From Auricularia sp. M13 (Eukaryota > Basidiomycota > Agaricomycetes > Auriculariales > Auriculariaceae): 64,000 nt of DNA. Of the stretch, positions 1 through 64,000 are shown piece by piece (positions within the stretch are counted from its first letter, which is position 1; each line of letters opens with the position of its first letter). Location: the NCBI GenBank assembly GCA_037042915.1, contig CM073199.1, forward strand, positions 372,001-436,000. Direction: 5' to 3'. The translations under genes and the position numbers were made by a program. Below the pieces are notes generated by a model. The model saw only the letters and a list, made by a program, of their open reading frames with translations. It did no database searches and was not told the origin of the DNA.

Positions 1-454
1 CGATCACGCAATCAATCATCCACCGTACTACGGCGACTTGCACCTATCGCTGCGGCACGCACCGTGGTAGCCTCAAATACCTGCTGAATCTTTCTTGCTG
101 CGCTTGGAGCGCTCGGCTGGACGGCCTGTGTGGCTAGAGCTGGGCGCCGATGATCCTCCGAGTCTTATAAAGGCCGTAGCGAATCATCTCGACCATCTGA
201 CCCTGCGCCAATTGCCAGAGCGGTCCTTTGCGCTGATTCTGAATGCCCTCTGCCGCCCCGCGCCTCTGCTGCGTAAACTGGATCTGATGTATGCGCCGCA
301 CACAGTCTATGCTGGCTACACCATGCCGCCATTTGTGGTCCCACCATTGCAGCCTGTAATTGTGCTCCTTGCTGAATTTCTAGCGGGACTTGCTTCTCGC
401 CCAAAAAAGCCTCAGCTAGGTTGCTGTCTCCCAAAGTTATATTTCGGAACGTAA
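1..454 (+). pseudogene. F-box/LRR gene fragment, 5'-truncated by the window edge
   Basis: Translation of the first ~65 bases gives AINHPPYYGDLH, and from about 95 the frame reads LRLERSAGRPVWLELG. Both match, in order, the intact F-box gene at 55,568-57,010 (AINHRTYYGDLR and LRLSRSAGRPVSIFLELG). Similarity continues through RPAPLLRKLDLMY and EFLAG, then fades near 400 where reading frames change and a stop follows. No intact LRR part follows, so I read this as a decayed paralogue. It converges on the minus-strand C2H2 gene that follows, the same arrangement as the intact F-box + C2H2 pair on the right of the window. An exon of a still functional gene running in from the left is possible but less likely. 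Confidence 0.6.
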
Positions 455-646
455 TTGCATTTTGTTGGTTTCAATTCGCCCTCTTGGTTCTGACTCATCA
501 ACTGACCCTTTTCTCAAGTGCGTCTCGTCGAACAATAATGGAACCGTCTTACAGCGCCTATAATCCGACAGATTCCAACAGCAGAACAGACAATGACTAC
601 AGTACTACGCCTAACGCATACGCGATGCGCACATGCACACACCGAC

Positions 647-2302
647 TCAGATCAGAGCCCATTCTTCTTCTTCTTGCGCTTTACTCTCAGATTCATCCTT
701 CTTGGCATGGCGGGCTTTCTTTTTGGCCGACTTCTGTTCTGATACCACGCCTTCCAACCTGCTCTCAAGTTCCTCGAGTCTCTTCTCCAGCTGGGAAGTA
801 TAGTCTGCGTCTTCACTCTCTAGTTCATCTGGAAGTCCGACATCAGTACCTGGAAAAAATGATTTGCAACGGCAGACGAACCACTCGAAGACCTGCGGCG
901 CTTGTTCCCATGTCGCTTTCTGTGACGGCCGTCGCCTTCTCCGCCGTCTGACTCTTCTGCGACAGCGGTCAGTATGAATCACACATTCCCGGGGGGACTG
1001 TACGGAACCACTCTCTGGGGTATCCTTCCTATAATTGTGACTGTCCTTCTCGTGCCGGACTAGCGGGGCAGCTGCGCGGAACGCCCTGCCGCAGATCTTT
1101 GAGCCTTTGTCAACACACTCTTCCTCTCGCAACCTATCGCAGAAAACGAACCGTGCACTTGTAGGGCCTATACCACCTCGGAAGGTGGGCTGTAACCTGA
1201 TGTGAGAAATCTTCTCTATATGATCATTCCTGTAGCATGGCTTACCACGAAGGTGTATGCCAAATCCCCCCTTTTCAAAAACCCGGGTGCATTTACCCCA
1301 CTGGCACTGATAGGCCTCTCCAGGATCGATGATGGGCATATGATGCTCTATCATATGCTCCCAGAGTTCGCTGGCGCCTTCATCGGTGTGGGCGAACGTC
1401 TGGTCGCAGCGAATCCAGAGACATTGCAATTTGTCGGTGGCCGAGGAAGGGAGGCTGTGCTCGGTGGCGATGTGCTTCTTCATACTTTGGCGCGCGAGTA
1501 CAGCGTAACCGCACCCCGGCAGGCTGCAGACGTATGGGAGGTGGTCCGTACTGTAAAGCTAATAATTATTACCGCGTCACGCGTCACGGAGGCCTCATGG
1601 CCCGGTAATAAACACGTTTTGTAGCATGTCACGGGCTCCTCATGGTAATAGGGTGTCACGGTGTTCGAATACTGAATTTCTCACCGGTAACCGTCCGGAG
1701 CGGCGCGCCTTCGGCGCGCAGATTGTACAAGTTACATAACAGCAAAATTTCACAGAATCTCTGCAGAAACACAGTGTTTGGCATCCCTATGGTCGATGTA
1801 TTGCACAGATAAAGTGTTTGAGGGCCTGAGGAGGCCCCAGAAACAGCCTAGAAATGAGATAACTGTATCAAATACTCTTTCTCACTGTCCAGTTGTGCCT
1901 TGTTCTGCTGAGAAGCGCTGATTGAGCCAAAATTTATCTTGTATGTCTGGAAATGTCACGTGTCACGGGTGCCCCAAGGTAATGTCTCCGACATGTCACG
2001 GTCCAACGTCCATGGTAATAATTATTAGCTCTACAGTATGCGCTGCAGAGGACAATCAGACGGTGCATCCAAACTGCCTCTGTGCCAGTGTATAACGCAC
2101 TACCGAGGTGTTCCGCGCCGCTGCTCCGTCCGAGGATCGGCGTGGTGCGCGCGCAGCCGCGCCATTGGCAGCGGAATGAGCCAAACTTTGTGTTGTGCGC
2201 GGCGTTGAGATGGTCGTAAAGCGCCTTGTCGTCGCCGTACGGCCCCGGCGCTGAGCAATTGCGCCAGTGGCAGAGGAGGCCGTGTCTCGTGCTAGTGGAC
2301 AT
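647..2302 (-). pseudogene. C2H2 zinc-finger gene, copy A, interrupted by a MITE
   Basis: Exon 1 (2,302-2,101) encodes CHWRNCSAPGPYGDDKALY and a second finger starting FRCQWRGC. It ends at a GT donor in the same place as in copy B. Exon 2 starts at 2,042, but after six coding bases it is broken by a 486-bp MITE (1,551-2,036). It resumes at 1,550 with a finger (YVCSLPGCGY), then LQCLWIRCDQTF and YQCQWGKCTRVF. Later exons give HLPRWYRPYKCTV, a last finger ending RHEKDSH, a basic Arg run, and an acidic/Lys coiled-coil tail ending EEEEWALI. This would be a nuclear DNA-binding protein with about six fingers. The MITE lies in coding sequence, so the copy is probably inactive unless the insert is spliced out. 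TATAAA lies about 40 bases upstream of the ATG. Confidence 0.75.
1551..2036. mobile_element. Tc1/mariner-like MITE with TA target duplication
   Basis: The 486-bp element has terminal inverted repeats CTGTAAAGCTAATAATTA (left) and CTGTAGAGCTAATAATTA (right, reverse complement). They extend through TTACC with one mismatch. It is flanked by TA at 1,549-1,550 and 2,037-2,038. The paralogous empty site at 25,391-25,400 reads CATACGGACC with a single TA (25,393-25,394), which fixes the boundaries. Internal GTCACG/CGTGAC motifs repeat near both ends. No ORF of transposase size is present, so it is non-autonomous. Confidence 0.92.
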
Positions 2303-3524
2303 TCTGGTACAGTGAGCAAGATTAGGCGATGCACGCGTTTATAAGCTATTCCTCGAGGCTCGAGTAAATCTCACAGCTTGTGCTATGGTCGGGGAAAGAC
2401 CACGCCTCGTGCCACAGCGTGCTTGTTTCCTCGAGAGTTAGGATTCATATAGTTCGTGAAGGGTGCAGCGGAGATCTTGGCCTCGAGGTCGACCGCAGTC
2501 GGCTGCTGTAGCAAGGTTAGCGTGCTTGTTTACTAAAGCTTGAACGGAAGATCTGGAGTCTTTACCGTCACAGTGAGCTTTGAACCCAAACCAGGAGATC
2601 ATCAGTCGCACATGACTGAATTTATTTTGAGCGCAACCGTCCCCGGCGTTCACGGTCGTCAATTGTATTTTGGAAGATCGGTCTTGCCCGCTAGGTAGGT
2701 GAAGGGCACGGTTACTAATCATCTGCAGCGCCAAGAACTCCATAACGGGGAATATTGTGTAAGCAGTGCTTCACAATGCTCGTGAGAATTGGTGTGATGG
2801 TGAGAGGGAGGAACACGTGTTTGGACTCCGCTTAAATCACACTTATCCTCGTCGGCGGCGCTTGGAAAACAGGCTTCCTGCCTCATGCACTGCAGCCAGT
2901 TCCGAACTGACTCTTCACATCTGTTAGAGCCCGTACTTCATGTATCAGAAGTCTGCTCCGCGGCACCGTCTGCTCTCCAAATTCTTGTCTCCCAGCCGCT
3001 CTAGACTGTGTCTAACCATGGAGTCTTACACGCATCTATCCTGCCGCTGATGTTGAACCATGGTCGACCGCGGCGCTCATAGTTGACCTTCATTCGAATC
3101 AGTGTTTTTGCCTTCAACCGTCGGTGAACCGACCTGCCTGGCGATCAGCGACCCTTTGCCGCCCCGCCCCGCTCCTGTGTCTTCTTGGGTGACTATGGAG
3201 TGAACACTGCCCATCCGCAGAGCCAAGAAGCGCTGAGGCATCTATCATTGTCGCCATCGGTGCTCCCCGATATTTTTTTCAGCGGGCCACGTACCCATGC
3301 TTGATGAAGTCCTCCTGTCCCGTGTTGTTTCTGTTCTGAGATGTTTCTTTAACATCAGCGTCCCTAGCTTCCGTCTGCAACGTTCACGTCGCCCCTCACG
3401 AGCTCCTGTTGCCGAACGACTTCGAACGATGTTCCTACTAGACCTATCGTAGCGCCGCAAGCGGCAGTCACCGCCTCCTAAGGGTGATTCATACCGTTTT
3501 GACACGCTACACGAAAGTTGACCA
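2303..3524. other. Upstream region of C2H2 copy A; no gene seen
   Basis: The part next to the gene (to about 2,900) is the duplicated promoter region shared with 24,470-25,134. From there to 3,524 I see no protein-like open frame, no repeat and no RNA gene. Confidence 0.5.
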
Positions 3525-4046
3525 GATCTTGGCAGTGTTGTTTCTGAAGGCCTTATCAAGGGCAGCCATTGACCTTAAGGCCTTAACTTCTTAATAAGCC
3601 CTTAATAAGGGTATATACTTAAGGGCTTACTTTCGGATGCATATTGTAATAAGTTTGTAATACAAATCAATGTTGGTGGATGGATATATAGAGACCTATG
3701 TCCGACTCACTGCCTGTCCTACAGTTTTCATCAGTTAGCTGCTGTTCAAATAGATTGACTGAGGTGGTCAAGGTGGAAGGCTTGATGTTATGCCATGTTC
3801 TGCTTGTGGTCGCATGCAAAGAACATCCCCAGCAAACCTAGTTCTCTACGTATGGAACAGACAATGAGAACAGAATATTCCAATGCAAATGTTGCTGATC
3901 CCCCAGACCAATGAGCATTTTGTTCCCTTCCAGACACCGGAAAATAAGGGCAAGTTAAGGTTATTAAGACCTTGGGTTTTCAGAAAAATAAATAAGGCTT
4001 AACGGTAAGCCCTTATTAAGGGCAAGTCTTAATTAAGGCCTTAACC

Positions 4047-4902
4047 TGTCACGGCAGAGCGCTCGTCACTCGCCGAGACCGACGCCCAAGAGAGGAGAGA
4101 GGGACGAGGAAGAACGGACAAGCGGTACAATTGACCAGACCAAACCTGGGGTACACGCATCTACACCCTACAACCTATATACCCTTCCCCCAGGGTCCGA
4201 TGATCCGGTCCAGGGTGATCCCGGAGCTAAAGGGTCCATCCACCATCATCTCCCATGATGCCAACACCCTACCACACCTCCAATCGAACCTGGTCCGAGA
4301 CAGGACAAAGGTGCCGAGGTATGCTATCCACATACACACCCACCGAGGGCACGAACCGGGGAGGAGGGCACCTCCCGAGTGCACGGGGAGAGCGCCGAGC
4401 TGCTGAGGCCACGGGCCGAGGGTCCGAGGGTGTAGCCGAGCTTGTACCAGGCGATGACAACCGGCCTACTATCCCTCCGAGGGGTGTCGCACCAGCGAGG
4501 AGTCCAACAGAGGCGTTCCAGACCCTCCGAGGTCGTTCAGGGTGGCCCACCGAGTTCGCCCGAGGTCAGAAGGGGATCCTAGAGTCCATCCCGAGCACCA
4601 CAACACCCATACCCGACGCATACAGCGAGGGGAGAGCTGCCGAACCCTGGTCCGAGGATAAGAAGCCTCCACCGAGCCGAATTGGGGTATGCGCCGAGGT
4701 CGTCTCACCCCTAGACAGGTAGAGAGCGGCGCATCGATCATATCCCGAGTTGAGCAGCCCGAGGCGTATAACCCTGGCCGAGTCTCCGTTCGAGGGTAAA
4801 CAGTGCGCCGACTGTATGCAGCAGCGACCGAGCGCTCGGCGAAGCGGCATAAAACCCGCGGACGAGCGGACAGAGCTTGCGACGGCCGTGATGACCGCAA
4901 CA
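4047..4902 (+). repeat. Left LTR of the LARD-like element
   Basis: This is an 856-bp direct repeat beginning TGTCACGGCAG and ending GACCGCAACA. It contains many CCGAG/CGAGG words. It is one base shorter than the right LTR. Confidence 0.88.
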
Positions 4903-5071
4903 TAACCCCCCCTTCAAGCCGCGAGCCGAGGGAGTGTCCGAGAGAGGGAGGCGAAAGGCGGGGAGGACGAAACAACGGACCGAGGGCGCCGCGGACTGAA
5001 TAGCAATTCAGTTCACGGTTTGACATAAAGCGTCGGCCTGTCAGTTTGCTTCTTGTCCTCATACCACCACC

Positions 5072-6514
5072 ATGCCCGCTACAGACCGCGTTGACAACGT
5101 CCGCGCCGACCAGCCCAGCAGCGGGGCGCCCGCCTGGGTGCCCGTGTTGGACGACTTTGTTCTTTCTCGCGCCCGGCCCGATGACCTGGAGGCCCGCGTC
5201 GTCGTCCTCGGCGACGCCGTCAACCGTATTGTCGCCGCGCTCGTTGACCCTGGGATCCCGCCCACGCACCGTGACTTGGCCCGCCACCGCCAGCTTGAGT
5301 TCGAGACGGAGCGCCGCTTGCTGCTCGCGTTGTTGCCTTCCGCCCGTGTCCTGGCAGCCAGTCTGGCGGCGTGCTCGTCGCCGTCGGACGTGCTGCTCCT
5401 GCCGTCCATGACCGTGCCGCCATCGCCGTCCGACCCTGTCCGTCCGCTGGCTTTGCGCTTGCCCCCGTTGCCGTCGGACGCTGCCTCCCGCCCGCGCTGC
5501 TCGGCGTTGAGGATTCCGCCCGGGCACCCGTTATACGCTGAGTGCAAGGAGCCCGCGCCGTCGTCGTCCACTGCTGCTCCGTTGCCGCGCCGTCCCGTAC
5601 CGGCGTCGTCGTCGTCCCGCGCGCCGGGGCCGTCTCTCCCTGCGCGCTCGGCGCCGACCCCTCGTCCGCCGCGCTCGTCGTCTGCTGCCCGCGCGCCGCC
5701 CGCGTCCGCGCCACCACCGCCGACACTTCTCCACCACCCGCGACGGCCGAGGACACCCCCGGCCGGTGTGTACGGCGTCCGAGCTGCGCGAGCGGCGTCA
5801 GGCGTGGGATAATGCGTTCGCCGACGGTCTGATCGACCGCCACGGGGTCCCGACGTCGGTAAGTACTTTGTTCTGTTGCTGCTGGTAGCGGGGTATTAAC
5901 ATTCGGCAGCCGTGTAGCCGATGCGTGGACCGCGACGATGAGTGCCTTCCGGCGCAGGGGCTGGCGGCGTGCCTCGAGTGCTCGCGCCGGAAGGTGAAGT
6001 GCTCGTGGAAGGATCTGCGCGCGCCGCTCGGGTTCGGGACCAAGACCGGGAAGGGTTCCAAGGCGCCGGCGTCGGACACGCGTGCGCCGCCATCTCGCTC
6101 CCGCGCCGCGTCCGTCGTACCCCAGGCGCCCGCGTCGTCGTCGTCTCGTGCTTCGCGGTCTCGGACCGCGAAGGAGAGTCTGCCTGCGCTGCCTATTGAG
6201 GCACCGAGTGCGGGCGTCACGGCGGCCGCGCCCCCGCTGCATCCCAACTTCATGGCGCAGTTCGCGGCGGCGTGGTCGTTGGTTGCCGGGGGAGCCGCTC
6301 CGCCCGCGTCGTCGCATGTGTCCGTGCCTTTGCGCTCGGCCATGCGCCGCGGCACTCGTTTTGCGGCGGGTACGGCGACGCGGTCGTCCCGCTCGTCAGT
6401 TACACCGGGGCGAGCTCCTCGCGCGCGTCGGCACCACCTGAGTCGGGTCCGGAGGAGGAGGAGGAGGACGAGGACGAGGTAGAGGAGGTGGAGGAAGCGA
6501 TGGACATGGACTGA
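5072..6514 (+). CDS. Cys-rich ORF of the LARD-like element (product unknown)
   Basis: A frame opening MPATDRVDNVRADQPSSG runs through 5,072-5,812 with Pro/Ser-rich sequence. A different frame gives ELRERRQAWDNAFADGLIDR just before a GT donor at about 5,860. The intron ends CGGCAG near 5,910. The next exon continues PCSRCVDRDDECLP, GLAACLECSRRKVKC and SWKDLRAP, followed by a Ser/Arg-rich tail and Glu runs to about 6,514. The C-x2-C-x6-C and C-x2-C-x5-C pattern resembles a Cys cluster common in agaricomycete hypothetical proteins. It is not a Gag CCHC knuckle. The first and second frames do not join cleanly, so either another intron or a small indel lies near 5,700-5,760. Function is unknown; a Gag-like or nucleic-acid-binding role is a guess. 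Confidence 0.45.
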
Positions 6515-7511
6515 GGATTCGGTTCGGCATCCTGTACTTAGTCTTTCTTGTCGCAATGGGCGCATGTACAGAATATAAATAGCTTTCTTGAATCTGGGAC
6601 CGAAGTGGGAGTCCAAACCAGCGCAAAGACCAATTGGACTTCTTTCTGCGGGTCCGGGATTTTGGCTCCAGTCGTCGGCGTATCCATCCTGGTGTGGCAC
6701 CTTCCGACCCAGGCATCCTGCGGCCGACTCCAAGGTCCGGGAAAGGTTGGATTCCAGTCCTGTGCTGTGTCCTGTTGGTCCGACTGCGCCTGCGCACCGA
6801 CCCGTAAGTGATAAGGGAAATAAGGAACGTGTGGGATCCGCCGTCGGCGGCTGGGGTTCGCGCAGCGAGTGAAGTTACTGGTTGCTGGAGCTTCGGCGTG
6901 AGCTCGGGGCATCGTTAAACGTCGTACATGTCGTCCAGCCAGCGGCCGGTGGTTCGTGACGTCCTCGGGGCGAGGGTGTTCATATCTCGGGCGTTGCGGC
7001 GCGTGCATCCAGTCCATCCGGATCACGGCCGAGGCCCCATCTGCTGATGGCGTGCGAGAGGGGGAGGTGTAACAGCTGTGGCTTGAGCGCGCAAGTCCAG
7101 ACAACCGGGGTGGGGTTTTGGGCGTGGGCGAGTGTCTCGGTTTACTCGCCGAGGTAGAGGGTGCGAAGGAGGTGCTGCACCAGGGGTCGCCGAGGGCGGG
7201 ATCGGGGTATCCCGCGCGACCGTGTGGAGAGGCTGTGCCAAGGGCTTGGTCATGCGCTGCGGCCGATGGGATGGAGATAGGGCCTTGGCAGCGGACGCCT
7301 CGCTTCTCGGTGTGGGTGGCGACTCCGAGGGAGAAGGATGCGGATGCCAATGGACCTCGGCCGGTGCACAGCGGCTAGCTGACGGCGAGGCCGGCCTGAT
7401 GAGGTCGTCGGCGTGACACACGGGCGATAGTAGTCGGGAGGACGTCGCGGCCGTGTGGGGAAGAAGAAGAGGGATGAGCGTCGGTCGAAAGGGAGTGAAG
7501 GTTTGGTCTTA
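6515..7511. other. 3' interior of the LARD-like element; no convincing gene
   Basis: GC-rich sequence between the Cys-rich ORF and the right LTR. Long frames exist on both strands, but they are low-complexity and overlap each other. The last 60 bases are purine-rich, as expected for a polypurine tract. Confidence 0.45.
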
Positions 7512-8368
7512 TGTCACGGCAGAGCGCTCGTCACTCGCCGAGACCGACGCCCAAGAGAGGAGAGAGGGACGAGGAAGAACGGACAAGCGGTACAATTGAC
7601 CAGACCAAACCTGGGGTACACGCATCTACACCCTACAACCTATATACCCTTCCCCCAGGGTCCGATGATCCGGTCCAGGGTGATCCCGGAGCTAAAGGGT
7701 CCATCCACCATCATCTCCCATGATGCCAACACCCTACCACACCTCCAATCGAACCTGGTCCGAGACAGGACAAAGGTGCCGAGGTATGCTATCCACATAC
7801 ACACCCACCGAGGGCACGAACCGGGGAGGAGGGCACCTCCCGAGTGCACGGGGAGAGCGCCGAGCTGCTGAGGCCACGGGCCGAGGGTCCGAGGGTGTAG
7901 CCGAGCTTGTACCAGGCGATGACAACCGGCCTACTATCCCTCCGAGGGGTGTCGCACCAGCGAGGAGTCCAACAGAGGCGTTCCAGACCCTCCGAGGTCG
8001 TTCAGGGTGGCCCACCGAGTTCGCCCGAGGTCAGAAGGGGATCCTAGAGTCCATCCCGAGCACCACAACACCCATACCCGACGCATACAGCGAGGGGAGA
8101 GCTGCCGAACCCTGGTCCGAGGATAAGAAGCCTCCACCGAGCCGAATTGGGGTATGCGCCGAGGTCGTCTCACCCCCTAGACAGGTAGAGAGCGGCGCAT
8201 CGATCATATCCCGAGTTGAGCAGCCCGAGGCGTATAACCCTGGCCGAGTCTCCGTTCGAGGGTAAACAGTGCGCCGACTGTATGCAGCAGCGACCGAGCG
8301 CTCGGCGAAGCGGCATAAAACCCGCGGACGAGCGGACAGAGCTTGCGACGGCCGTGATGACCGCAACA
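7512..8368 (+). repeat. Right LTR of the LARD-like element
   Basis: This 857-bp direct repeat is nearly identical to 4,047-4,902, with one extra C near 8,174. It is followed by the target duplication TAACC. Confidence 0.88.
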
Positions 8369-8626
8369 TAACCTTAAGAAACAACACTGGATCTTGGGCA
8401 GATACAGCTTGAATCCAGTGGCCGAGTCCTTCACAAGATGATACTTTATACAATGGTACGGGCCAGTGGGGAAATAATATATTTAATTCATGGGGAAATG
8501 AACAAAATAAAACACGAACGAGTCAGGTTTAATATCGGAATCTACGATCGCCTGTCGCACCTCACGAGCGCCTCACACTGAATCTCACGACCACTACAGG
8601 CGTAAGTGCTCCTATCCGTCGTGCAG

Positions 8627-9960
8627 TCACGTCTCCCTGCACATTGGCGGTGGTGGCGGCGCCATTGATTGCGGGGGCGTGGAGGGCCCGGGGAAATCAC
8701 CGAGATCGTCAAAATCGTCGCGACTCGTTCGCTTCCCCTGGTGCTGGCGCTGACGCAAAAGACGGCGCAGCAACAAGAGGACTCTGGAATGTCGGGTTTT
8801 CCAGCATAATGGGCGTCTGGAACATAGCCGTTTGAGCAGCAGACGGCGCCGCGAAGAGTCCGCGCAGCAATTCGTTTTCCAAGGTCACTCATTGACAACC
8901 TGCTTTGCCTTGACAGCGCACTCCCAAGCGCTGTTACCTTTTAAGGAATACGAGAGCGCGCTTTGCTGGACCATCCAGTACGACTTGGTGAGCCGCAAGG
9001 ACCGCCTGCAGTGAGCTTCTTTGCGAATTGTGGAGCGGGTTCGAGGAGATAGTCTGGGACCAGGCTTTCCAGGATATCAGACCTATAGGTTATATTAGTA
9101 TAAGCACGAGGAGACATAATCGGGCACGAACACTACCGAGCTGCGAACGCACAAGCCGAGCAAACGCTTCAACCGCTGGACCGGAACTTCTACAGGTTTA
9201 GTCTCTGGAGCGGGCCACAAGTCATTCGCAAGTTCGTCCCATTGCGAAATGGGCGCGCTGACCGTTTGGCGCGGCTGCAAGGATCCATCAGCGCTCAGCT
9301 CACGCGACTGGCGCGAAATCGCAGCAGATACGAAGCATACCGCTGTCGTGCGCTGGCTGCACGCACCTCACTTGTCCTGGTCGTGTTCAGCCGTCCATTT
9401 TGTCAGTAACCAGAAGCTGCGCCAGACGGATGTAATGGGCTCCGCACTCTCCGGGACATCCGCAGACCACACGTTGTCCGGACTTCGTCGCCAGGGTGAG
9501 CGTAGGCAATGCGATATCGGGCTCTGCGTTCTCAAAGCTGCCGAACGTGTCGTGCTCATCGAGCTCGCCGGGCCGCGACTGATACTGTGGTTTGTCCTCC
9601 ACATCAGCCGTGCATCGCTGGCGCAGAAGGAGGGACAATTTCTCGCGCGCTTTCGCTTTGGCTAGAGCAACCCGCAACCGCAGTCGAGTCCCGTGTCGCC
9701 AAGGCCCCTGGGCCACTCGCACGGTATTGAAGCCGCATTTTTCCAGCTGCCGTCAGCCAAAGCATCGATGTCATACGGTACGAGGCACCTGACACGCGTC
9801 TTGGCGTGGTACTCCCTGGGCTCGACCTGCCCCGGCAGCAGCCGCAGAACCAGCTGCAGTGCGCGCTACATATAGCTGTGTGCGGAGCTGTTGAACAATT
9901 GTGCAGCACGCGGGTTCGAGACGGAGCTGAAGAGCCTGAGCGCAGCGCTGTTCTATGAAG
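8627..9960 (-). pseudogene. Decayed gene of unknown function
   Basis: Several protein-like stretches lie in order on the minus strand but in broken frames. They are LRLFSSVSNPRAAQLF, a stop, then LQLVLRLLPGQVEPREYHAK, an apparent intron, EKCGFNTVRVAQGPWRHGTR, a 100-residue frame ending LVTDKMDG, a frame with SQWDELANDLWPAPETKPVE, and finally MFQTPIMLENPTFQSPLVAA. The last runs into DDLGDFPGPSTPPQSMAPPP only after a one-base frame change near 8,710. The gene is not recognised. Repeated stops and the frame change argue for a pseudogene. Some breaks may be introns I could not place. Confidence 0.35.
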
Positions 9961-11315
9961 CAAACAGTCCAAGGCGGAGCTCATGAAGGAGCTACGCACT
10001 GTCACTCAGCAGCGCGACACGTGAGCGGGACACAGCATGAGCGCGAGTTCAACCTCAACGGACAGTGCACGGGATAAAGTGGGCCAACAGCCTGAATGCC
10101 AGACTCCCAAAGGCCAGGGGATGGACAAGGTGCGGACAACCAGCATGTGGACGGCATACGAGCTGTGAAATTTCTGCCAGTCCACGGCCAGATAAAAACA
10201 GGCACTACCCATTGGGTAACAAGAAAGGCCGGACAGGGCGGGTTTCGGGCGCGAGCAGAGGTAAGATATGTCGAGGTTGAACATTGAACGTCGAAGCAGT
10301 ACAGTAGTACTCAGACTTGGCGAATAGTGGTATGAAGGGTAGCAGCAGTTTGCACGGTCTGATTTGTGGGCAGAGAAGGTCCAGCTTATGTGACGCAGCC
10401 TGGGTTCGCCGTGGTCAGGTACTGACGCAGAGCAAGGTGCAGGAAGAACATGCGGCGGCGGACCGGAGCCGGAAGCATCGGATGCAAAACGGAGATGGCA
10501 CCGGCAGGTTGAGAAATACCAAAAGTGAAATCTAAGGTAGAGAAGATTTAACCATGTTAGAGACTCGAGAAATTCGAGAAAAGAGTGGTGTGATAGTCGA
10601 TACCGGGTGAGACTATGGGGAGACAAGTGGACACAGGTATTTACACCTTCGGGTGGTCTCGGAAAGTGTTTTCGGGGAGGACCGGGTTGTCCAATCTGAA
10701 TACCCCCCCCCCCAGTGAAGAACCGACTTAGGAGTCGGTGAAACATGCTCCAACCTTCGGACATTATCACGCTGGATCCTTCGATTTCCCTGGCGCAGGA
10801 TTGCTGGACATGCTTCTCGCGGATGTGGATCCGTAATGCCGAGCTCGCGAATGACTGATGTTGACTACCACTTGTCATATGTAGTTCTTTCGGGCGCAGG
10901 TGCGATGGCAGCACTCGCCCTCGCCGATACCATCTCCGGTGTATCCGACCGCCTGGCCCTCAGCGTATTCAAACAGCCGCATACCCTTCGACGCCATACA
11001 GTATCTCCCAACCCGTCGTCATGCGCGATTTACTTATGAGGCGGACACTATGTACGTGAATCATGGTGACTCAGAGGCCGCCGACGTTTTCGCCATACCG
11101 TGCAACTCGCCGACTCTGAGTCGCTCTCAGGCTGGGACTACCTCGTCAGGTTCCGTTCGACACGCTCACCCTGATTCTCGTGGCACCGCGACGCTGCCTT
11201 GCCCGCCTCGCGCTGTGAGTTCGACATGGGACACCGGCCCGGGCGATCTCGCGCTCGTCGATTCCTTCGCGCACCAGGTTATCGCATTTCCGCTCATAAA
11301 CCCATCCAAAGTGAA
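9961..11315. other. Region without a supported gene
   Basis: A 302-codon minus-strand frame covers 10,006-10,914, but its translation is rich in Ser/His/Pro with no domain, so I do not call it. Plus-strand frames at 10,836-11,300 are short and change frame. A C9 run lies near 10,706. Confidence 0.4.
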
Positions 11316-11318
11316 AGT

Positions 11319-11997
11319 CACAGGAAGGAACTTGGAATTTTCCGAAGCTTTGCAGTCTGACCAAACTTGCAAGCTCAGGAAAATCTGTAGGAAGAGTTGA
11401 GAACTTGCATTTTGGTCAGAATACTAGTTTCTCCTGTGTCAAAGAGACCATATTTTGCATGAGGGTGAGGATTCGGACTCTTTCGGGTCCCAAAAGCCAC
11501 CGTTCTGCGGATTCGGTAGCATTTTGCCTTCTCCGGTTCGGAAAAGTCGAAGTTTTGCACCCGACGGAGATATCGGCTGTTTTCGGCCACAGGGACAATA
11601 TGACGTGGTTGCAGTGTCGCAGAATTCAGAATATGTCTCTAGATTCTGTATTTTTCCATTATTATTCCAAAATTTCCCAGCATATTTCGAATTTTGCAAC
11701 ACTACAACCATCTCATATTGTGCCCGTGGCCGAAAACGGCCGATATCTCCGTCGGGTGCAAAACTTCGACTTTTCCGAACCGGAGAAGGCAAAATGCTAC
11801 CGAATCCGCAGAACGGTGGCTTTTGGGACCCGAAAGAGTCCGAATCCTCACCCTCATGCAAAATATGGTCTCTTTGACACAGGAGAAACTAGTATTCTGA
11901 CCAAAATGCAAGTTCTCAACTCTTCCTACAGATTTTCCTGAGCTTGCAAGTTTGGTCAGATTGCAAAGCTTCGGAAAATTCCAAGTTCCTTCCTGTG
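11319..11997. mobile_element. 679-bp foldback (long inverted-repeat) element
   Basis: The left arm from CACAGGAAGGAACTTGG (11,319) is repeated as the reverse complement ending at 11,997. The arms are about 320 bp each and very similar, with an unpaired centre of about 45 bases near 11,640-11,685. The flanks share AGT (11,316-11,318 and 11,998-12,000), so a 3-bp target duplication is likely. There is no transposase; open frames inside are mirror images created by the palindrome. A CACTA/CMC-type or foldback MITE is possible, but the superfamily is not certain. Confidence 0.82.
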
Positions 11998-12140
11998 AGT
12001 GTTAGCTCTATGAAGGTAGCAGGTGGTGCCGGAACGGCCTGTGGGACTTATTATAATATTCATACAGCATCGTAATACTAATAGTCACAAGTCCATCGTC
12101 TCTCATCATCCTGACATCCTCATCATCCTCAAATTCAAAT

Positions 12141-12732
12141 TCAAATCCCCTGGTGCGCCGGCTGCGGGAACGTCGGCCCCGCGCCCGCCGGGGGCGCAGC
12201 GTAGCCGCCAGCAGGGGCGTGGGCGTTGGGGTGCAGGCCGGTCGTCGTGCTGATCGGCGCTGCGGTGGTAGTGGTGGTGGTGCCCATGGGCGGGGCGGCT
12301 GCGGGTGTGCGGCGCTGTGGGGGCGGGGTTAGACGCTGGAATCGCTAGCCTGAGGAGGAAAAGAAAAAAGGAACGTACGCCGAAGAACTTGAAGCCCGGT
12401 CCGCGGCGCCGCGAGCTTGCGGAGGCGCAGCAGCAGGCGAGGAGACACCAGAATGCTATGCTGGCGAGGATGATACCGACTACAGTCCGGTTAGGAAGGC
12501 GGGGAGGGGAGAGGAGAGGGAAAAACGGGACGCACGGACGACCATGCCGACGATAAAGCCGATGCGCGCGCCGCGTCTGCCGCCGAGGAAGCCTTTCCTC
12601 CGCGTGCTGCGGACGTGTCACCCTGGGTGCACTACATCGAGGGAAGGAGAGGGAGACGCACGTGATGGGCGCCGCGCGGGCGACGGAGAGCAGGCTGAGG
12701 AGCGCGGCTGCTGTGGGGTTCATGATCATCAT
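12141..12732 (-). CDS. Small membrane protein with signal peptide (unknown function)
   Basis: Four exons splice in frame. The N-terminus MNPTAAALLSLLSVARAAPI looks like a signal peptide; the upstream ATG at 12,732 would add MMI. A first intron follows CCCATCAC. Then comes a basic loop (RRKGFLGGRRGARI) and a hydrophobic span GFIVGMVVLGIILASIAFWC with CCC at its cytosolic end. A third intron ends CCCCACAG, and the C-terminal tail is Thr/Pro/Ala-rich and ends PTFPQPAHQGI. The protein has a single transmembrane segment after a cleavable signal, an acidic-poor basic linker and a disordered tail. Short fungal membrane proteins of this layout are common, and I know no function for this one. Confidence 0.7.
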
Positions 12733-13816
12733 CAGACTCAACGGGCGCGTGGCAGTGGCAGGAGAGTTGGGAATGGGCAAGGGAGGAGGAGGGGTTTTAT
12801 ATACGTAGTGGATAATTGGACGGAAGGATGCACGCCCCACGCGTGACGTCAGCGTGACATGCTCGATGAGCGGCGAGAGCTGGGAAGTGACAGGAACACC
12901 CGACGATCATTCGCGCAGATAGCTTGCCCTCTATGGCTGTTCTGAGAGTGTAGAAGTATGCTCAGGGTGCGGCTGTGCGGGCCCCCAGGAGCATCGTAGA
13001 ACGTTTATGAGCTGGTATACATAAGGGCACGGAAAAGCAAGACTCTGAGCTCCAGGTCGCTACAGAATGTCCGCGCTTGCTTGGACTCGTCGCTCCACCA
13101 CGCATGACGTCCTGAGTCCTGACGGCCTTTGCTTCCCTGTCTCCGAAAGCGCGTTGACAGCGATGATGTCGTTGCATTTTGCTGCTGAGATGCTTCGCGC
13201 GGCGTCGGCGCGGACGATGTCACCTTTCGTTCTATTTCTGTTCCCATCTGTGAGAATAAACATAACAGAGGGACGATGGAGAGGAATGGTCAGACGGCAC
13301 GTGCGCTCAGTTGTCAGTTGATTCCGACAGTTTGTTTGTTTGCGCGCGCCTAATCTACTTGCTCAACGCGATGAACCCAACGCGCCCGATTGGCATGCTC
13401 TCGACCCTCGATGCACACGCTGATAATCCACATGCCTGCTCACCATCGCGCTGGCTTCTGCTGCTCAATGGTGGCCAATGGCGCGCGCGCGAATACGAAA
13501 GCCTGCACGCGTCCTGTGTCCCCACGAAACCCGCTGTCGCGCGCGCATTCGCTGTGGATCAGCTGCACGCATGGCTTCATTATACCCGGCTCGAGCCAAA
13601 ATCGCGCGATGCAGGCTGCGGCGCCGGGTGCACTCGCCGCGCTCTGGAGCCGCGCCCGTTCCACGCTGTCTTGCCTTCGTTGGCTGCTTTGCGTCGCGGT
13701 CCGGGATGAAGCCTGCATGTGCGATAATCGAGTGTCGATAAGCACGGGCGGCGGGCCGTATCTTCGAGTTTTAAAGCTGCAGCCTGAGCATGGGTCTGGC
13801 TTGCTGAGGCCTGGAA
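12733..13816. other. Intergenic region
   Basis: This lies between the divergent membrane-protein gene and the fungalysin gene. It contains short overlapping frames only. The stretch just before 13,817 includes TTTAAAGC and probably holds the fungalysin promoter. Confidence 0.4.
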
Positions 13817-16800
13817 ATGATGCGCCTGACGACCTCGTTCCTTTTCCTCGCCGCTCTGTGCGTTTATGTCGAGGCGGTGGCGCACTCGGGCACGACGCAC
13901 CGCGTGCGCGAGCTGCCGAACGGGCTCACGGTGTCCATGTTCCACCCCGAGTCCGAGTTCGAGGTCCGTGCCTCCTCCACACACCCGCATCCATTGAGCT
14001 GCGCGCTATCTCACTGCGCGTAGATCTTCCACGAAGGCATCGACCACCCGCTCGCCGCGCGCGCGGAGACGCCGTCGCTGCACGACGCCGCGCTCGCCTT
14101 CCTCGCGACGCGGGTCGGCGGCGGCGCGCAGATGGCCGTGCGTAGCAGCTTCGAGGGCCAGGCGGCCGACCACGTCTTTGTCTCGCAGCAGTTCGTGCGT
14201 GCGCTTCCGTTTCGCTGGCTGTCGTACTTGGGCTCACGCGTTCCTCTCCCCCTTCCTTCCTCTTTCCTGCGCTCAACTCGGTTTCACTCGTCCCCCGCTC
14301 GGCTCGTACAACAACAGCACGGCATCCCCGTCGCAAACGCCGTGGCGAACGTCGCGCTCAACAAAGCCGGCAAAGTCGTCTCCTTCAGCTCCTCCTTCGT
14401 CGCGCCCCTCTCCACCGTCCTCCCTCCCCCATCCAACCAGCTATCCGAAAGCGCAGCCATCGCCGCCGCAGAGCAACACCTCGGGGGCAGCGCCACCAGC
14501 CCGAGCGCACCGCTGGAGTTTCTGGCATTGGACGACGACCAGCGCAGTGTCGTCCTGACGAGGAGCGTGCAATTGGAATTGCACGGGAACGGACATCTTG
14601 TCGAGGCTTTTGTGGATGTAAGGAGTGGGGATGTGAGGGCTGTGAATGATTTTACGACGCAGTTGACTGTGAGTGCTTTGCGTCTTCTCCTGCCTGCTTT
14701 GCCCGCATTGCGGGCCAAATCCTGCTCTGAGCGCGCTGACGCTCACGCCCAGATGCTGGTGCTGCCGATCCAGAAAGAGTCGCCGCTCGAGGACGGCGGG
14801 TTCGAGACGCTCGTCGACCCGGAGGACCCCATCTCGTCGCCCGACGGGTGGACGACCGTCGGCGGCGTCGATTCGCGCGATACCAGGTCCGCTCGCTTCA
14901 CTTCCCTCCTCCTGTCAGTCTGACTATATCGTTGTGCAGCGGCAATAACGCCATCTGTACGCCCCACCCACCCAGCCTCCCTCTCCCCTCTTCCGCTAGA
15001 TTCTACTGACGTTGCTTATTTCTTGCGTTGGATCGATAGCGTTCAAAAATGGCAGCGCCAGTACGTCCCCCCTCCCCTCCTCTCTGCTCTGTACGGTGGT
15101 TGCTGACGGCGGACTGGTAGATCTGACGCCGGAGTCGGCGCCGGGCGCGTTCGTGTTCCCGCTCGACGAGACGCGCGCGCCGCAGACGCCGAGCAACGTC
15201 GACGCCGCGCGCGTCAACACGTTTTATATCGTCAACACTATCCATGTGCGTACTGGCTGGCTTTTTGATTTTTCCGTCTGCGTCTCGTCTTTGTCGCCGT
15301 TCTTTCCCTTTGCCGTGCCATTTCCTGTACCCTGCTTTCACATCCCTGCGCCTTGCGCCCAGTCCCTGCCCACTTCCCGCGTCTGTCTCTGCCCTGGAGC
15401 GAGCGATGCGCGAACACCTTGCTGCGTTCCATCCTGCACTCTGCACTCATCGCGCACCGTGACGCCATTTCACTCCACGTCCGCCGCACCGGGCTCGATA
15501 TCCAGGCCGCGGGCGTCGGTGGCAGACGCTGTGGGGTCGAGCTCCTCGACAGTCCGTGTACGCGCACAGGCCCCGAGCTGCGCGCGCGGACCTTCCTGGC
15601 TCCCATACGCGTTCCGTCTCGCATGCGCATGCGCGCGCCGCCGTCGTTCCCCGCTGTCCCGTGTCCGTTTCTCTGCTCAACCTGCGCCGTGCGGCTATTC
15701 GCCGCGCCCGTCTCCCTGCGCACCTCTGCGGCCAGAGCGACCTGGTCTACGTTCTGCAAAGCCTCAACAAGCTCCGCAGCCCGTCCCCCTGCATGGGGCA
15801 CCGTCTGCCCATTCGTGCTTGACTCGCTCGCTTTTTCGCTGCCGCCGCCGTCTGTGCACTCGTGCAGCGCGCGGGCTCCAAGTCCTGCGCGGGTGTACGA
15901 CCACGTCGACATCAGCGCCGATACGCGCCAGCTGTCTACCTGGGCGCTGGGTCCACGGCATCGCCGTGCAAGGCGCGCGATGCCGTCCTCGCTCATCGCC
16001 GCCCCTCCGCCCCTCCGCCGTCCATCGTCGAGCCGCGCCATCCCCACCGCACGTGAGAGCCTGCACAGCGCGCCGTCTTCCCACTCCTCAATGCTGCGGG
16101 TAGATTCTGAGTTGTGCGCTGGTGTGGCATGATATGCGCCATCGGTACCGTCACGGGCTGCTGGTCGCCGACGTGAACCGCGTCCCGCCGCGCGGCGCCG
16201 TCCCCTGCTCATCGCTGCCCCTCCGTCTCTCTGACTCGTGCCGTACCGCCCGCTGGTCCCTGACGTACTGCTCGGCAAGCGCGCCGCGGAAATGCCCTCG
16301 GGACAAACGTCTGTGGGGCCTGGGCTCAGGCAGACACCACTGAGTCGAACGCGCGCGCCCACACAGGGGTCCTGCGCCCGCGCTTCCCGCTCAGCCCTGG
16401 CGCATCTCCCGCTGGCAGTGCCTGCGCGGCCGCCGCACGATGCGGAGAGACGGATCCTGGACGGCCAGGGGTCGCGAGCGCGCGCGTGACCTTGCCCACG
16501 CCCGTCGCCTGGTGTTCGCTTTTCCATATGCGCTGAATCTCCCACACGCGCCACAGCGGGCGAGAAGCCAGCGCGCAGCGGGCGCGTTGGTCGACCGCGC
16601 CGTCCTTTTCGACGTTGAAGGTGTGCGCGTTTGTGTTCGCCTCCTCGCGCTCGTTGTGCGCTCTCCTACCCACCTTCCGCTGCCTTCGCGCGTTCCGTGC
16701 GTTCGCACCTGCCGTCGTCGAGCACTGTCTTCCCGCTGCCTCGGTACCCGTCAGCTCTCGCTTTCTCGCTCCACGCCCGCCGTTTGCTCGCTGCGAGCGC

Positions 16801-18426
16801 TCGCTCGCTATTCGCTCCACGCCAGCTCTGGCGCGCCCGTTCGCTTCACTGACACTCGCCCGCCACGCAGGACATCACCTTCCGCTACGGCTTCACCGAG
16901 GCCGCGTTCAACTTCCAGCAGGACAACTTCGGCAAGGGCGGGCGCGGGAACGACCGCGTGACCATCTCCGTCCAGGACAGCGCCGGGCTGAACAACGCCG
17001 ACTTCTCGACGCCTGCTGAGTGCGTTCATTGTCGCCGCCGAGGAGGGGCCGGCTGATGTTGACGCGCTGCAGTGGGACGAGCGGGAGGATGCGCATGTTT
17101 TTGTGTGCGTTCCTCTCTATTTTGCTTGTGGGGACGGAGCGCTGAATGGATGGTGCGCATGCTCCAGGGACACACGTACGTCGTTAGCCGCAGTAGCCCA
17201 CTCAAGTCGTTCAGAATCATTCACCATGGATATTGCAGACTTCCGTACGTATACCCCCTCCGCGTCACGACCGACAAAATGACCAACTGACGGACGCGAT
17301 GCAGCCCCTCATGCGCGATGGCGCGGTCGAAAACGACATCATCGCGCACGAAAACACGCACGGCGTACGTCCACCGTCAGCGCCTCGCAACCGTCATGCT
17401 GATTCGGTTTTGCAATGGGCGATTATAGCTAAGCAACAGGCTGACGGGCGGCGGCACCGGGCGCTGTCTGCAGACGCTCGAGGTAAGTGGCGGCGTTCGG
17501 TCTCCCGCGTTCATGCCTTCCTTCGTCTTGCGTTTGCGACAGCCCCTCGTTTCCTATCGTCCATTTCCAACTGCCGTTTTTGTGTTTACGACCGCCCGTC
17601 GCGCAAGTTCTGCGCGACGACTTCCACTTCCGTGATCTGCGCGGCGCCCTCCTCTTCCGTCCCAGCTTACAGTCGCCACGTTGACGTTGACGTTGCTCGT
17701 TGCAGGCGGGCGGCATGGGCGAGGGCTGGTCGGACGCGTTCGCCGAGTGGACCGAGCACAAGGACGGCACGCTCAAGGATTTCGCGGTCGGCAACTACGT
17801 GTTCAATAATACCGTTGGCCTGCGGACGTTCGTGTACAGCACTGACCCGTGCGTCACCTGCATTCATTTTTACTTGCGTCGCGCTGACGATGATCCGTTG
17901 CTTGCGTTGTTTGTCGCGCCTCTTCCTTGGCTTGCGTATGGCAGGGCGGTGAACCCGCTCACGTACGCCGACCTGCAGACGCTGAACGAGGTGCACGACA
18001 TCGGCGAGGTGTGGGCCAACCTGCTGCACAACGTCTACGCCGCGCTCCTCGCCGTACAGTCCGTCCTCCGTCCCGCTTTCTTCGTTCTTCGCCGCGCTGA
18101 CATGTGGTCCTGGCAGCGGCTTCAATGGCGACGCGAAGACGAACCCGGACACGGGCGACGCGCAGTCGACGTTCCTGCACCTCTTCATCGACGCGCTCGC
18201 GCTGCAGCCGTGCAACCCGACCTTCCTCCAGGCGCGCCTCGCGTGGATCCAGGCGGACGCGAACCGCTTTGGCGGCGCGAACTTCTGCACGCTGTGGACG
18301 GTGCGCGCGTTTCGTTGTGCGGAAGTTGAAACTGACGCTGACGGTGGACAGGCGTTCGCGAGCAAGGGGCTCGGCGTCAACGCCGCGAACCACGTCAACA
18401 ACTTCGACGTGCCCGCCGGGTGCTGA
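13817..18426 (+). CDS. Fungalysin-type extracellular metalloprotease (peptidase family M36)
   Basis: A signal peptide (MMRLTTSFLFLAALCVYVEA) is followed by a fungalysin propeptide-like region (HRVRELPNGLTVSMFHPESE, then FVSQQ | HGIPVANAVANVALNKAGK). The mature-domain motifs are in order: NTFYIVNTIH | DITFRYGFTEAAFNFQQ, DNFGKGGRGNDRV, ENDIIAHENTHG, then GGMGEGWSDAFAEW, VNPLTYADLQTLNEVHDIGE, and a C-terminus ending NHVNNFDVPAGC. HExxH in HENTHG and the Glu of EGWSD are the zinc ligands of the family; the usual middle residue is Tyr rather than Asn. It would be secreted and digest proteins. Introns are numerous, and several are longer than usual. One, between NTIH and DITF, is 1.6 kb. Exons around 17,040-17,300 are not fully resolved, so intactness is probable but not proven. 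Confidence 0.85.
15244..16868 (+). other. 1.6 kb intron inside the fungalysin gene
   Basis: The donor GTGCGTAC follows NTIH codons at 15,243, and the acceptor CCACGCAG precedes GACATCACC at 16,869. The two exons are consecutive in all fungalysins I know. The interior is GC- and pyrimidine-rich with long frames on both strands that look compositional. I found no inverted ends or target duplication to define an inserted element. Confidence 0.65.
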
Positions 18427-19150
18427 GCGTTCAGCGCTGCCGATGAGGGCTTGGCGGATCGAAGCTGGAACTTGAATGTGTCTACTTACCGACCGTGTTT
18501 GGGTTTGGGTTTGGGTGTGGGTTGGGTTGGGTGGCTGCGATGTAGCGTATGGGCGTGTCGGTGTCGGAGGTGTGTGGCTGTATTTTTGGGCGTTGCAAAT
18601 CTGCATTTTTTTTCCCCGGGGGCATGGTTCCTGTTCGTCAGAACTTGGACGATGTGGGATGAGCGCTGGGCCCGGGACGGTCCAGCTCTCTTGGCAACGC
18701 AGTCGCCCCTCGCTTTGGCTCTCGAGGCTCCTATCGGTGCCAATCGCAGCTGTCTCGATCGCGCAAACTTGTCAGCAGCTGCAAGAATCCTGGTCACATC
18801 CTGCTATCTTGCGCCACGTATAAATCTCTTGCGCCACGTATATATCTGCTCAACCGTTGCGCAGATTCAACAGGTTGTCCCAAGGTTGTACTGCCTCCTC
18901 CGATGGGGTGATTCAGATTCTCGGATCCGCCATTTCAAGCAGACCACACAGCCCGGATCATGCAACGCTAACATGTTTGTGATTTGCAGTTGCCCCTCCG
19001 TGTCCGAGGCACGATCGCGACGGACCGAATGCTCGATTGCGGCGCCAAGATCTTGACGCATAGCTCCCACCCCGGCGGCCCCGACTCTGTTCTTCCCGCG
19101 CACTTAAGCATCGAGGAGTGGCGGGTTCGCTTTGGGTCCCTCCGTCCTCG
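18427..19150. other. Intergenic region
   Basis: There is a short GT-rich tract (GGTTTGGGTTTGGGTGTGGG, 18,498-18,517) just after the fungalysin stop codon. A near-duplicate ATCTCTTGCGCCACGTATA pair lies at about 18,810-18,845. No gene is seen. Confidence 0.4.
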
Positions 19151-21170
19151 CCCTTTTCGACTGGACCGACATGGACGCGCTGAGCGCTGCTGATTTGATC
19201 TGGCGTTCATCGAGCAATCGGCGTTCTTTGCCACTGTGTGCGTGCTAGTTGCACCGAAACGTCGTTCGCTGACACTCGATGAATTCAGTACACGGTATGA
19301 ACAAGTTGGTACGTCTCAACGTTGTCCGCCCTGCGAATACCAACTAAAAAAATTTTATCCCCCTTCAGCTGTATGTGAGTAGGTTCCCGTCCCGCTTGGT
19401 CGTCGCGAGCTCATTGCAAGAGGAAGATACTGTCATGGTGTACGACTGGTTAATATGGTGCGCCCACATGACCAGACTCGTTCGAAACATGGACTGTCTC
19501 GCTCATGCTTCGTAATCGTGCCAGCTGGGACCACGAATCAGACTTGGTTAGTGCATTGTTTAAGCACCTGTAACTGCACATGTTGACGAGTTGCCCAGCT
19601 ATCAGCGCCAGGCATCTCCCCCGCCAAAGTAGCATACATGCTCGCGCGCTATTGGCCGCTCGTCACGCACCCGGTAACGATATGGACGCAAGTCGTCGTT
19701 ACGGACCCTTCACTCTGCGCAAAGATCTTCCAGTTACCTCTCTTCTTCACCATCGGAAACGTAAGTCAATGTGAACCTCTACTCAATTCATGTGCTCTGA
19801 CTGACGGAGGCGTATGCAGTTTTTCGGCGCAGCTTGTACGTCGTGGGATCTGTTCCAGTTGGACACGCGGGCATCACTCACGCTCCCAATTTGCGACAGC
19901 TGTCCTCATCGTCCGGCTGTATGCCTTTTCTGGCGCCCTAATATCCGTCGCCGTCGGCCTCGCGGGGTGCCTCCTTGGAGTCGCAATATTCCAGATATGG
20001 GTCGTAGCCACACAGATCCAACGTATGAAAGAAACATTGCCGCTTTTCTCTGCTCATGGCAACTAGTGGTTCCCCATGCGCCTGGCTGCTTTCCGATGGA
20101 TAGACCATCAGTGGAAACCGCACTGAGCGTAAGGCATACACAACTCGGAGAGAAACAACCCAGTTGACCAGCTTTTAGGGGTACTTTGTACGTCTCTTGA
20201 CGGAGCTTCAGCATGTATTGACCGGCGTCAGTTGTCACCTTTCCTATTCGACATGGTCGCCACGGCGCTCTTCGCCCTTGTGCGTCCGACATACAAACAT
20301 AGCAGCTTTTCTCCACTGATAAAAACCTCTGGTGCAGTTTGTGGCCGCAGCACGCTTCAAGGTCTCGTCGTCCAGCTCGCCGGTCCGCGTCTTTGTGCGC
20401 GAGGGAGCATTCTACTTTGTGGCTATCTCCGCGGTCAACTTCGCGAACGCAGTCATGAGCTTCCAGTGCGTAGACAGCAACACGACGACGTGTCGAAATT
20501 GAGGTTGCTTCTCAGGTCGCGCGTTGTCATCTCAGGGTCGGTCGTACCACTTAGCATGCTGCTTCCCAACATCCTGGTACGCCTGCATCAGCTACATTAT
20601 TGTCATGCGTTCTTACCGCTTCTCAGGCGTGCAGGTTGTGAGTATTGAGTCACAAGACTAAGAATACTACCTCTCACTGAACACCACAGGGTTATAAACT
20701 TGCGAAGCGCTGTGTCGGATCCTGTGCACGGTGGTACAAATGCAAGCACAGGAATCGGCTTCACCAGTGCCCCGCGGCGGCCGCAATCCTCTATCACTCT
20801 CACGGAGGCGGGGATTCCGTTCCAGCGGACGCCGACGGACTTCGGCACGCCGGTGCGCGCAGAGTATAAAGTGGACCCGGCGAAAACGGTGGTAAGTGTG
20901 ACCGCGAGCATATCCGGTGGCAAGGGAGAGCAGAAAGCCGCGCCTCCCGCCGTCAACGCAGCTGCGAGACCTGGGCACTCGAAGTCGTCGTCCCAGGAGA
21001 CAGCGGCATCTACATCCTTGACTTCCGCGCCCATAGTACAGCCCGGCGCCGTGCTACGTTCCAGATCTCGAAGCAGGAGCCGCAAAGACTCGATGAAGAG
21101 CCCCGATGGATGGGCCAGTAGAGAACACATCGAGTTGATGCGCTCGCCGACGGGACGGACCTATATCTAG
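19150..21170 (+). CDS. Multi-pass membrane protein A (DUF6533-like, GPCR-type layout)
   Basis: Short exons encode a typical ladder of membrane segments: VMVYDWLIW, then APGISPAKVAYMLARYWPLV ending FQLPLFFTIGN, then VLIVRLYAFSGALISVAVG with LLGVAIFQIWVVATQIQ, then FLFDMVATALFALV, REGAFYFVAISAVNFANAVM, and ACISYIIVMRSYR. A hydrophilic Ser-rich tail (20,700-21,170) has RSRSRSRSRKDS and ends SPTGRTYI. Each block has a counterpart in gene B at 57,431-59,275. About seven helices with a cytosolic tail fit the family; the function is unknown. The first exon is uncertain. A frame with FIEQSAFFATV near 19,205 is plausible, but the ATG at 19,170 is in another frame. Some middle exons could not be placed exactly, so decay cannot be excluded. 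Confidence 0.6.
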
Positions 21171-21440
21171 CAGTGTGCGTATACTTTTATTGCAAGTTGT
21201 ATAACAGGGGAAAGGTGGAACAGGTGCTAGTGTAGCACGTCCCGATACAACCAATGTCTGAAGAAGGCGCAGGCGAGCCCCTGAGAGTCTGGTAGATCAC
21301 AAGCTTGTCGTTCAGCTTCGTTTGCCTAGCTCACGGGCTCTCGAACACCCAACTTCTTGCAAATTCTCGCCCACATTTCGTATGTTCAGCGCGTAAAATC
21401 GAGCCAAGATTGTCAATATTCGTGTCACGGTGACTGCTGT

Positions 21441-22468
21441 CTATGAGCGACGTGCTGGTGAGATGATACGCGCGGCCATGGGCACAGCTGCTCGAGGATA
21501 GCGATTACTGTCCTTGACTAGCGACCAATAGCCTCGCGGATGAAGCACATAATGCAGCGCGCTCGACAGAACGCATGTAGTTCGTTTAATCGACGCTTTT
21601 GCGATGGCAGGTTGATACTGACTCGGTATGTTGGGTAGGCCGTCCAGCAGAAGACGGCGGACTGCATCGACGTGTTCAGGCGCAGTGAGTGAGCGGTAGG
21701 AGACTTCCAACTCACGCAAGCAGCAAAGACTAAGGATCGCGGGTAGGGTGGCAGCGATTTGGCGTCCGTCTCACGTAGCTCGAATCTTCGTAGGTGAGTG
21801 CAAGCAGAGATGAAGGACAGCGCGGGTGCGGGGTCGCCGATGTGAAAGTGATCGTAAATCAAGCGCAGAGTTGTGAGCTCTGGCAGAGAGGTGCCTGTTG
21901 TCCAGTCAGCGTGTTCGAGATGCACCCGTGTGCTTTTGAAAGTCATGAGCAAAACACTGCGCGCTGTCCAGTGTCATAGGAGTAGCGGCAGCGCGGAGCA
22001 ATGCCATGTCATCAGCGACAAGAATTCGAGGTGGACGTCGTCAGGGCCATCAACTGGGTCTGAAGCAGGGGGAAGAAGCATGGCTCTCCGCAAATTGGGC
22101 AACGCATGTACCAGCGCAGTAAATTCAGGTGCAGGGAGGCCCGGCGCAAGATAACTGGTGATTAGAACGTCCTGTAGATTATAGAGCGGTCGCGGAAGGA
22201 GCTCAGAAAATCCAGTAATGCTCGGTGTCGTGACGTGAAGGAATGTCGCATTGCGACAAGCATAAAGCAAGCGAGCCAGAGCAAGCGCGGCGACAGAGAC
22301 ATTCAAGCAGCGGTGGACAGGGGGGAACCGAGCGGCCCTCGACAGCATCTGCGCAGTCAAGGTCATCGCGCAGCTGGCTCCCGGAGTCCCAAACACGCAA
22401 AACACGCGAAGCATCAAAGGGCGGTGAATCGGAGTCTGAAACCGCATTGTTCTTCTGCCTAACGCCAA
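21441..22468 (-). pseudogene. Decayed F-box/LRR-like gene
   Basis: On the minus strand the frame gives VHRCLNVSVAALALARLLYA, which resembles the usual HRCL start of agaricomycete F-box proteins. Leucine-rich stretches follow (FSELLPRPLYNLQDVLITSY, LHALPNLRRAMLL-type). A TGA at 21,974 interrupts the frame, which then continues as MTFKSTRVHLEHADW, ELTTLRLIYDHFHIGD and ALSFISACTHLRRFEL. A frame change near 21,730 is needed to reach CLRELEVSYRSL and RRLLLDGLP. The in-frame stop plus frame change indicate a pseudogene. Confidence 0.55.
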
Positions 22469-22795
22469 GAAACCAGCAGAACAGCGCTCGTCAGCATACA
22501 GCCTATATACGCTCTGTTACTGTAAACAGCAAAATTTAGGAACACCGCGTCTACCCCTAATTTGGGATCGTCTGGACTGCGTCGCTGCCTGACGTCACTG
22601 CGGCGGTCTGTGGCTGACGGGCGCGTCCGTCCGCCCGCCCGAAACCAGTCCCTTGCTGTCCTGTCCGCGTCGCCATAGCTATGATGCTCGCTCGGTGCTA
22701 GACTAACTACTGTATAAACTCGGCCGCCGATGCTGTAACAGCAGCCCTTCTCCTTTCCCCTTCCTCCCTTCTCCCCGCCCTCCTTCCCGTCGTCG

Positions 22796-23082
22796 ATGAC
22801 CAGCTCAAGCTCAAGTCTGAGGTCGCCCGGCGCGATACTCTTCTTACCTCTGCAGCTCTCAATCTGCGCGCGCGCGCTGCCAGAGTTCATCTCCCCGCCC
22901 GGCGCGCTCATCTCGTTCGGTATGATGCTGGTCGCCGGTACGCACCGTCCCGCATATATCCTCTTTACTGCTCAAGCTGATCGACGTCGGCATGTCCAGC
23001 CGGAATCATGGCGTTCGGCTTCCTGCTGTGGTTGTGCTTGGTGTGCGGGTGCATCCGCCCGCGCTATCAGCGGCGCGACTGA
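22796..23082 (+). CDS. Tiny membrane protein, 74 aa, two exons
   Basis: Exon 1 (22,796-22,937) starts MTSSSSSLRSPGAILFLPLQ and reaches PPGALISFGMMLVA. An intron (22,938-22,999, GTACGC..TCCAG) follows. Exon 2 (23,000-23,082) gives GIMAFGFLLWLCLVCGCIRP and ends RYQRRD. Joined in frame it makes one strong hydrophobic span (about residues 38-66) with a basic C-terminus. A CT-rich tract directly precedes the ATG (22,741-22,795) and TATAAA lies at about 22,714, as expected for an expressed fungal gene. It is not recognised. The layout could be a subunit or regulator of a membrane complex, but nothing in the sequence shows which. Confidence 0.6.
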
Positions 23083-23375
23083 GGACGTCGGCGGAGGACT
23101 GGGTGCGTCGGCGCTCTCGTGCTTGAGCTGCGGTGCTGTGCTAAGAATTGACGCAGTAGTCCGCGCCACGACGTCCGTGAAGCCCGTGAGGCGGTCCCAC
23201 AGAGCAGATCGATACTGGCGACGGCAGCGCCCCCCTGATCTTCCGACGTCCGCTCATCCTGGAACCGTTCAACAATGCATATCATATCGAATGACTGTAC
23301 ACTTTCGTAGCAGTAATGGAGATGATACCTTCCGAGTTGGGCTGTACTGTATCGTGACAGACTGCGGCTAAATTC

Positions 23376-24161
23376 TCACTCTGAGCGAGGTCGGGCCATG
23401 GAGAACTCTAGCCTGAGCACGCGCCACAGCCAAGTCACAGTGAGCGCCGCGGAAACACCACATAACCTGGCGCACGGGCCTCTACGTTCGACCAGTGCCC
23501 ACACCGTCCCCGAGTCTCTGGCTCGGGCAGCGCATCTCAGAGCTGTCCGCAGTCGCGATAATGATAGCGTCGAACGGAGTGAACTACCCCGACGCGATTT
23601 TTCCAGCCTGCAAGCGCGACGGCGAGTTGCACATAGTAAGACGCGTGACTTGAAGAGACAGCATGGCGAACCCACCCGCACTCGCACGAATAGAGAGTAT
23701 GCGCGACTCTGTATCGCGCTGGGAAACACTGCGTAAAGGCTATGGCGTCGAAGGTTATGGCGGGACGCCGCAGCGGTCGGAATCCAGGGCGAGTGCGCCG
23801 GTGATGGTATTTGAGAGGGCACGACCGCTCGTGGCATCTGTCTGCACATCAAAGGACCGCGTGCGCAAATCGGAGATGGCAAGTTGAATCGACTCCAATT
23901 ATTCGCAAGCTCGCCGTAACAGATGCACAACTGGGACAGGCGTGCGCCAGCGCCACAAGCATTGAAGGAAGGATCCAACGTGATGACGACTGAAAGTTGA
24001 AGCATGTCAAAGTCGGGAAATCGTTCCAAAAGGTTCGTCAATGCGAGCTCGGGATCGGCGACGTCGTGGTTGGAGATACAGAGTCCGGGGATCTCAGAGC
24101 CAAAGACAACACACTGGCAGGGCATGAGGACCTTATCGTAGCAGGTGCAGCTAATAGACAA
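23376..24161 (-). pseudogene. Possible F-box/LRR remnant
   Basis: A 261-codon frame has LRR-like parts near its start (LTNLLERFPDFDMLQLSVVI, then SQLCICYGELANNW) but becomes Arg/Ser/Cys-rich and featureless after about 80 codons. It lies beside another decayed F-box/LRR gene on the same strand. I treat it as a remnant; chance open frame is an alternative. Confidence 0.3.
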
Positions 24162-24469
24162 GGTTGAACGCTGAAGGTGGTGACAAAGTCAGATGAGCTG
24201 TCGCAGAACCGGGGCGTGTCGGCAGAGGGCCTCGAGAGATGGTACATAAGAGCCATCACTAGCCAGGTCCGCCATGAACGTCAGCCACGAGCGCCGCCGT
24301 CGCCAGTATAGACTTTTGCAGTAAGAGTCCGCAATTAGCCAGAGCAGCCGCGAGAATTAAATTTGAAGAAAAGATGACGAGTACTCGACAGTGATGCAGA
24401 GCGGCGGACTTCGGGGGCCATCAGTGTAAGCACTATCACATGTGCAAAGACCAGCTCAAAATAGGCTCG

Positions 24470-25134
24470 CGATGTATGCAGTCAGCGCATGAGGCAGAAA
24501 GCCTGTTTTCTGAGCGCTGACGAGGAGAAGTGTGATTCAAGCGGAGTCCAAACATGTGCTTCCTGCTCCCTCCGACCATCACACCAACCTTCACGATGAC
24601 CGTGGCATCACTACTTACTTATCATGCTTGTTTTTTGCTGCTGGTGAATACCCCTTTCGCGCATTCTCCGGACCCTTCACCTACTTAGCGGGCCAGAACG
24701 ATCCAGCGGTCCTCTGAATCACTGAATAGAATTGACGACACTGAGCGCGCGTGCCGGTACCGCTTACAGTAGAGTCAATCATTTAGGGCCGACTATCTCC
24801 TGCTTTGGGGTGCAAAGCTCGTGCACTGTCAGGGACAGGAAAGACTTTAGATTCTCTTCAATGCTAATACGACGAAACCAACGGCCTGCAGCCGACAGCG
24901 TGCCCTCAGCGTATTGACTGGCGCACCTCGAGGCCAAGACCTTGACTAACAGTGTACGATCTTCACGTACTGTATGTATCCCAACTCTCGAGGAAATAAG
25001 CGCGCCGGGCACGAGGCGCGGTCAACTCCCGACCAGAGCACAAGCTGCGATATTCCCCCTCGGGCCTCGAATCAGGACAATGTCTAGCTTATAAAAGGCG
25101 GGCGCCGCGTCAGCTTATTCCTCGCAATCCCAGG
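24470..25134 (+). promoter_or_regulatory. Duplicated upstream region of the C2H2 gene (copy B)
   Basis: Reads like the reverse complement of 2,900-2,303, with conserved blocks scattered over about 600 bases and a TATAAAAG box at about 25,089, some 45 bases before the ATG. Conservation of this non-coding stretch between the two copies is the evidence that the whole gene unit was duplicated. Confidence 0.6.
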
Positions 25135-25730
25135 ATGTCCAAGAGCACCAGACAAGGCCTCCCCTGCCACTGGCGCAACTGCTCGGCGCCGGGCCCGTAC
25201 GACGACGACAAGGCGCTCTACGACCATCTCAACGCCGCGCACAACACCAAGTTCGGCTCGTTTCGCTGCCAGTGGAACGGCTGCGCGCGCACCACGCCGA
25301 TTCTGGGGCGCAGCAGCGGTGCGGAACACCTTGGCAGTACATTCTCTACGCTATTGAAGTGCGACAAAAACTGAATCGCCGCCTGCAGCGCATACGGACC
25401 ATCGCCCCTACGTCTGCAGTCTCCCAGGATGTGGCTACGCCGCCCTCCGCCGCCAGAGTATGAGAAAGCACGTCACGACGGAGCACAGTCTACCTTCCGC
25501 GACCGCCGGCGATAAGCTGGAGTGTCTGTGGATCCGCTGCGACCAGACGTTCAGCAAGGACGATGACGGCGCCGGCGAGCTCTGGGAGCACATGCTCGAA
25601 CATCACAATCCGATCCTTGGGCCCGGCGAGGCCTTTCAGTGCCAGTGGGGCAGGTGCACGCGTAATTTTGAGAGGGGATTCAGCGTCCATCTGCGCAGTA
25701 AGTTTTGTTCGACTTCGTACAGTAGTATAT
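25135..25730 (+). CDS. C2H2 zinc-finger gene copy B, 5' half (split by the KDZ element)
   Basis: Exon 1 (25,135-25,336) encodes CHWRNCSAPGPYDDDKALY and FRCQWNGCARTT. The intron is 25,337-25,388. Exon 2 (25,389-25,697) encodes YVCSLPGCGYAALRRQS, LECLWIRCDQTFSKDDDGA and FQCQWGRCTRNFERGFSVHL. The donor GTAAGTTTTG is at 25,698. The intron then runs only 33 bases before the giant element starts at 25,731. The gene resumes at 54,231. A transcript would have to remove about 28.6 kb as one intron, so expression of the full protein is doubtful. The spliced frame is open across the junction: phase-1 A joined to GT of exon 3 gives HLRSHLPKWYRPFKC. The predicted role is DNA binding in the nucleus. Confidence 0.8.
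25724..25730. repeat. Left target-site duplication of the KDZ element (AGTATAT)
   Basis: AGTATAT here and again at 54,231-54,237. The eighth base differs, so the duplication is 7 bp or a degraded 8 bp. Confidence 0.75.
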
Positions 25731-25812
25731 CACCAGAGGCACCTTACCTATATAAGGCGGTAGATACATCCTCACTCATCAAAAGTTGCATCTAAGAGAT
25801 GGCCCCTCCAGA

Positions 25813-25990
25813 TTCTAGCAATCCCAGAAATCAGACAGCCACACACCTGCCGACAAGTCCAAAACAATCAAGTTTCCAGAAAGGCCGGTCCCACATCGTG
25901 CAGCACCAAGTCCTCCGTCTTCCTTGTTCACCGGTTTCCAGAAATCACTTCTATCCTGTCCTCAAACTAGCAAGTGCTTTCCAGAAATCA
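25813..25990. promoter_or_regulatory. TTTCYRGAAA box island 1 (left end of the KDZ element)
   Basis: Exact TTTCCAGAAA at 25,873, 25,935 and 25,978, with a partial CCCAGAAATC near 25,824. Two of the three are followed by TCAC. The island begins about 80 bases inside the left end and lies upstream of the small gene at 26,154. Confidence 0.65.
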
Positions 25991-26153
25991 CAGCCTACCG
26001 GTTCTGTTCTTAAATAGCGAAGTCCCTCCGTCTTGTTGGGAGTTCGTCCCCCCAAGCAAGTCCCCCGCGCTTCGTCTGACTCGTCCGCCATCCGCCCGCG
26101 CATCCTCCCGCGCATCAGCACCTCTTCTCCACAACCAAACGTGTGCCAGTGCC

Positions 26154-26477
26154 ATGGTCTTAACCCGCGCCCGACTTCGTCGTCGGATGAACCGTCCTCG
26201 CACACGCCAGCTCCGCGAAGAGCTGAACCGACTCGGCATCCTCGGCGACCCGCCCAACCAGTGGAACCGCTTTCTGCAGTCCTGGCTCGCGCACCATCGT
26301 CGACGGGAGCACAGTGCGTCAATGCAGAATCAACCTTCGAGCTAACATTGGTCGTTAGAGACAGCGCGCGACGTTTTCGTGGCCGCGAGCACGGACTATC
26401 GTGCCCTCTGCAGGTGGAGGTCTCCCGGTCACCTTGAGACCTATGTGACAGCGCTGTATAGCTCCCTTCCGCTGTAG
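26154..26477 (+). CDS. Small basic cargo protein, 92 aa
   Basis: Exon 1 (26,154-26,313) starts MVLTRARLRRRMNRPRTRQL and continues REELNRLGILGDPPNQWNRF. The intron 26,314-26,358 has GTGCGT and GTTAG ends. Exon 2 (26,359-26,477) gives KTARDVFVAASTDYRALCRW and ends ETYVTALYSSLPL. The N-terminal 25 residues are strongly Arg-rich without acids, which would suit a nucleic-acid-binding or mitochondrial-targeting segment. It is not recognised. It follows island 1 directly. Other small cargo genes at 27,534 and 53,363 have the same setting, downstream of a box island. Confidence 0.5.
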
Positions 26478-26950
26478 CGCCCGTATGCCCGTGTATGCCC
26501 TGTTATTGCGAATTATGCCATGAGCGGATGTTGCGGAGAAAAGCCATGTGCACGCCTCAAGTCCGGCGAGTCAAATTAAAATCAAACATCTCAATTTTTG
26601 CGAGCTACATCACTTATACTGTACTTACCAGCAGGCACTCCCTCAAGCAGAATTAAGACGTTCATGTTATGGCGCAATGTAAGCGGGCAAAATAAATAAA
26701 ACTTCGATTGGAGCTACACCAGACCGTATAGAAAGCAATATTACAAACAGGACTGTACGTTTTCCCGGCCGACGTCATATGGACTATGACCGCACTGTGG
26801 TCCGCACCCTGTGAGCATGAGATCACAGAGCCGCACCACGTGGCGGTCACGGCCCACCCGACATGGGCAGGGATCCCGTTAGTCTGCATCGTAGCTGCCC
26901 GGGGTATTTATGCTCATCCCCGCGCTCGTGATTACGCCATACTGTCTCGC
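26478..26950. other. No gene seen
   Basis: AT-richer spacer inside the KDZ element with only short unrelated frames. Confidence 0.4.
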
Positions 26951-27430
26951 ATTTCCAGAAACGCGCAGCATAGTCGGTGTCTTTCCAGATCAAACATGAT
27001 CCAAGCACCACACCTTTCCCGGATTTCCAGAATGCAAGAGCCGTTGGGACTGATTTCCCAAAGCAATGTTTTGGGAAAGCCACAGAAATCGCAGCACATT
27101 CTAGCAAGCTCTTGAGCGGCATCATCAATCACAACTGGTCTTTCCGGAAAGCACAAGCCATTGTCACGCTTACCAGAATTTGTGATAGATGTGGCTCGAA
27201 CCATTTCCGGATTCTCAGCGAGATGCATCGCGCTTGCTGGAAAGGGCTCTCCGTTGCCAGTCTTCCCCCAACTCCGCCACACTCATATGCTGCGTTTCCG
27301 GGAAACGCAGACCGATGCCACGCTCTCCTCCATTGAATATGCGGGTAACAACGATTCCGCTTGCTGGAAAGCGCTATCCGCTGCCAGTCTTCCAGTAATA
27401 ATGCTGCACTCGTATGCCACCTTTCCGGCA
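26950..27430. promoter_or_regulatory. TTTCYRGAAA box island 2
   Basis: TTTCCAGAAA at 26,952, TTTCCGGAAA at 27,142, and near-matches at 27,024 (TTTCCAGAAT), 27,204, 27,294 (TTTCCGGGAAA), 27,234 and 27,361 (GCTGGAAAG) and about 27,422. It lies upstream of the cargo gene at 27,534. Confidence 0.6.
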
Positions 27431-27450
27431 AACGTGTATCGATGCCATGC
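27231..27450. repeat. Diverged 127-bp tandem repeat
   Basis: CGCTTGCTGGAAAG followed by CTCTCCGTTGCCAGTCTTCC starts at 27,231 and recurs as CGCTTGCTGGAAAGCGC at 27,358. Each copy also contains ACTC(A/G)TATGC and (A/C)GATGCCA(C/T)GC. The two copies share the box motif, so local duplication helped build island 2. Confidence 0.7.
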
Positions 27451-27533
27451 TGCCTAATACTTAGTACTTATGCAAAGAGATCCCGTCTTCCGACCGCTCT
27501 TCTGTCCCGCCCCTGCCCCCACGCGTTGAGCCC

Positions 27534-28030
27534 ATGTCTTCCAATCCCGCCTACACCTCACCGACGATGCGGTTCACGCCCTCCGTGTTCGTCATGATGC
27601 GGCACTTCTGGGTTCGCCTCCATCCCATAAAACGAGGAGGTGCGTCCCAATCAAATCAGCGTTTCGCACTCGCTGTTCACGCAAGTCTCTAGAAGACCGC
27701 GCTGCGTATCTGCTCGGTGTGCAGAACGCCTGCAATGCCTTTTTTCAGGTTCCCATCCACGAAAAGGAGATGAGGCTGAAGGCGCTTCGCGACGTTTACT
27801 TGGCCGTCATCGTCGACGCCGACAGCGAACGCGTTGTTCCCGGCCGCGCTCGTACGTGGCCACGCGGTCTCCCTTTCCCGCCGGCCTATCTCGACTGCAC
27901 CATGACCTGCCCGGACCGACACGCCAGCCTCCGCCGTCTGTATCGCTATATGTGGCTGCTGGTGTATCCACCCATTGCAGGTCAGCTCCTTCGCGGTCCG
28001 TCGCATCCCTTGCTGATTAGCGAGCCGTAG
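27534..28030 (+). CDS. Small cargo protein, 147 aa (unknown)
   Basis: Exon 1 (27,534-27,639) encodes MSSNPAYTSPTMRFTPSVFV and MMRHFWVRLHPIKRG. The intron 27,640-27,692 starts GTGCGTCC and ends CTCTAG. Exon 2 (27,693-28,030) continues EDRAAYLLGVQNACNAFFQV, then EKEMRLKALRDVYLAVIVDA, and ends SHPLLISEP. The spliced frame is open. There are aromatic and Arg residues but no transmembrane span or known motif. It is preceded by box island 2. A second small intron near 27,950-27,980 is possible. Confidence 0.5.
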
Positions 28031-28204
28031 GGGAGTCGCCTAGTACACATCGCCGGCGCTCAAAGCTCACATACTTCGCTATTGTTGATCGGTTGGACAG
28101 CCCGACGTGCATCGCTCTCCGGCAGAGTCTTGTGCTCATGTATGATTTGTTGGGTATATGGAATTGAAGTCGACCTGTGCACGCCGTGAGTGTTTGATGT
28201 TCCA

Positions 28205-28695
28205 CGATTTCTGGAAATCGGGGTCGCAAGCCAGAGCGGAGAATGAGTGAAATGCTGCGCTTGCCAGAAAAGCTGCTGACGATCTATTATGCATCGTGGA
28301 AACCACTCTGGAAACCTATATCAGCCATCCGATGTTGCTGGAAATCCGTGGCACAACCTGCGGACGCACGCGATTCAAATCTGGCAACAACTCTACGACC
28401 GAGCGACGTTGCTGGAAACCACGAGCATTCTTCAGTCAAAGCGCGACATCGCAACTGGAAACCCATCATTGGATTGCCGTTGCTAGAAACGGCGTCTGTC
28501 TGGTAGGACAATCTCTAGCCGTCTTGCTGGAAACGTGCCGCGACTCGTAGAAACGGCGTCCGTCTGGCAGGACAATCTCTAGCCGCCTTGCTGGAAACGT
28601 GCCGCGACACGCCGTGTCTCCGAGTGACTGCCACTGGCCGTTCTAGAAAGCGACAGGCGCTTGCAAAGCTTTCCCGCCTTTCCAGTTTGGGGAAA
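28205..28695. promoter_or_regulatory. TTTCYRGAAA box island 3
   Basis: TTTCTGGAAA at 28,208. At least seven (T)GCTGGAAA or CTGGAAAC half-boxes lie between 28,290 and 28,600, with TTCTAGAAAG at about 28,641 and TTTCCAGTTT at about 28,680. The island lies between cargo gene 27,534 and the 3' end of the transposase gene. Confidence 0.6.
28484..28612. repeat. Tandem 64-bp repeat, two copies
   Basis: TAGAAACGGCGTCTGTCTGG at 28,484 recurs at 28,548 as TAGAAACGGCGTCCGTCTGG. Both copies continue through GACAATCTCTAGCCG and CTTGCTGGAAACGTGCCGCG with a few substitutions. Confidence 0.85.
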
Positions 28696-28781
28696 TAGGA
28701 AATGTCTATTTGCGCGCGTGAGTAATGTACACGTTTGAGGTATCCTACTGTTGAGCGTCCATCTCCATCCCGCTGCCTGTG

Positions 28782-31700
28782 TCATCTCAGCACGGCGCGC
28801 GACCGTCGCGCGAGCGGGCGTAAAGAGCGCATATGGCTCGCCATCCCCTCTCGCATAGCCCTCATATCCGTCTGCTGCAGCGCACTTGGGCTATCCGAAG
28901 TCAAAAGGCTCACAAAATCAGCCGCCACAAAAGGTCCGCAGTCATACCAATTAGTCTGCCGTGCAGGACGCTATGCAATGTCAGCATGGTCTTCCCATGG
29001 CATCTTGTACGAACCTGCTCTCCAATCCACTTCCACTGGCGACATCCTAGGTCCTTGCTATAGAACTCCTCGCAGAGTTTGAGGAGGGCGTACATGCGGT
29101 CCTTGACCGCCAAGTCGTATCTGTTTCGTGCCGCCAGGCTGTCGTAAAACCTGAGTTCCTGCGCTCGCCAGCGAATCTCGACAAGCGTCCAATGCTCGGG
29201 TTGCTCGATGTGGACAACTACCAGCCACTTCCTCGCCGCGGCCGGAGGCGGTAACTAATTGAACGAGAAACGGATTGAGAAACGTCATATGTCGATATCG
29301 ATAAGCGATATACTCACAGCTCTCAGCTTCGACCAAATATACTCTCGGCCTGCGCGAATTTTCGGCTCGTCCGTGTTGTCCACCGCCGCCATGTAGTCGC
29401 GAACATCAACAAGGAGGGTCGAGGGGCAATGGCCAATGGAATCGTCACCAACGGCGGCCAGCTGAGATTCGGCATAAACGGCAAGACCGGAGCCGCTGAG
29501 CCATTCCGTCCTCGACGCCATGCGTTCGATGTCTTCGCCGTCGCATGTGAATTGTCCGAACATCCTGCCCGGCTCGCGCACGGCGGTAGTGTGCTCGTCG
29601 GGCTCGGAATCGCTGGATATAACGATGACGTCGTCATCCACCGCGCGCCCGGACTTGGCGTGAGGCTGCTTTGTTGCCTGCGATGAAGACGCGGGCGACT
29701 TGCCGGAAGGGCGAGCAGCGACCTCTGGAGAAGAAACCGCCTCTCTCCCTTCGTCGAAGCCGCCGCGGTTTGACGCCTCGTCATCTGCGTCATCCGCATC
29801 TCCTGCCTCAGGCAGATCGATCGTCGCCATGTCCAGTAATAGCGCGTCCTGCTCGTCCTCGCCCGCGTCCGTCACGTCGTCCCCCGACATGTAGAAAGAG
29901 CCTTCTGAATCTGACTCTTCCGCAAGCGTGTCCGATTCCTCTGCTGAGACGCCGCGGAGGGGAGAATCTGCGCGCGACAATACCTGTGAAAACGGCGCGA
30001 TGCTCGTTCCGCCCACGGGCAACCCCTCGAGCGCGAAGTCCACACCGATGTCGGTTTTGGCGAGCGCGGTATTCCACGCGTCCGCAAAATACGTCAGACG
30101 GTGGAGCAACACGTCTGCCTCGCCCTGGAGAAGGTCATCGTCTGTCGGCATAGCCAATGAGCACCACGTATCGCCTGCTCTGCGTGAAAGACCTACCGCC
30201 CAGAGAAGCGCGAAATTTGCGCAGAACGCGAATTTCTTCCATCCACCACGTCCGTAACGTTCTCGCCTCGCAAAGGACCCTTTCGCGCTCTTCGCGGCAC
30301 CGCGAAACCTCCAGCATAAATCGAATGCCGTCGCGCACCTTCTCATCGACCTGCCAGCGCGGTAATTCGCCTTCGTCTTGAGGTCCGAGTCCCGGGTCTT
30401 CCTGCCAAATGTCGTCGTCGACGTCAAGACGAAATAGCTTCGTGGCGTCGAGCTTCCGCGGGAGGGGCAGTCTGCGGCTCGGTGCAAGCTTGTCGCGGAC
30501 CAACACCGCCATGTGGTTGACCTGCGCGTTGTATTTCTTGACGAGTGCAGAAATCTTGTTCTGGCGCGAATGCACCGCGTCGCGAGTGTGCTGGTGGTCC
30601 TTGTTCTCTACAGATCAATTAGAAAACCCCAAGCGCCTTTGTAATAGTAATAGTTGACTCACGCATTATCTGGCGGCGATAGTTGCGTTCCAGCTTCTCG
30701 CGCTCGAATTTATGGGCCTGGACTGCCATGCGGATATTTACGCGCAGCGCGCGAGCGTTTACACGCGCGCGAATGTATGCGTCACCACGCAGCTCCTCGA
30801 ACTTGCGTAGTGACCCCGTTCCCAGCTGCGCTTGCGCGAGAGATATTCGCGCACGTGTGGCCTTGATGTCGCGCTTCGTCTGGTCGATGCGCGTCGTAAT
30901 GAGCTGCACCTCCCGTGCCGCCAGACGGTGCGCAGTAGACTTGAGCTTTGCGCGGTCTGCAGCGAGCTCTTTCTGCAGGTCGTCGACGAGCTCAAGCTCC
31001 AGCAAGATCTTGTCGATACTCTTGTCACCAGCGTTCTGGGACTGGCCTGACGCCCACGGTGTTAGCACTACCGTACCATGACATCCAAGAGTTACAGACT
31101 CACCCGGCCCTGGCATCACCTGCGCTGTAACCTGCTCGCGCCAGAGTGAGCGGAGTGTTTCTTCCGCGACGCCACAGAGCTTCAGCTGGCGTTCGGCCTC
31201 CCGCATCTTCTGCGCGACGTCGGTCCACCGCTTGGACAACCAGCGCCCCATTTTGAATAAATTCTGCTGGTCCAAGAACTCGATCTGCCTGTCGAGCACG
31301 AACATGCGACGGAAAAACTAAGCCGCGTTAGCTTGTGCAGTCGCCTCGTATCCATCCCTCCTCACTTACACCAGACACGCGCAGGCAGGCAATGAGATGC
31401 CTGATCGAGCTCCAGAAGCGCTCACAGCCTTCTCCATCCGTTAATCCGAATCCATCGCGCTTGCGCGGATGGAAGACCAACTGGCATGCCCATTGGTGGC
31501 CGTATGCGTGGAAGACCGACACGCCGAACACCATGCGGTCCGCGTACTCTTCAAGGAAGTCTTGCTGTAAAGCGATGAGTTGGGATGGGGCGAGATTCAA
31601 GAGCAACGCACCTTCTCGATACTGCGAGACAGTTGACACGCGATGTCATATAACACGCCGATGTTCCAGTCGTCGGGCAGGGCTTCGAAGAGCTTCTTCA

Positions 31701-33641
31701 GGAGAATGAGCGCGTAGTGCTGCCGCTCGCCCGGGGTCGTCAAATTCGCCAAGTATAGGACGCGATCGTGGCGGCAAAGAAGGGCCATGAGTCCCGTATC
31801 GGCGTAATAATTCTTCGATGCCTTCGTGACCTTTTCCTGCGCCGCGAGGAAAGACTGTTCACACTCGTCGAGAACTTCGTCGCCCAGAGAGGACGACGTT
31901 CCCTTCGTGCGGCGCTTCGCGGGCTTCTTGCGTTTGCGTTCTACCTCGCGTTCCATCTCGTCCACTTCCTCCTGGGAAACGAACCGCCCGCCCGCAAAGT
32001 GAAGGTCGGGGTCGGTGCCGTTGGACTTCCGCCGCTTCTGCGCGAAGTTTGCGTCGAGACATACGATCGCATGGGCACTGAAAATACCGTCGTGGTGCAC
32101 AGGTCAGTATTCAACCTGCACACACACCGAGTAATCAACATACTCAGTGTGCTCGAGGTCTGGGCGCTCGCCTCCGAAGCAGAGTGGACAACGAGCGCGG
32201 AGATACTCGCTCGGACGCTCGCGCGATTGAGCGGCCTGTACGTTTAAGTTATGCATCAGCATGAGCACGCGATGGAATATCCGACAGACTCACCGAGCCT
32301 GTCGCAGGCAGCCCCTGCTCAATCCTCTCCGCGCGCACGCCCCGCTGTGTGGACGCGGCGGCGCCCCCATCCGCGGAAGAGGCGCCCGCGCGGGTACGCT
32401 TGGAGGCCGGCGGCGTGGACTCGTCGCCAGCTTGCTCCATGCTTTCCGCACGCACGCCGCGCTGTGTGGACGCGGCGGCGTCCCCATCCGCGGAAGACGC
32501 GCCCGCGCGGGTACGCTTGGAGACCGGCGGCGTGGACTCGTCGCCGGCCGTGTCGCGGCGACGCTTCCTCTGCATGGTTGCGCGAATCGCTACGTGACGC
32601 CGCTTCAGCGCGTCAAGTTTCTCTTCCAGCCAGAAGACTCACCATCGAGAGATGCTCGGACGGCCGCGTCCTTCTGGTTGAGCAGGACTTGATACCAATG
32701 GACAGCGTTGCCCAGGCGCTTCCGGAATGCGCGCTTTTTCGACAGCGTCAGTCTGAAGCTGTATGTTCTGAGCAGTTCACGCACGGATTCTTCGATTACA
32801 AAACCCCTGCGCGCCCAAAAAGTCTCCAGAGTTGTAGCCCACGCAGTAGTGTTCGGTGCGACATGGAGCGAATGCAGGGTGATAAACTCGAGAAGTCGAA
32901 AATTGAATGCCATTGACGGCCTCTTGGGAGCACAGGGAAAATATCCCCGTTGCACCAGTTGAAGCGCTGCCGGAGCGCAGCGGCACACAATGAAGGTCTG
33001 GCAGCTGGTAGCTGCGCAGGCTGTCAGTGTCTTTCCCGACAGCGCGACGCGCACTCACAATCCCAGTCTGCTAACGTCATAGTGACACGTCGACGCCCAC
33101 TGCAGGTGCAAACGCTGGGCGTCTCCTGCACGCCGCTCTGCCCGTGGAGGTACCGCAGCATGGGCCTAATTAGCGACGGTATGACGATGTCGCGCCATGT
33201 CGCGTGTTGAACCGCTCGCCGGGCACGATGGCGACTGGAAGCTGCTGTCCCCATCGTTACGCCTTCCGCCTCGGGGTCAAACGGTGGCGCCAGAAAGTCC
33301 ATCAAGTCGTCGTCCAGCTCGATGTCGCCCGGTGTCGTTCCAGGAGCGGCGAGAAACGTCGCCAGTGCACTTGCGCCAGGGATGGCCGACTGCGGCAGGT
33401 TTTCGCGCTGAGTAAACTGAACGCCGTATCCCGCGCTGAGCACTGCGGCCTCCCTCAAGGCCTTCGGCAGACGTTCTGTGCCTGGTTTGCGGCGAGTTTT
33501 CTGAACCGAGCCCACGGGAATGAAGTGGAAATCCTCCAGTGACGGGCCTGGTACAGGATCCCCGTTCGCCTGCGCGGTCACCGCTGCATGTGCAGCGAAG
33601 TTCCTCTTGTGCGTGCGGCGGCGGGATGGGCGATGCGACAT
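28782..33641 (-). CDS. KDZ transposase fused to a Ulp1/C48-type cysteine protease
   Basis: I could model twelve in-frame exons: 33641-33059, 33011-32643, 32589-32294, 32235-32144, 32077-31612, 31564-31370, 31317-31104, 31046-30663, 30607-30197, 30141-29318, 29254-29015, 28970-28782. They give about 1,420 aa. The N-terminal part is the Cys cluster that accompanies KDZ enzymes (PSVCTCSG, VCRCAPAALQLVQRGYFPCA). PSEYLRARCPLCFGG follows, then the RNase H-like core with CLDANFAQKR (D455), GVLYDIACQL (D591), VFHAYGHQWACQ and LTDGEGCERFW (E647/E650). After a long coiled coil and an acidic region with VIVISSDSEPDE come WLVVVHIEQPEHW (H1299), LRFYDSL (D1316) and RQTNWYDCGPFV (C1369). These are the catalytic His, Asp and Cys of the Ulp1 fold. 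All key residues are present, so it may be active. It probably cuts and joins the element; the protease target is unknown. Confidence 0.9.
32300..32560 (-). repeat. In-frame tandem repeat in the KDZ gene
   Basis: Two copies of a unit of about 120 bp (translated AGDESTPPVSKRTRAGASS and AGDESTPPASKRTRAGASS, each followed by ADG.AAASTQRGVRAE) lie in exon 3, between the Cys cluster and the catalytic core. The unit is basic/Ser-rich and looks like a flexible linker with a nuclear-localisation-like KRTR. Confidence 0.85.
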
Positions 33642-33767
33642 GACGGAGGAGAAAGCGTCCGGCGGAGTTTGATAACGCAACAACCTCGTTGTTCTTGCGT
33701 TGGAATAACGCCCGCAGGATCAATATACCTACTGTGGTAAGATATATACACCCAATAAATTATATAT

Positions 33768-34214
33768 TTATCGGTTTGAACAGCAAACATGCCATTGTGC
33801 CGTCTGCGCCCACCGTTCCTTGCGCAACTCGTTCTCCGGTGGCAACTGGCACCCATATTGGCTCGTGAAGACGTGATATGGGCTTGGATTCGTATAAATG
33901 TACTCATAACATTCACATTCCTTATAATTTAAAAGGAGCCCTGTTCTCCGTGCGCGTGGAAAGCGCGCGCACGCAGTATAATTTCGTCCCGAAGTGTTCG
34001 CCGAAACACAAAATAGCGCCAATATAAGTACCTTTACCTCTCTCAAACTTATCTTCGGTTGAGTTGGTGCGTTATCACAGTCCCGAGACCAAAAAACCGC
34101 CAAGGTATGCATGCTTAGCGTCGTTTGGTCCGGAATCTCCGCCTTGGGTGCATGTGCAACACCAGTGAACATAGCAAATACGACCCAAAGTTCCCAAATA
34201 TGTTGAGATGTCAA
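33768..34214 (-). CDS. Candidate small secreted cysteine-containing protein, 148 aa
   Basis: The frame starts MTSQHIWELWVVFAMFTGVA and a signal-peptidase-like site follows VAHA (about residue 21). The predicted mature chain has eight Cys residues: RDCDN, LFCVS, TACARF, KECECYEY, YGCQL and HVCC at the end. There is no second hydrophobic span of helix length except VKVLILALFCVSA, which might be part of an unrecognised intron. It lies 127 bases upstream of the transposase start on the same strand. It is not recognised. If real, it is an unusual secreted cargo gene in a DNA transposon. Confidence 0.4.
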   Translation of the reverse strand: MTSQHIWELWVVFAMFTGVAHAPKAEIPDQTTLSMHTLAVFWSRDCDNAPTQPKISLREVKVLILALFCVSANTSGRNYTACARFPRARRTGLLLNYKECECYEYIYTNPSPYHVFTSQYGCQLPPENELRKERWAQTAQWHVCCSNR

Positions 34215-34547
34215 TCCCTACCTCTTCTATAATGTATTCCCGGTACATATCACCCGCTACAGTACTTTGTTAGGCCCTGAGTATGTCTCAGAAGCCTAAA
34301 TGAGGCTCCTGAGTGCCGTGTAACTCACAAAACGTGTCAATGCGCTATGAGATCACAGTACAATACACACAACTGGGTAAATATGCGACTAGAAATAGTT
34401 TCTCACATTATTCCGGCACTTTAATGAAATACACACTGAGAAATGCGCGGTGCGAACGCGCCGCCCAAGTCGGTGCGGAGTTAAGTGCTTAAGCTCCGAA
34501 TACATCTCTCCTCGCCCGCCGGCACTGCGCCACACTGCGCCAGTGGC
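34215..34547. promoter_or_regulatory. Divergent promoter region
   Basis: A 333-bp AT-rich gap separates the minus-strand secreted-protein/transposase genes from the plus-strand AT-hook-like gene, so it probably drives both directions. No TTTCYRGAAA box is seen here. Confidence 0.35.
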
Positions 34548-35284
34548 ATGCGCGGCCGTCCACGCGTCCATACGGACGACCGAGCCAGGAAAAAGGCTTA
34601 TTATTATCGGTATGCTCTTTTTATGTGCTGATACGTGCTAAATTAACCGACCGACTTGCAGCAACCAAGAACGAGAGCGGCAGAAGGCTCGCGATAGGTG
34701 GCATTCGCGCAAACAACGCAAGGCTGCCAAGGACACTGAAGCCGACGAGCAGCTCGCGCAGCTCGTCGCTAGTCTTCCCAAGACAGCGGCGGTATGTTGC
34801 GTGCATCCTTGCGCGATCAGCAACTGACAGAGAGACCGGTATCGTGCAACAGCTGTTGGGCAGCACTATGCAAGTTACGGCGCGCACGCAGCTTCAACAG
34901 CTGCACGACGCATTGCAGAAAGACCTGTGGCGTTGGCGGATGAGACAAACGGATGAGGCTGAATTTGCGGCCATTACGCACACTGCGCTCGAACTTGCGC
35001 GCGTGGAGGCGCCAGAGGCAGACTTGGAAGTCACGCTTGAGCGTGGCCGCAGCGTGACCCAAGCTGTTGCCAACGTTGCCGGCATCGCTGAGAGGCAGGC
35101 GTGGAAGCGCAGTCCCGAGGATGCCGTGCAGGAGGACTCGGTGTGGCATATGCTCGGTGCTCTCGAGAAGCGGGCACAGCAGCTCAGCTTCGCACTGGAC
35201 GAGATTGCAATCCTGTATCGGGAGGCTCCCGCTGTTCTGACTGAGAACGCCGACAACGGCAGCCTCATATGGCACAGCCTGTAA
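34548..35284 (+). CDS. Basic AT-hook-like/coiled-coil protein (possible DNA-binding cargo)
   Basis: Exon 1 starts at 34,548 with MRGRPRVHTDDRARKKAYYY. An intron (GTATGC..TTGCAG) follows. Exon 2 gives NQERERQKARDRWHSRKQRK and ends SLPKTAA. A second intron (GTATGTTGC..CAACAG) follows. Exon 3 gives LLGSTMQVTARTQLQQLHDA through EKRAQQLSFALDEIAILY and ends GSLIWHSL. RGRPR is an AT-hook core, and the following Tyr/Arg/Lys helix is like basic segments seen in other agaricomycete proteins beginning GRPR.H(T). The C-terminal half is helical. It probably binds DNA in the nucleus and might assist or regulate the element. No catalytic motif is seen. Confidence 0.6.
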
Positions 35285-35381
35285 TCACAACCTTTTGTGC
35301 TAAAACTGCAACTTCAAAACGCGTTCACAAATTGAGGCACACAGTATGACTGGGCAGCGCAGCGCGCAAAACAAAATTTTA

Positions 35382-36903
35382 TTACGACCATCCCTCCCAC
35401 ACACGCGCCCGTTCTTCAGCCTCAGCGGGAGCGTTGATGCCCCGGCGAAGGACGGCGATGGCGGCCTCAGCCTGCGGAAGGTTCGCCTGCAGGTCGCGCA
35501 GCCGCTCCTCGACCCGATCCATGGCTGCCTCTGCAGTCTCCGCGCGAGGAAGGACACGTCGGGCGCGACGCTTGACGTGCCGGAGGCGCTGCTCGAGCCG
35601 CTGCTCGGCGTTGAGGGAGTAGGGGCGCTCGTCGTCGCTTCCCGCGCGGGACGAGCCGCTCATCCCGCCGTCGTCGTTATCCCAGGCGGCCGTATCGGTC
35701 CTCGCCAACATGGCGGGGAACATACGAAACAAGCGCGACTCACCCTCGCCGTCCCGGGTGCGGCCATAGACCGGGCGCTCACGCGGGTCGACGCTGTGAA
35801 AGCGCGTCAATATAGCGAATCCCGCAGGAGTTCGGCCAATTCTCACCTGTGCAAGAGCACGCGAAAGTCCGTCAGCGGCTGGGCGTGGATGGCGGTGACG
35901 AGCAGGTTGACCTCCCGCTCGTCGAAGAGCTCGATGCGCCGCACGACCTCAGCGCATCGAGCCTCGGAGCGGGAATGCCGCTGCCAAACCATGTCCACCC
36001 AGCTGTGCAGCAGCACAGTTTCGAGCGGCGTCAAAGCCTTGCCGCGGAGCACGTCGACGAGCGTGTCGTGGACGACGGGGGGAGCGATGTCGCCCCTCTG
36101 GTTGTAGCCAAAGGGGTTGGCCTCGTGCTGGTCCGGGCGGTGCCAGCGCATGTCGAGCACCGGGACCTCACCGTTGACCTCGGCTTGGTGCCTATACTGG
36201 AAATCCACGTCAGTTAAGATGGCAATAAGTATTTCATACGGGAGCTGCTCACCGCCGCACCCAGCATCAGAGCAGCGCCGTGACCTTCGGCGCTCGCGTC
36301 CCACCCATGGTGGTCCGGATGGGCGTCATAGGTCCAGCGCGAAGGAGGATTGAACGCTAAGTCGGCGACCCAGTCATCCCATCCAGACGTGGCGGCAAGG
36401 ACGGGCGAGGGGGCGCGAGGCGTGGCAGACGTGCCGCTTGCGCGACGGGCGGGTGAGGGCTCGCGAGGGAGCCGTGGTGCGACGGGCGGGTCGCGACGCT
36501 GTGCGACGGGCGGGTCGCGACGCTCGTCACGCGGACCGCCGGTCGCGCCAGAGGCACTGGGATGCGCGGGCTGATTGTTATCCGCCCAGTGCCTGACGAA
36601 GCGGTCGCGCTGGTCGTCGGGCAAACGTTCGGCTCGGGTCGTCAGCCCGGGCCACGCCCTCAATCGCGCGGGCGTGGGATCGTCTTCGTCCGGATTGATG
36701 AGGTCCGGCATTGACTCGTAGTCGGACTCAGGACGGCGGACGGCAGGCGCGGGGGGAGGGAGCGACGCAGCGGGTGCCGGGGGGACAGCGGGTGCGGGCG
36801 GGGGAGCAGACAGCGAGGCAGCGGGCGAGCGCGACGGGCCAGACGCAGCGGGAGCGGCGGTGGAGTCCTGCGACCAGACAAGCGACCAAAGCAGTCGGCC
36901 CAT
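35382..36903 (-). CDS. Pro-rich protein with C-terminal coiled coil (unknown cargo)
   Basis: The start MGRLLWSLVWSQDSTAAPAA is followed by a long Pro/Ala stretch, an acidic patch (ESDYESMPDLINPDEDDP), an Arg/Pro-rich repeat (RRDPPVAQRRDPPVAPR) and WDDWVADLAFNPPSRWTYDA. A 59-nt intron (GTGAGCAG..TTCCAG) follows GAALMLGAA and joins to YRHQAEVNGEVPVLDMRWHR. The globular part continues with LVDVLRGKALTPLETVLLHS and FDEREVNLLVTAIHAQPLTD. A further intron precedes VDPRERPVYGRTRDGEGES. The C-terminus is a coiled coil (RLEQRLRHVKRRARRVLPRA) ending RVWEGWS. I recognise no family. It lies between the AT-hook-like gene and the large cargo gene, so it is probably part of the element's own gene set. Confidence 0.55.
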
Positions 36904-37669
36904 TTTGGGGGGAGGGAGGTAGAACTGGAAAGTCGGAGAACGAAGTTTACGCGTGTGGTACACGCGTATGATCTGATGCTGATCAAGCTTCCTCTGCGGG
37001 CAATCCGTGCAAAGTCCCAGACAGCCCGTAAAACCAGCGTCAACAAGCAATGTTTAAAGGTTAATCAGCGGTACACAGTGCTCAGACCAGCTGCACAGTC
37101 CGACGTAACTCACTGCGCGACAAGTCGCGCGGTTGACCCAAAATGCCTGGCAGACTGAACTGGAAAGATGGGAAAGAGATAGCGATCAGAGCGGGCATGT
37201 GCGCAGCGGGTGCGATTTCTAGAAAGGCGGTAAAGACACCAAATGCTTTGAAAAGGTGGAAATGGGCGGGGAACGCAAATGACAGCACAATGGCCAAAGT
37301 AGCACCCATCAGAGAGCGCCGTCGATTTCGATAGCCCTCGAGAGTCTGCGCAGAACGAAAAGAGAGAATAGGATTTCTAGAAACGTAAGGCGACCTCTGG
37401 ATGTTGAATCTCGATTGATTGCGAATGATGACAGCGAACCAGACATCATGAATATCCGGTGCATGACGCGTTGCGGTGGTGGGAGCTTTCTAGAAACTGA
37501 GTATCTGGGGTGTCGAGATGCAAGACAAGGATTTCTCGTTTGCTGGAAAGCCGCATGGTGGCAACGGGAAAGAACGGATTGCCAGGGTTTCTTAAAGAGC
37601 AACGCACAAGATCCCCCGGCTTTCCCAAAGTTCCAGATTACTGGCCGCTTCCTTTCCCGTCAAGTGCCA
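36904..37669. promoter_or_regulatory. Divergent intergenic region with TTTCYRGAAA box island 4
   Basis: Exact palindromes TTTCTAGAAA at 37,216, 37,374 and 37,487, plus GCTGGAAAG near 37,542 and several GGGAAA/TTTCCC words. It separates the minus-strand Pro-rich gene from the plus-strand large gene at 37,670. Confidence 0.65.
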
Positions 37670-38339
37670 ATGCAGCCGACCGCGACGCAGAACTCGTCAG
37701 TCCGCACGACGCGCAGTCGACTGCGGGCGGGAGAGCCGCTGGCGCAGCTGGACCAGTCGTCAAAGCCCATGGTGGTCTACAAGGACGCGAAACTGCTTGC
37801 CGGGCGACCGGCGTCTGAGCAGCAACCTGGGGAGGACCCCGCGGGAACCTCGACCGTGAGTGCTGGAAATCATAATGCACATGCACAAGTTGACTTGAGC
37901 TCGATCCAGTCAGACAGCATCAAGGAGGGCGGAGAGACAGAAGCGCGCAGTGAGGCAGCGCCCAAGAAGGTACGCAGCTAGTAAACGAGCGCGAGGAGCA
38001 GTCTTGACAATATTACCAGCCTGCGACGAAGACGAGAACACGGTCGGCTACACGAGAGCCTGCGGCAAGGAAGACGGTCAGTGGCTTGGCTAAAGGGCAA
38101 GCAGTTCCTTGCTGATGTATTGCTGATAGGGCGGCCAGCGGGGCAAGGGCAAGACGCCCACGGTGGCCAGTTCCGCAATGTCTGGTCCCGACGGCGCGGC
38201 GCCGGAGCCGCCCGAGCCGCCCCGAGCGCACGCGCCCAAGACCGACGAAGGCGCCGCCGCTCCGCCTGCGCCTCCGCCTGCGCCCCCGCTAGCGCACGCT
38301 CCGCCAGCCGCAGGCGGAGCGGCTGCTGCAGCACCGCCG

Positions 38340-38690
38340 CCGCCGCCAACGGGTGCGCCGCCCATCGAGACGCGCGGCGAAGGAGCCCCACCGCCGCCGC
38401 CAACGGGTCCGCCGCCGTCGCCCATCGAGACGCGTGACGAAGGCGCACCGCCACCGCCGCCAACGGGTCCGCCGCCGCCGCCCATCCAGACGCGCGCGGC
38501 GAAGGAGCGCCACCGCCAACGGGTCCGCCGCCGCCGCCCATCCAGACGCGCGGCGAAGGAGCGCAACTGCCGCCGCCCACGGGTCCGCCGCCGCCGCCCG
38601 TCCAGACGCGTGACGACGGCGCACCGCCAACGGGTCCGCCGCCAACGGGTCCGCCGCCGCCGCCCATCCAGACGCGTGGCGAGGGCGTGC
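38340..38690 (+). repeat. Pro-rich coding minisatellite
   Basis: Units of about 57-63 bp translate as APPPPPTGPPPPPIQTRGEG with small changes and truncations (six or more copies). One unit at about 38,484-38,496 has ACGCGCGCGGCG where its neighbours have ACGCGCGGCG, the CG insertion that shifts the frame. Confidence 0.8.
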
Positions 38691-39901
38691 CACCGCCGCC
38701 CGTTCACAAGCCCGACGCGGACGCAGCACCACCGCCCGTGGCACCACCGCCCGTGCGTATGCCTGCGCCGCCGCCGCCTGCTTATGACCGTATGCCCGAC
38801 GAGGGCGCGCCGCCTGCGCCAGCGCCGCCGCCGCCGCCTCACGACCATAAGCCCGGCGCGGGCGCGCAAGCTGCGCCGCCTACCCACGTCAGCCAAGGCC
38901 CTGACGGTGCACCGCCTGCGCCGCCGCCACCTCACAACGGCAAGCCCGCCGTCGCTGTACGCTTTCGCGACGGACCACAGGGCGCGGACTCCGACGCAGA
39001 AGGAGACGAGGACAACGAGCGGCACGCTTCGGAGGAGCCGCTTTTTTTGCCCTCGCCGAGTCCAGGTCCCGATGCCCCGCTTGACGCGCACCCGGAGATC
39101 GCGTTGTTGCTGAAGCGCGATAACCTGCCTGAGGACGACTCGCGGCCGACCTTCCACGAGGAGCTCTTCGAGGAGTTTCACAGCGCTGAGCAAGTCGACG
39201 AGTACGGCGCGCCACTCAACATCGCCGACAACGGGCCGAAGACGTCGTATGCGAGGGGGCCCATGACCAAGGCCCAAAAGCAGCGGATCTATGACAAGGT
39301 TGCGTTGTTCGAGAAGGCGCTGCACGACATCGCAGAGGAGTACAACCGCCCTTACTCAGCCATCTGTCGCGAGGCGCGATTCGTCATGAAGTCGGCGCGC
39401 GAGCCGAATCTTTTCAACCTCTTCGTGAAATGGTGGTGCTTGGAAAATCCGCAGGCTGGCCGTGAGTAGCTCCGGAAAGTCTCCTGTTATCGACTGCTCA
39501 CCGGTATCGCAACGCTGCAGGACCCCTCGAGGAAATCCGCGAGAAGTTTTGCGCGGCGTACCATGCGCGCGTCGACAAGATGTCGAAGGAGGACAAGGCG
39601 AAGTACGCGAAGGAGCTCCTCGATTGGAGCGACGGGTACAACAAGGAGAATGCCAAGAGCGTGCAGGAGGCCGGCGACCTCTACAAGGTTATGCTCCAGG
39701 CAAGGCTCGAGTTCGAGGAGCTGGTGAGTGACAAGGCTCGTTCAAGTTGCTTAGTAACGCCTCTGACGCATCTAATGCATACAGGCCCGCTATTACTATC
39801 GTTTCTACGACATGGTTGTCGTCGGCTGGGTAGTCCCCGTACGTGCGGGCGACGATAACGCTGCGCGCGCGGCGTCTGCGTTCGCGAGCACGCCGGGCAT
39901 G

Positions 39902-39906
39902 GTCAG
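39902..39906. repeat. Target-site duplication of the Ty3 element (GTCAG, left)
   Basis: GTCAG before the left LTR matches GTCAG at 50,880-50,884 after the right LTR. The uninterrupted codons would read GGC ATG GTC AGC GTC. Confidence 0.93.
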
Positions 39907-40530
39907 TGTAAAGCTAGCCCGCCTCGGCGGGGTAGAAGTGTAACTAATAGATCACCGATCCTTACTTCGACTTACCTGAGGTAGGGAAACTTTACTAGAA
40001 TCCTCTTGAGGGCTTTGTGTCACTCTGAGTTGAATGAGACAAGTGTCCGTGTTAAGAGAACTGAGGTCTATGTACAGAAAAAGCTCTCCTTTTTATACTC
40101 TACGGAAAACTGCCTTACTAAGCTACTTTTCACGGCGGACCGTTGTGTCCGCATCTACAGTGGGTTTATAAGCCCTAACTCCGTCATGAGACTCCATAAC
40201 CCGTCCTAATCCCGGCCCTTCGTGGGCGGGGATAGGCTACTGCACCTCCAGGCCGAATCCCGTGACGGGAATCGGTAGTCATGTGGCCGCTATCCCGGCG
40301 GCCCGTCGGTCCTGGCTCATCCTAGGGCCGACGGGTTTGAGTCTGCATTACTGATGCGCTCAACACGTGACTATTCTCAATGAAATTGTTTGCTCGTAAT
40401 GGACATGATCGTAATAGTTCGTAAGTACATGACGCCGATACATTGTACACAAAGATTGCCTTGCTTGGTTCTTCTGCAATGAAAGGGATCTTTATCAGCG
40501 TCTGGCAGGCGGTGGTAGGTGACTGTTACA
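39907..40530 (-). repeat. Left LTR (3' LTR of the minus-strand element)
   Basis: 624 bp, starts TGTAAAGCTAGCC, ends GTGACTGTTACA. Near-identical to 50,256-50,879. Confidence 0.95.
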
Positions 40531-40565
40531 TACGCCCTCCGGACCTGATACAGCAGGTTCCTCAA

Positions 40566-41693
40566 TCAGGCGCCTACCGCGACTGACTGACGAACGGTTT
40601 GGAGCATTGGCTCGTCATCCGTGCTGTCGAGCTCGTCGTAGTTCTGCGGCCCGTTTGCGGTTTCCTTGCAACCCGGCGCCGGAACGGGGCACGTGTCTTG
40701 CGGCCGGGTTGTGGGGCGATAAGGGCTGGATTGCCGCCGAGCGGACGCAGACAAGCGCGCGCTGCGGCGCAACGAAGTCTCGCCGATGATGCCGGCGCCA
40801 ACCAAATCATTCCGGATGGAATCGAGCGTAACATGGGTAGAGAGAGACAGAGCCAGCGCCTCGTGGCTGCTTGCGCGGATAGCCTCGACGGCCTCGAGGA
40901 GCGGCTTGAGAGCCGCGTCGGGCGAGTAGACCGGTGCAGAAATGGATCCAAGAAGAGAAGCGGTCCCGTCTTGGACCGACACAGCCAGCTCTTTGACGCT
41001 GGCGCCGACGTCCCGGATAGCGTGATCGAGGGCGCCAAGCGAGGGGTAGAGAGTGTTGGTGACGCCGTTGACCGCCGTGTCGACGTCCGTCTTCAGCCGA
41101 TCGGCCAGCTCCGCATCACGGCCTTGCAGGGCGATCACATCGTCCGAGATTTTGATAATGCGGGGTATCACGCGCTCGTCGAGACGCATGAAATCTTCGT
41201 AGATGGTAGCGAACATCGACCCGAAGCTGCAAGACGTCTCCTTGCGCACGTCGTCCAAAAGCTCGTAGGTGCGTTCGCCGTCCTTGGTAAGGCGACGCAA
41301 CGACTGCTCCACGAGCTCGATGAGAATAGCCAGTTCGCGGTCGCGAACGGCGATGTCACGGAAGTTGACAGACACGCCCGCTTTGAGGGTCGCGAGCCCG
41401 GGCAGGCGCGGAAGAGTAACGGGGGCAGCACGTGAGCCCGCCGCCCCAGTCGGCGGATCCACTGTGATCGATCTGTGTCAGATCGATGCACGCCCTCCGT
41501 TCTAGTAAGTCGCACCTTCCATCGGCGAAGTCGTGCTTGCTGGGGTGGTCGCTGCCGTAGGAGGCGGAGGCGCGGTCCCAGCTGGTGTTACACCAGTAAC
41601 CCTCCGCATCGATTCGACCAAGCTGTCAATCGCGCGGCGTGTTGCCTCGGACCCAGTGGGTTTGTTGGGCAAGTTCGGAGCAGGGGCGGTCAT
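40566..41693 (-). CDS. Accessory spliced ORF of the Ty3 element, about 298 aa plus 59 aa first exon
   Basis: Exon 1 (41,693-41,516) starts MTAPAPNLPNKPTGSEATRR and ends TTSPME. The 54-nt intron 41,515-41,462 runs GTGCGACTTACTAG..GATCACAG. Exon 2 (41,461-40,566) continues VDPPTGAAGSRAAPVTLPRL, then a long helical part (RELAILIELVEQSLRRLTKD, DDVIALQGRDAELADRLKTD, LKPLLEAVEAIRASSHEALA) and ends MLQTVRQSVAVGA. There is no membrane span, so it is not a retroviral-type envelope. It looks like a coiled-coil protein. I do not recognise a domain. I have a general memory of ORFs of similar style after integrase in other agaricomycete Ty3 elements. Confidence 0.6.
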
Positions 41694-41894
41694 GTTAGTG
41701 GGCGGCTAGCGGGGGCAGTCGGGCAGACTGTCCGTTTGTCCGCGTCCTTTCCCCCCCTTTTATATGATTGGTATGTACGAGGCTTGTCTCCTGTGGTGGT
41801 CCATATGGCAATAGAAGCGAATCTTGTTCCTTTCGACCTTTCCCAGTCCCGTGTCGTGGCCCGCATCTGCCTGGACTGTATGCACGGACGTAAT

Positions 41895-43748
41895 TTAGGC
41901 CCCGCGAGCTTCTTCTGACAGTTCGGCGCTTCGCCCGGATGCCACGGCGGTGCCAATTGGGAGGTCACGAGGGTTTTTGACCCCCATGGCTTCGAGATAA
42001 GCTTCGTAAGCCGCCAAATGCTTCACCTCTCTGAGCCTTTCCCAAGTAACATGACCAGTACTCCATTTTACTTCGAACAGCAGTTCTCGGCCTTTCCCTG
42101 AATGGTTAGTTATCCCAGTAACAGTCCATTCCTCGGAGGACTGCTTGAACCCGGGGAGCTGAGTAATCAGCCGCCCGGGGAAGCGTTTGTCATCATTAGG
42201 CACAAATGGTCGCAATAATGACGCATGGAACGCGTTATTGATGCCGCGACCGAGCAGGTCGTCCGGTAAGTCCAGTTTATACGTAGCTCCCGCTACGATA
42301 GTTTTTACGATGCGGAATGGCCCAATGAATCTCGGTGCCAGCTTTCTAGATACTCCTTTGGGCAAGCTAAGATTTTGAGTTGAGAGGTATACGAGATCCC
42401 CGTCATGAAAGGGGGCAATCCGCCGGCGCTTATTTGCGGATCTCGACTGCCGCACCCGCGCATCGATAATCATATCGTGTGCTTGCATAATTGCCACTTT
42501 CATCAGACGCGCGAACTTGAGCACGCCCGGATAAGGCGAATTATCGTTCCATTTGAGGGCCCGAGGCACCAGTCCGTAATTCAAGAAAAATGGCGAGAAT
42601 CCTGTCGTTTCAGATACTGCTGAATTTAGTGCAAATTCAATAGCGGGCACTTTGACGGCCCAGTCCTCTGGATTGTGCAACACGCAGGTGCGTATCATTT
42701 GCATCACGGTACGATTCGCCCTTTCGGTAGCACCATCCGATTCCGGATGATAAGCGGAAGACATGCGGAGCTCCACGCCGATAAGATCATGCAGATTACG
42801 CCAGAACACACTCGTGAACAAAGTGTCCCGATCGCTCACTATCCGCTCCGGAAGGCCGTGGAGTTTGTATACATGCTCAAATATCACCTCAGCCATGTCC
42901 TTAGCAGTATAGGTCGCCCTAGTAGGAACCAAATGCACCATCGATGATAAGTGATCAATGATGACGCACAGCATGTTGTACCGGCCGGCTCGGGTCATCG
43001 ACTCCGTCAGGGGTCCGACAAAGTCAATGCCAATTGATTGCCAGGGCCTAGACGGTACCGGGAGGGTCTGGAGTTTGCCAAGCGGCGCCATCGTGTTGGT
43101 TCTGTTTAACGCACACACGCCGCACGTCCGACAGAACTCCTTAACGTCTTGGGCCATGTTTTTCCACCAAAATGCGGTCCTGACATAGTGCAGAGTCTTA
43201 CTTGCACTCAGATGAGCTAGGATGGAATGTGCCTGGGAGATAATGATTTCCCGGATCTTGCGCCCATCGTGCTCGGCATCAGGAACGCAGATAAGCTTCT
43301 CCTCGTCTGTTATCATGTAGACGATCCCATTGTCAATACAGAAATTGCGGTAATCGTTAGGATGTTCTAATACTTGTTTGAAAAACGGGTCCTTCAAATA
43401 CAACCGTTCGAAGTCGAGCGGTACTCTGAGGCCAGGATGAGCAGCATTGACCACTTGGTTCAGGTCGGCAAGCTGGTATACTGCGCGGTCATCTTCTTCC
43501 TCGTTGACTGCGGGCGCGGGCGTCCTTCCGGCTTTAGGATCATCTGGCTCACTGTCACGAGTCTGGTCAGCAGGTACGCCCTCCAGGTCATGCTCTCGAG
43601 GCTTCTCATTGTCCTCGCCGTGTTCCGACCCTTCTTCAGTGTCCGTCACGCGGCTAGTTTCCTTTAACGGCTTGCCGACCTGCATACCACGGGACTTGGG
43701 TTTAAGCCAGTCCCACGCGCGGCCGGCCCGCGCTTGGTCGCCAACCGC
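41895..43748 (-). CDS. Integrase of the Ty3 element (shifted frame)
   Basis: The frame opens after a TAG at 43,749-43,751, overlaps the end of gag-pol by about 46 bases, and has its first ATG at 43,685. After an acidic linker it shows the zinc-binding HHCC region (SILAHLSASKTLHYVRTAFW, then CRTCGVCALNRT). The DDE core follows: GIDFVGPL, IVSDRDTLFTSVFW and SAYHPESDGATERANR. A C-terminal region has GDLVYLSTQNLSLPKGVSRK, KLAPRFIGPFRIVKTI and WTVTGITNHSGKGRELLFEV (chromodomain-like: TGHVTWERLREV). It inserts the element's cDNA. It must be made by a +1 frameshift from the RNase H frame, from a separate start, or the shift is a mutation. Confidence 0.88.
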   Translation of the reverse strand, partial: AVGDQARAGRAWDWLKPKSRGMQVGKPLKETSRVTDTEEGSEHGEDNEKPREHDLEGVPADQTRDSEPDDPKAGRTPAPAVNEEEDDRAVYQLADLNQVVNAAHPGLRVPLDFERLYLKDPFFKQVLEHPNDYRNFCIDNGIVYMITDEEKLICVPDAEHDGRKIREIIISQAHSILAHLSASKTLHYVRTAFWWKNMAQDVKEFCRTCGVCALNRTNTMAPLGKLQTLPVPSRPWQSIGIDFVGPLTESMTRAGRYNMLCVIIDHLSSMVHLVPTRATYTAKDMAEVIFEHVYKLHGLPERIVSDRDTLFTSVFWRNLHDLIGVELRMSSAYHPESDGATERANRTVMQMIRTCVLHNPEDWAVKVPAIEFALNSAVSETTGFSPFFLNYGLVPRALKWNDNSPYPGVLKFARLMKVAIMQAHDMIIDARVRQSRSANKRRRIAPFHDGDLVYLSTQNLSLPKGVSRKLAPRFIGPFRIVKTIVAGATYKLDLPDDLLGRGINNAFHASLLRPFVPNDDKRFPGRLITQLPGFKQSSEEWTVTGITNHSGKGRELLFEVKWSTGHVTWERLREVKHLAAYEAYLEAMGVKNPRDLPIGTAVASGRSAELSEEARGA

Positions 43749-46700
43749 CTAGACCGGCGCGGGAGATCCCCGTGATTTCCCCTTTTGGATACTCCGTCCC
43801 GGACTTATCCCCTGAGGTATCGGCAGCTGATCGCGTCGCCGCAAGCGCGACGGCGACTGCTTCAGATCCGATGTACACAGGCGCCGAGAATCGCGAAGGA
43901 TGGAACGCAAGTGGTAAGTCAGCCACGGCTATCCGCAGCGGGGATTCATCGTCGCTGACGTCTTCCTCTATGTATTCGCTCTTGGCCCGCACTGTCCCTG
44001 GCTGATCTTCACTGTATAATCGGGATAACGCATCTGCCAAAACATTAGTCTTGCCCGGAATGTACATAATTTCATAGTCAAACTCGTTTAATACATCTAG
44101 CCATCTACTCTGCCTGGATGACAAGTTCTTTTGGGTCAGAAAGTACTCCAATGCTTTATGGTCAGTGCAAATCCGAAATTTTGCACCATGCAACATTCCC
44201 CGGAACCTTTTCAATGATTCAACTATGGCTAAGAGTTCAAGTTCATGAACTGGATAGTTCTGCTGTGCGGAGTTAAATTTACCACTCCAGAATGCACAGA
44301 CTCGAGCTTTAGCCAGATCATCGCCTTGTGATATATATCCGCTGCCACCCGTGAGGCTAGCATCGGTCACGAGGTTTATTTTTGGTGCGGACGGGCTGTA
44401 GTCCAACGCGACGCGATGAGAGTTGCGCCACGCAACTACGATCCGTTTGACTTCCTCAAACGCGCGCTGCTCGGTAGCTCCCCAGCGCCACGGCCTGTTA
44501 GACCCTGTGAGGGGGCTAAGGACGCCCATGGGGATCCTGATTCCGTGGCAATCCGGCGCTAGAAATCCAACCGCTCCTAAGAAGCTCTGAAGGAGCGCGC
44601 GGTTTGTGGGAGTCTTCCAATTGGCGACCGTGTCCACCTTGTGGGGGTCCATTCGGATCCCGTTTTCGTCAATAATATGCCCGAGAATCTTGAGTTCTCG
44701 AGCGAACAGTTGCATTTTGTCGACGCTAAGGTAGAACTGGTGCTTACGGAGCACTTTGAACACTGTCCGAATGTGTTCAATATGCTCGTCTAGGGTTTGA
44801 GAGTAGATGATTATATCATCCAGGTACACGTCCATCCATACCCCAATATATTCTGAGAAAATGTAGTTCATCAGCATTTGATAGGTCGCCGACCCATTGC
44901 AATCTCCGATTTGCATGACCAAACTTTCCATTGTTCCGTCTGGGGTGTTGAACAGGGTGCGCGGGACGTGCTCAGGAACGACGCGGATCTGTTCGTAAGC
45001 GTCCTTGCCGTCGATCAAGCTGCGCCACGGCCGTCTGACAACGTTCCTGAGGATCGTGTCTATATCGGGCAACGGAGTGGCGATCTTCTTGGTGTTATCA
45101 TTCTGTGCGCGCTTATCTATTACCGTACGCATTCGCAACACGCCGTCGCCTTTTGGAGGCTTAGGGATTATCAGCATCGGAGTGCAGCTGGTTCCCGAAG
45201 CTAGCCTCCACCTCCCGGTACTTAAATAAGCTTGTTTCTTTGCCTGCCACAGGCCCCGCATCGCTTCAGGACACCGAGAGGGTCTCCATGGATAGATTTT
45301 ATTTTCATCGATGAGGGGAATACTATGGTTGATGGCGCGAAGTGGCGGCAATTCGGCCAGCCAGGCGTCTTTGCACAAGTCTTGAGCCTCTTTTTTAAGT
45401 TTGTTACGGAGTTCCTCGAGCTTTTCTTCGTCGACCGCAGCTGAAGATGCTGCGATCTCAAATACTTCGGCTCCTTTGATTTCCTTCGGAATCGCGGATC
45501 CTACCACGACGCGAGTGGGATTCAACCCGACTAGAACTTCATGTTGCCACAAGAAGGGTGTACCAAGGATCAAATCGTAGTTGTCCAAGTTGACAACATC
45601 GAACCGTTTAGTGCAATCAATGCCTTGGTACTTAAAATTCGCATTCACATTCACATTGATCTTAGAACGCGACCCTTTCACGGCCAGTTGGAGTGGTATT
45701 GGCTTCTCCAACACTTCCAGAGGGAGTCTTAGCTGGTCTGCAAGTGTAGTGGACATAAAGTCGGCCAAAGAGCCAGAATCTATTAACACTCGCACGCTCT
45801 TGTCCTGTACAAATGCTTCTATTACAATCGGCCGAGGTACCATCCGTCCAGCTTTGCGCGTTCTCATCGCGTTCCGCTCAACGGGCTCCACGGGCGCAGC
45901 GCCTTTACTGCCTCGCGGAGCCGCTTTCCCCCTCCCCCGCCTCAGAAGCGTTCCCCGCTCCTTCGGCGATCCTGCGGTAATCGCGAGCAGCGCGATCCCA
46001 CTGGGGAAAGGTTCAGCGAGGTACTCGAATCGATTGGAAGCATGTGTACGTACCGGCTCCGTGAAAACTTGAGGTTCTGAGGTCTGCAAGATAAGATTGA
46101 CATCGACGCCGGCGGCCAACTGCTCAGGGGATATATGATATCTGAGGCCAGTTTCAACATCATGGAGGAATGTCTGGCCCCAGTTTCGCTGCACTAAGTA
46201 TCGAGGTCCTGTTCCTTGAGCATACGCCTCGTTCATGCTGGTTATCGCCCTGAATTCCCCGCCGACGAACGTCAGGGCAGGCTGAGATCCCCGATCCGGG
46301 TTTGGTTCAGAATCCTGGTAGCCTATATCTATTAGGCTCTGAATCGATGGTCCCCGTGATCGCTGGTTGCGTTGAGCATGCAGTTGCACGGCACGACTGA
46401 CTCGGAAATCTCCGGTCAGGAAATCGTCTCTGTACACCGCATACCCTCGCCGATTCCCCAGTCGTTCACGATGAACGCCCGTCGCCGCGCGTAGCTCAAC
46501 CGTGAACCGGCGCTCGACATCCATCTTCACTGTGCCGTCCAGGGCTCGCAAGTGCCCGAAATAGTTCTTGAACGCGCCCAGTAAGTAGTCGGCGACGACT
46601 TGATCCTTTGCGTAGGATAGTTCTGATACGTCTTCAGGGCTGTGAATGTGCAACTGCATGCCGTGCAGCTGCAGCGCATTCGGACCCGTGGCTTCGGTCT

Positions 46701-49700
46701 TCATGCGAGCAGAACTCGCGCTCAGTCCGGTAGGCCGTCGCGCTTGCTGGCGCTTTGGGCAATTTCGACTGAAGTGACCGCCTTCTTTGCACAGGAAACA
46801 TTTACCCTCGGCCTGCAACCGCTCCCGCTCGTCCTTGCTCAACTCGGTACGCGTAGAGGCGCCATTCGCCCGGGCTTGATCCTGACGATTGCCCGATCGT
46901 GCAGAGGTGCCTGCACGTGCTGCAAACCCGGATCGCGACGAGTATCCGCCGCGCCCTCGACCGCCCCGATTAGGAATCCCGCGTCCGGGTCGCGCGCTCG
47001 CGACTTGGATGGTTACCGCGTTACTGCGCGCCCAGTTGCGTGTCCGCGCCGGCGTTCGGCCTTTATCGAGGCTGGGGTGATCCTGACCGTGCGTCCTATC
47101 GCGCAAGGAGCTACCGCCTCCAGTGCTGACATTCCCTCGTCCAGTTAGCCTCTCGGACAGCTTCTGGTTACGGTCCTCGCCCTGTCGCGCCTGCTCGCCC
47201 TTCTCGAAAGCCTCAGCGGCCGATACGAGCTCTTCGTACGTATTCTCATCGACGTTAAACCCGTACTCAAACCATTTCGACCTGATATAGCGATGAACAC
47301 CTTCCCAAAGGACCTGGATGAGCTGGCGTTCCCCGACGTCCGGGAATCGTCGCGACAGGACCTTCAGGTTGCGCGCATATTCGCGGACGCCGCGCTCGCC
47401 CTGGCGCGAGCGCGCGAATTTCATTCGTAAGCGCAATTTAAAATCAGACGGGAAACAGTAATCAAATAACTCGTCGTAGAATCGTCGCATGGTCCAGCGC
47501 TCTTCGGACAACACGACGTTGTTCATAAACCACCTTGAGGCCTCGTCGGACAGAAAGCTCGACAGCATGGGGATTATCCACTTGGTGCGTATGCCGTTCA
47601 ACCGTTTCCACCAGTCGACCTCATAGCACCATTGATCGAAGTAGTCCAAGTCCGCGCGTCCGTCGTAGACGCGCGGTTGCTTGAGTTTCATTTGGGATGC
47701 GAGCTTGCGTCGCGCTCGGAGCTCATCGTCGCCCCCTTCGCTCTCGTCATCCGACTCGGACTCGCTCCCGTCGTAGGGTGGCCCTCCTCCCGGAGGCCCA
47801 CCTCCTCCTGGTCCTCTAGGGTCTCCCGGATCGCCGTCATCATCGCTGCCATGGCCTCCGTCACCGCCGCCCCCGCCCCCAGGCGGTCCTCCACTTCCTC
47901 CTCCGGGTGGTCCTCCTGGTCCACCGCGTCCGGCACCAGCAGGCGGCAGATCCTCGTCACCGCCAGGGTGATCATGCGGACCGCCCTGATCTGGCACGGG
48001 CGGCTTCCTTCCGCCCCCATCTCCACCATTTCCGCCTCGGCCGCCGCTCAGTTCGACCGGCAACACGGGTTCTGCAGAGGCGGGAGCGGTTGTTTCTTCG
48101 GCGGCGCGATCTTCGGTGGCGGTCGACGAAGCGCGCCGCCGTTTGTAGGTCTTCTTCCTTTTCTTACGGTCGCCACCGCGCGGCTGCGAATAGAACGTAT
48201 TGCCTTCGCTATCACTGGATTCCATTCCGTAAATGAACGGTTTAGTCCCCCGTCCAGCACCACCTCCTCCCGCAGCTGGCAGTCCCCCGGCTTCTGAATA
48301 ATAGCCGCCCGGAGGAGCAGCCCGAGCACGGGGGGTAGCACTCGCGGTTTTAAGCACTGACTCGGGATGACGCAGGGTTGACCTCTCGCGCGGCGCGGGG
48401 GTCGCTCCATCGTCCGAACGCCCTGACATGGGTCGCCCGGACTTCGCGTCCCGCGGCGTCGCGTCACCCTTGGCTGGATCCCCCATGCCGATCCGCGCGC
48501 GCCTGGCGTCGAACGGCCCCGACGCGCTGTCTCCATGGAGAGGTCGTGTTTCGTGGTGCTGATCACGGTTCCCTTTGCCGCCGTTATCAGGTGAGAATTC
48601 GTCGTCTCTCATCGAGAACCGAACGGATTTGGGAGTTGAAATCGCAATTGGGCGTTCCCGAGGGTCGACTCCTTTGCCTTTCCCGACGACAGGAGGGCTC
48701 AGCAGCATCGATGCACTGCTGACCCCCGATACCACCTCGCTATAAGTCCGCTTACCTGTTCCCCATACAGGGAATCTGAACTGATCTGGCCAGATATTGT
48801 CTGCAAAACCACTTAGGATGTTAGCATCAGGTACCACATTATTTGTTCTACAGTCGATCAGATACTGAAGCCATCTCCGAACGAGGTTTACATCGTTATC
48901 GGGGAATACGCCGCACATGTGACCCAGTGCGACTTCAGTCCCGTCAGAGTCGTAAGTCTCCATTACATCATCACAGAACATAGTTAACATGAGTTCTAGT
49001 TCCGCGTTGTTGGACCGCGGAGACAGCGGCCTCGCGGGTGACAATGGCCTGGATGGTCCCGGCATCGGCGGAGCCTCCAGAATCCAGCCATCGTTCCGCG
49101 CAAGTGAGTCAGTTGTCACCTGCCTCCTGCCCATCTCAACGCTTTCGACGCTGTCACTGATGCTGCGCAGAGATGGCAGGGATCCGGTGCTCATCGCGCG
49201 CGACGCCGGCCGCGAAGCAACCGTTCCCTCGTCCTGCGCGGGCTGATCCTCGATCGTCGCGGCTTGCTGCACCGAGGGAATCGTTCCCCACGACTCGAAC
49301 TTGATGGCATTGTCCTTGCTGGAGAAGTGGCTGAACCATGCTGGGAAGTAAGTGGGTCCCGTGAACATAGTGGGTAATATGACATTGATCCGTCGTTTCA
49401 GTGATTTCTTTGGATCGACTACTTGAAACTCGTCGATCGAGATGCGCGCGCCGTCCTCGACAAGCTGCCATTCGGGTTCAGCGCTGGGAGGCCGCTCAGG
49501 CCCGAACGGCACCGGCGCGGCGAACTTCACCAGCGGCCCCGCCGCGGGCTCGCTGCTCGGTTCGCTTCGTATTCCACTTTCGCCACCTCGTTCTGGGAAG
49601 TTAAGCGCAGCGGCATCGAACGACAGGTCCGCGAGAGAGGTAAGCGCGGACTCGTCTATTCGGTAATCCTCATAGTATCGCGCGGCCTCGTCAACGCGAC

Positions 49701-50079
49701 CGAGTTTCCACTCGTGCGCCGTTGCAAAGTCAATGCGCGGGCCCAGGCGAGGACTCCTGGGTCTCTCGTCTGTTGGAGGCAGCTGGAATGGCTCGTCCAG
49801 CGTCCCTTCCGCCTCGAAGACTTCCTCGGCTGGTTTTGCCGAGGCGTCTGGCCCTTCCCATGACTCCCTCCTCTCAGGGGGAGCCTCGTGATCGAGCAGC
49901 TTGAAGATCCCGCGCCCTGGCTTACTGGGCGACAGGTGCTCGATTGCAGCTTTCAGTTTATTGACGCGCTGACGTCGCGTTGCTTGGGAAGCGCCTGCCT
50001 GGTGCGACCAGGTTTCTTGTACTACATCGTCATCGCTCACGTGGGGCTGACGAAGTTGAGCTCGAGTTCTCGCGACCAT
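43702..50079 (-). CDS. Gag-protease-reverse transcriptase-RNase H polyprotein of the Ty3 element
   Basis: One open frame of 2,125 codons. The first ~790 residues are a long disordered extension with Gly/Pro runs. Then comes a Gag capsid-like region (YDGRADLDYFDQWCYEVDWW, FYDELFDYCFPSDFKLRLRM). A CCHC zinc knuckle CFLCKEGGHFSRNC lies near residue 1,093. The aspartic protease site LIDSGSLADF is near 1,430. Reverse transcriptase has VWMDVYLDDIIIYSQ (near 1,750). RNase H has VTDASLTGGSGY, VHELELLAIVESLKRF and TDHKALEYF. It ends GWRPSAGRPRVGLA. The order and residues fit an active Ty3 polyprotein. The Gag N-terminal extension is unusually long. Confidence 0.93.
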   Translation of the reverse strand: MVARTRAQLRQPHVSDDDVVQETWSHQAGASQATRRQRVNKLKAAIEHLSPSKPGRGIFKLLDHEAPPERRESWEGPDASAKPAEEVFEAEGTLDEPFQLPPTDERPRSPRLGPRIDFATAHEWKLGRVDEAARYYEDYRIDESALTSLADLSFDAAALNFPERGGESGIRSEPSSEPAAGPLVKFAAPVPFGPERPPSAEPEWQLVEDGARISIDEFQVVDPKKSLKRRINVILPTMFTGPTYFPAWFSHFSSKDNAIKFESWGTIPSVQQAATIEDQPAQDEGTVASRPASRAMSTGSLPSLRSISDSVESVEMGRRQVTTDSLARNDGWILEAPPMPGPSRPLSPARPLSPRSNNAELELMLTMFCDDVMETYDSDGTEVALGHMCGVFPDNDVNLVRRWLQYLIDCRTNNVVPDANILSGFADNIWPDQFRFPVWGTGKRTYSEVVSGVSSASMLLSPPVVGKGKGVDPRERPIAISTPKSVRFSMRDDEFSPDNGGKGNRDQHHETRPLHGDSASGPFDARRARIGMGDPAKGDATPRDAKSGRPMSGRSDDGATPAPRERSTLRHPESVLKTASATPRARAAPPGGYYSEAGGLPAAGGGGAGRGTKPFIYGMESSDSEGNTFYSQPRGGDRKKRKKTYKRRRASSTATEDRAAEETTAPASAEPVLPVELSGGRGGNGGDGGGRKPPVPDQGGPHDHPGGDEDLPPAGAGRGGPGGPPGGGSGGPPGGGGGGDGGHGSDDDGDPGDPRGPGGGGPPGGGPPYDGSESESDDESEGGDDELRARRKLASQMKLKQPRVYDGRADLDYFDQWCYEVDWWKRLNGIRTKWIIPMLSSFLSDEASRWFMNNVVLSEERWTMRRFYDELFDYCFPSDFKLRLRMKFARSRQGERGVREYARNLKVLSRRFPDVGERQLIQVLWEGVHRYIRSKWFEYGFNVDENTYEELVSAAEAFEKGEQARQGEDRNQKLSERLTGRGNVSTGGGSSLRDRTHGQDHPSLDKGRTPARTRNWARSNAVTIQVASARPGRGIPNRGGRGRGGYSSRSGFAARAGTSARSGNRQDQARANGASTRTELSKDERERLQAEGKCFLCKEGGHFSRNCPKRQQARRPTGLSASSARMKTEATGPNALQLHGMQLHIHSPEDVSELSYAKDQVVADYLLGAFKNYFGHLRALDGTVKMDVERRFTVELRAATGVHRERLGNRRGYAVYRDDFLTGDFRVSRAVQLHAQRNQRSRGPSIQSLIDIGYQDSEPNPDRGSQPALTFVGGEFRAITSMNEAYAQGTGPRYLVQRNWGQTFLHDVETGLRYHISPEQLAAGVDVNLILQTSEPQVFTEPVRTHASNRFEYLAEPFPSGIALLAITAGSPKERGTLLRRGRGKAAPRGSKGAAPVEPVERNAMRTRKAGRMVPRPIVIEAFVQDKSVRVLIDSGSLADFMSTTLADQLRLPLEVLEKPIPLQLAVKGSRSKINVNVNANFKYQGIDCTKRFDVVNLDNYDLILGTPFLWQHEVLVGLNPTRVVVGSAIPKEIKGAEVFEIAASSAAVDEEKLEELRNKLKKEAQDLCKDAWLAELPPLRAINHSIPLIDENKIYPWRPSRCPEAMRGLWQAKKQAYLSTGRWRLASGTSCTPMLIIPKPPKGDGVLRMRTVIDKRAQNDNTKKIATPLPDIDTILRNVVRRPWRSLIDGKDAYEQIRVVPEHVPRTLFNTPDGTMESLVMQIGDCNGSATYQMLMNYIFSEYIGVWMDVYLDDIIIYSQTLDEHIEHIRTVFKVLRKHQFYLSVDKMQLFARELKILGHIIDENGIRMDPHKVDTVANWKTPTNRALLQSFLGAVGFLAPDCHGIRIPMGVLSPLTGSNRPWRWGATEQRAFEEVKRIVVAWRNSHRVALDYSPSAPKINLVTDASLTGGSGYISQGDDLAKARVCAFWSGKFNSAQQNYPVHELELLAIVESLKRFRGMLHGAKFRICTDHKALEYFLTQKNLSSRQSRWLDVLNEFDYEIMYIPGKTNVLADALSRLYSEDQPGTVRAKSEYIEEDVSDDESPLRIAVADLPLAFHPSRFSAPVYIGSEAVAVALAATRSAADTSGDKSGTEYPKGEITGISRAGLGGWRPSAGRPRVGLA

Positions 50080-50255
50080 GGTTTGTTAATTTCAACGTTG
50101 ACTTGATTCTTTGAATAGAATAAATTTGAAGCTTTGTTATATCGTTATTGTTAGTTCGATTTGAGAGTTTGATGCGCTGAGAAGGTGATCAGTCTTGCTC
50201 AGCTTAAATAAGAGACCTCATGGTGTCAAACACGAAAAGAGATTCATTCAAAAAT

Positions 50256-50879
50256 TGTAAAGCTAGCCCGCCTCGGCGGGGTAGAAGTGTAACTAATAGA
50301 TCACCGATCCTTACTTCGACTTACCTGAGGTAGGGAAACTTTACTAGAATCCTCTTGAGGGCTTTGTGTCACTCTGAGTTGAATGAGACAAGTGTCCGTG
50401 TTAAGAGAACTGAGGTCTATGTACAGAAAAAGCTCTCCTTTTTATACTCTACGGAAAACTGCCTTACTAAGCTACTTTTCACGGCGGACCGTTGTGTCCG
50501 CATCTACAGTGGGTTTATAAGCCCTAACTCCGTCATGAGACTCCATAACCCGTCCTAATCCCGGCCCTTCGTGGGCGGGGATAGGCTACTGCACCTCCAG
50601 GCCGAATCCCGTGACGGGAATCGGTAGTCATGTGGCCGCTATCCCGGCGGCCCGTCGGTCCTGGCTCATCCTAGGGCCGACGGGTTTGAGTCTGCATTAC
50701 TGATGCGCTCAACACGTGACTATTCTCAATGAAATTGTTTGCTCGTAATGGACATGATCGTAATAGTTCGTAAGTACATGACGCCGATACATTGTACACA
50801 AAGATTGCCTTGCTTGGTTCTTCTGCAATGAAAGGGATTTTTATCAGCGTCTGGCAGGCGGTGGTAGGTGACTGTTACA
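50256..50879 (-). repeat. Right LTR (5' LTR of the minus-strand element)
   Basis: 624 bp, promoter-side LTR for the minus-strand genes; one base differs from the left LTR. Confidence 0.95.
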
Positions 50880-53144
50880 GTCAGCGTCATCGAGAGGGGC
50901 GTCGGGGTGAGCTTCAAGGCTGTCGGCGATCAGCTGTCGGCGATCGGCAAGTACGTACACGGCTTGAGATGCGACCGGGATGCTGACGACCGTGCCAGAG
51001 TCGCCGAGATGGCAAAGGTCGAGGCCAAGGACTTCTCGAAAAGCAAACAGGACTGGTACAACACGCACGCGCATCACGACCAGGTCAAGGAGAGAATTGT
51101 GCCGTGGATCATCGAGACCCAGAGTGAGTGACGCAAAATTCAGACTGCTGCGCAGATTGATTGAGATGTCTGGTAGACCGCGCGTCGAATCGCAAGCGCA
51201 CGAAGGTGAAGTGGCAGAATCACTTCATCGAGCTGGTATGGGCGGGCAACCGCATCATCGGCTGGCCCGACGGCGTTCCGATCCCGAAGCCCGGCAAGAC
51301 GATCTACAACCGCATTGAGAACATGCGCAAGCTGCTCAACGCGATTTTCGAGACTGGCCGTGGCGAGCTCGAGGAGGGCAAGGCCTTGGCTGTTGTTCCG
51401 ATAAGCGAAGGTTCGTCCCGACTCCCGCAATCTCAGACGGCCGTGACTAAGCTGTTATGTAGAAGAGTTGGCCTACCGGGACGACCGCACGAAGCAGAAG
51501 AACTGGTACGATGTGCCCATCTACATCAGCGAGAGCGGCAAGTCGTTGGCCACCGTCGGCGATGGCGAGCGCGAGCAGGCAGCACGCAAGAAGGGCGGCG
51601 CAACCGTCGAAGGCGCGAGCGGGAACGGACAGGCCGAGGTGGCCGACAAGAAGCGCAGCGCCGACAGCGTCGCCAGTGACGCTGAGGCTCCGCCGCGCAA
51701 GCGCAGCAAGGGAGCGGCGCGCAAGACGAAGCCCACGCCGAAACCGCGCGCGCCCCATGTCGCCCGAGTCCAAGAAACGCGCCAGGAGAACGCGGAAACT
51801 CATGACGACGACGTCTCTCCCGCCCTTGAACGTCACAAAGAAGACGGGCCGCAAGTGGGTCGCTGACGACGATGACGACGACGACGCGACCGACGGCGAC
51901 GGTAAATCGACCAATGGCAAGGACAAGGGCGTCGCAGCGTCTCGCGGCAAAGCGACTGGCGTTCAGGCGGTCGACGACGACGACGACGACGAGGAGGAGG
52001 AGGTCATCGTCGTCGACGCGTCTGGCGCCAATGGGAAGCGACGTGCTGTCGCGCGGTCCGGCGACAGCAAACGTCGTGCGTTCGGACGGCGCATCGTAGA
52101 GAGCTCGGCGTCCGGCGAAGAGGAGGATGACGAGGTCGGCTCCCAGCACAGCGACGACGACGACGAGCCATTCAACTTGCGAAGGCGTCTGATTCGCCAG
52201 GGCAAGCAACCCGTGACGCAGCTGCCCGTGGCCAGCGGCAGCCAGCACCAGGTTGGCGGCGGTGAGCAGAAGTTCTATGCTTTGTGTTCTCATGCTGAAG
52301 TCACACTACAGGCCCGAACGTCGATTTGCTGTCGTCAACGAGTGCCTCCACACCCGCCGGTTTCTCGGCGCTCGACACGCAGATGGATGCCGCGCAGGAA
52401 ATCAACCTGAACGACATCGACTTGAATATGCTCTTCGCCGATGCTGGCGCGATGGACTTCGACAACACCGCGATCAACCATTTCGTCTTCGGCGGCGATG
52501 GCGATGCTGGCGCCGACGTCAACGCTGGAGGTGCGACGCTGCCATCGGACAGCGCCGGACAGTGGTCTGCCCCTGGGACGTCATCGCAGACTCCCTCGGC
52601 GCATGCTGTCCCTCCCTCGTCCAACGACGGAGGCAGCGGTCTTGTTCCGCAAATGCCGTCGTATCAGCAGCCCATGCAGATGTCGATGGCTATGCCGCAG
52701 AACATGATGCAGCCGGCGGGCATGCAGTCGATGGGCATGGGTGGCGCGATGGACAACTCGGGCGGGATGAACTTCGGGGGGATGGGCGGGATGCCCGGCA
52801 TGTCCGGTGGGATGCTGCACCCGGGGATGATGCACCCGGCGATGATGCACGCGGGGATGATGCACCCGATGATGCACGCGGGGATGGGCGGGATGGGGAT
52901 GCAGGCAATGAACGGGATGGGTGGCATGGGCGGCATGGGGATGCAGGCGATGAATGGGATGAGCGGCATGGGTATGGGACTGCAGGGCGGGGCGGGGATG
53001 GGCGTCGTGCACGGCGCGATGATGCCAGTGATGCCGGGCAACTTCGGGATGCAGAACATGCCTGCGCAGTACGCGCAGCAGGGGCAGGCACAGCCGCAGG
53101 GCCAAGGCGCACACCCGCAGTCGAACAATTCGGTGGTGCAGTAG
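50880..53144 (+). pseudogene. Large Pro-rich cargo gene, 3' part
   Basis: It resumes with the GTCAG duplication, then VSVIERGVGVSFKAVGDQLS, KSKQDWYNTHAHHDQVKERI and, after an intron (51,124 onward), KRTKVKWQNHFIELVWAGNR and GVPIPKPGKTIYNRIENMRK. A further intron precedes ELAYRDDRTKQKNWYDVPIY. A lysine/alanine-rich region then changes frame at a GCGCGCGCCCC run (about 51,747-51,756). The downstream frame has strings of Asp/Glu (DDDDDDEEEEVIVVDASG), a basic patch, an intron with donor GTGAGCAG, FSALDTQMDAAQEINLNDID, and a Met/Gly-rich repeat tail (GMGGMPGMSGG, HPGMMHPAMMH) ending NNSVVQ. It looks like a nuclear protein with acidic and low-complexity tails. Enzyme motifs are absent. The frame change is a second defect besides the Ty3 insertion. 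Confidence 0.65.
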
Positions 53145-53362
53145 ATACTTGTGTCGATTTGTGGAATTGCAGCTCTGAGACCATTCTGAGACCATTTGCG
53201 CGACCGAAATACAAACCTTGGCATTGGCAAGCAGGCAAACCAACTACGCGTCAAACGTGCCCTAAGGGAGTCAGAAACACGAGCAGTGAGCTCGATTCGA
53301 CGGCGAGTGAACTAGATCAGATTGAACGACGCGAGTAGCGACAGGCAACAGGTCATACATGC

Positions 53363-53842
53363 TCATGCGCCACACGTGCACTGCCCTTTCTGGAACCTCT
53401 TGCGCGTCTCCTGAGCGTCCGGATGTGAGAGCATGATAGCCAGCTCCCGCTCAGCCCGGCGGTACCGGCGGACAGCGGGATCCTCACGGAGCGCGTGGCT
53501 GGTGACCTCGCGCTCAAGTCGCGTGATGGCGCGGTCGACCTGCTTCGGCGAGAGCTGGCGACGCAGCGCGTGGTAGTCGTCGCGAAGTCGCGTCATAAGT
53601 TCGGGTTCCGACTCTGCGCATAAGTTAGCCAATGCAGCCACGGTATGCGGGATGAGGAACGCACCGCCGGGACGATCAGGGTGCCAACGGTTGCGCTCGA
53701 CGCTGGCAGCAAGGAACCGATTGTAAGACGACATGCGGCGACCGCACAGTGCGCGGCGCAGGATATGGTAAGGGCGCGAGAATAGGTGAAAGCGCGCGCG
53801 GGCGAAAGTGCGACGGATGGCGGTGAGAATGGTGTGGGTCAT
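53363..53842 (-). CDS. Basic cargo protein near the right end, 159 aa
   Basis: A single open frame starts MTHTILTAIRRTFARARFHL, followed by FSRPYHILRRALCGRRMSSY and NRFLAASVERNRWHPDRPGG. It continues with LRDDYHALRRQLSPKQVDRA and VRRYRRAERELAIMLSHPDA and ends RFQKGQCTCGA. It is rich in Arg and aromatic residues at the N-terminus and helical afterwards, with CTC near the end. No family is recognised. Its upstream side faces box island 5, as the other small cargo genes face islands 1 and 2. Confidence 0.55.
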   Translation of the reverse strand: MTHTILTAIRRTFARARFHLFSRPYHILRRALCGRRMSSYNRFLAASVERNRWHPDRPGGAFLIPHTVAALANLCAESEPELMTRLRDDYHALRRQLSPKQVDRAITRLEREVTSHALREDPAVRRYRRAERELAIMLSHPDAQETRKRFQKGQCTCGA

Positions 53843-53937
53843 GCGGTCGGAGACAAGAGTGCAGGATGGAGATTGAAATCACGAGCAGGTAGATGGGGGG
53901 CATCAGAGTGCGTCCCCCGCCACTGGGGGTATAGGGA

Positions 53938-54155
53938 AATTGTGGAAAACTGGAAATGCGGGAAAGACTACCGGGCAAAGAAGTGACATCGGGAAAGGTG
54001 AATTATCCTCGAAGGCTTACTGGAAAGATTCTGGAAAGATAAGAAACGAGTAGGCGGCACCCAGAGACTGCATGTTTGGCTGGGCAATCCCACACTTTCT
54101 GGAAACCGTGGTCGTAAAATAATAGTAGATAACTAGGGAACACTGGAATGCACGA
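53938..54155. promoter_or_regulatory. TTTCYRGAAA box island 5 (right end of the KDZ element)
   Basis: TTTCTGGAAA at 54,106, ACTGGAAAG and TTCTGGAAAG near 54,020-54,035, and ACTGGAAATG near 53,949. It ends about 75 bases before the right terminus, mirroring island 1 at the left end. Half-boxes are in the opposite orientation to most of island 1. Confidence 0.65.
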
Positions 54156-54230
54156 TCCAAGCCTCTAGGTGGATCACAGACATCACAGAGAGGTATCTAC
54201 TATGTTTATTATATATGACAGCCTGAGGTG

Positions 54231-54817
54231 AGTATATTGCGACGAGCCACTCACGTCGACTGCAGGTCACTTGCCTAAGTGGTACAGGCCCTTCAAATGC
54301 ACGGTTTGTGGTCTGCGCCGGTTAATAGAGTGAAGATGGGCTGACGAACAGTCCTATAGACTTGTGGGCGGGCGTTCGCGGCGGCTAGCCCGCTAGTGAT
54401 GCACGAGAAGAACAGTCACAGTTATAGGAAGGATACCCCAGAGAGTGGTTCGTAGTCTGCCTAGGCATATGGAATTCGCCCCGACGGCTTTCGCAGAAGA
54501 TTCAGATAGCGGAGAAGGCGATGGCCGTCACGGAAAGCGCGATGGGAAAAAACGACGCCGGTCGCCCAGTGGTACGTCGTGGTCTCCAATCATCTCTCCA
54601 GTGACTGATATGAGCCTCCCCAGATGAACTAGAGAGTGAGGAAGAAGATTATACCGCTGCGCTGAAGAAGAGAGTCGAGGAACTGGAGAGCAAATTGGAC
54701 GGGATGGTATCGGAACAGAAGGCAGCAAACAAGAAAGCCCGCCGTGTCGAGAAGGAGAAGGACAGTCACAAATCAGAGAGCAAAGCGCCAGAGGAGGAAG
54801 AATGGGCTCTTTCCTGA
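54231..54817 (+). CDS. C2H2 zinc-finger gene copy B, 3' half
   Basis: It starts with the AGTATAT duplication and the rest of the split intron, with acceptor TGCAG at 54,265. Exon 3 (54,266-54,303) gives HLPKWYRPFKCT. Exon 4 from 54,360 gives TCGRAFAAASPLVMHEKNSH, completing a CxxC...H finger across the intron. A basic stretch follows. The last exon (about 54,624-54,817) is an acidic/Lys coiled coil: DELESEEEDYTAALKKRVEE to EEEEWALS. The same introns and tail occur in copy A. Confidence 0.82.
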
Positions 54818-55567
54818 GCCTTGCGTGCCTTGTGTACCTGCTGGATCCAATATGTAGTAGTGTGGTTCTGTTCGTATGCTGTTAACTCCAAGCGCAGCAA
54901 GACAGATCCTTGTGGGTGCCAAGGCGAGAGGTGTAGGTTGCCGTACTAATAAACTGGATATTTGATTGCATGCTCCAGCCAGGAACGGACGACGATCATT
55001 GCGCGCAGGATGTCCGGGAGGCAAAGATGAGCATGCAACCAGTGAGCAAGACGCTCGTGCGCCGTTCTGCTGCAGTCTATGGCGGCTGCGTCATTGCGCG
55101 ACGGCGTGGTGTTCAGACAAAGGCTGAATCACCGCCAATCTCGCCGCCTTTCAGTGCTGTGGCGACATCGGACGCCGGCCCCTTATACCATATGGCGCTC
55201 TAAGCAGCATTACAGCTTCAGGCTAATAGCATCCTTTGGGGTTGCGCGCTTTTAATCGCAAGTGGGTGTGGATGATGAGCAAGAGGAAGCTGAACAGGCG
55301 CGTACACAAACAACGGATTCCGAAATCAACTGAGCACGACGCGCAAGTTGCATAGAAACTGTCAGCTCTTCACTCTCGAACGATGGCAGTGGCCACTGCC
55401 GTTACGCAGATCCTGAGGGAGGCAAACCTCATCCAAATGTGAGTATTATATATATATGTTCCATATTGCCTCTGCACGGACGATAAGCATCGATGACATT
55501 GCACGGCGAAAAAGACAGAGAGATGGCGACCAGAGGGGAGCTTGGAGATATGAGTTGTACAAGAATC
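54818..55567. other. Intergenic region
   Basis: It lies between the convergent C2H2 and F-box genes. Short frames only; no repeat or RNA gene recognised. Confidence 0.4.
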
Positions 55568-57010
55568 TTACAAATCAGTTTGATCATAAAGGGTGTTGTG
55601 TGTGAGTTCATGGTCGACTGAGGAGCAACTGGTGAAGGCTTCGGCGCACTCGTCGCAAGACCCAGAGACGGTCACATAGGCAAACTCGAGCTTGAGAGGA
55701 AACGTCGCGCCTGCGAGCGCGGCGAGTGCGAACGTCGCAACGCGCCCAATTTCGACCGACGGCTGTTCACGCGCCCATGGAGGACTGGAGAGGACGAGGC
55801 GCTTCAAGCGCGGGCAGGACAGCTTGCTTGATGGAGGGCTGCGAAAGTCGCTCTCAGGATTGAGAGTAACAATGAGCTCCTCCAGCACGTCAAATGGTCC
55901 AAATGCATTGAAGCTGACGAAGTTGTACCATCCTGTGAGCGGCAGGACGAGCCGCACGACGCGGTTGGTGACAGTCGGCATTTCGAATACGACCGCGAAG
56001 TCCTCCGAAGACATTCGGCCTGATAGTGAGCGCGTGATGTGCGGATTGGAGGTGCTGCGAATGGCGGCGTGGTGCAATTCAAAGTTCCCACCCAGGAAGA
56101 CCGGACCAGGAGTGTGATGGGGCGGGTGCAAGGTGACCTCCAACGCGCCGGGCAGTGTATCGATGAGGGCGGCTGCGCTTTCCGCATTTCCATGGTTCAC
56201 TCCGACCAACTTGACAGTACCAAGAGGGAGCCCGAGGGTGGGCCAGGTGTCGGTGATAGTGCCGCCAGAAAACACCAACGATACCACGCGTTCCCAAGCC
56301 TGCCGCGCGACGCACGCTGCCGGGTCAAGAGTGACGTTGTTTTTTAATCGAAGGATTCGGAGATGAGTACACCGCGCGAACGGGTTCGGCAACGTGAGCG
56401 CGCGTCCGTGAGGGGGGTCGGGAACGTGGCCAACCGAGCCGAAAGATAGACTCTTGATATTCCAGAAACAAGGAGGGAAGTCGGGGGGAAGAGAGAAATT
56501 TGTCAGGGATAGATCTTCGAGAGCAGGCGCGTAACCAGCAAGAAAGTCGGTCGCGATCGGAGTTGTGGGCGGTGTAGTCATGTATGTTTTCGGTTTATAT
56601 CCCAGTTTTAGCTTGCGAAGGATGGGGGCTGGGTCGCAGAGGGACGCCAAAAACGGAGCAAGAGACCGATCGGTCGAACGATGCACGGTCAGCGAGGTGA
56701 TATGGCCGATATGACTTGCTATCGCTTCCAACAGACCCGCAGGATTCTGGTCGCCAAGCTCGAGAAATATAGAGACAGGCCTGCCAGCTGAGCGCGACAG
56801 GCGCAGCAGAATGAACTCGGCGTACTCTAGCGGGTCCGAATCCGTCATTCGCAGGTCGCCATAGTACGTTCGATGGTTGATCGCCTGTTCGCGCCAGAAC
56901 CTGCTGACGGCCATGCCGCGCACGATATCAGCCAGTGACAGATGGTCCATGAATGTGGCGAGCAGAATGCTCGTGCCGCGTTCCGCTGCTGTTGGTGCTG
57001 GTTGCGGCAT
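55568..57010 (-). CDS. F-box/leucine-rich-repeat-type protein, 480 aa, intact
   Basis: A single uninterrupted frame starts MPQPAPTAAERGTSILLATF. The F-box-like N-terminus is LLATFMDHLSLADIVRGMAV followed by SRFWREQAINHRTYYGDL. The rest has regular leucine-rich segments: LLEAIASHIGHITSLTVHRS, APILRKLKLGYKPKTYM, ALEDLSLTNFSLPPDF, CTHLRILRLKNNVTLDP and CPRLKRLVLSSPPW. The tail is CAEAFTSCSSVDHEL. This layout fits a substrate adaptor of an SCF ubiquitin ligase; the target is unknown. F-box/LRR genes are numerous and fast-evolving in agaricomycetes. A decayed paralogue lies at 1-454 in the opposite orientation, next to the other C2H2 copy. Confidence 0.78.
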   Translation of the reverse strand: MPQPAPTAAERGTSILLATFMDHLSLADIVRGMAVSRFWREQAINHRTYYGDLRMTDSDPLEYAEFILLRLSRSAGRPVSIFLELGDQNPAGLLEAIASHIGHITSLTVHRSTDRSLAPFLASLCDPAPILRKLKLGYKPKTYMTTPPTTPIATDFLAGYAPALEDLSLTNFSLPPDFPPCFWNIKSLSFGSVGHVPDPPHGRALTLPNPFARCTHLRILRLKNNVTLDPAACVARQAWERVVSLVFSGGTITDTWPTLGLPLGTVKLVGVNHGNAESAAALIDTLPGALEVTLHPPHHTPGPVFLGGNFELHHAAIRSTSNPHITRSLSGRMSSEDFAVVFEMPTVTNRVVRLVLPLTGWYNFVSFNAFGPFDVLEELIVTLNPESDFRSPPSSKLSCPRLKRLVLSSPPWAREQPSVEIGRVATFALAALAGATFPLKLEFAYVTVSGSCDECAEAFTSCSSVDHELTHNTLYDQTDL

Positions 57011-57430
57011 GGTGACAAGTTAGGCTTGTAACCAGCCGCTACATTCAATCTCCGAACGAACGTCTGGTTACGAGACTGGTGACAAGTCCGCAAGCCGCGG
57101 ACCGGAGTTTCAATTAATATATTTGTTCCGATTGGACCTACCGCATCGAATGCATGGACTATCGTACCTGTCCTTCGAATTTGATTACACAAATGAAACC
57201 ATAACACGGCCATTGCATTGGTCTGACGCGAGCCGGACGCATACGTCTCAGCTCGAGACGTGAGCCTGGACAATGAAGATTTGAAGTGAATGAGACGTCC
57301 TCTGCTTGCCAGAGAGACGCGGAGGCACCGATGAGTATCTTGAGTGCGGCGTCTCACATGATTCTGTGATATGTAGCAGCAAGTTCGCTTGACGCGGTGA
57401 ACAATGAAGGACGCCATCCGATGACTGTAT

Positions 57431-59275
57431 TCATACCCAGCTCTTGCCCTTCTCGTCAATAATCAGGACGCCAAGGTCGTAGATAGTCTCGGAACTCGTC
57501 CTTGAGACGTCCGTCTCGGTGTCGACGACCTTCGCCCCGTCGAACACCAACGATGTCGTCAGAGGCCGCGTCTCGTCATCCTCGTGTTCCACTGCTCCGC
57601 GCAGGTTTAGGACGCTATCCACAATGAGGAATTAGATACTTCGCAGATGGGTGGCGGGTTGCGAATGAACTTACATACGGCATGCCTGCCATTTGGAGTG
57701 GTCAACGCGGGCTATTCGCAGCACGTAGATACTCACCAGGATGCTAGGCAGCAAGATGCTGGCAGGGATGCCGACCCCTGAGATAGTATTGTCTGACCTG
57801 CGAAGCGGAAGGAACGCACACAGTTGAGTGAGGTCCTGCGTGTGAAGAGAGGGAGGGGAGAGGGAGCGAACGGCCCGCCGAAAAACGTACTGCATGGCCA
57901 TTCCAGCGTTGAACGTATGCAGCGCAAAGATGACGAGGAAGAACCCGATCCCGTCGCGCAGGAAGATGCGGGTGGTTGCACTCGCGTTCCAGAGGCGGCG
58001 CGGGACGGCACGGAGGGCCTGCTATTGCGCATCAATTGTTACAGAAGGCAAGTGAGTGAGTAAGAACACACGTACGAATATGACGAGGAGCGTGGCGAGG
58101 CTGTCGAATACTATGGGGGCGATCTGTGACATCACGCTCAGTATGAAGAGGCGAGACAGCAACCATCCAGTCATACTAGATAAGCCTGTCGGTATGCTTA
58201 ATGTCAGAGTAGGTCAAATCTCGAGCTGAGCCGAGGAGGACTGACACTGAGATACTTTGCCTCGCCAACGTCGACGGGGAAACATCCATCGCGCGCCACT
58301 GCCAATTGCAATACCTCCGCGTCAACAGCGTGAAGGCAAGGAAGAATAATCCAATGGGAGACTGACGGCCGATCTGGGACAGAGAGATCCAGAGTTGGAA
58401 TACAACGACGAAGGCGATGGCCAACGCGAGGAAGACGGCGACCAGCGCTTCTCGCCCGGTGAACGCGTGCACGCGGATGGCCATTATCACTGCGTTCTTC
58501 ATTTCAGCGCCATTGGGACATATGCAGCGCAAAGCCTCGGATATGCACTGGATTCGCCGAGAAGCTATCGAAAGTTGCTCGTCAGCGTTGCATCCTGCGA
58601 GTGGAAACGTGGAAGCGGGCAGACCATTCCGATTTGCAGCAGAATAGGAGCTTTGTATATCCGCTCACATTCTTCGCGCGGGTGGGCGGGCACGTTGACC
58701 CATATGACGACGGGGTAGGTCAGCAGCGGCCAGTATCGGCTGAGTAGGTAGGCCAGTTTGACGGGCGAGATACCGGGCGAGAGGACCTGACAATGCCACA
58801 CTTTGAAAGAGCTCTTCTAGACTTGACTATGGGCGTACCAGCGTAGCTTCCTGCTCCAGGCTGGAGGCATGATGGCCGTCAGTGTCAAAGACGCGCCGAC
58901 ACGCTCCGACTCCGACTCTTGCCTGGACTTGGACGCTCACCAGAGAAACCACTCGTACACGGCCAGCGCGTCTACGAATCCCTACGTCAACCGCTATCCT
59001 TCTTGCAGCACTTGGCTGTAGACGAGCTACAGTACGTACACATTGCTGCTCAGGCCCGATCAAATCATAAATGCTTGTCAGCTTGTTGCGAAACTCGCGG
59101 ACGCACCGATATGCTCGAACCCCGTGCTATAGTATCGTCCAGTCGGCATGAAATTCAGCATGCTCGCACAACGGGAGAAAGCTCCGCGCACGCACAAATT
59201 CGACCAGTACTTGGCATGAACGAAAAACGCAATGTCGTTCGCGTCCATCATGATCGTCGACGGCTGCCTGCGCAC
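57431..59275 (-). CDS. Multi-pass membrane protein B (DUF6533-like, GPCR-type layout)
   Basis: The start MDANDIAFFVHAKYWSNL (59,275) is typical of the family. Then come VDALAVYEWFL before a GTGAGC donor, SPGISPVKLAYLLSRYWPLL with VVIWVNV, KNAVIMAIRVHAFTGREALV with FVVVFQLWISLSQI, WLLSRLFILSVMSQIAPIVF, RIFLRDGIGFFLVIFALHTF and GVGIPASILLPSILVSIYVL. The hydrophilic tail ends SETIYDLGVLIIDEKGKSWV. About seven membrane spans are split over many short exons. It parallels gene A (19,150-21,170) block for block, with different tails. Function unknown. Its last exons use in-frame introns near 57,620 and 57,890. Exact borders of two middle exons are not settled. Confidence 0.68.
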
Positions 59276-60476
59276 AGCGACTAGGGACGAGTCAAACGGC
59301 CCCCCTGCACGCTATATAAATAGGGCCTTCGGTTCCGGGCGTAACCTGGCAGCCTGCTTGAACTTCCCTGGGGCCTGCGAAGCGCGGCCCGGGATGATTG
59401 GCATCGCGAAGTTCAGACTTCACGCCTACAATGTCGACACCGCCCCGCCATGGCAGTCGTTGGCGCACTGTTTCCGGGACCTCCATTCTTCGCGCAACCT
59501 TTCCCCCGGGTCTCTCACGCTGGCAAGCGGCCGCGTCTCACACACAGCGAATGGTGAATCAAATCGTACTGAGTACGTCTGCGTTCCGTTCTCAGACTGA
59601 CAATTCCCGGTTGACGGTCAGAATCAGACGGACGGATGCAGAGACTCAGAGGCATTTGCGATATGCACTGCCCGTGGGCGTGGACTCGGACATTTTTCCG
59701 GCAGCTCAAGTTTGGAATGGGAATGCTCTTGCTGTGCAGACACCCCGCAGCCCATGAAGTCGGTATCGCAGTGACTGAGCTCGATTTTCCAATTACTCTT
59801 CCCGCAGCCCGCCATCTCCCACCTCAAGAGAATGGGTATCCAAATTGCACTACTTAGTGGCAACTGGCCGAGTCGAACACTGGCCGGCAATTGCACGGTC
59901 CCCAGTGAATTGATCAATCGCCTGCGAGTCAATCTTCGTGTGGGACCACCGTGACAGTATGTGTGCGTCGGACGGTGAGTTCGCAGCAGTATTTCGCACG
60001 CTCTCTGCTCCGGCCAACAGTACCTATGCACTTTGTCCTGTTCTGTGTTCAATTAAGCATGAGCCCATGACCGAGTGCGATGATAGGCATTTGAGGTAGC
60101 AGCCGGACCCATCACGCCCGCAAAATTAATTATGAAACCTATCCGAGTCAGCCGCTTCTTAACCTACTCCCCTCAGCTCGCACTGCCATCCCGTGCGTCG
60201 GGGGTTGCCTGCCAGTGGGGGATCGCTCCGAGTCCTTCTCCTTTTCCGTGCGCGAGAGGAAGCGAAGCGCGAATGTACGATTTGGACTGCGCGCGGGAAC
60301 GATGACTCTGAGGTCGTGTCGAAGTTCGGGCCCGGCTGAACAGCATCATACAGTACTTACCGCGCCCCCGGGCACTCTTTAATTGAAAACGTCCACCCAC
60401 GGACGGGAATGAAAATGAGGGATACAGGGAGAACTGAACTGCCGGTGGGAGGCGTCGCGTTCGAGTCGGACTCAGT
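59276..60476. other. Intergenic region
   Basis: Upstream of gene B. Several frames of 60-140 codons on both strands look like chance. TATATAAATAG at about 59,310-59,320 lies some 40 bases upstream of the gene B start on the opposite strand. Confidence 0.35.
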
Positions 60477-60479
60477 GTA

Positions 60480-60888
60480 CTGTAGTTGCATGACCGGGAG
60501 TTCATCTTGGTCGGCTGTGACATGAACTGGCCACCAGTTCATGAGTTCATATCAACCTGGGACATGTGACTGAACTCACAGCGAGTTCATTATGAGAGCA
60601 AGGAGCCTTAGGCATGGCTCACCTTGTTGCTTTGAGTATGCAGTCTGTGATAATTATTGCCAGTGGAACATGAGATTGCAACAGGATTGCAATTACCAAT
60701 TCCCATCGCCATTGGCAATGCACTTGGGGATCAACTCGGCCTGGATTGTGGACAACGCCTCCCCACAGACATTAAGCGCTGACCTGCAGCCAGTTCAAGG
60801 CCTCCAATAGGCCGTGACGTCACGCTCTTTGAGTTCAGTTCAAGGATCCCTGTGACCCGTGACTGAACTCCCGACCATGCAACTACAG
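60480..60888. mobile_element. Second TA-flanked MITE, 409 bp
   Basis: Left end CTGTAGTTGCATGACCGGG and right end (reverse complement) CTGTAGTTGCATGGTCGGG continue into GAGTTCA on both sides. It is flanked by TA at 60,478-60,479 and 60,889-60,890. GAGTTCA/TGAACTC words repeat inside near both ends. There is no coding potential. A Tc1/mariner-type target and the CTGTA terminus are shared with the MITE at 1,551-2,036, but the rest of the ends differ. Confidence 0.85.
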
Positions 60889-61574
60889 TAGTAGCGTGTC
60901 AAAGCGGCGAGACGGGGACGGATATCCATACTGTAGCATGACTAGACCCCCCGTCCGCGAGTGGCTGGAAGTATTGAGGCAGACGCTAGTGTAGGATGCG
61001 AAGCAAGGGCATCGCGATCGAGCGTCAACCCAGCGCGTTTTCCTTGCACGTTCCGAGTCATTCATTCATCGACCGACCGAGGGAGGTACTGCAAATGGCA
61101 AGAGCACCGAGCAGCTGCTCGGCCTCATATAAATCTGGACTCGGAGTACTCGGAGAACGTCCGTGTCCGTCCCAAAGGACGAGGGGGAAAAAAAGCGCGA
61201 ACATCAAGGTGATCGACGAAAAGGCACGAGAAAAAAGAAGTAGAAAGCCTTCGTAATCGGATGCCCGGTGTCAGCACGTGTCGCGCGATGGTGGGATGCG
61301 GACGCAGACACAGAATACTGAATGTGGCCCCGCGAATGACGACGTTTTCGTATGAGCTCGCAGTCTTTGCTTGACAATGCAAGAGGTCCGGCCCGCATCA
61401 TACATTTGAGCGTCAACGTGATCCCGGCGGTGCGTTTGGGGAATGGCAGAGGGTCCAGTTGGAGGTCGAGGAAAAGAGAAGATCGACGCTGACGTAACTT
61501 GGGCGCCGTGATTCCGCGCCGGCGTCTTGGAGTCGGAACTCCGCATTCTGGACTCTTCCTCATCGACCACCGCG
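60889..61574. promoter_or_regulatory. Upstream region of the thioesterase-like gene
   Basis: No gene seen. The part before 61,575 should contain the promoter. Confidence 0.35.
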
Positions 61575-63888
61575 ATGCTCACCGTCACACGCACAACCCT
61601 GTTCACCTACAACATCCCCTCGGCGTCGTCCCCGGCGTTCCCGGTGCCGCTGCCGGCCGCAACGAGCCGGGCACTTACACGGCGGGCGCACGCAGTGGCG
61701 CCACCACCAGCGGTGCAACAGCAGGCGCTGCTCTCCTTCCTCCCGCGGCCCGTGAAGCTCGCCCTGCTCGCCGTGCTGCTCGCCAACTACCGCAGCCTGC
61801 CCGGTTTCTGGCACCGTGCGTTCGAATCCTCGTCCTGGCACCATTTACTTACTCACCGTCGTCGTCACTTGCAGTGCGAGTCTTCCGGCCCATCATAGCG
61901 CTGCGCCTGCGCGCCCTGGCGTTCTTCACCTACGTCCGGCTGTGCATCCTCGCCGCGCGGGCGGGCGCGCGCTGCGGCTGCCGGGCGTGCCCCCGCGCCG
62001 GGCATCCTCGCGCTCGGCCTGCCCGGCGCGCGCCAGCAGTTCATGCACTCCGTCGCGCGCGCGCGCTCGCCGCCCGCGGGGGGCCGCTCGACGCCGCCGT
62101 CAAGACGGCCTGGACCGGCTGGGCGAGCCTGGACGACTGCGATTGGAATATGCATCTGAGCAACTCGGCGTATAATAAGGTATGCGGCGCAGGCGGCATG
62201 CGGTGGGAAGAGGCTGATGCTTTGTAGAATTTCGACTATGCCCGGACCGACTTCCTCTTCGCCTACCTCGCGCCGTTCTTCGCCGACGGCGGCCTCGTCG
62301 CGCTCGGACACTCCGAGTTCCATTTCGTCAAGGAGATCGGCATCGGCCAGAGCTACAAGATCGAGACGCGCATCGCCACCTGGGACGGCAAATGGGTGAG
62401 TGCGCCTTGTCTTTTCCTTGCCTTGCACGCGCGTCCGAGGGTAGACTGGCACGCGCGTCTACCCTCGGACACGCATCCCTTTCACCTCAACGCGCTGCCC
62501 CTTTCGCCACACCACACACGTGGCTAACGCACGCACGCAGCTATACCTCGTCGGCCGCTTCCTCTCGCGCAAGACGCCCGCGCAGCGGCGCAAGCAGAAG
62601 GGCAAGGGCAAAGCCAAAGCCGTCCCGGGCTCCGGGTCCGAGACGCCAACCAGTTCGCCGCGCCACGTGCCGTTCGCCGTCTGGCCGCCGTCCTCGCATG
62701 CCAAGGACGCCACAATCTCCTCGCACGTCAAGGACGCTACGATCTCCTCGCACGTCAAGGACGCGGGGGCAGGAAAGGAGGGGAAGGGCAAAGACACAAT
62801 CCCCCCACCAGCCGCGGACCTCGCCGCGAGCTTCACGACCGCCGCGGACTACACCGACGCCGACGCCGACGATATCAGAAGCGAGGTCGACTCGATCCTC
62901 TCGCCCGACGAGGCCGCCGCGCGTTCCTCCTCCACCGCCTCCCGGAGCGGCGGAAACAGCCATGGACGCCGGGAGAAGGGAGACGGGCATGATGGAGAAG
63001 GAGAGGGGCAGGATGGAGGAGAGTGGACGCTGCACGCGGTGGGCGTGTCGAGCTACTGCTTCAAGCACCGCGCGAGCCGGCGGAGTGTGCCGCCCGCGCT
63101 TGTGCTCGCTGCGTGTGGATTTGGGGGTGGCGAGGGGGGTGAGTGCTTTTTCTTTTTTTCTTTTTTGTCTTCAGCTGGGTTTCGCCTATTCCGCGCCTCG
63201 TCGCCTTCGTCTTCGTCTGCCCACAGCGCGCGCGCGTCTTTGTCTGCCTGCATACAGCGCGAGCGCGTCTTCGTCTGCACGTCCGCTTCGCGCGCGCGTC
63301 TTCGTCTGCCCGCTTCGCGAGCGCGTCTTCGTGTGCTTGCGCTCGTCAGAAACACCCGGTTTTGCGCGCCGCGGCTGGGCAGACTGTGTTGCATGTCGAC
63401 GAGCCCGCGGCCCGCTTTCTACATCTACATCTTCTCTGATAGCTTGCTACATCCTCCCTGATACGCCGTTCTTCATCCCACATTCAGCATTCCACATTCC
63501 GCATTCGCATTCGCATCGCACTTTCTCCTAAAGTTGCGCATCCACATTCCACATCCCACATCACACATTCTCCTCCTCCTTCTCCTTCTCCTCCTCCTTC
63601 TCCTTCTCCTCCTCCTTCTCCTTATCCTCCTCCTTGCGCAAAAACGCTGACACCCCCTCGCACACAGACGCGCCCTCGCCCTGGGACAGACTGCAACGCA
63701 TGCGGCACGGCGGCGCCGCGGGCGACGCGCGCCGCTTTTGGGCCGGCGGGTGGGCCGACGAGGCCGCCGCCGCAGGTGCGAAGGAAGGTGCCGATGGTGG
63801 TGCGAAGGAGGCGTTTTGGGAGCCCGTGGCGAGGCGGTGGGAGGAGGGACGGGTGGCGGGGATGAGGGAGTTGCGGAGGGGGGTGTGA
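61575..63888 (+). CDS. Hotdog thioesterase-like membrane-anchored protein (THEM6/4HBT_2-like)
   Basis: Exon 1 (from 61,575) starts MLTVTRTTLFTYNIPSASSP and has a hydrophobic stretch VKLALLAVLLANYRSLPGFW. After an intron comes RVFRPIIALRLRALAFFTYV and then, possibly after a further break in GC-rich sequence, WASLDDCDWNMHLSNSAYNK. An intron follows, then NFDYARTDFLFAYLAPFFAD, ALGHSEFHFVKEIGIGQSYK and WDGKW. Another intron leads to LYLVGRFLSRKTPAQRRKQK, a low-complexity Lys/Ser/Asp insert, and TLHAVGVSSYCFKHRASRRS. After a long intron the last exon is APSPWDRLQRMRHGGAAGDA to 63,888. D(x)NMHLSN followed by YxRxDF is the signature of THEM6-type hotdog proteins, which act on or bind acyl thioesters. 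The 100-residue disordered insert is unusual. Confidence 0.68.
63149..63667 (+). other. Long intron with repeats in the thioesterase-like gene
   Basis: The donor GTGAGTGC at about 63,139-63,149 is followed by repeats of CGCGCGTCTTCGTCTGC (63,220-63,340), CACATTC/ATTCGCATT words, and a (CTCCTT)n tract at 63,567-63,632 just before the acceptor CACACAG. At about 0.5 kb it is some ten times the usual intron length here. Confidence 0.6.
63567..63632. repeat. CT-rich microsatellite
   Basis: Imperfect CTCCTT/CTCCTC repeats of about 65 bases inside the last intron of the thioesterase-like gene; a natural strong polypyrimidine tract. Confidence 0.85.
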
Positions 63889-64000
63889 GGTGCAGGTGGA
63901 GATTGGAAAGGGGGGGATGGATGGTGGATTATGGGGGGAAGGGGGAGGTGGAGGAGTGGGGGGAGGGTGGAGGTGAACGGAGGCGGGCGTGTGTGAATGC

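Follow-up and report, generated by a model that had tools for sequence, protein, structure and literature searches.

The 28.5-kb block at positions 25,731-54,230 of the window (the 64,000-nt stretch of the Auricularia sp. M13 genome analyzed here) is very probably a large, multi-gene, cut-and-paste KDZ transposon, Kyakuja-like in character, which entered an intron of a C2H2 zinc-finger gene as a single 17.5-kb unit before a Ty3/gypsy retrotransposon landed inside it and disrupted one of its genes, G6. The boundaries of the block, its target-site duplication (TSD), the match to an empty site, a second full copy, the conserved genes, the related elements and the motif arrays are all direct observations. 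Mushroom-forming fungi commonly carry KDZ elements, which have received little study; a genome paper calls them understudied (PMC8290104). The genome analyzed here holds a clean KDZ set, comprising full copies with TSDs, an empty-site paralogue, conserved accessory genes, a gene-less derivative and lineage-specific arrays, and it makes testable both the reason for the large size of KDZ elements and the recognition, by its own machinery, of an element almost devoid of terminal inverted repeats (TIRs) among many relatives.

Element boundaries and the interrupted C2H2 gene

25,731-54,230, no strand assigned: whole KDZ element (apparently Kyakuja-type) including the nested Ty3, 28.5 kb
25,724-25,730, plus strand: left TSD, AGTATAT
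54,231-54,237, plus strand: right TSD, AGTATAT
25,731-25,740, plus strand: left TIR, CACCAGAGGC
54,221-54,230, minus strand: right TIR, CACCTCAGGC on the minus strand
25,698-54,265, plus strand: intron of the host C2H2 gene holding the insertion, 61 nt minus the element and one TSD
641-2,461, minus strand: C2H2 paralogue without interruption, used as the empty-site yardstick
39,907-50,879, minus strand: nested Ty3/gypsy LTR retrotransposon, 10,973 bp, TSD GTCAG
39,907-40,530 and 50,256-50,879: LTRs of the nested Ty3, 624 bp each, 99.84% identity

A perfect 7-bp duplication borders the block, whose terminal repeats form a 10-bp imperfect inverted pair of the form CACC..GGTG; each of the two repeats occurs once within the window. 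Once the block and one AGTATAT are removed, the C2H2 frame is open and a GT..AG intron of 33 + 28 nt remains (donor at 25,698, acceptor end at 54,265). The joined flanks align with the uninterrupted paralogue at 73% identity over 930 columns, with 36 gap positions and a largest gap of at most 12, whereas in the unjoined window the alignment is broken around the insertion into two segments (1268-1550 / 25,393-25,677 and 692-1176 / 54,279-54,759). The ends, the restored intron and the intact paralogue had all been proposed in the initial annotation and hold, as does its estimate of about 17.5 kb before the Ty3 insertion, the length without the nested LTR element being 17,522 bp. Of the flanking repeats of 7-8 bp that it gave, 7 bp is correct for the element's own TSD and 8 bp is seen only in sister elements. 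In the mechanism that we propose, the KDZ transposase would cut at the CACC..GGTG ends and make a target stagger of 7 bp here and of 7 or 8 bp for the sister elements. The nested retrotransposon, which contains gag, protease, RT, RNase H and integrase domains, arrived after the KDZ insertion and broke G6.

Genes of the element and their evolution

26,154-26,477, plus strand: G1, small orphan protein gene, modelled at 92 aa with one 45-nt intron
27,554-28,161, plus strand: G2, orphan protein gene, ends approximate
28,830-33,647, minus strand: G3, encoding the KDZ transposase; the model has 10 exons and at least 1,337 aa, one 354-nt intron call being poor
34,663-35,281, plus strand: G4, orphan protein gene, divergent from G3
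35,385-36,471, minus strand: G5, orphan protein gene
37,625-53,141, plus strand: G6, fast-evolving accessory gene split by the Ty3 at 39,907-50,879
53,369-53,776, minus strand: G7, small orphan protein gene

Seven genes, the KDZ transposase and six orphan genes, are common to the element and to its second copy on C9, in place of the "eight or so" counted initially. The predicted transposase was borne out by a match of G3 to the KDZ domain PF18758 over its full length (E 4e-64; 216.7 bits versus a cut-off of 26.6; profile positions 3-217 of 217). G3 also carries a CxC1 cluster N-terminal to the transposase core (40.1 bits versus a cut-off of 26.9) and a C-terminal Ulp1/Peptidase_C48 domain, all three domains scoring above the Pfam cut-offs, and its modelled exons contain no in-frame stop. 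The central exon of G5 shares 84% amino acid identity with the C9 copy. The N-terminal part of G6 contains tandem repeats (38,330-38,877), and we infer that its first exon and the acidic, M/G-rich tail beyond 51,692 belong to the same gene.

Selection was assessed through dN/dS between the window and the C9 copy, for which dS is high and close to saturation for several genes. Ratios span 0.05-0.37 over the seven genes: 0.054 for G1, from 58 aligned codons only, 0.37 for G2, 0.095 for G3, which shows no stops, 0.14 for G4, 0.289 for G6 and 0.24 for G7. Against the related element C11a, the ratios are 0.48 for G2, 0.11 for G4, 0.24 for G5 and 0.25 for G6; in that comparison the dS of G3 is saturated, G1 is too short and G7 was not found. 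Judged from these codon comparisons, the six orphan genes evolve under purifying selection.

Searches of a large protein database with the G5 exon and part of G6 yielded no homologue at E <= 0.001, their sensitivity being limited by query length and weakened by introns, while the KDZ exon, used as positive control, retrieved 235 proteins, the top named ones from Auricularia and Exidia. A single-sequence structure prediction of the G5 exon reached a mean pLDDT of 49.9 and was discarded. Iyer and colleagues reportedly described a divergent HMG domain in KDZ elements in 2014, in PNAS. Such a domain was also suggested for G6 by resemblance judged by eye and was rejected, as no HMG match was obtained in Pfam and PDB sequence searches.

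A second full copy and related elements

The C9 copy (C9a; C9:2,799,680-2,819,593) is 19,914 bp long, about 25% diverged and flanked by its own 7-bp TSD, AAACGCG. The alignment runs from 25,731 through the right end, the 10-bp ends are identical and the gene order is that of the window. Because both copies start and stop at the same bases with the same genes in the same order, the block has moved as one unit, in agreement with the initial annotation. Counting against the overall interpretation are C6a, which lacks a TSD, C11a, which has no identifiable left end, and the variation in TSD length between 7 and 8 bp.

Related elements in this genome measure about 15-25 kb and have TIRs of about 10 bp. 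A TSD of 7-8 bp is present in 16 of the 17 elements for which both ends were examined, the exception being C6a. The strongest part of this set consists of 12 end pairs that were predicted solely by their end patterns and picked by position before their flanks were viewed, all 12 of which show perfect TSDs of 7-8 bp; the duplication measures 8 bp in 10 of them, and likewise in C4a. The ends of C4a, C7b and C6a were selected from a large number of loose motif matches when their flanks were already visible, so that the TSDs found for two of these three are weaker evidence. As a control for the end patterns, the reversed pattern gave 5 matches versus 29 in one search and 0 versus 18 in another. 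Exact ends number 18 left and 18 right in the genome, of which 14 pair up and four of each are unpaired. One 2.4-kb gene-less derivative (L073) was read; it keeps both ends and has no KDZ match inside.

Gene order within the elements has flipped, probably on more than one occasion. Inverted repeats able to explain inversions of gene blocks were absent from C9a, and the window element has only short ones, in its left part; those of C11a are part of its motif array.

Origin of the accessory genes

In order to assess the genomic context of the accessory genes, matches were scored as near KDZ if any of 26 KDZ loci, a set that leaves out the more distant KDZ matches, lay no more than 15 kb away; together these intervals make up no more than 1.5% of the genome, and the match lists are lower bounds. 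Among the matches listed, those near KDZ loci amount to 5/5 for G2, 12/12 for G4, 11/11 for G5, 11/11 for G6 and 3/4 for G7, the fourth G7 match being the one in the window itself, which the Ty3 has shifted away. For the control family, TET/JBP, none of 19 listed matches is near a KDZ locus. Pfam scans (E <= 0.01) of 162 of the 173 ORFs of at least 120 aa in C4a, C6a and C7b (55/65 in C6a, 57/58 in C7b) recovered the KDZ and CxC families, the other matches being weak, single and scattered, with no convincing metabolic, resistance or effector domain in the ORFs scanned; nor did such a domain emerge from the Pfam scans of the window element.

These data bear on two other accounts of the block. 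The extra genes had initially been read as cargo, and a cargo element in the Starship sense would have a transposase moving captured host genes to the benefit of the fungus, with contents differing between copies. Several genes besides the transposase do travel together, and G2 and G7 have matches at few KDZ loci only. The listed matches of G2 and G4-G7, however, adjoin KDZ genes, and no convincing host-type domain was recovered from the scanned ORFs or from the window element, which makes this account improbable. G2 and G4-G7 have the appearance of element genes because they are conserved between copies and their matches lie near KDZ genes; with no recognisable host function among them, the cargo label was dropped, and the accessory genes look like long-kept equipment of the element itself, which would serve the element and not the host. 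It could also be argued that a short KDZ element lies beside older, unrelated genes in a composite whose shared ends are coincidental, and a Ty3 does sit inside the block. This is refuted by an independent full copy with identical 10-bp ends, equal gene order and its own TSD, and is contradicted by the empty-site paralogue, leaving it next to no credence. A single multi-gene KDZ transposon, very probable on the evidence above, is nonetheless not the new class of element initially envisaged, since giant KDZ elements that carry accessory genes have been published before (PMC12477816).

Comparison with known systems

The element displays traits of the KDZ superfamily (PF18758, a CxC1 cluster and a TSD of no more than 8 bp, here 7 bp) and those of Kyakuja (7-bp TSDs, AGTATAT here and AAACGCG in the C9 copy, CA..TG termini and no long TIR). 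Its termini and 7-bp TSD thus fit Kyakuja, the transposase tree comprising copies of this genome only, with a degenerate KDZ at C1:4.98 Mb left out. Kyakuja transposons such as Kyakuja-1_LB and Kyakuja-2_LB of Laccaria share with it the KDZ transposase, the 7-bp TSD, the CA..TG termini, the lack of a long TIR and an Agaricomycetes host, but carry a TET/JBP gene (Kojima 2025, PMC12730594), whereas six other accessory genes are found here. TET/JBP was rejected as a partner gene, given the control counts above and the absence of a Pfam match to this dioxygenase in the scanned ORFs and gene models of the element.

In Ectocarpus, giant KDZ elements attain 30.3 kb, and in Chlamydomonas 31.7 kb; they resemble the present element in size, in having accessory genes and in nested transposable elements, and inhabit other host groups (PMC12477816). 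Cryptococcus KDZ1, KDZ2 and KDZ3 likewise combine KDZ and CxC1 domains with TSDs of up to 8 bp, but are 9-11 kb long with TIRs of 139-241 bp, in contrast to the 15-25 kb and approximately 10-bp TIRs seen here (PMC12810828). Starships are also large fungal elements with extra genes, yet their tyrosine-recombinase captain and variable accessory genes (PMC12134995) were not seen here, no captain being detected by Pfam scan among 20 ORFs, seven gene models and two G1 exons of the element.

Motif arrays in the terminal arms

25,873-28,685, no strand assigned: left-arm array, 16 copies of CTGGAAA on both strands, putative recognition sites
53,880-54,230, no strand assigned: right arm, 4 copies of CTGGAAA in 350 bp

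All 16 left-arm copies of CTGGAAA in the window lie outside G1 and G2, and the 20 copies of this 7-mer compare with a maximum of 7 in 40 shuffles; less clear is the 8-mer excess (7 in the window, 8 in C9a), which barely exceeds the 6 reached by the top one among 23 control stretches. A short-motif array occurs in 9/9 left arms examined, the C11a arm being an interval without a fixed outer end; the motif is often palindromic and differs between lineages. A motif cross table covered those of the window/C9a, C11a, C4a, C7b and C6a, leaving out those of C5, C1_1566 and the derivative. Literature searches found no published account of such lineage-differing left-arm arrays, and the available text of PMC12477816 neither mentions lineage-specific arrays nor contains the word subterminal.

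With inverted repeats as short as about 10 bp, the elements may depend for end recognition on these terminal-arm arrays, each built from a short lineage-specific motif; the putative binder would be the CxC1 region of the transposase or an accessory protein, most likely G6 or G5. The arrays in nine of nine left arms and in the gene-less derivative suggest a private recognition system, putatively for mobilisation or anti-silencing. That the arrays are neutral arm minisatellites devoid of a recognition role, an explanation that competes with the recognition step and leaves the identity of the element untouched, deserves serious consideration while falling short of an even chance. Tandem arrays detected by TRF contain 9/9 motif copies in C1_1566 and 31/50 in C11a, slippage alone can yield such arrays and phasing, and the right arms of C9a, C11a, C4a and C7b lack the top motif, which occurs just once in that of C6a. 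Against this, TRF arrays hold only 2/16 copies in the window, 0/9 in C9a and 0/14 in C4a, the motif is found on both strands in most arms (on one strand only in C9a and the derivative), and the 2.4-kb derivative has kept arrays in both arms.

A more specific version of the recognition model, which we offer tentatively and as rather doubtful, is that each Kyakuja lineage has its own array of an approximately 10-bp motif, read by a co-evolving element protein (G6, G5 or the CxC1 region), so that only the lineage's own copies and gene-less derivatives would be mobilised or released from silencing; this would be a KDZ counterpart of VANDAL/VANC that replaces the TET/JBP of other Kyakuja. VANDAL/VANC of Arabidopsis are anti-silencing transposons in which protein-motif binding has been shown (PMC5735166, PMC10398659). 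They share with the elements described here family-specific arrays of short motifs, whose noncoding location is established here for the window arm only, and a fast-evolving element protein, often with tandem peptide repeats in its variable part; they are, however, plant MuDR-type elements with unrelated proteins, and the binding demonstrated there would here be putative. Their motifs have one orientation, whereas those found here mostly have both. Helical phasing of the motifs was detected post hoc in 6/9 arms at P < 0.05, a figure inflated by tandem duplication, C9a, C7b and C6a being the arms in which it is absent.

Delimitation and gene content of the element

The block at 25,731-54,230 is bounded on either flank by a perfect AGTATAT repeat, and its termini (CACCAGAGGC / CACCTCAGGC) are 10-mers that each occur once in the window. 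Joining the flanks over one AGTATAT restores an intron of 61 nt with GT..AG borders, and once a further intron of 56 nt downstream is also removed, the C2H2 zinc-finger frame reads open. The C2H2 paralogue (minus strand, near 641-2,461) aligns with the joined site over 930 columns at 73% identity, with no gap longer than 12, and its alignment to the window as it stands is interrupted at the insertion. The initial annotation, which had read AGTATAT flanks, matching ends and a split C2H2 intron from the sequence, is upheld by the restored intron and frame and by the paralogue spanning the joined site; the block is a real, well-delimited, multi-gene KDZ element. Since a Ty3/gypsy element of 10,973 bp lies inside it, the element measured 17,522 bp before that insertion.

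Nested element:
39,907-50,879, Ty3/gypsy, LTRs 99.84% identical, target-site duplication (TSD) GTCAG

The modelled transposase, G3, comprises at least 1,337 aa and has no in-frame stops in its modelled exons; its CxC1 domain, its complete KDZ domain and, at the C terminus, its Ulp1-type protease domain each score over the Pfam cut-off. Six further genes (G1, G2 and G4-G7), for which a Pfam scan returned no match above cut-off, are conserved with a second full copy on contig C9 (C9a). The dN/dS values between the two copies are rough because dS is high, and all are still well below 1.

dN/dS of element genes, window versus C9 copy
G1: 0.05 (58 codons)
G2: 0.37
G3: 0.10
G4: 0.14
G5: 0.17
G6: 0.29
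G7: 0.24

G6, disrupted by the Ty3 element in the window, is the least constrained among the four genes with most matches. Tandem repeats lie upstream of its conserved exon in the window, C9a and two related elements of the same genome (C11a, C6a), are weak in a third (C7b) and are absent from that position in a fourth (C4a). Near the right end of the C9 element, a second, diverged G2 copy is present (C9:2,818,580-2,818,951), and each of that element's two G2 matches has one internal stop.

Movement as a unit and related elements

A KDZ-exon search of the genome (52.1 Mb, 14 contigs) returned 53 matches. The second full copy shares the 10-bp ends of the window element, is collinear with it in gene order and shows piecewise DNA similarity of 72-80% from left end through to right end. 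With its own TSD, this copy bears out the proposal that the whole block moved together: the window element transposed as one unit. The terminal 120 and 156 bp of the window element had no further genome match at the sensitivity used, which leaves two recognisable copies in its subfamily.

Related elements carry related ends, and searching with left-end and right-end patterns identified 12 further end pairs, all with perfect TSDs (8 bp in 10, 7 bp in 2). Five enclose a KDZ match and span 14.8-22.3 kb; the other seven span 2.40-2.44 kb, with no KDZ match inside among the matches listed. Three more elements were read directly.

Elements with individually determined ends
C9:2,799,680-2,819,593 (second full copy): 19,914 bp, perfect 7-bp TSD AAACGCG
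C4a: 22,531 bp, 8-bp TSD
C7b: 24,917 bp, 7-bp TSD
C6a: 20,842 bp, no TSD

In total, 16 of the 17 elements with both ends examined carry a TSD, C6a being the exception; C11a presents a right end only. The seven short elements, on C1, C4, C5, C9 and C10, are non-autonomous derivatives with perfect 8-bp TSDs, one of which (L073) contains an internal CTTCTGGACA repeat.

Relative to the transposase, G4-G5-G6 follow one common order in the window, C9, C10 and C13, as do G4-G5 in C2. The entire block has the opposite orientation in C11, C1:4.98 Mb and C4:0.37 Mb; at C1:8.69 Mb and in C8, G5-G6 are inverted and G4 is still beside the transposase.

Loci with inverted order
C11:2,264-2,276 kb
C1:4,974-4,986 kb
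C4:369-379 kb
C1:8,690-8,705 kb
C8:1,729-1,740 kb

In a tree of 24 KDZ copies, C11 groups with the window and C9 elements (94% support; the window-C9 pair within only 53%), and C4:0.37, C1:8.69 and C8 (100%) lie beside C10, C13 and C2. The inverted order thus turns up in two distinct groups on this tree, and either group also has relatives that lack the inversion, which makes at least two inversions of the accessory block likely. No inverted repeats flanking the block were seen in the elements checked.

Accessory genes and known KDZ elements

The initial annotation interpreted the additional genes as cargo and the element as a new class. For cargo, the location of matches to G2 and G4-G7 was compared with 26 KDZ loci, covering at most 1.5% of the genome. 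Among the matches listed, which are lower bounds for the whole genome, the share with a KDZ locus no more than 15 kb away was 5/5 for G2, 12/12 for G4, 11/11 for G5, 11/11 for G6 and 3/4 for G7, the fourth G7 match being the window's own, 21.8 kb away because of the Ty3 element. The control family TET/JBP had 0/19 matches within that distance of these loci. When ORFs of other elements were scanned against Pfam (105 taken from C4a and C6a together, 57 from C7b), KDZ and CxC families and scattered weak single matches came up, with no convincing host-type domain. With accessory-gene matches sitting by KDZ loci and no convincing host-type domain in the scanned ORFs, the cargo reading falls. Among the 19 TET/JBP matches, five of near-equal score suggest another repeated TET-bearing element.

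The new-class reading falls as well, since size, accessory genes and nesting are already known: Ectocarpus has giant KDZ elements that carry accessory genes and contain nested TEs (PMC12477816, which also cites a 31.7-kb KDZ element of Chlamydomonas), and KDZ elements of 9-11 kb have been reported from Cryptococcus (PMC12810828). The window element is instead Kyakuja-like, its 7-bp TSD, CA..TG termini and lack of a long TIR resembling the 7-bp TSDs, CA..TG termini and absent TIR of Kyakuja, as given in Kojima 2025 (PMC12730594).

Lineage-specific motif arrays in the arms

The left terminal arm was enriched for one short motif in all nine elements examined, the top 8-mer occurring 7-46 times per arm. 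The corresponding count was 3-6 across 23 control stretches and never exceeded 6 in shuffled arms (100 shuffles per arm); the excess over controls is slim for the window and C9a. CTGGAAA has 20 copies in the window arms, and in 40 shuffles no 7-mer reached more than 7; the 16 copies in the left arm all lie outside G1 and G2. When five motifs were cross-tabulated, each was nearly confined to its own element, the window and C9a having a common motif.

Consensus context of arm motifs
Window, C9a: TTTCTGGAAA/TTTCCAGAAA
C11a: GAATTGGAAC
C4a: ATGCGCGGCAC
C7b: GGCGCGACAGC
C6a: TGGCACGCCA
C5 (16-kb element) and 2.4-kb derivative: AGGCATC, some AGGCATGCC
C1_1566 (related element): AGGTGCACCT

L073 and the C5 element have common ends, a common motif and arrays in both arms; the motif also occupies both arms in the window and C1_1566. 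The top 8-mer occurs once in the right arm of C6a and is absent from that of C9a, C11a, C4a and C7b. In 6 of 9 arms, motif spacings were biased towards multiples of 10.5 bp (post hoc test). Of all the findings, it is these arrays, specific to each lineage, that merit further study. Among the open-licence papers listed in literature searches, none dealt with subterminal motifs in KDZ elements. The VANDAL/VANC system (PMC5735166) offers a parallel in how it works.

Other features of the window

Three further features were observed. Sequence similar to the LTR-like pair also occurs beside C11a and inside C7b.

4047-4907 / 7512-8373, another LTR-like pair (99.88% identity, length about 862 bp), located near the C2H2 paralogue
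11318-11998, palindrome of ~680 bp, 93% self-complementary
14132-14923, plus strand, Fungalysin/thermolysin propeptide motif (PF07504)
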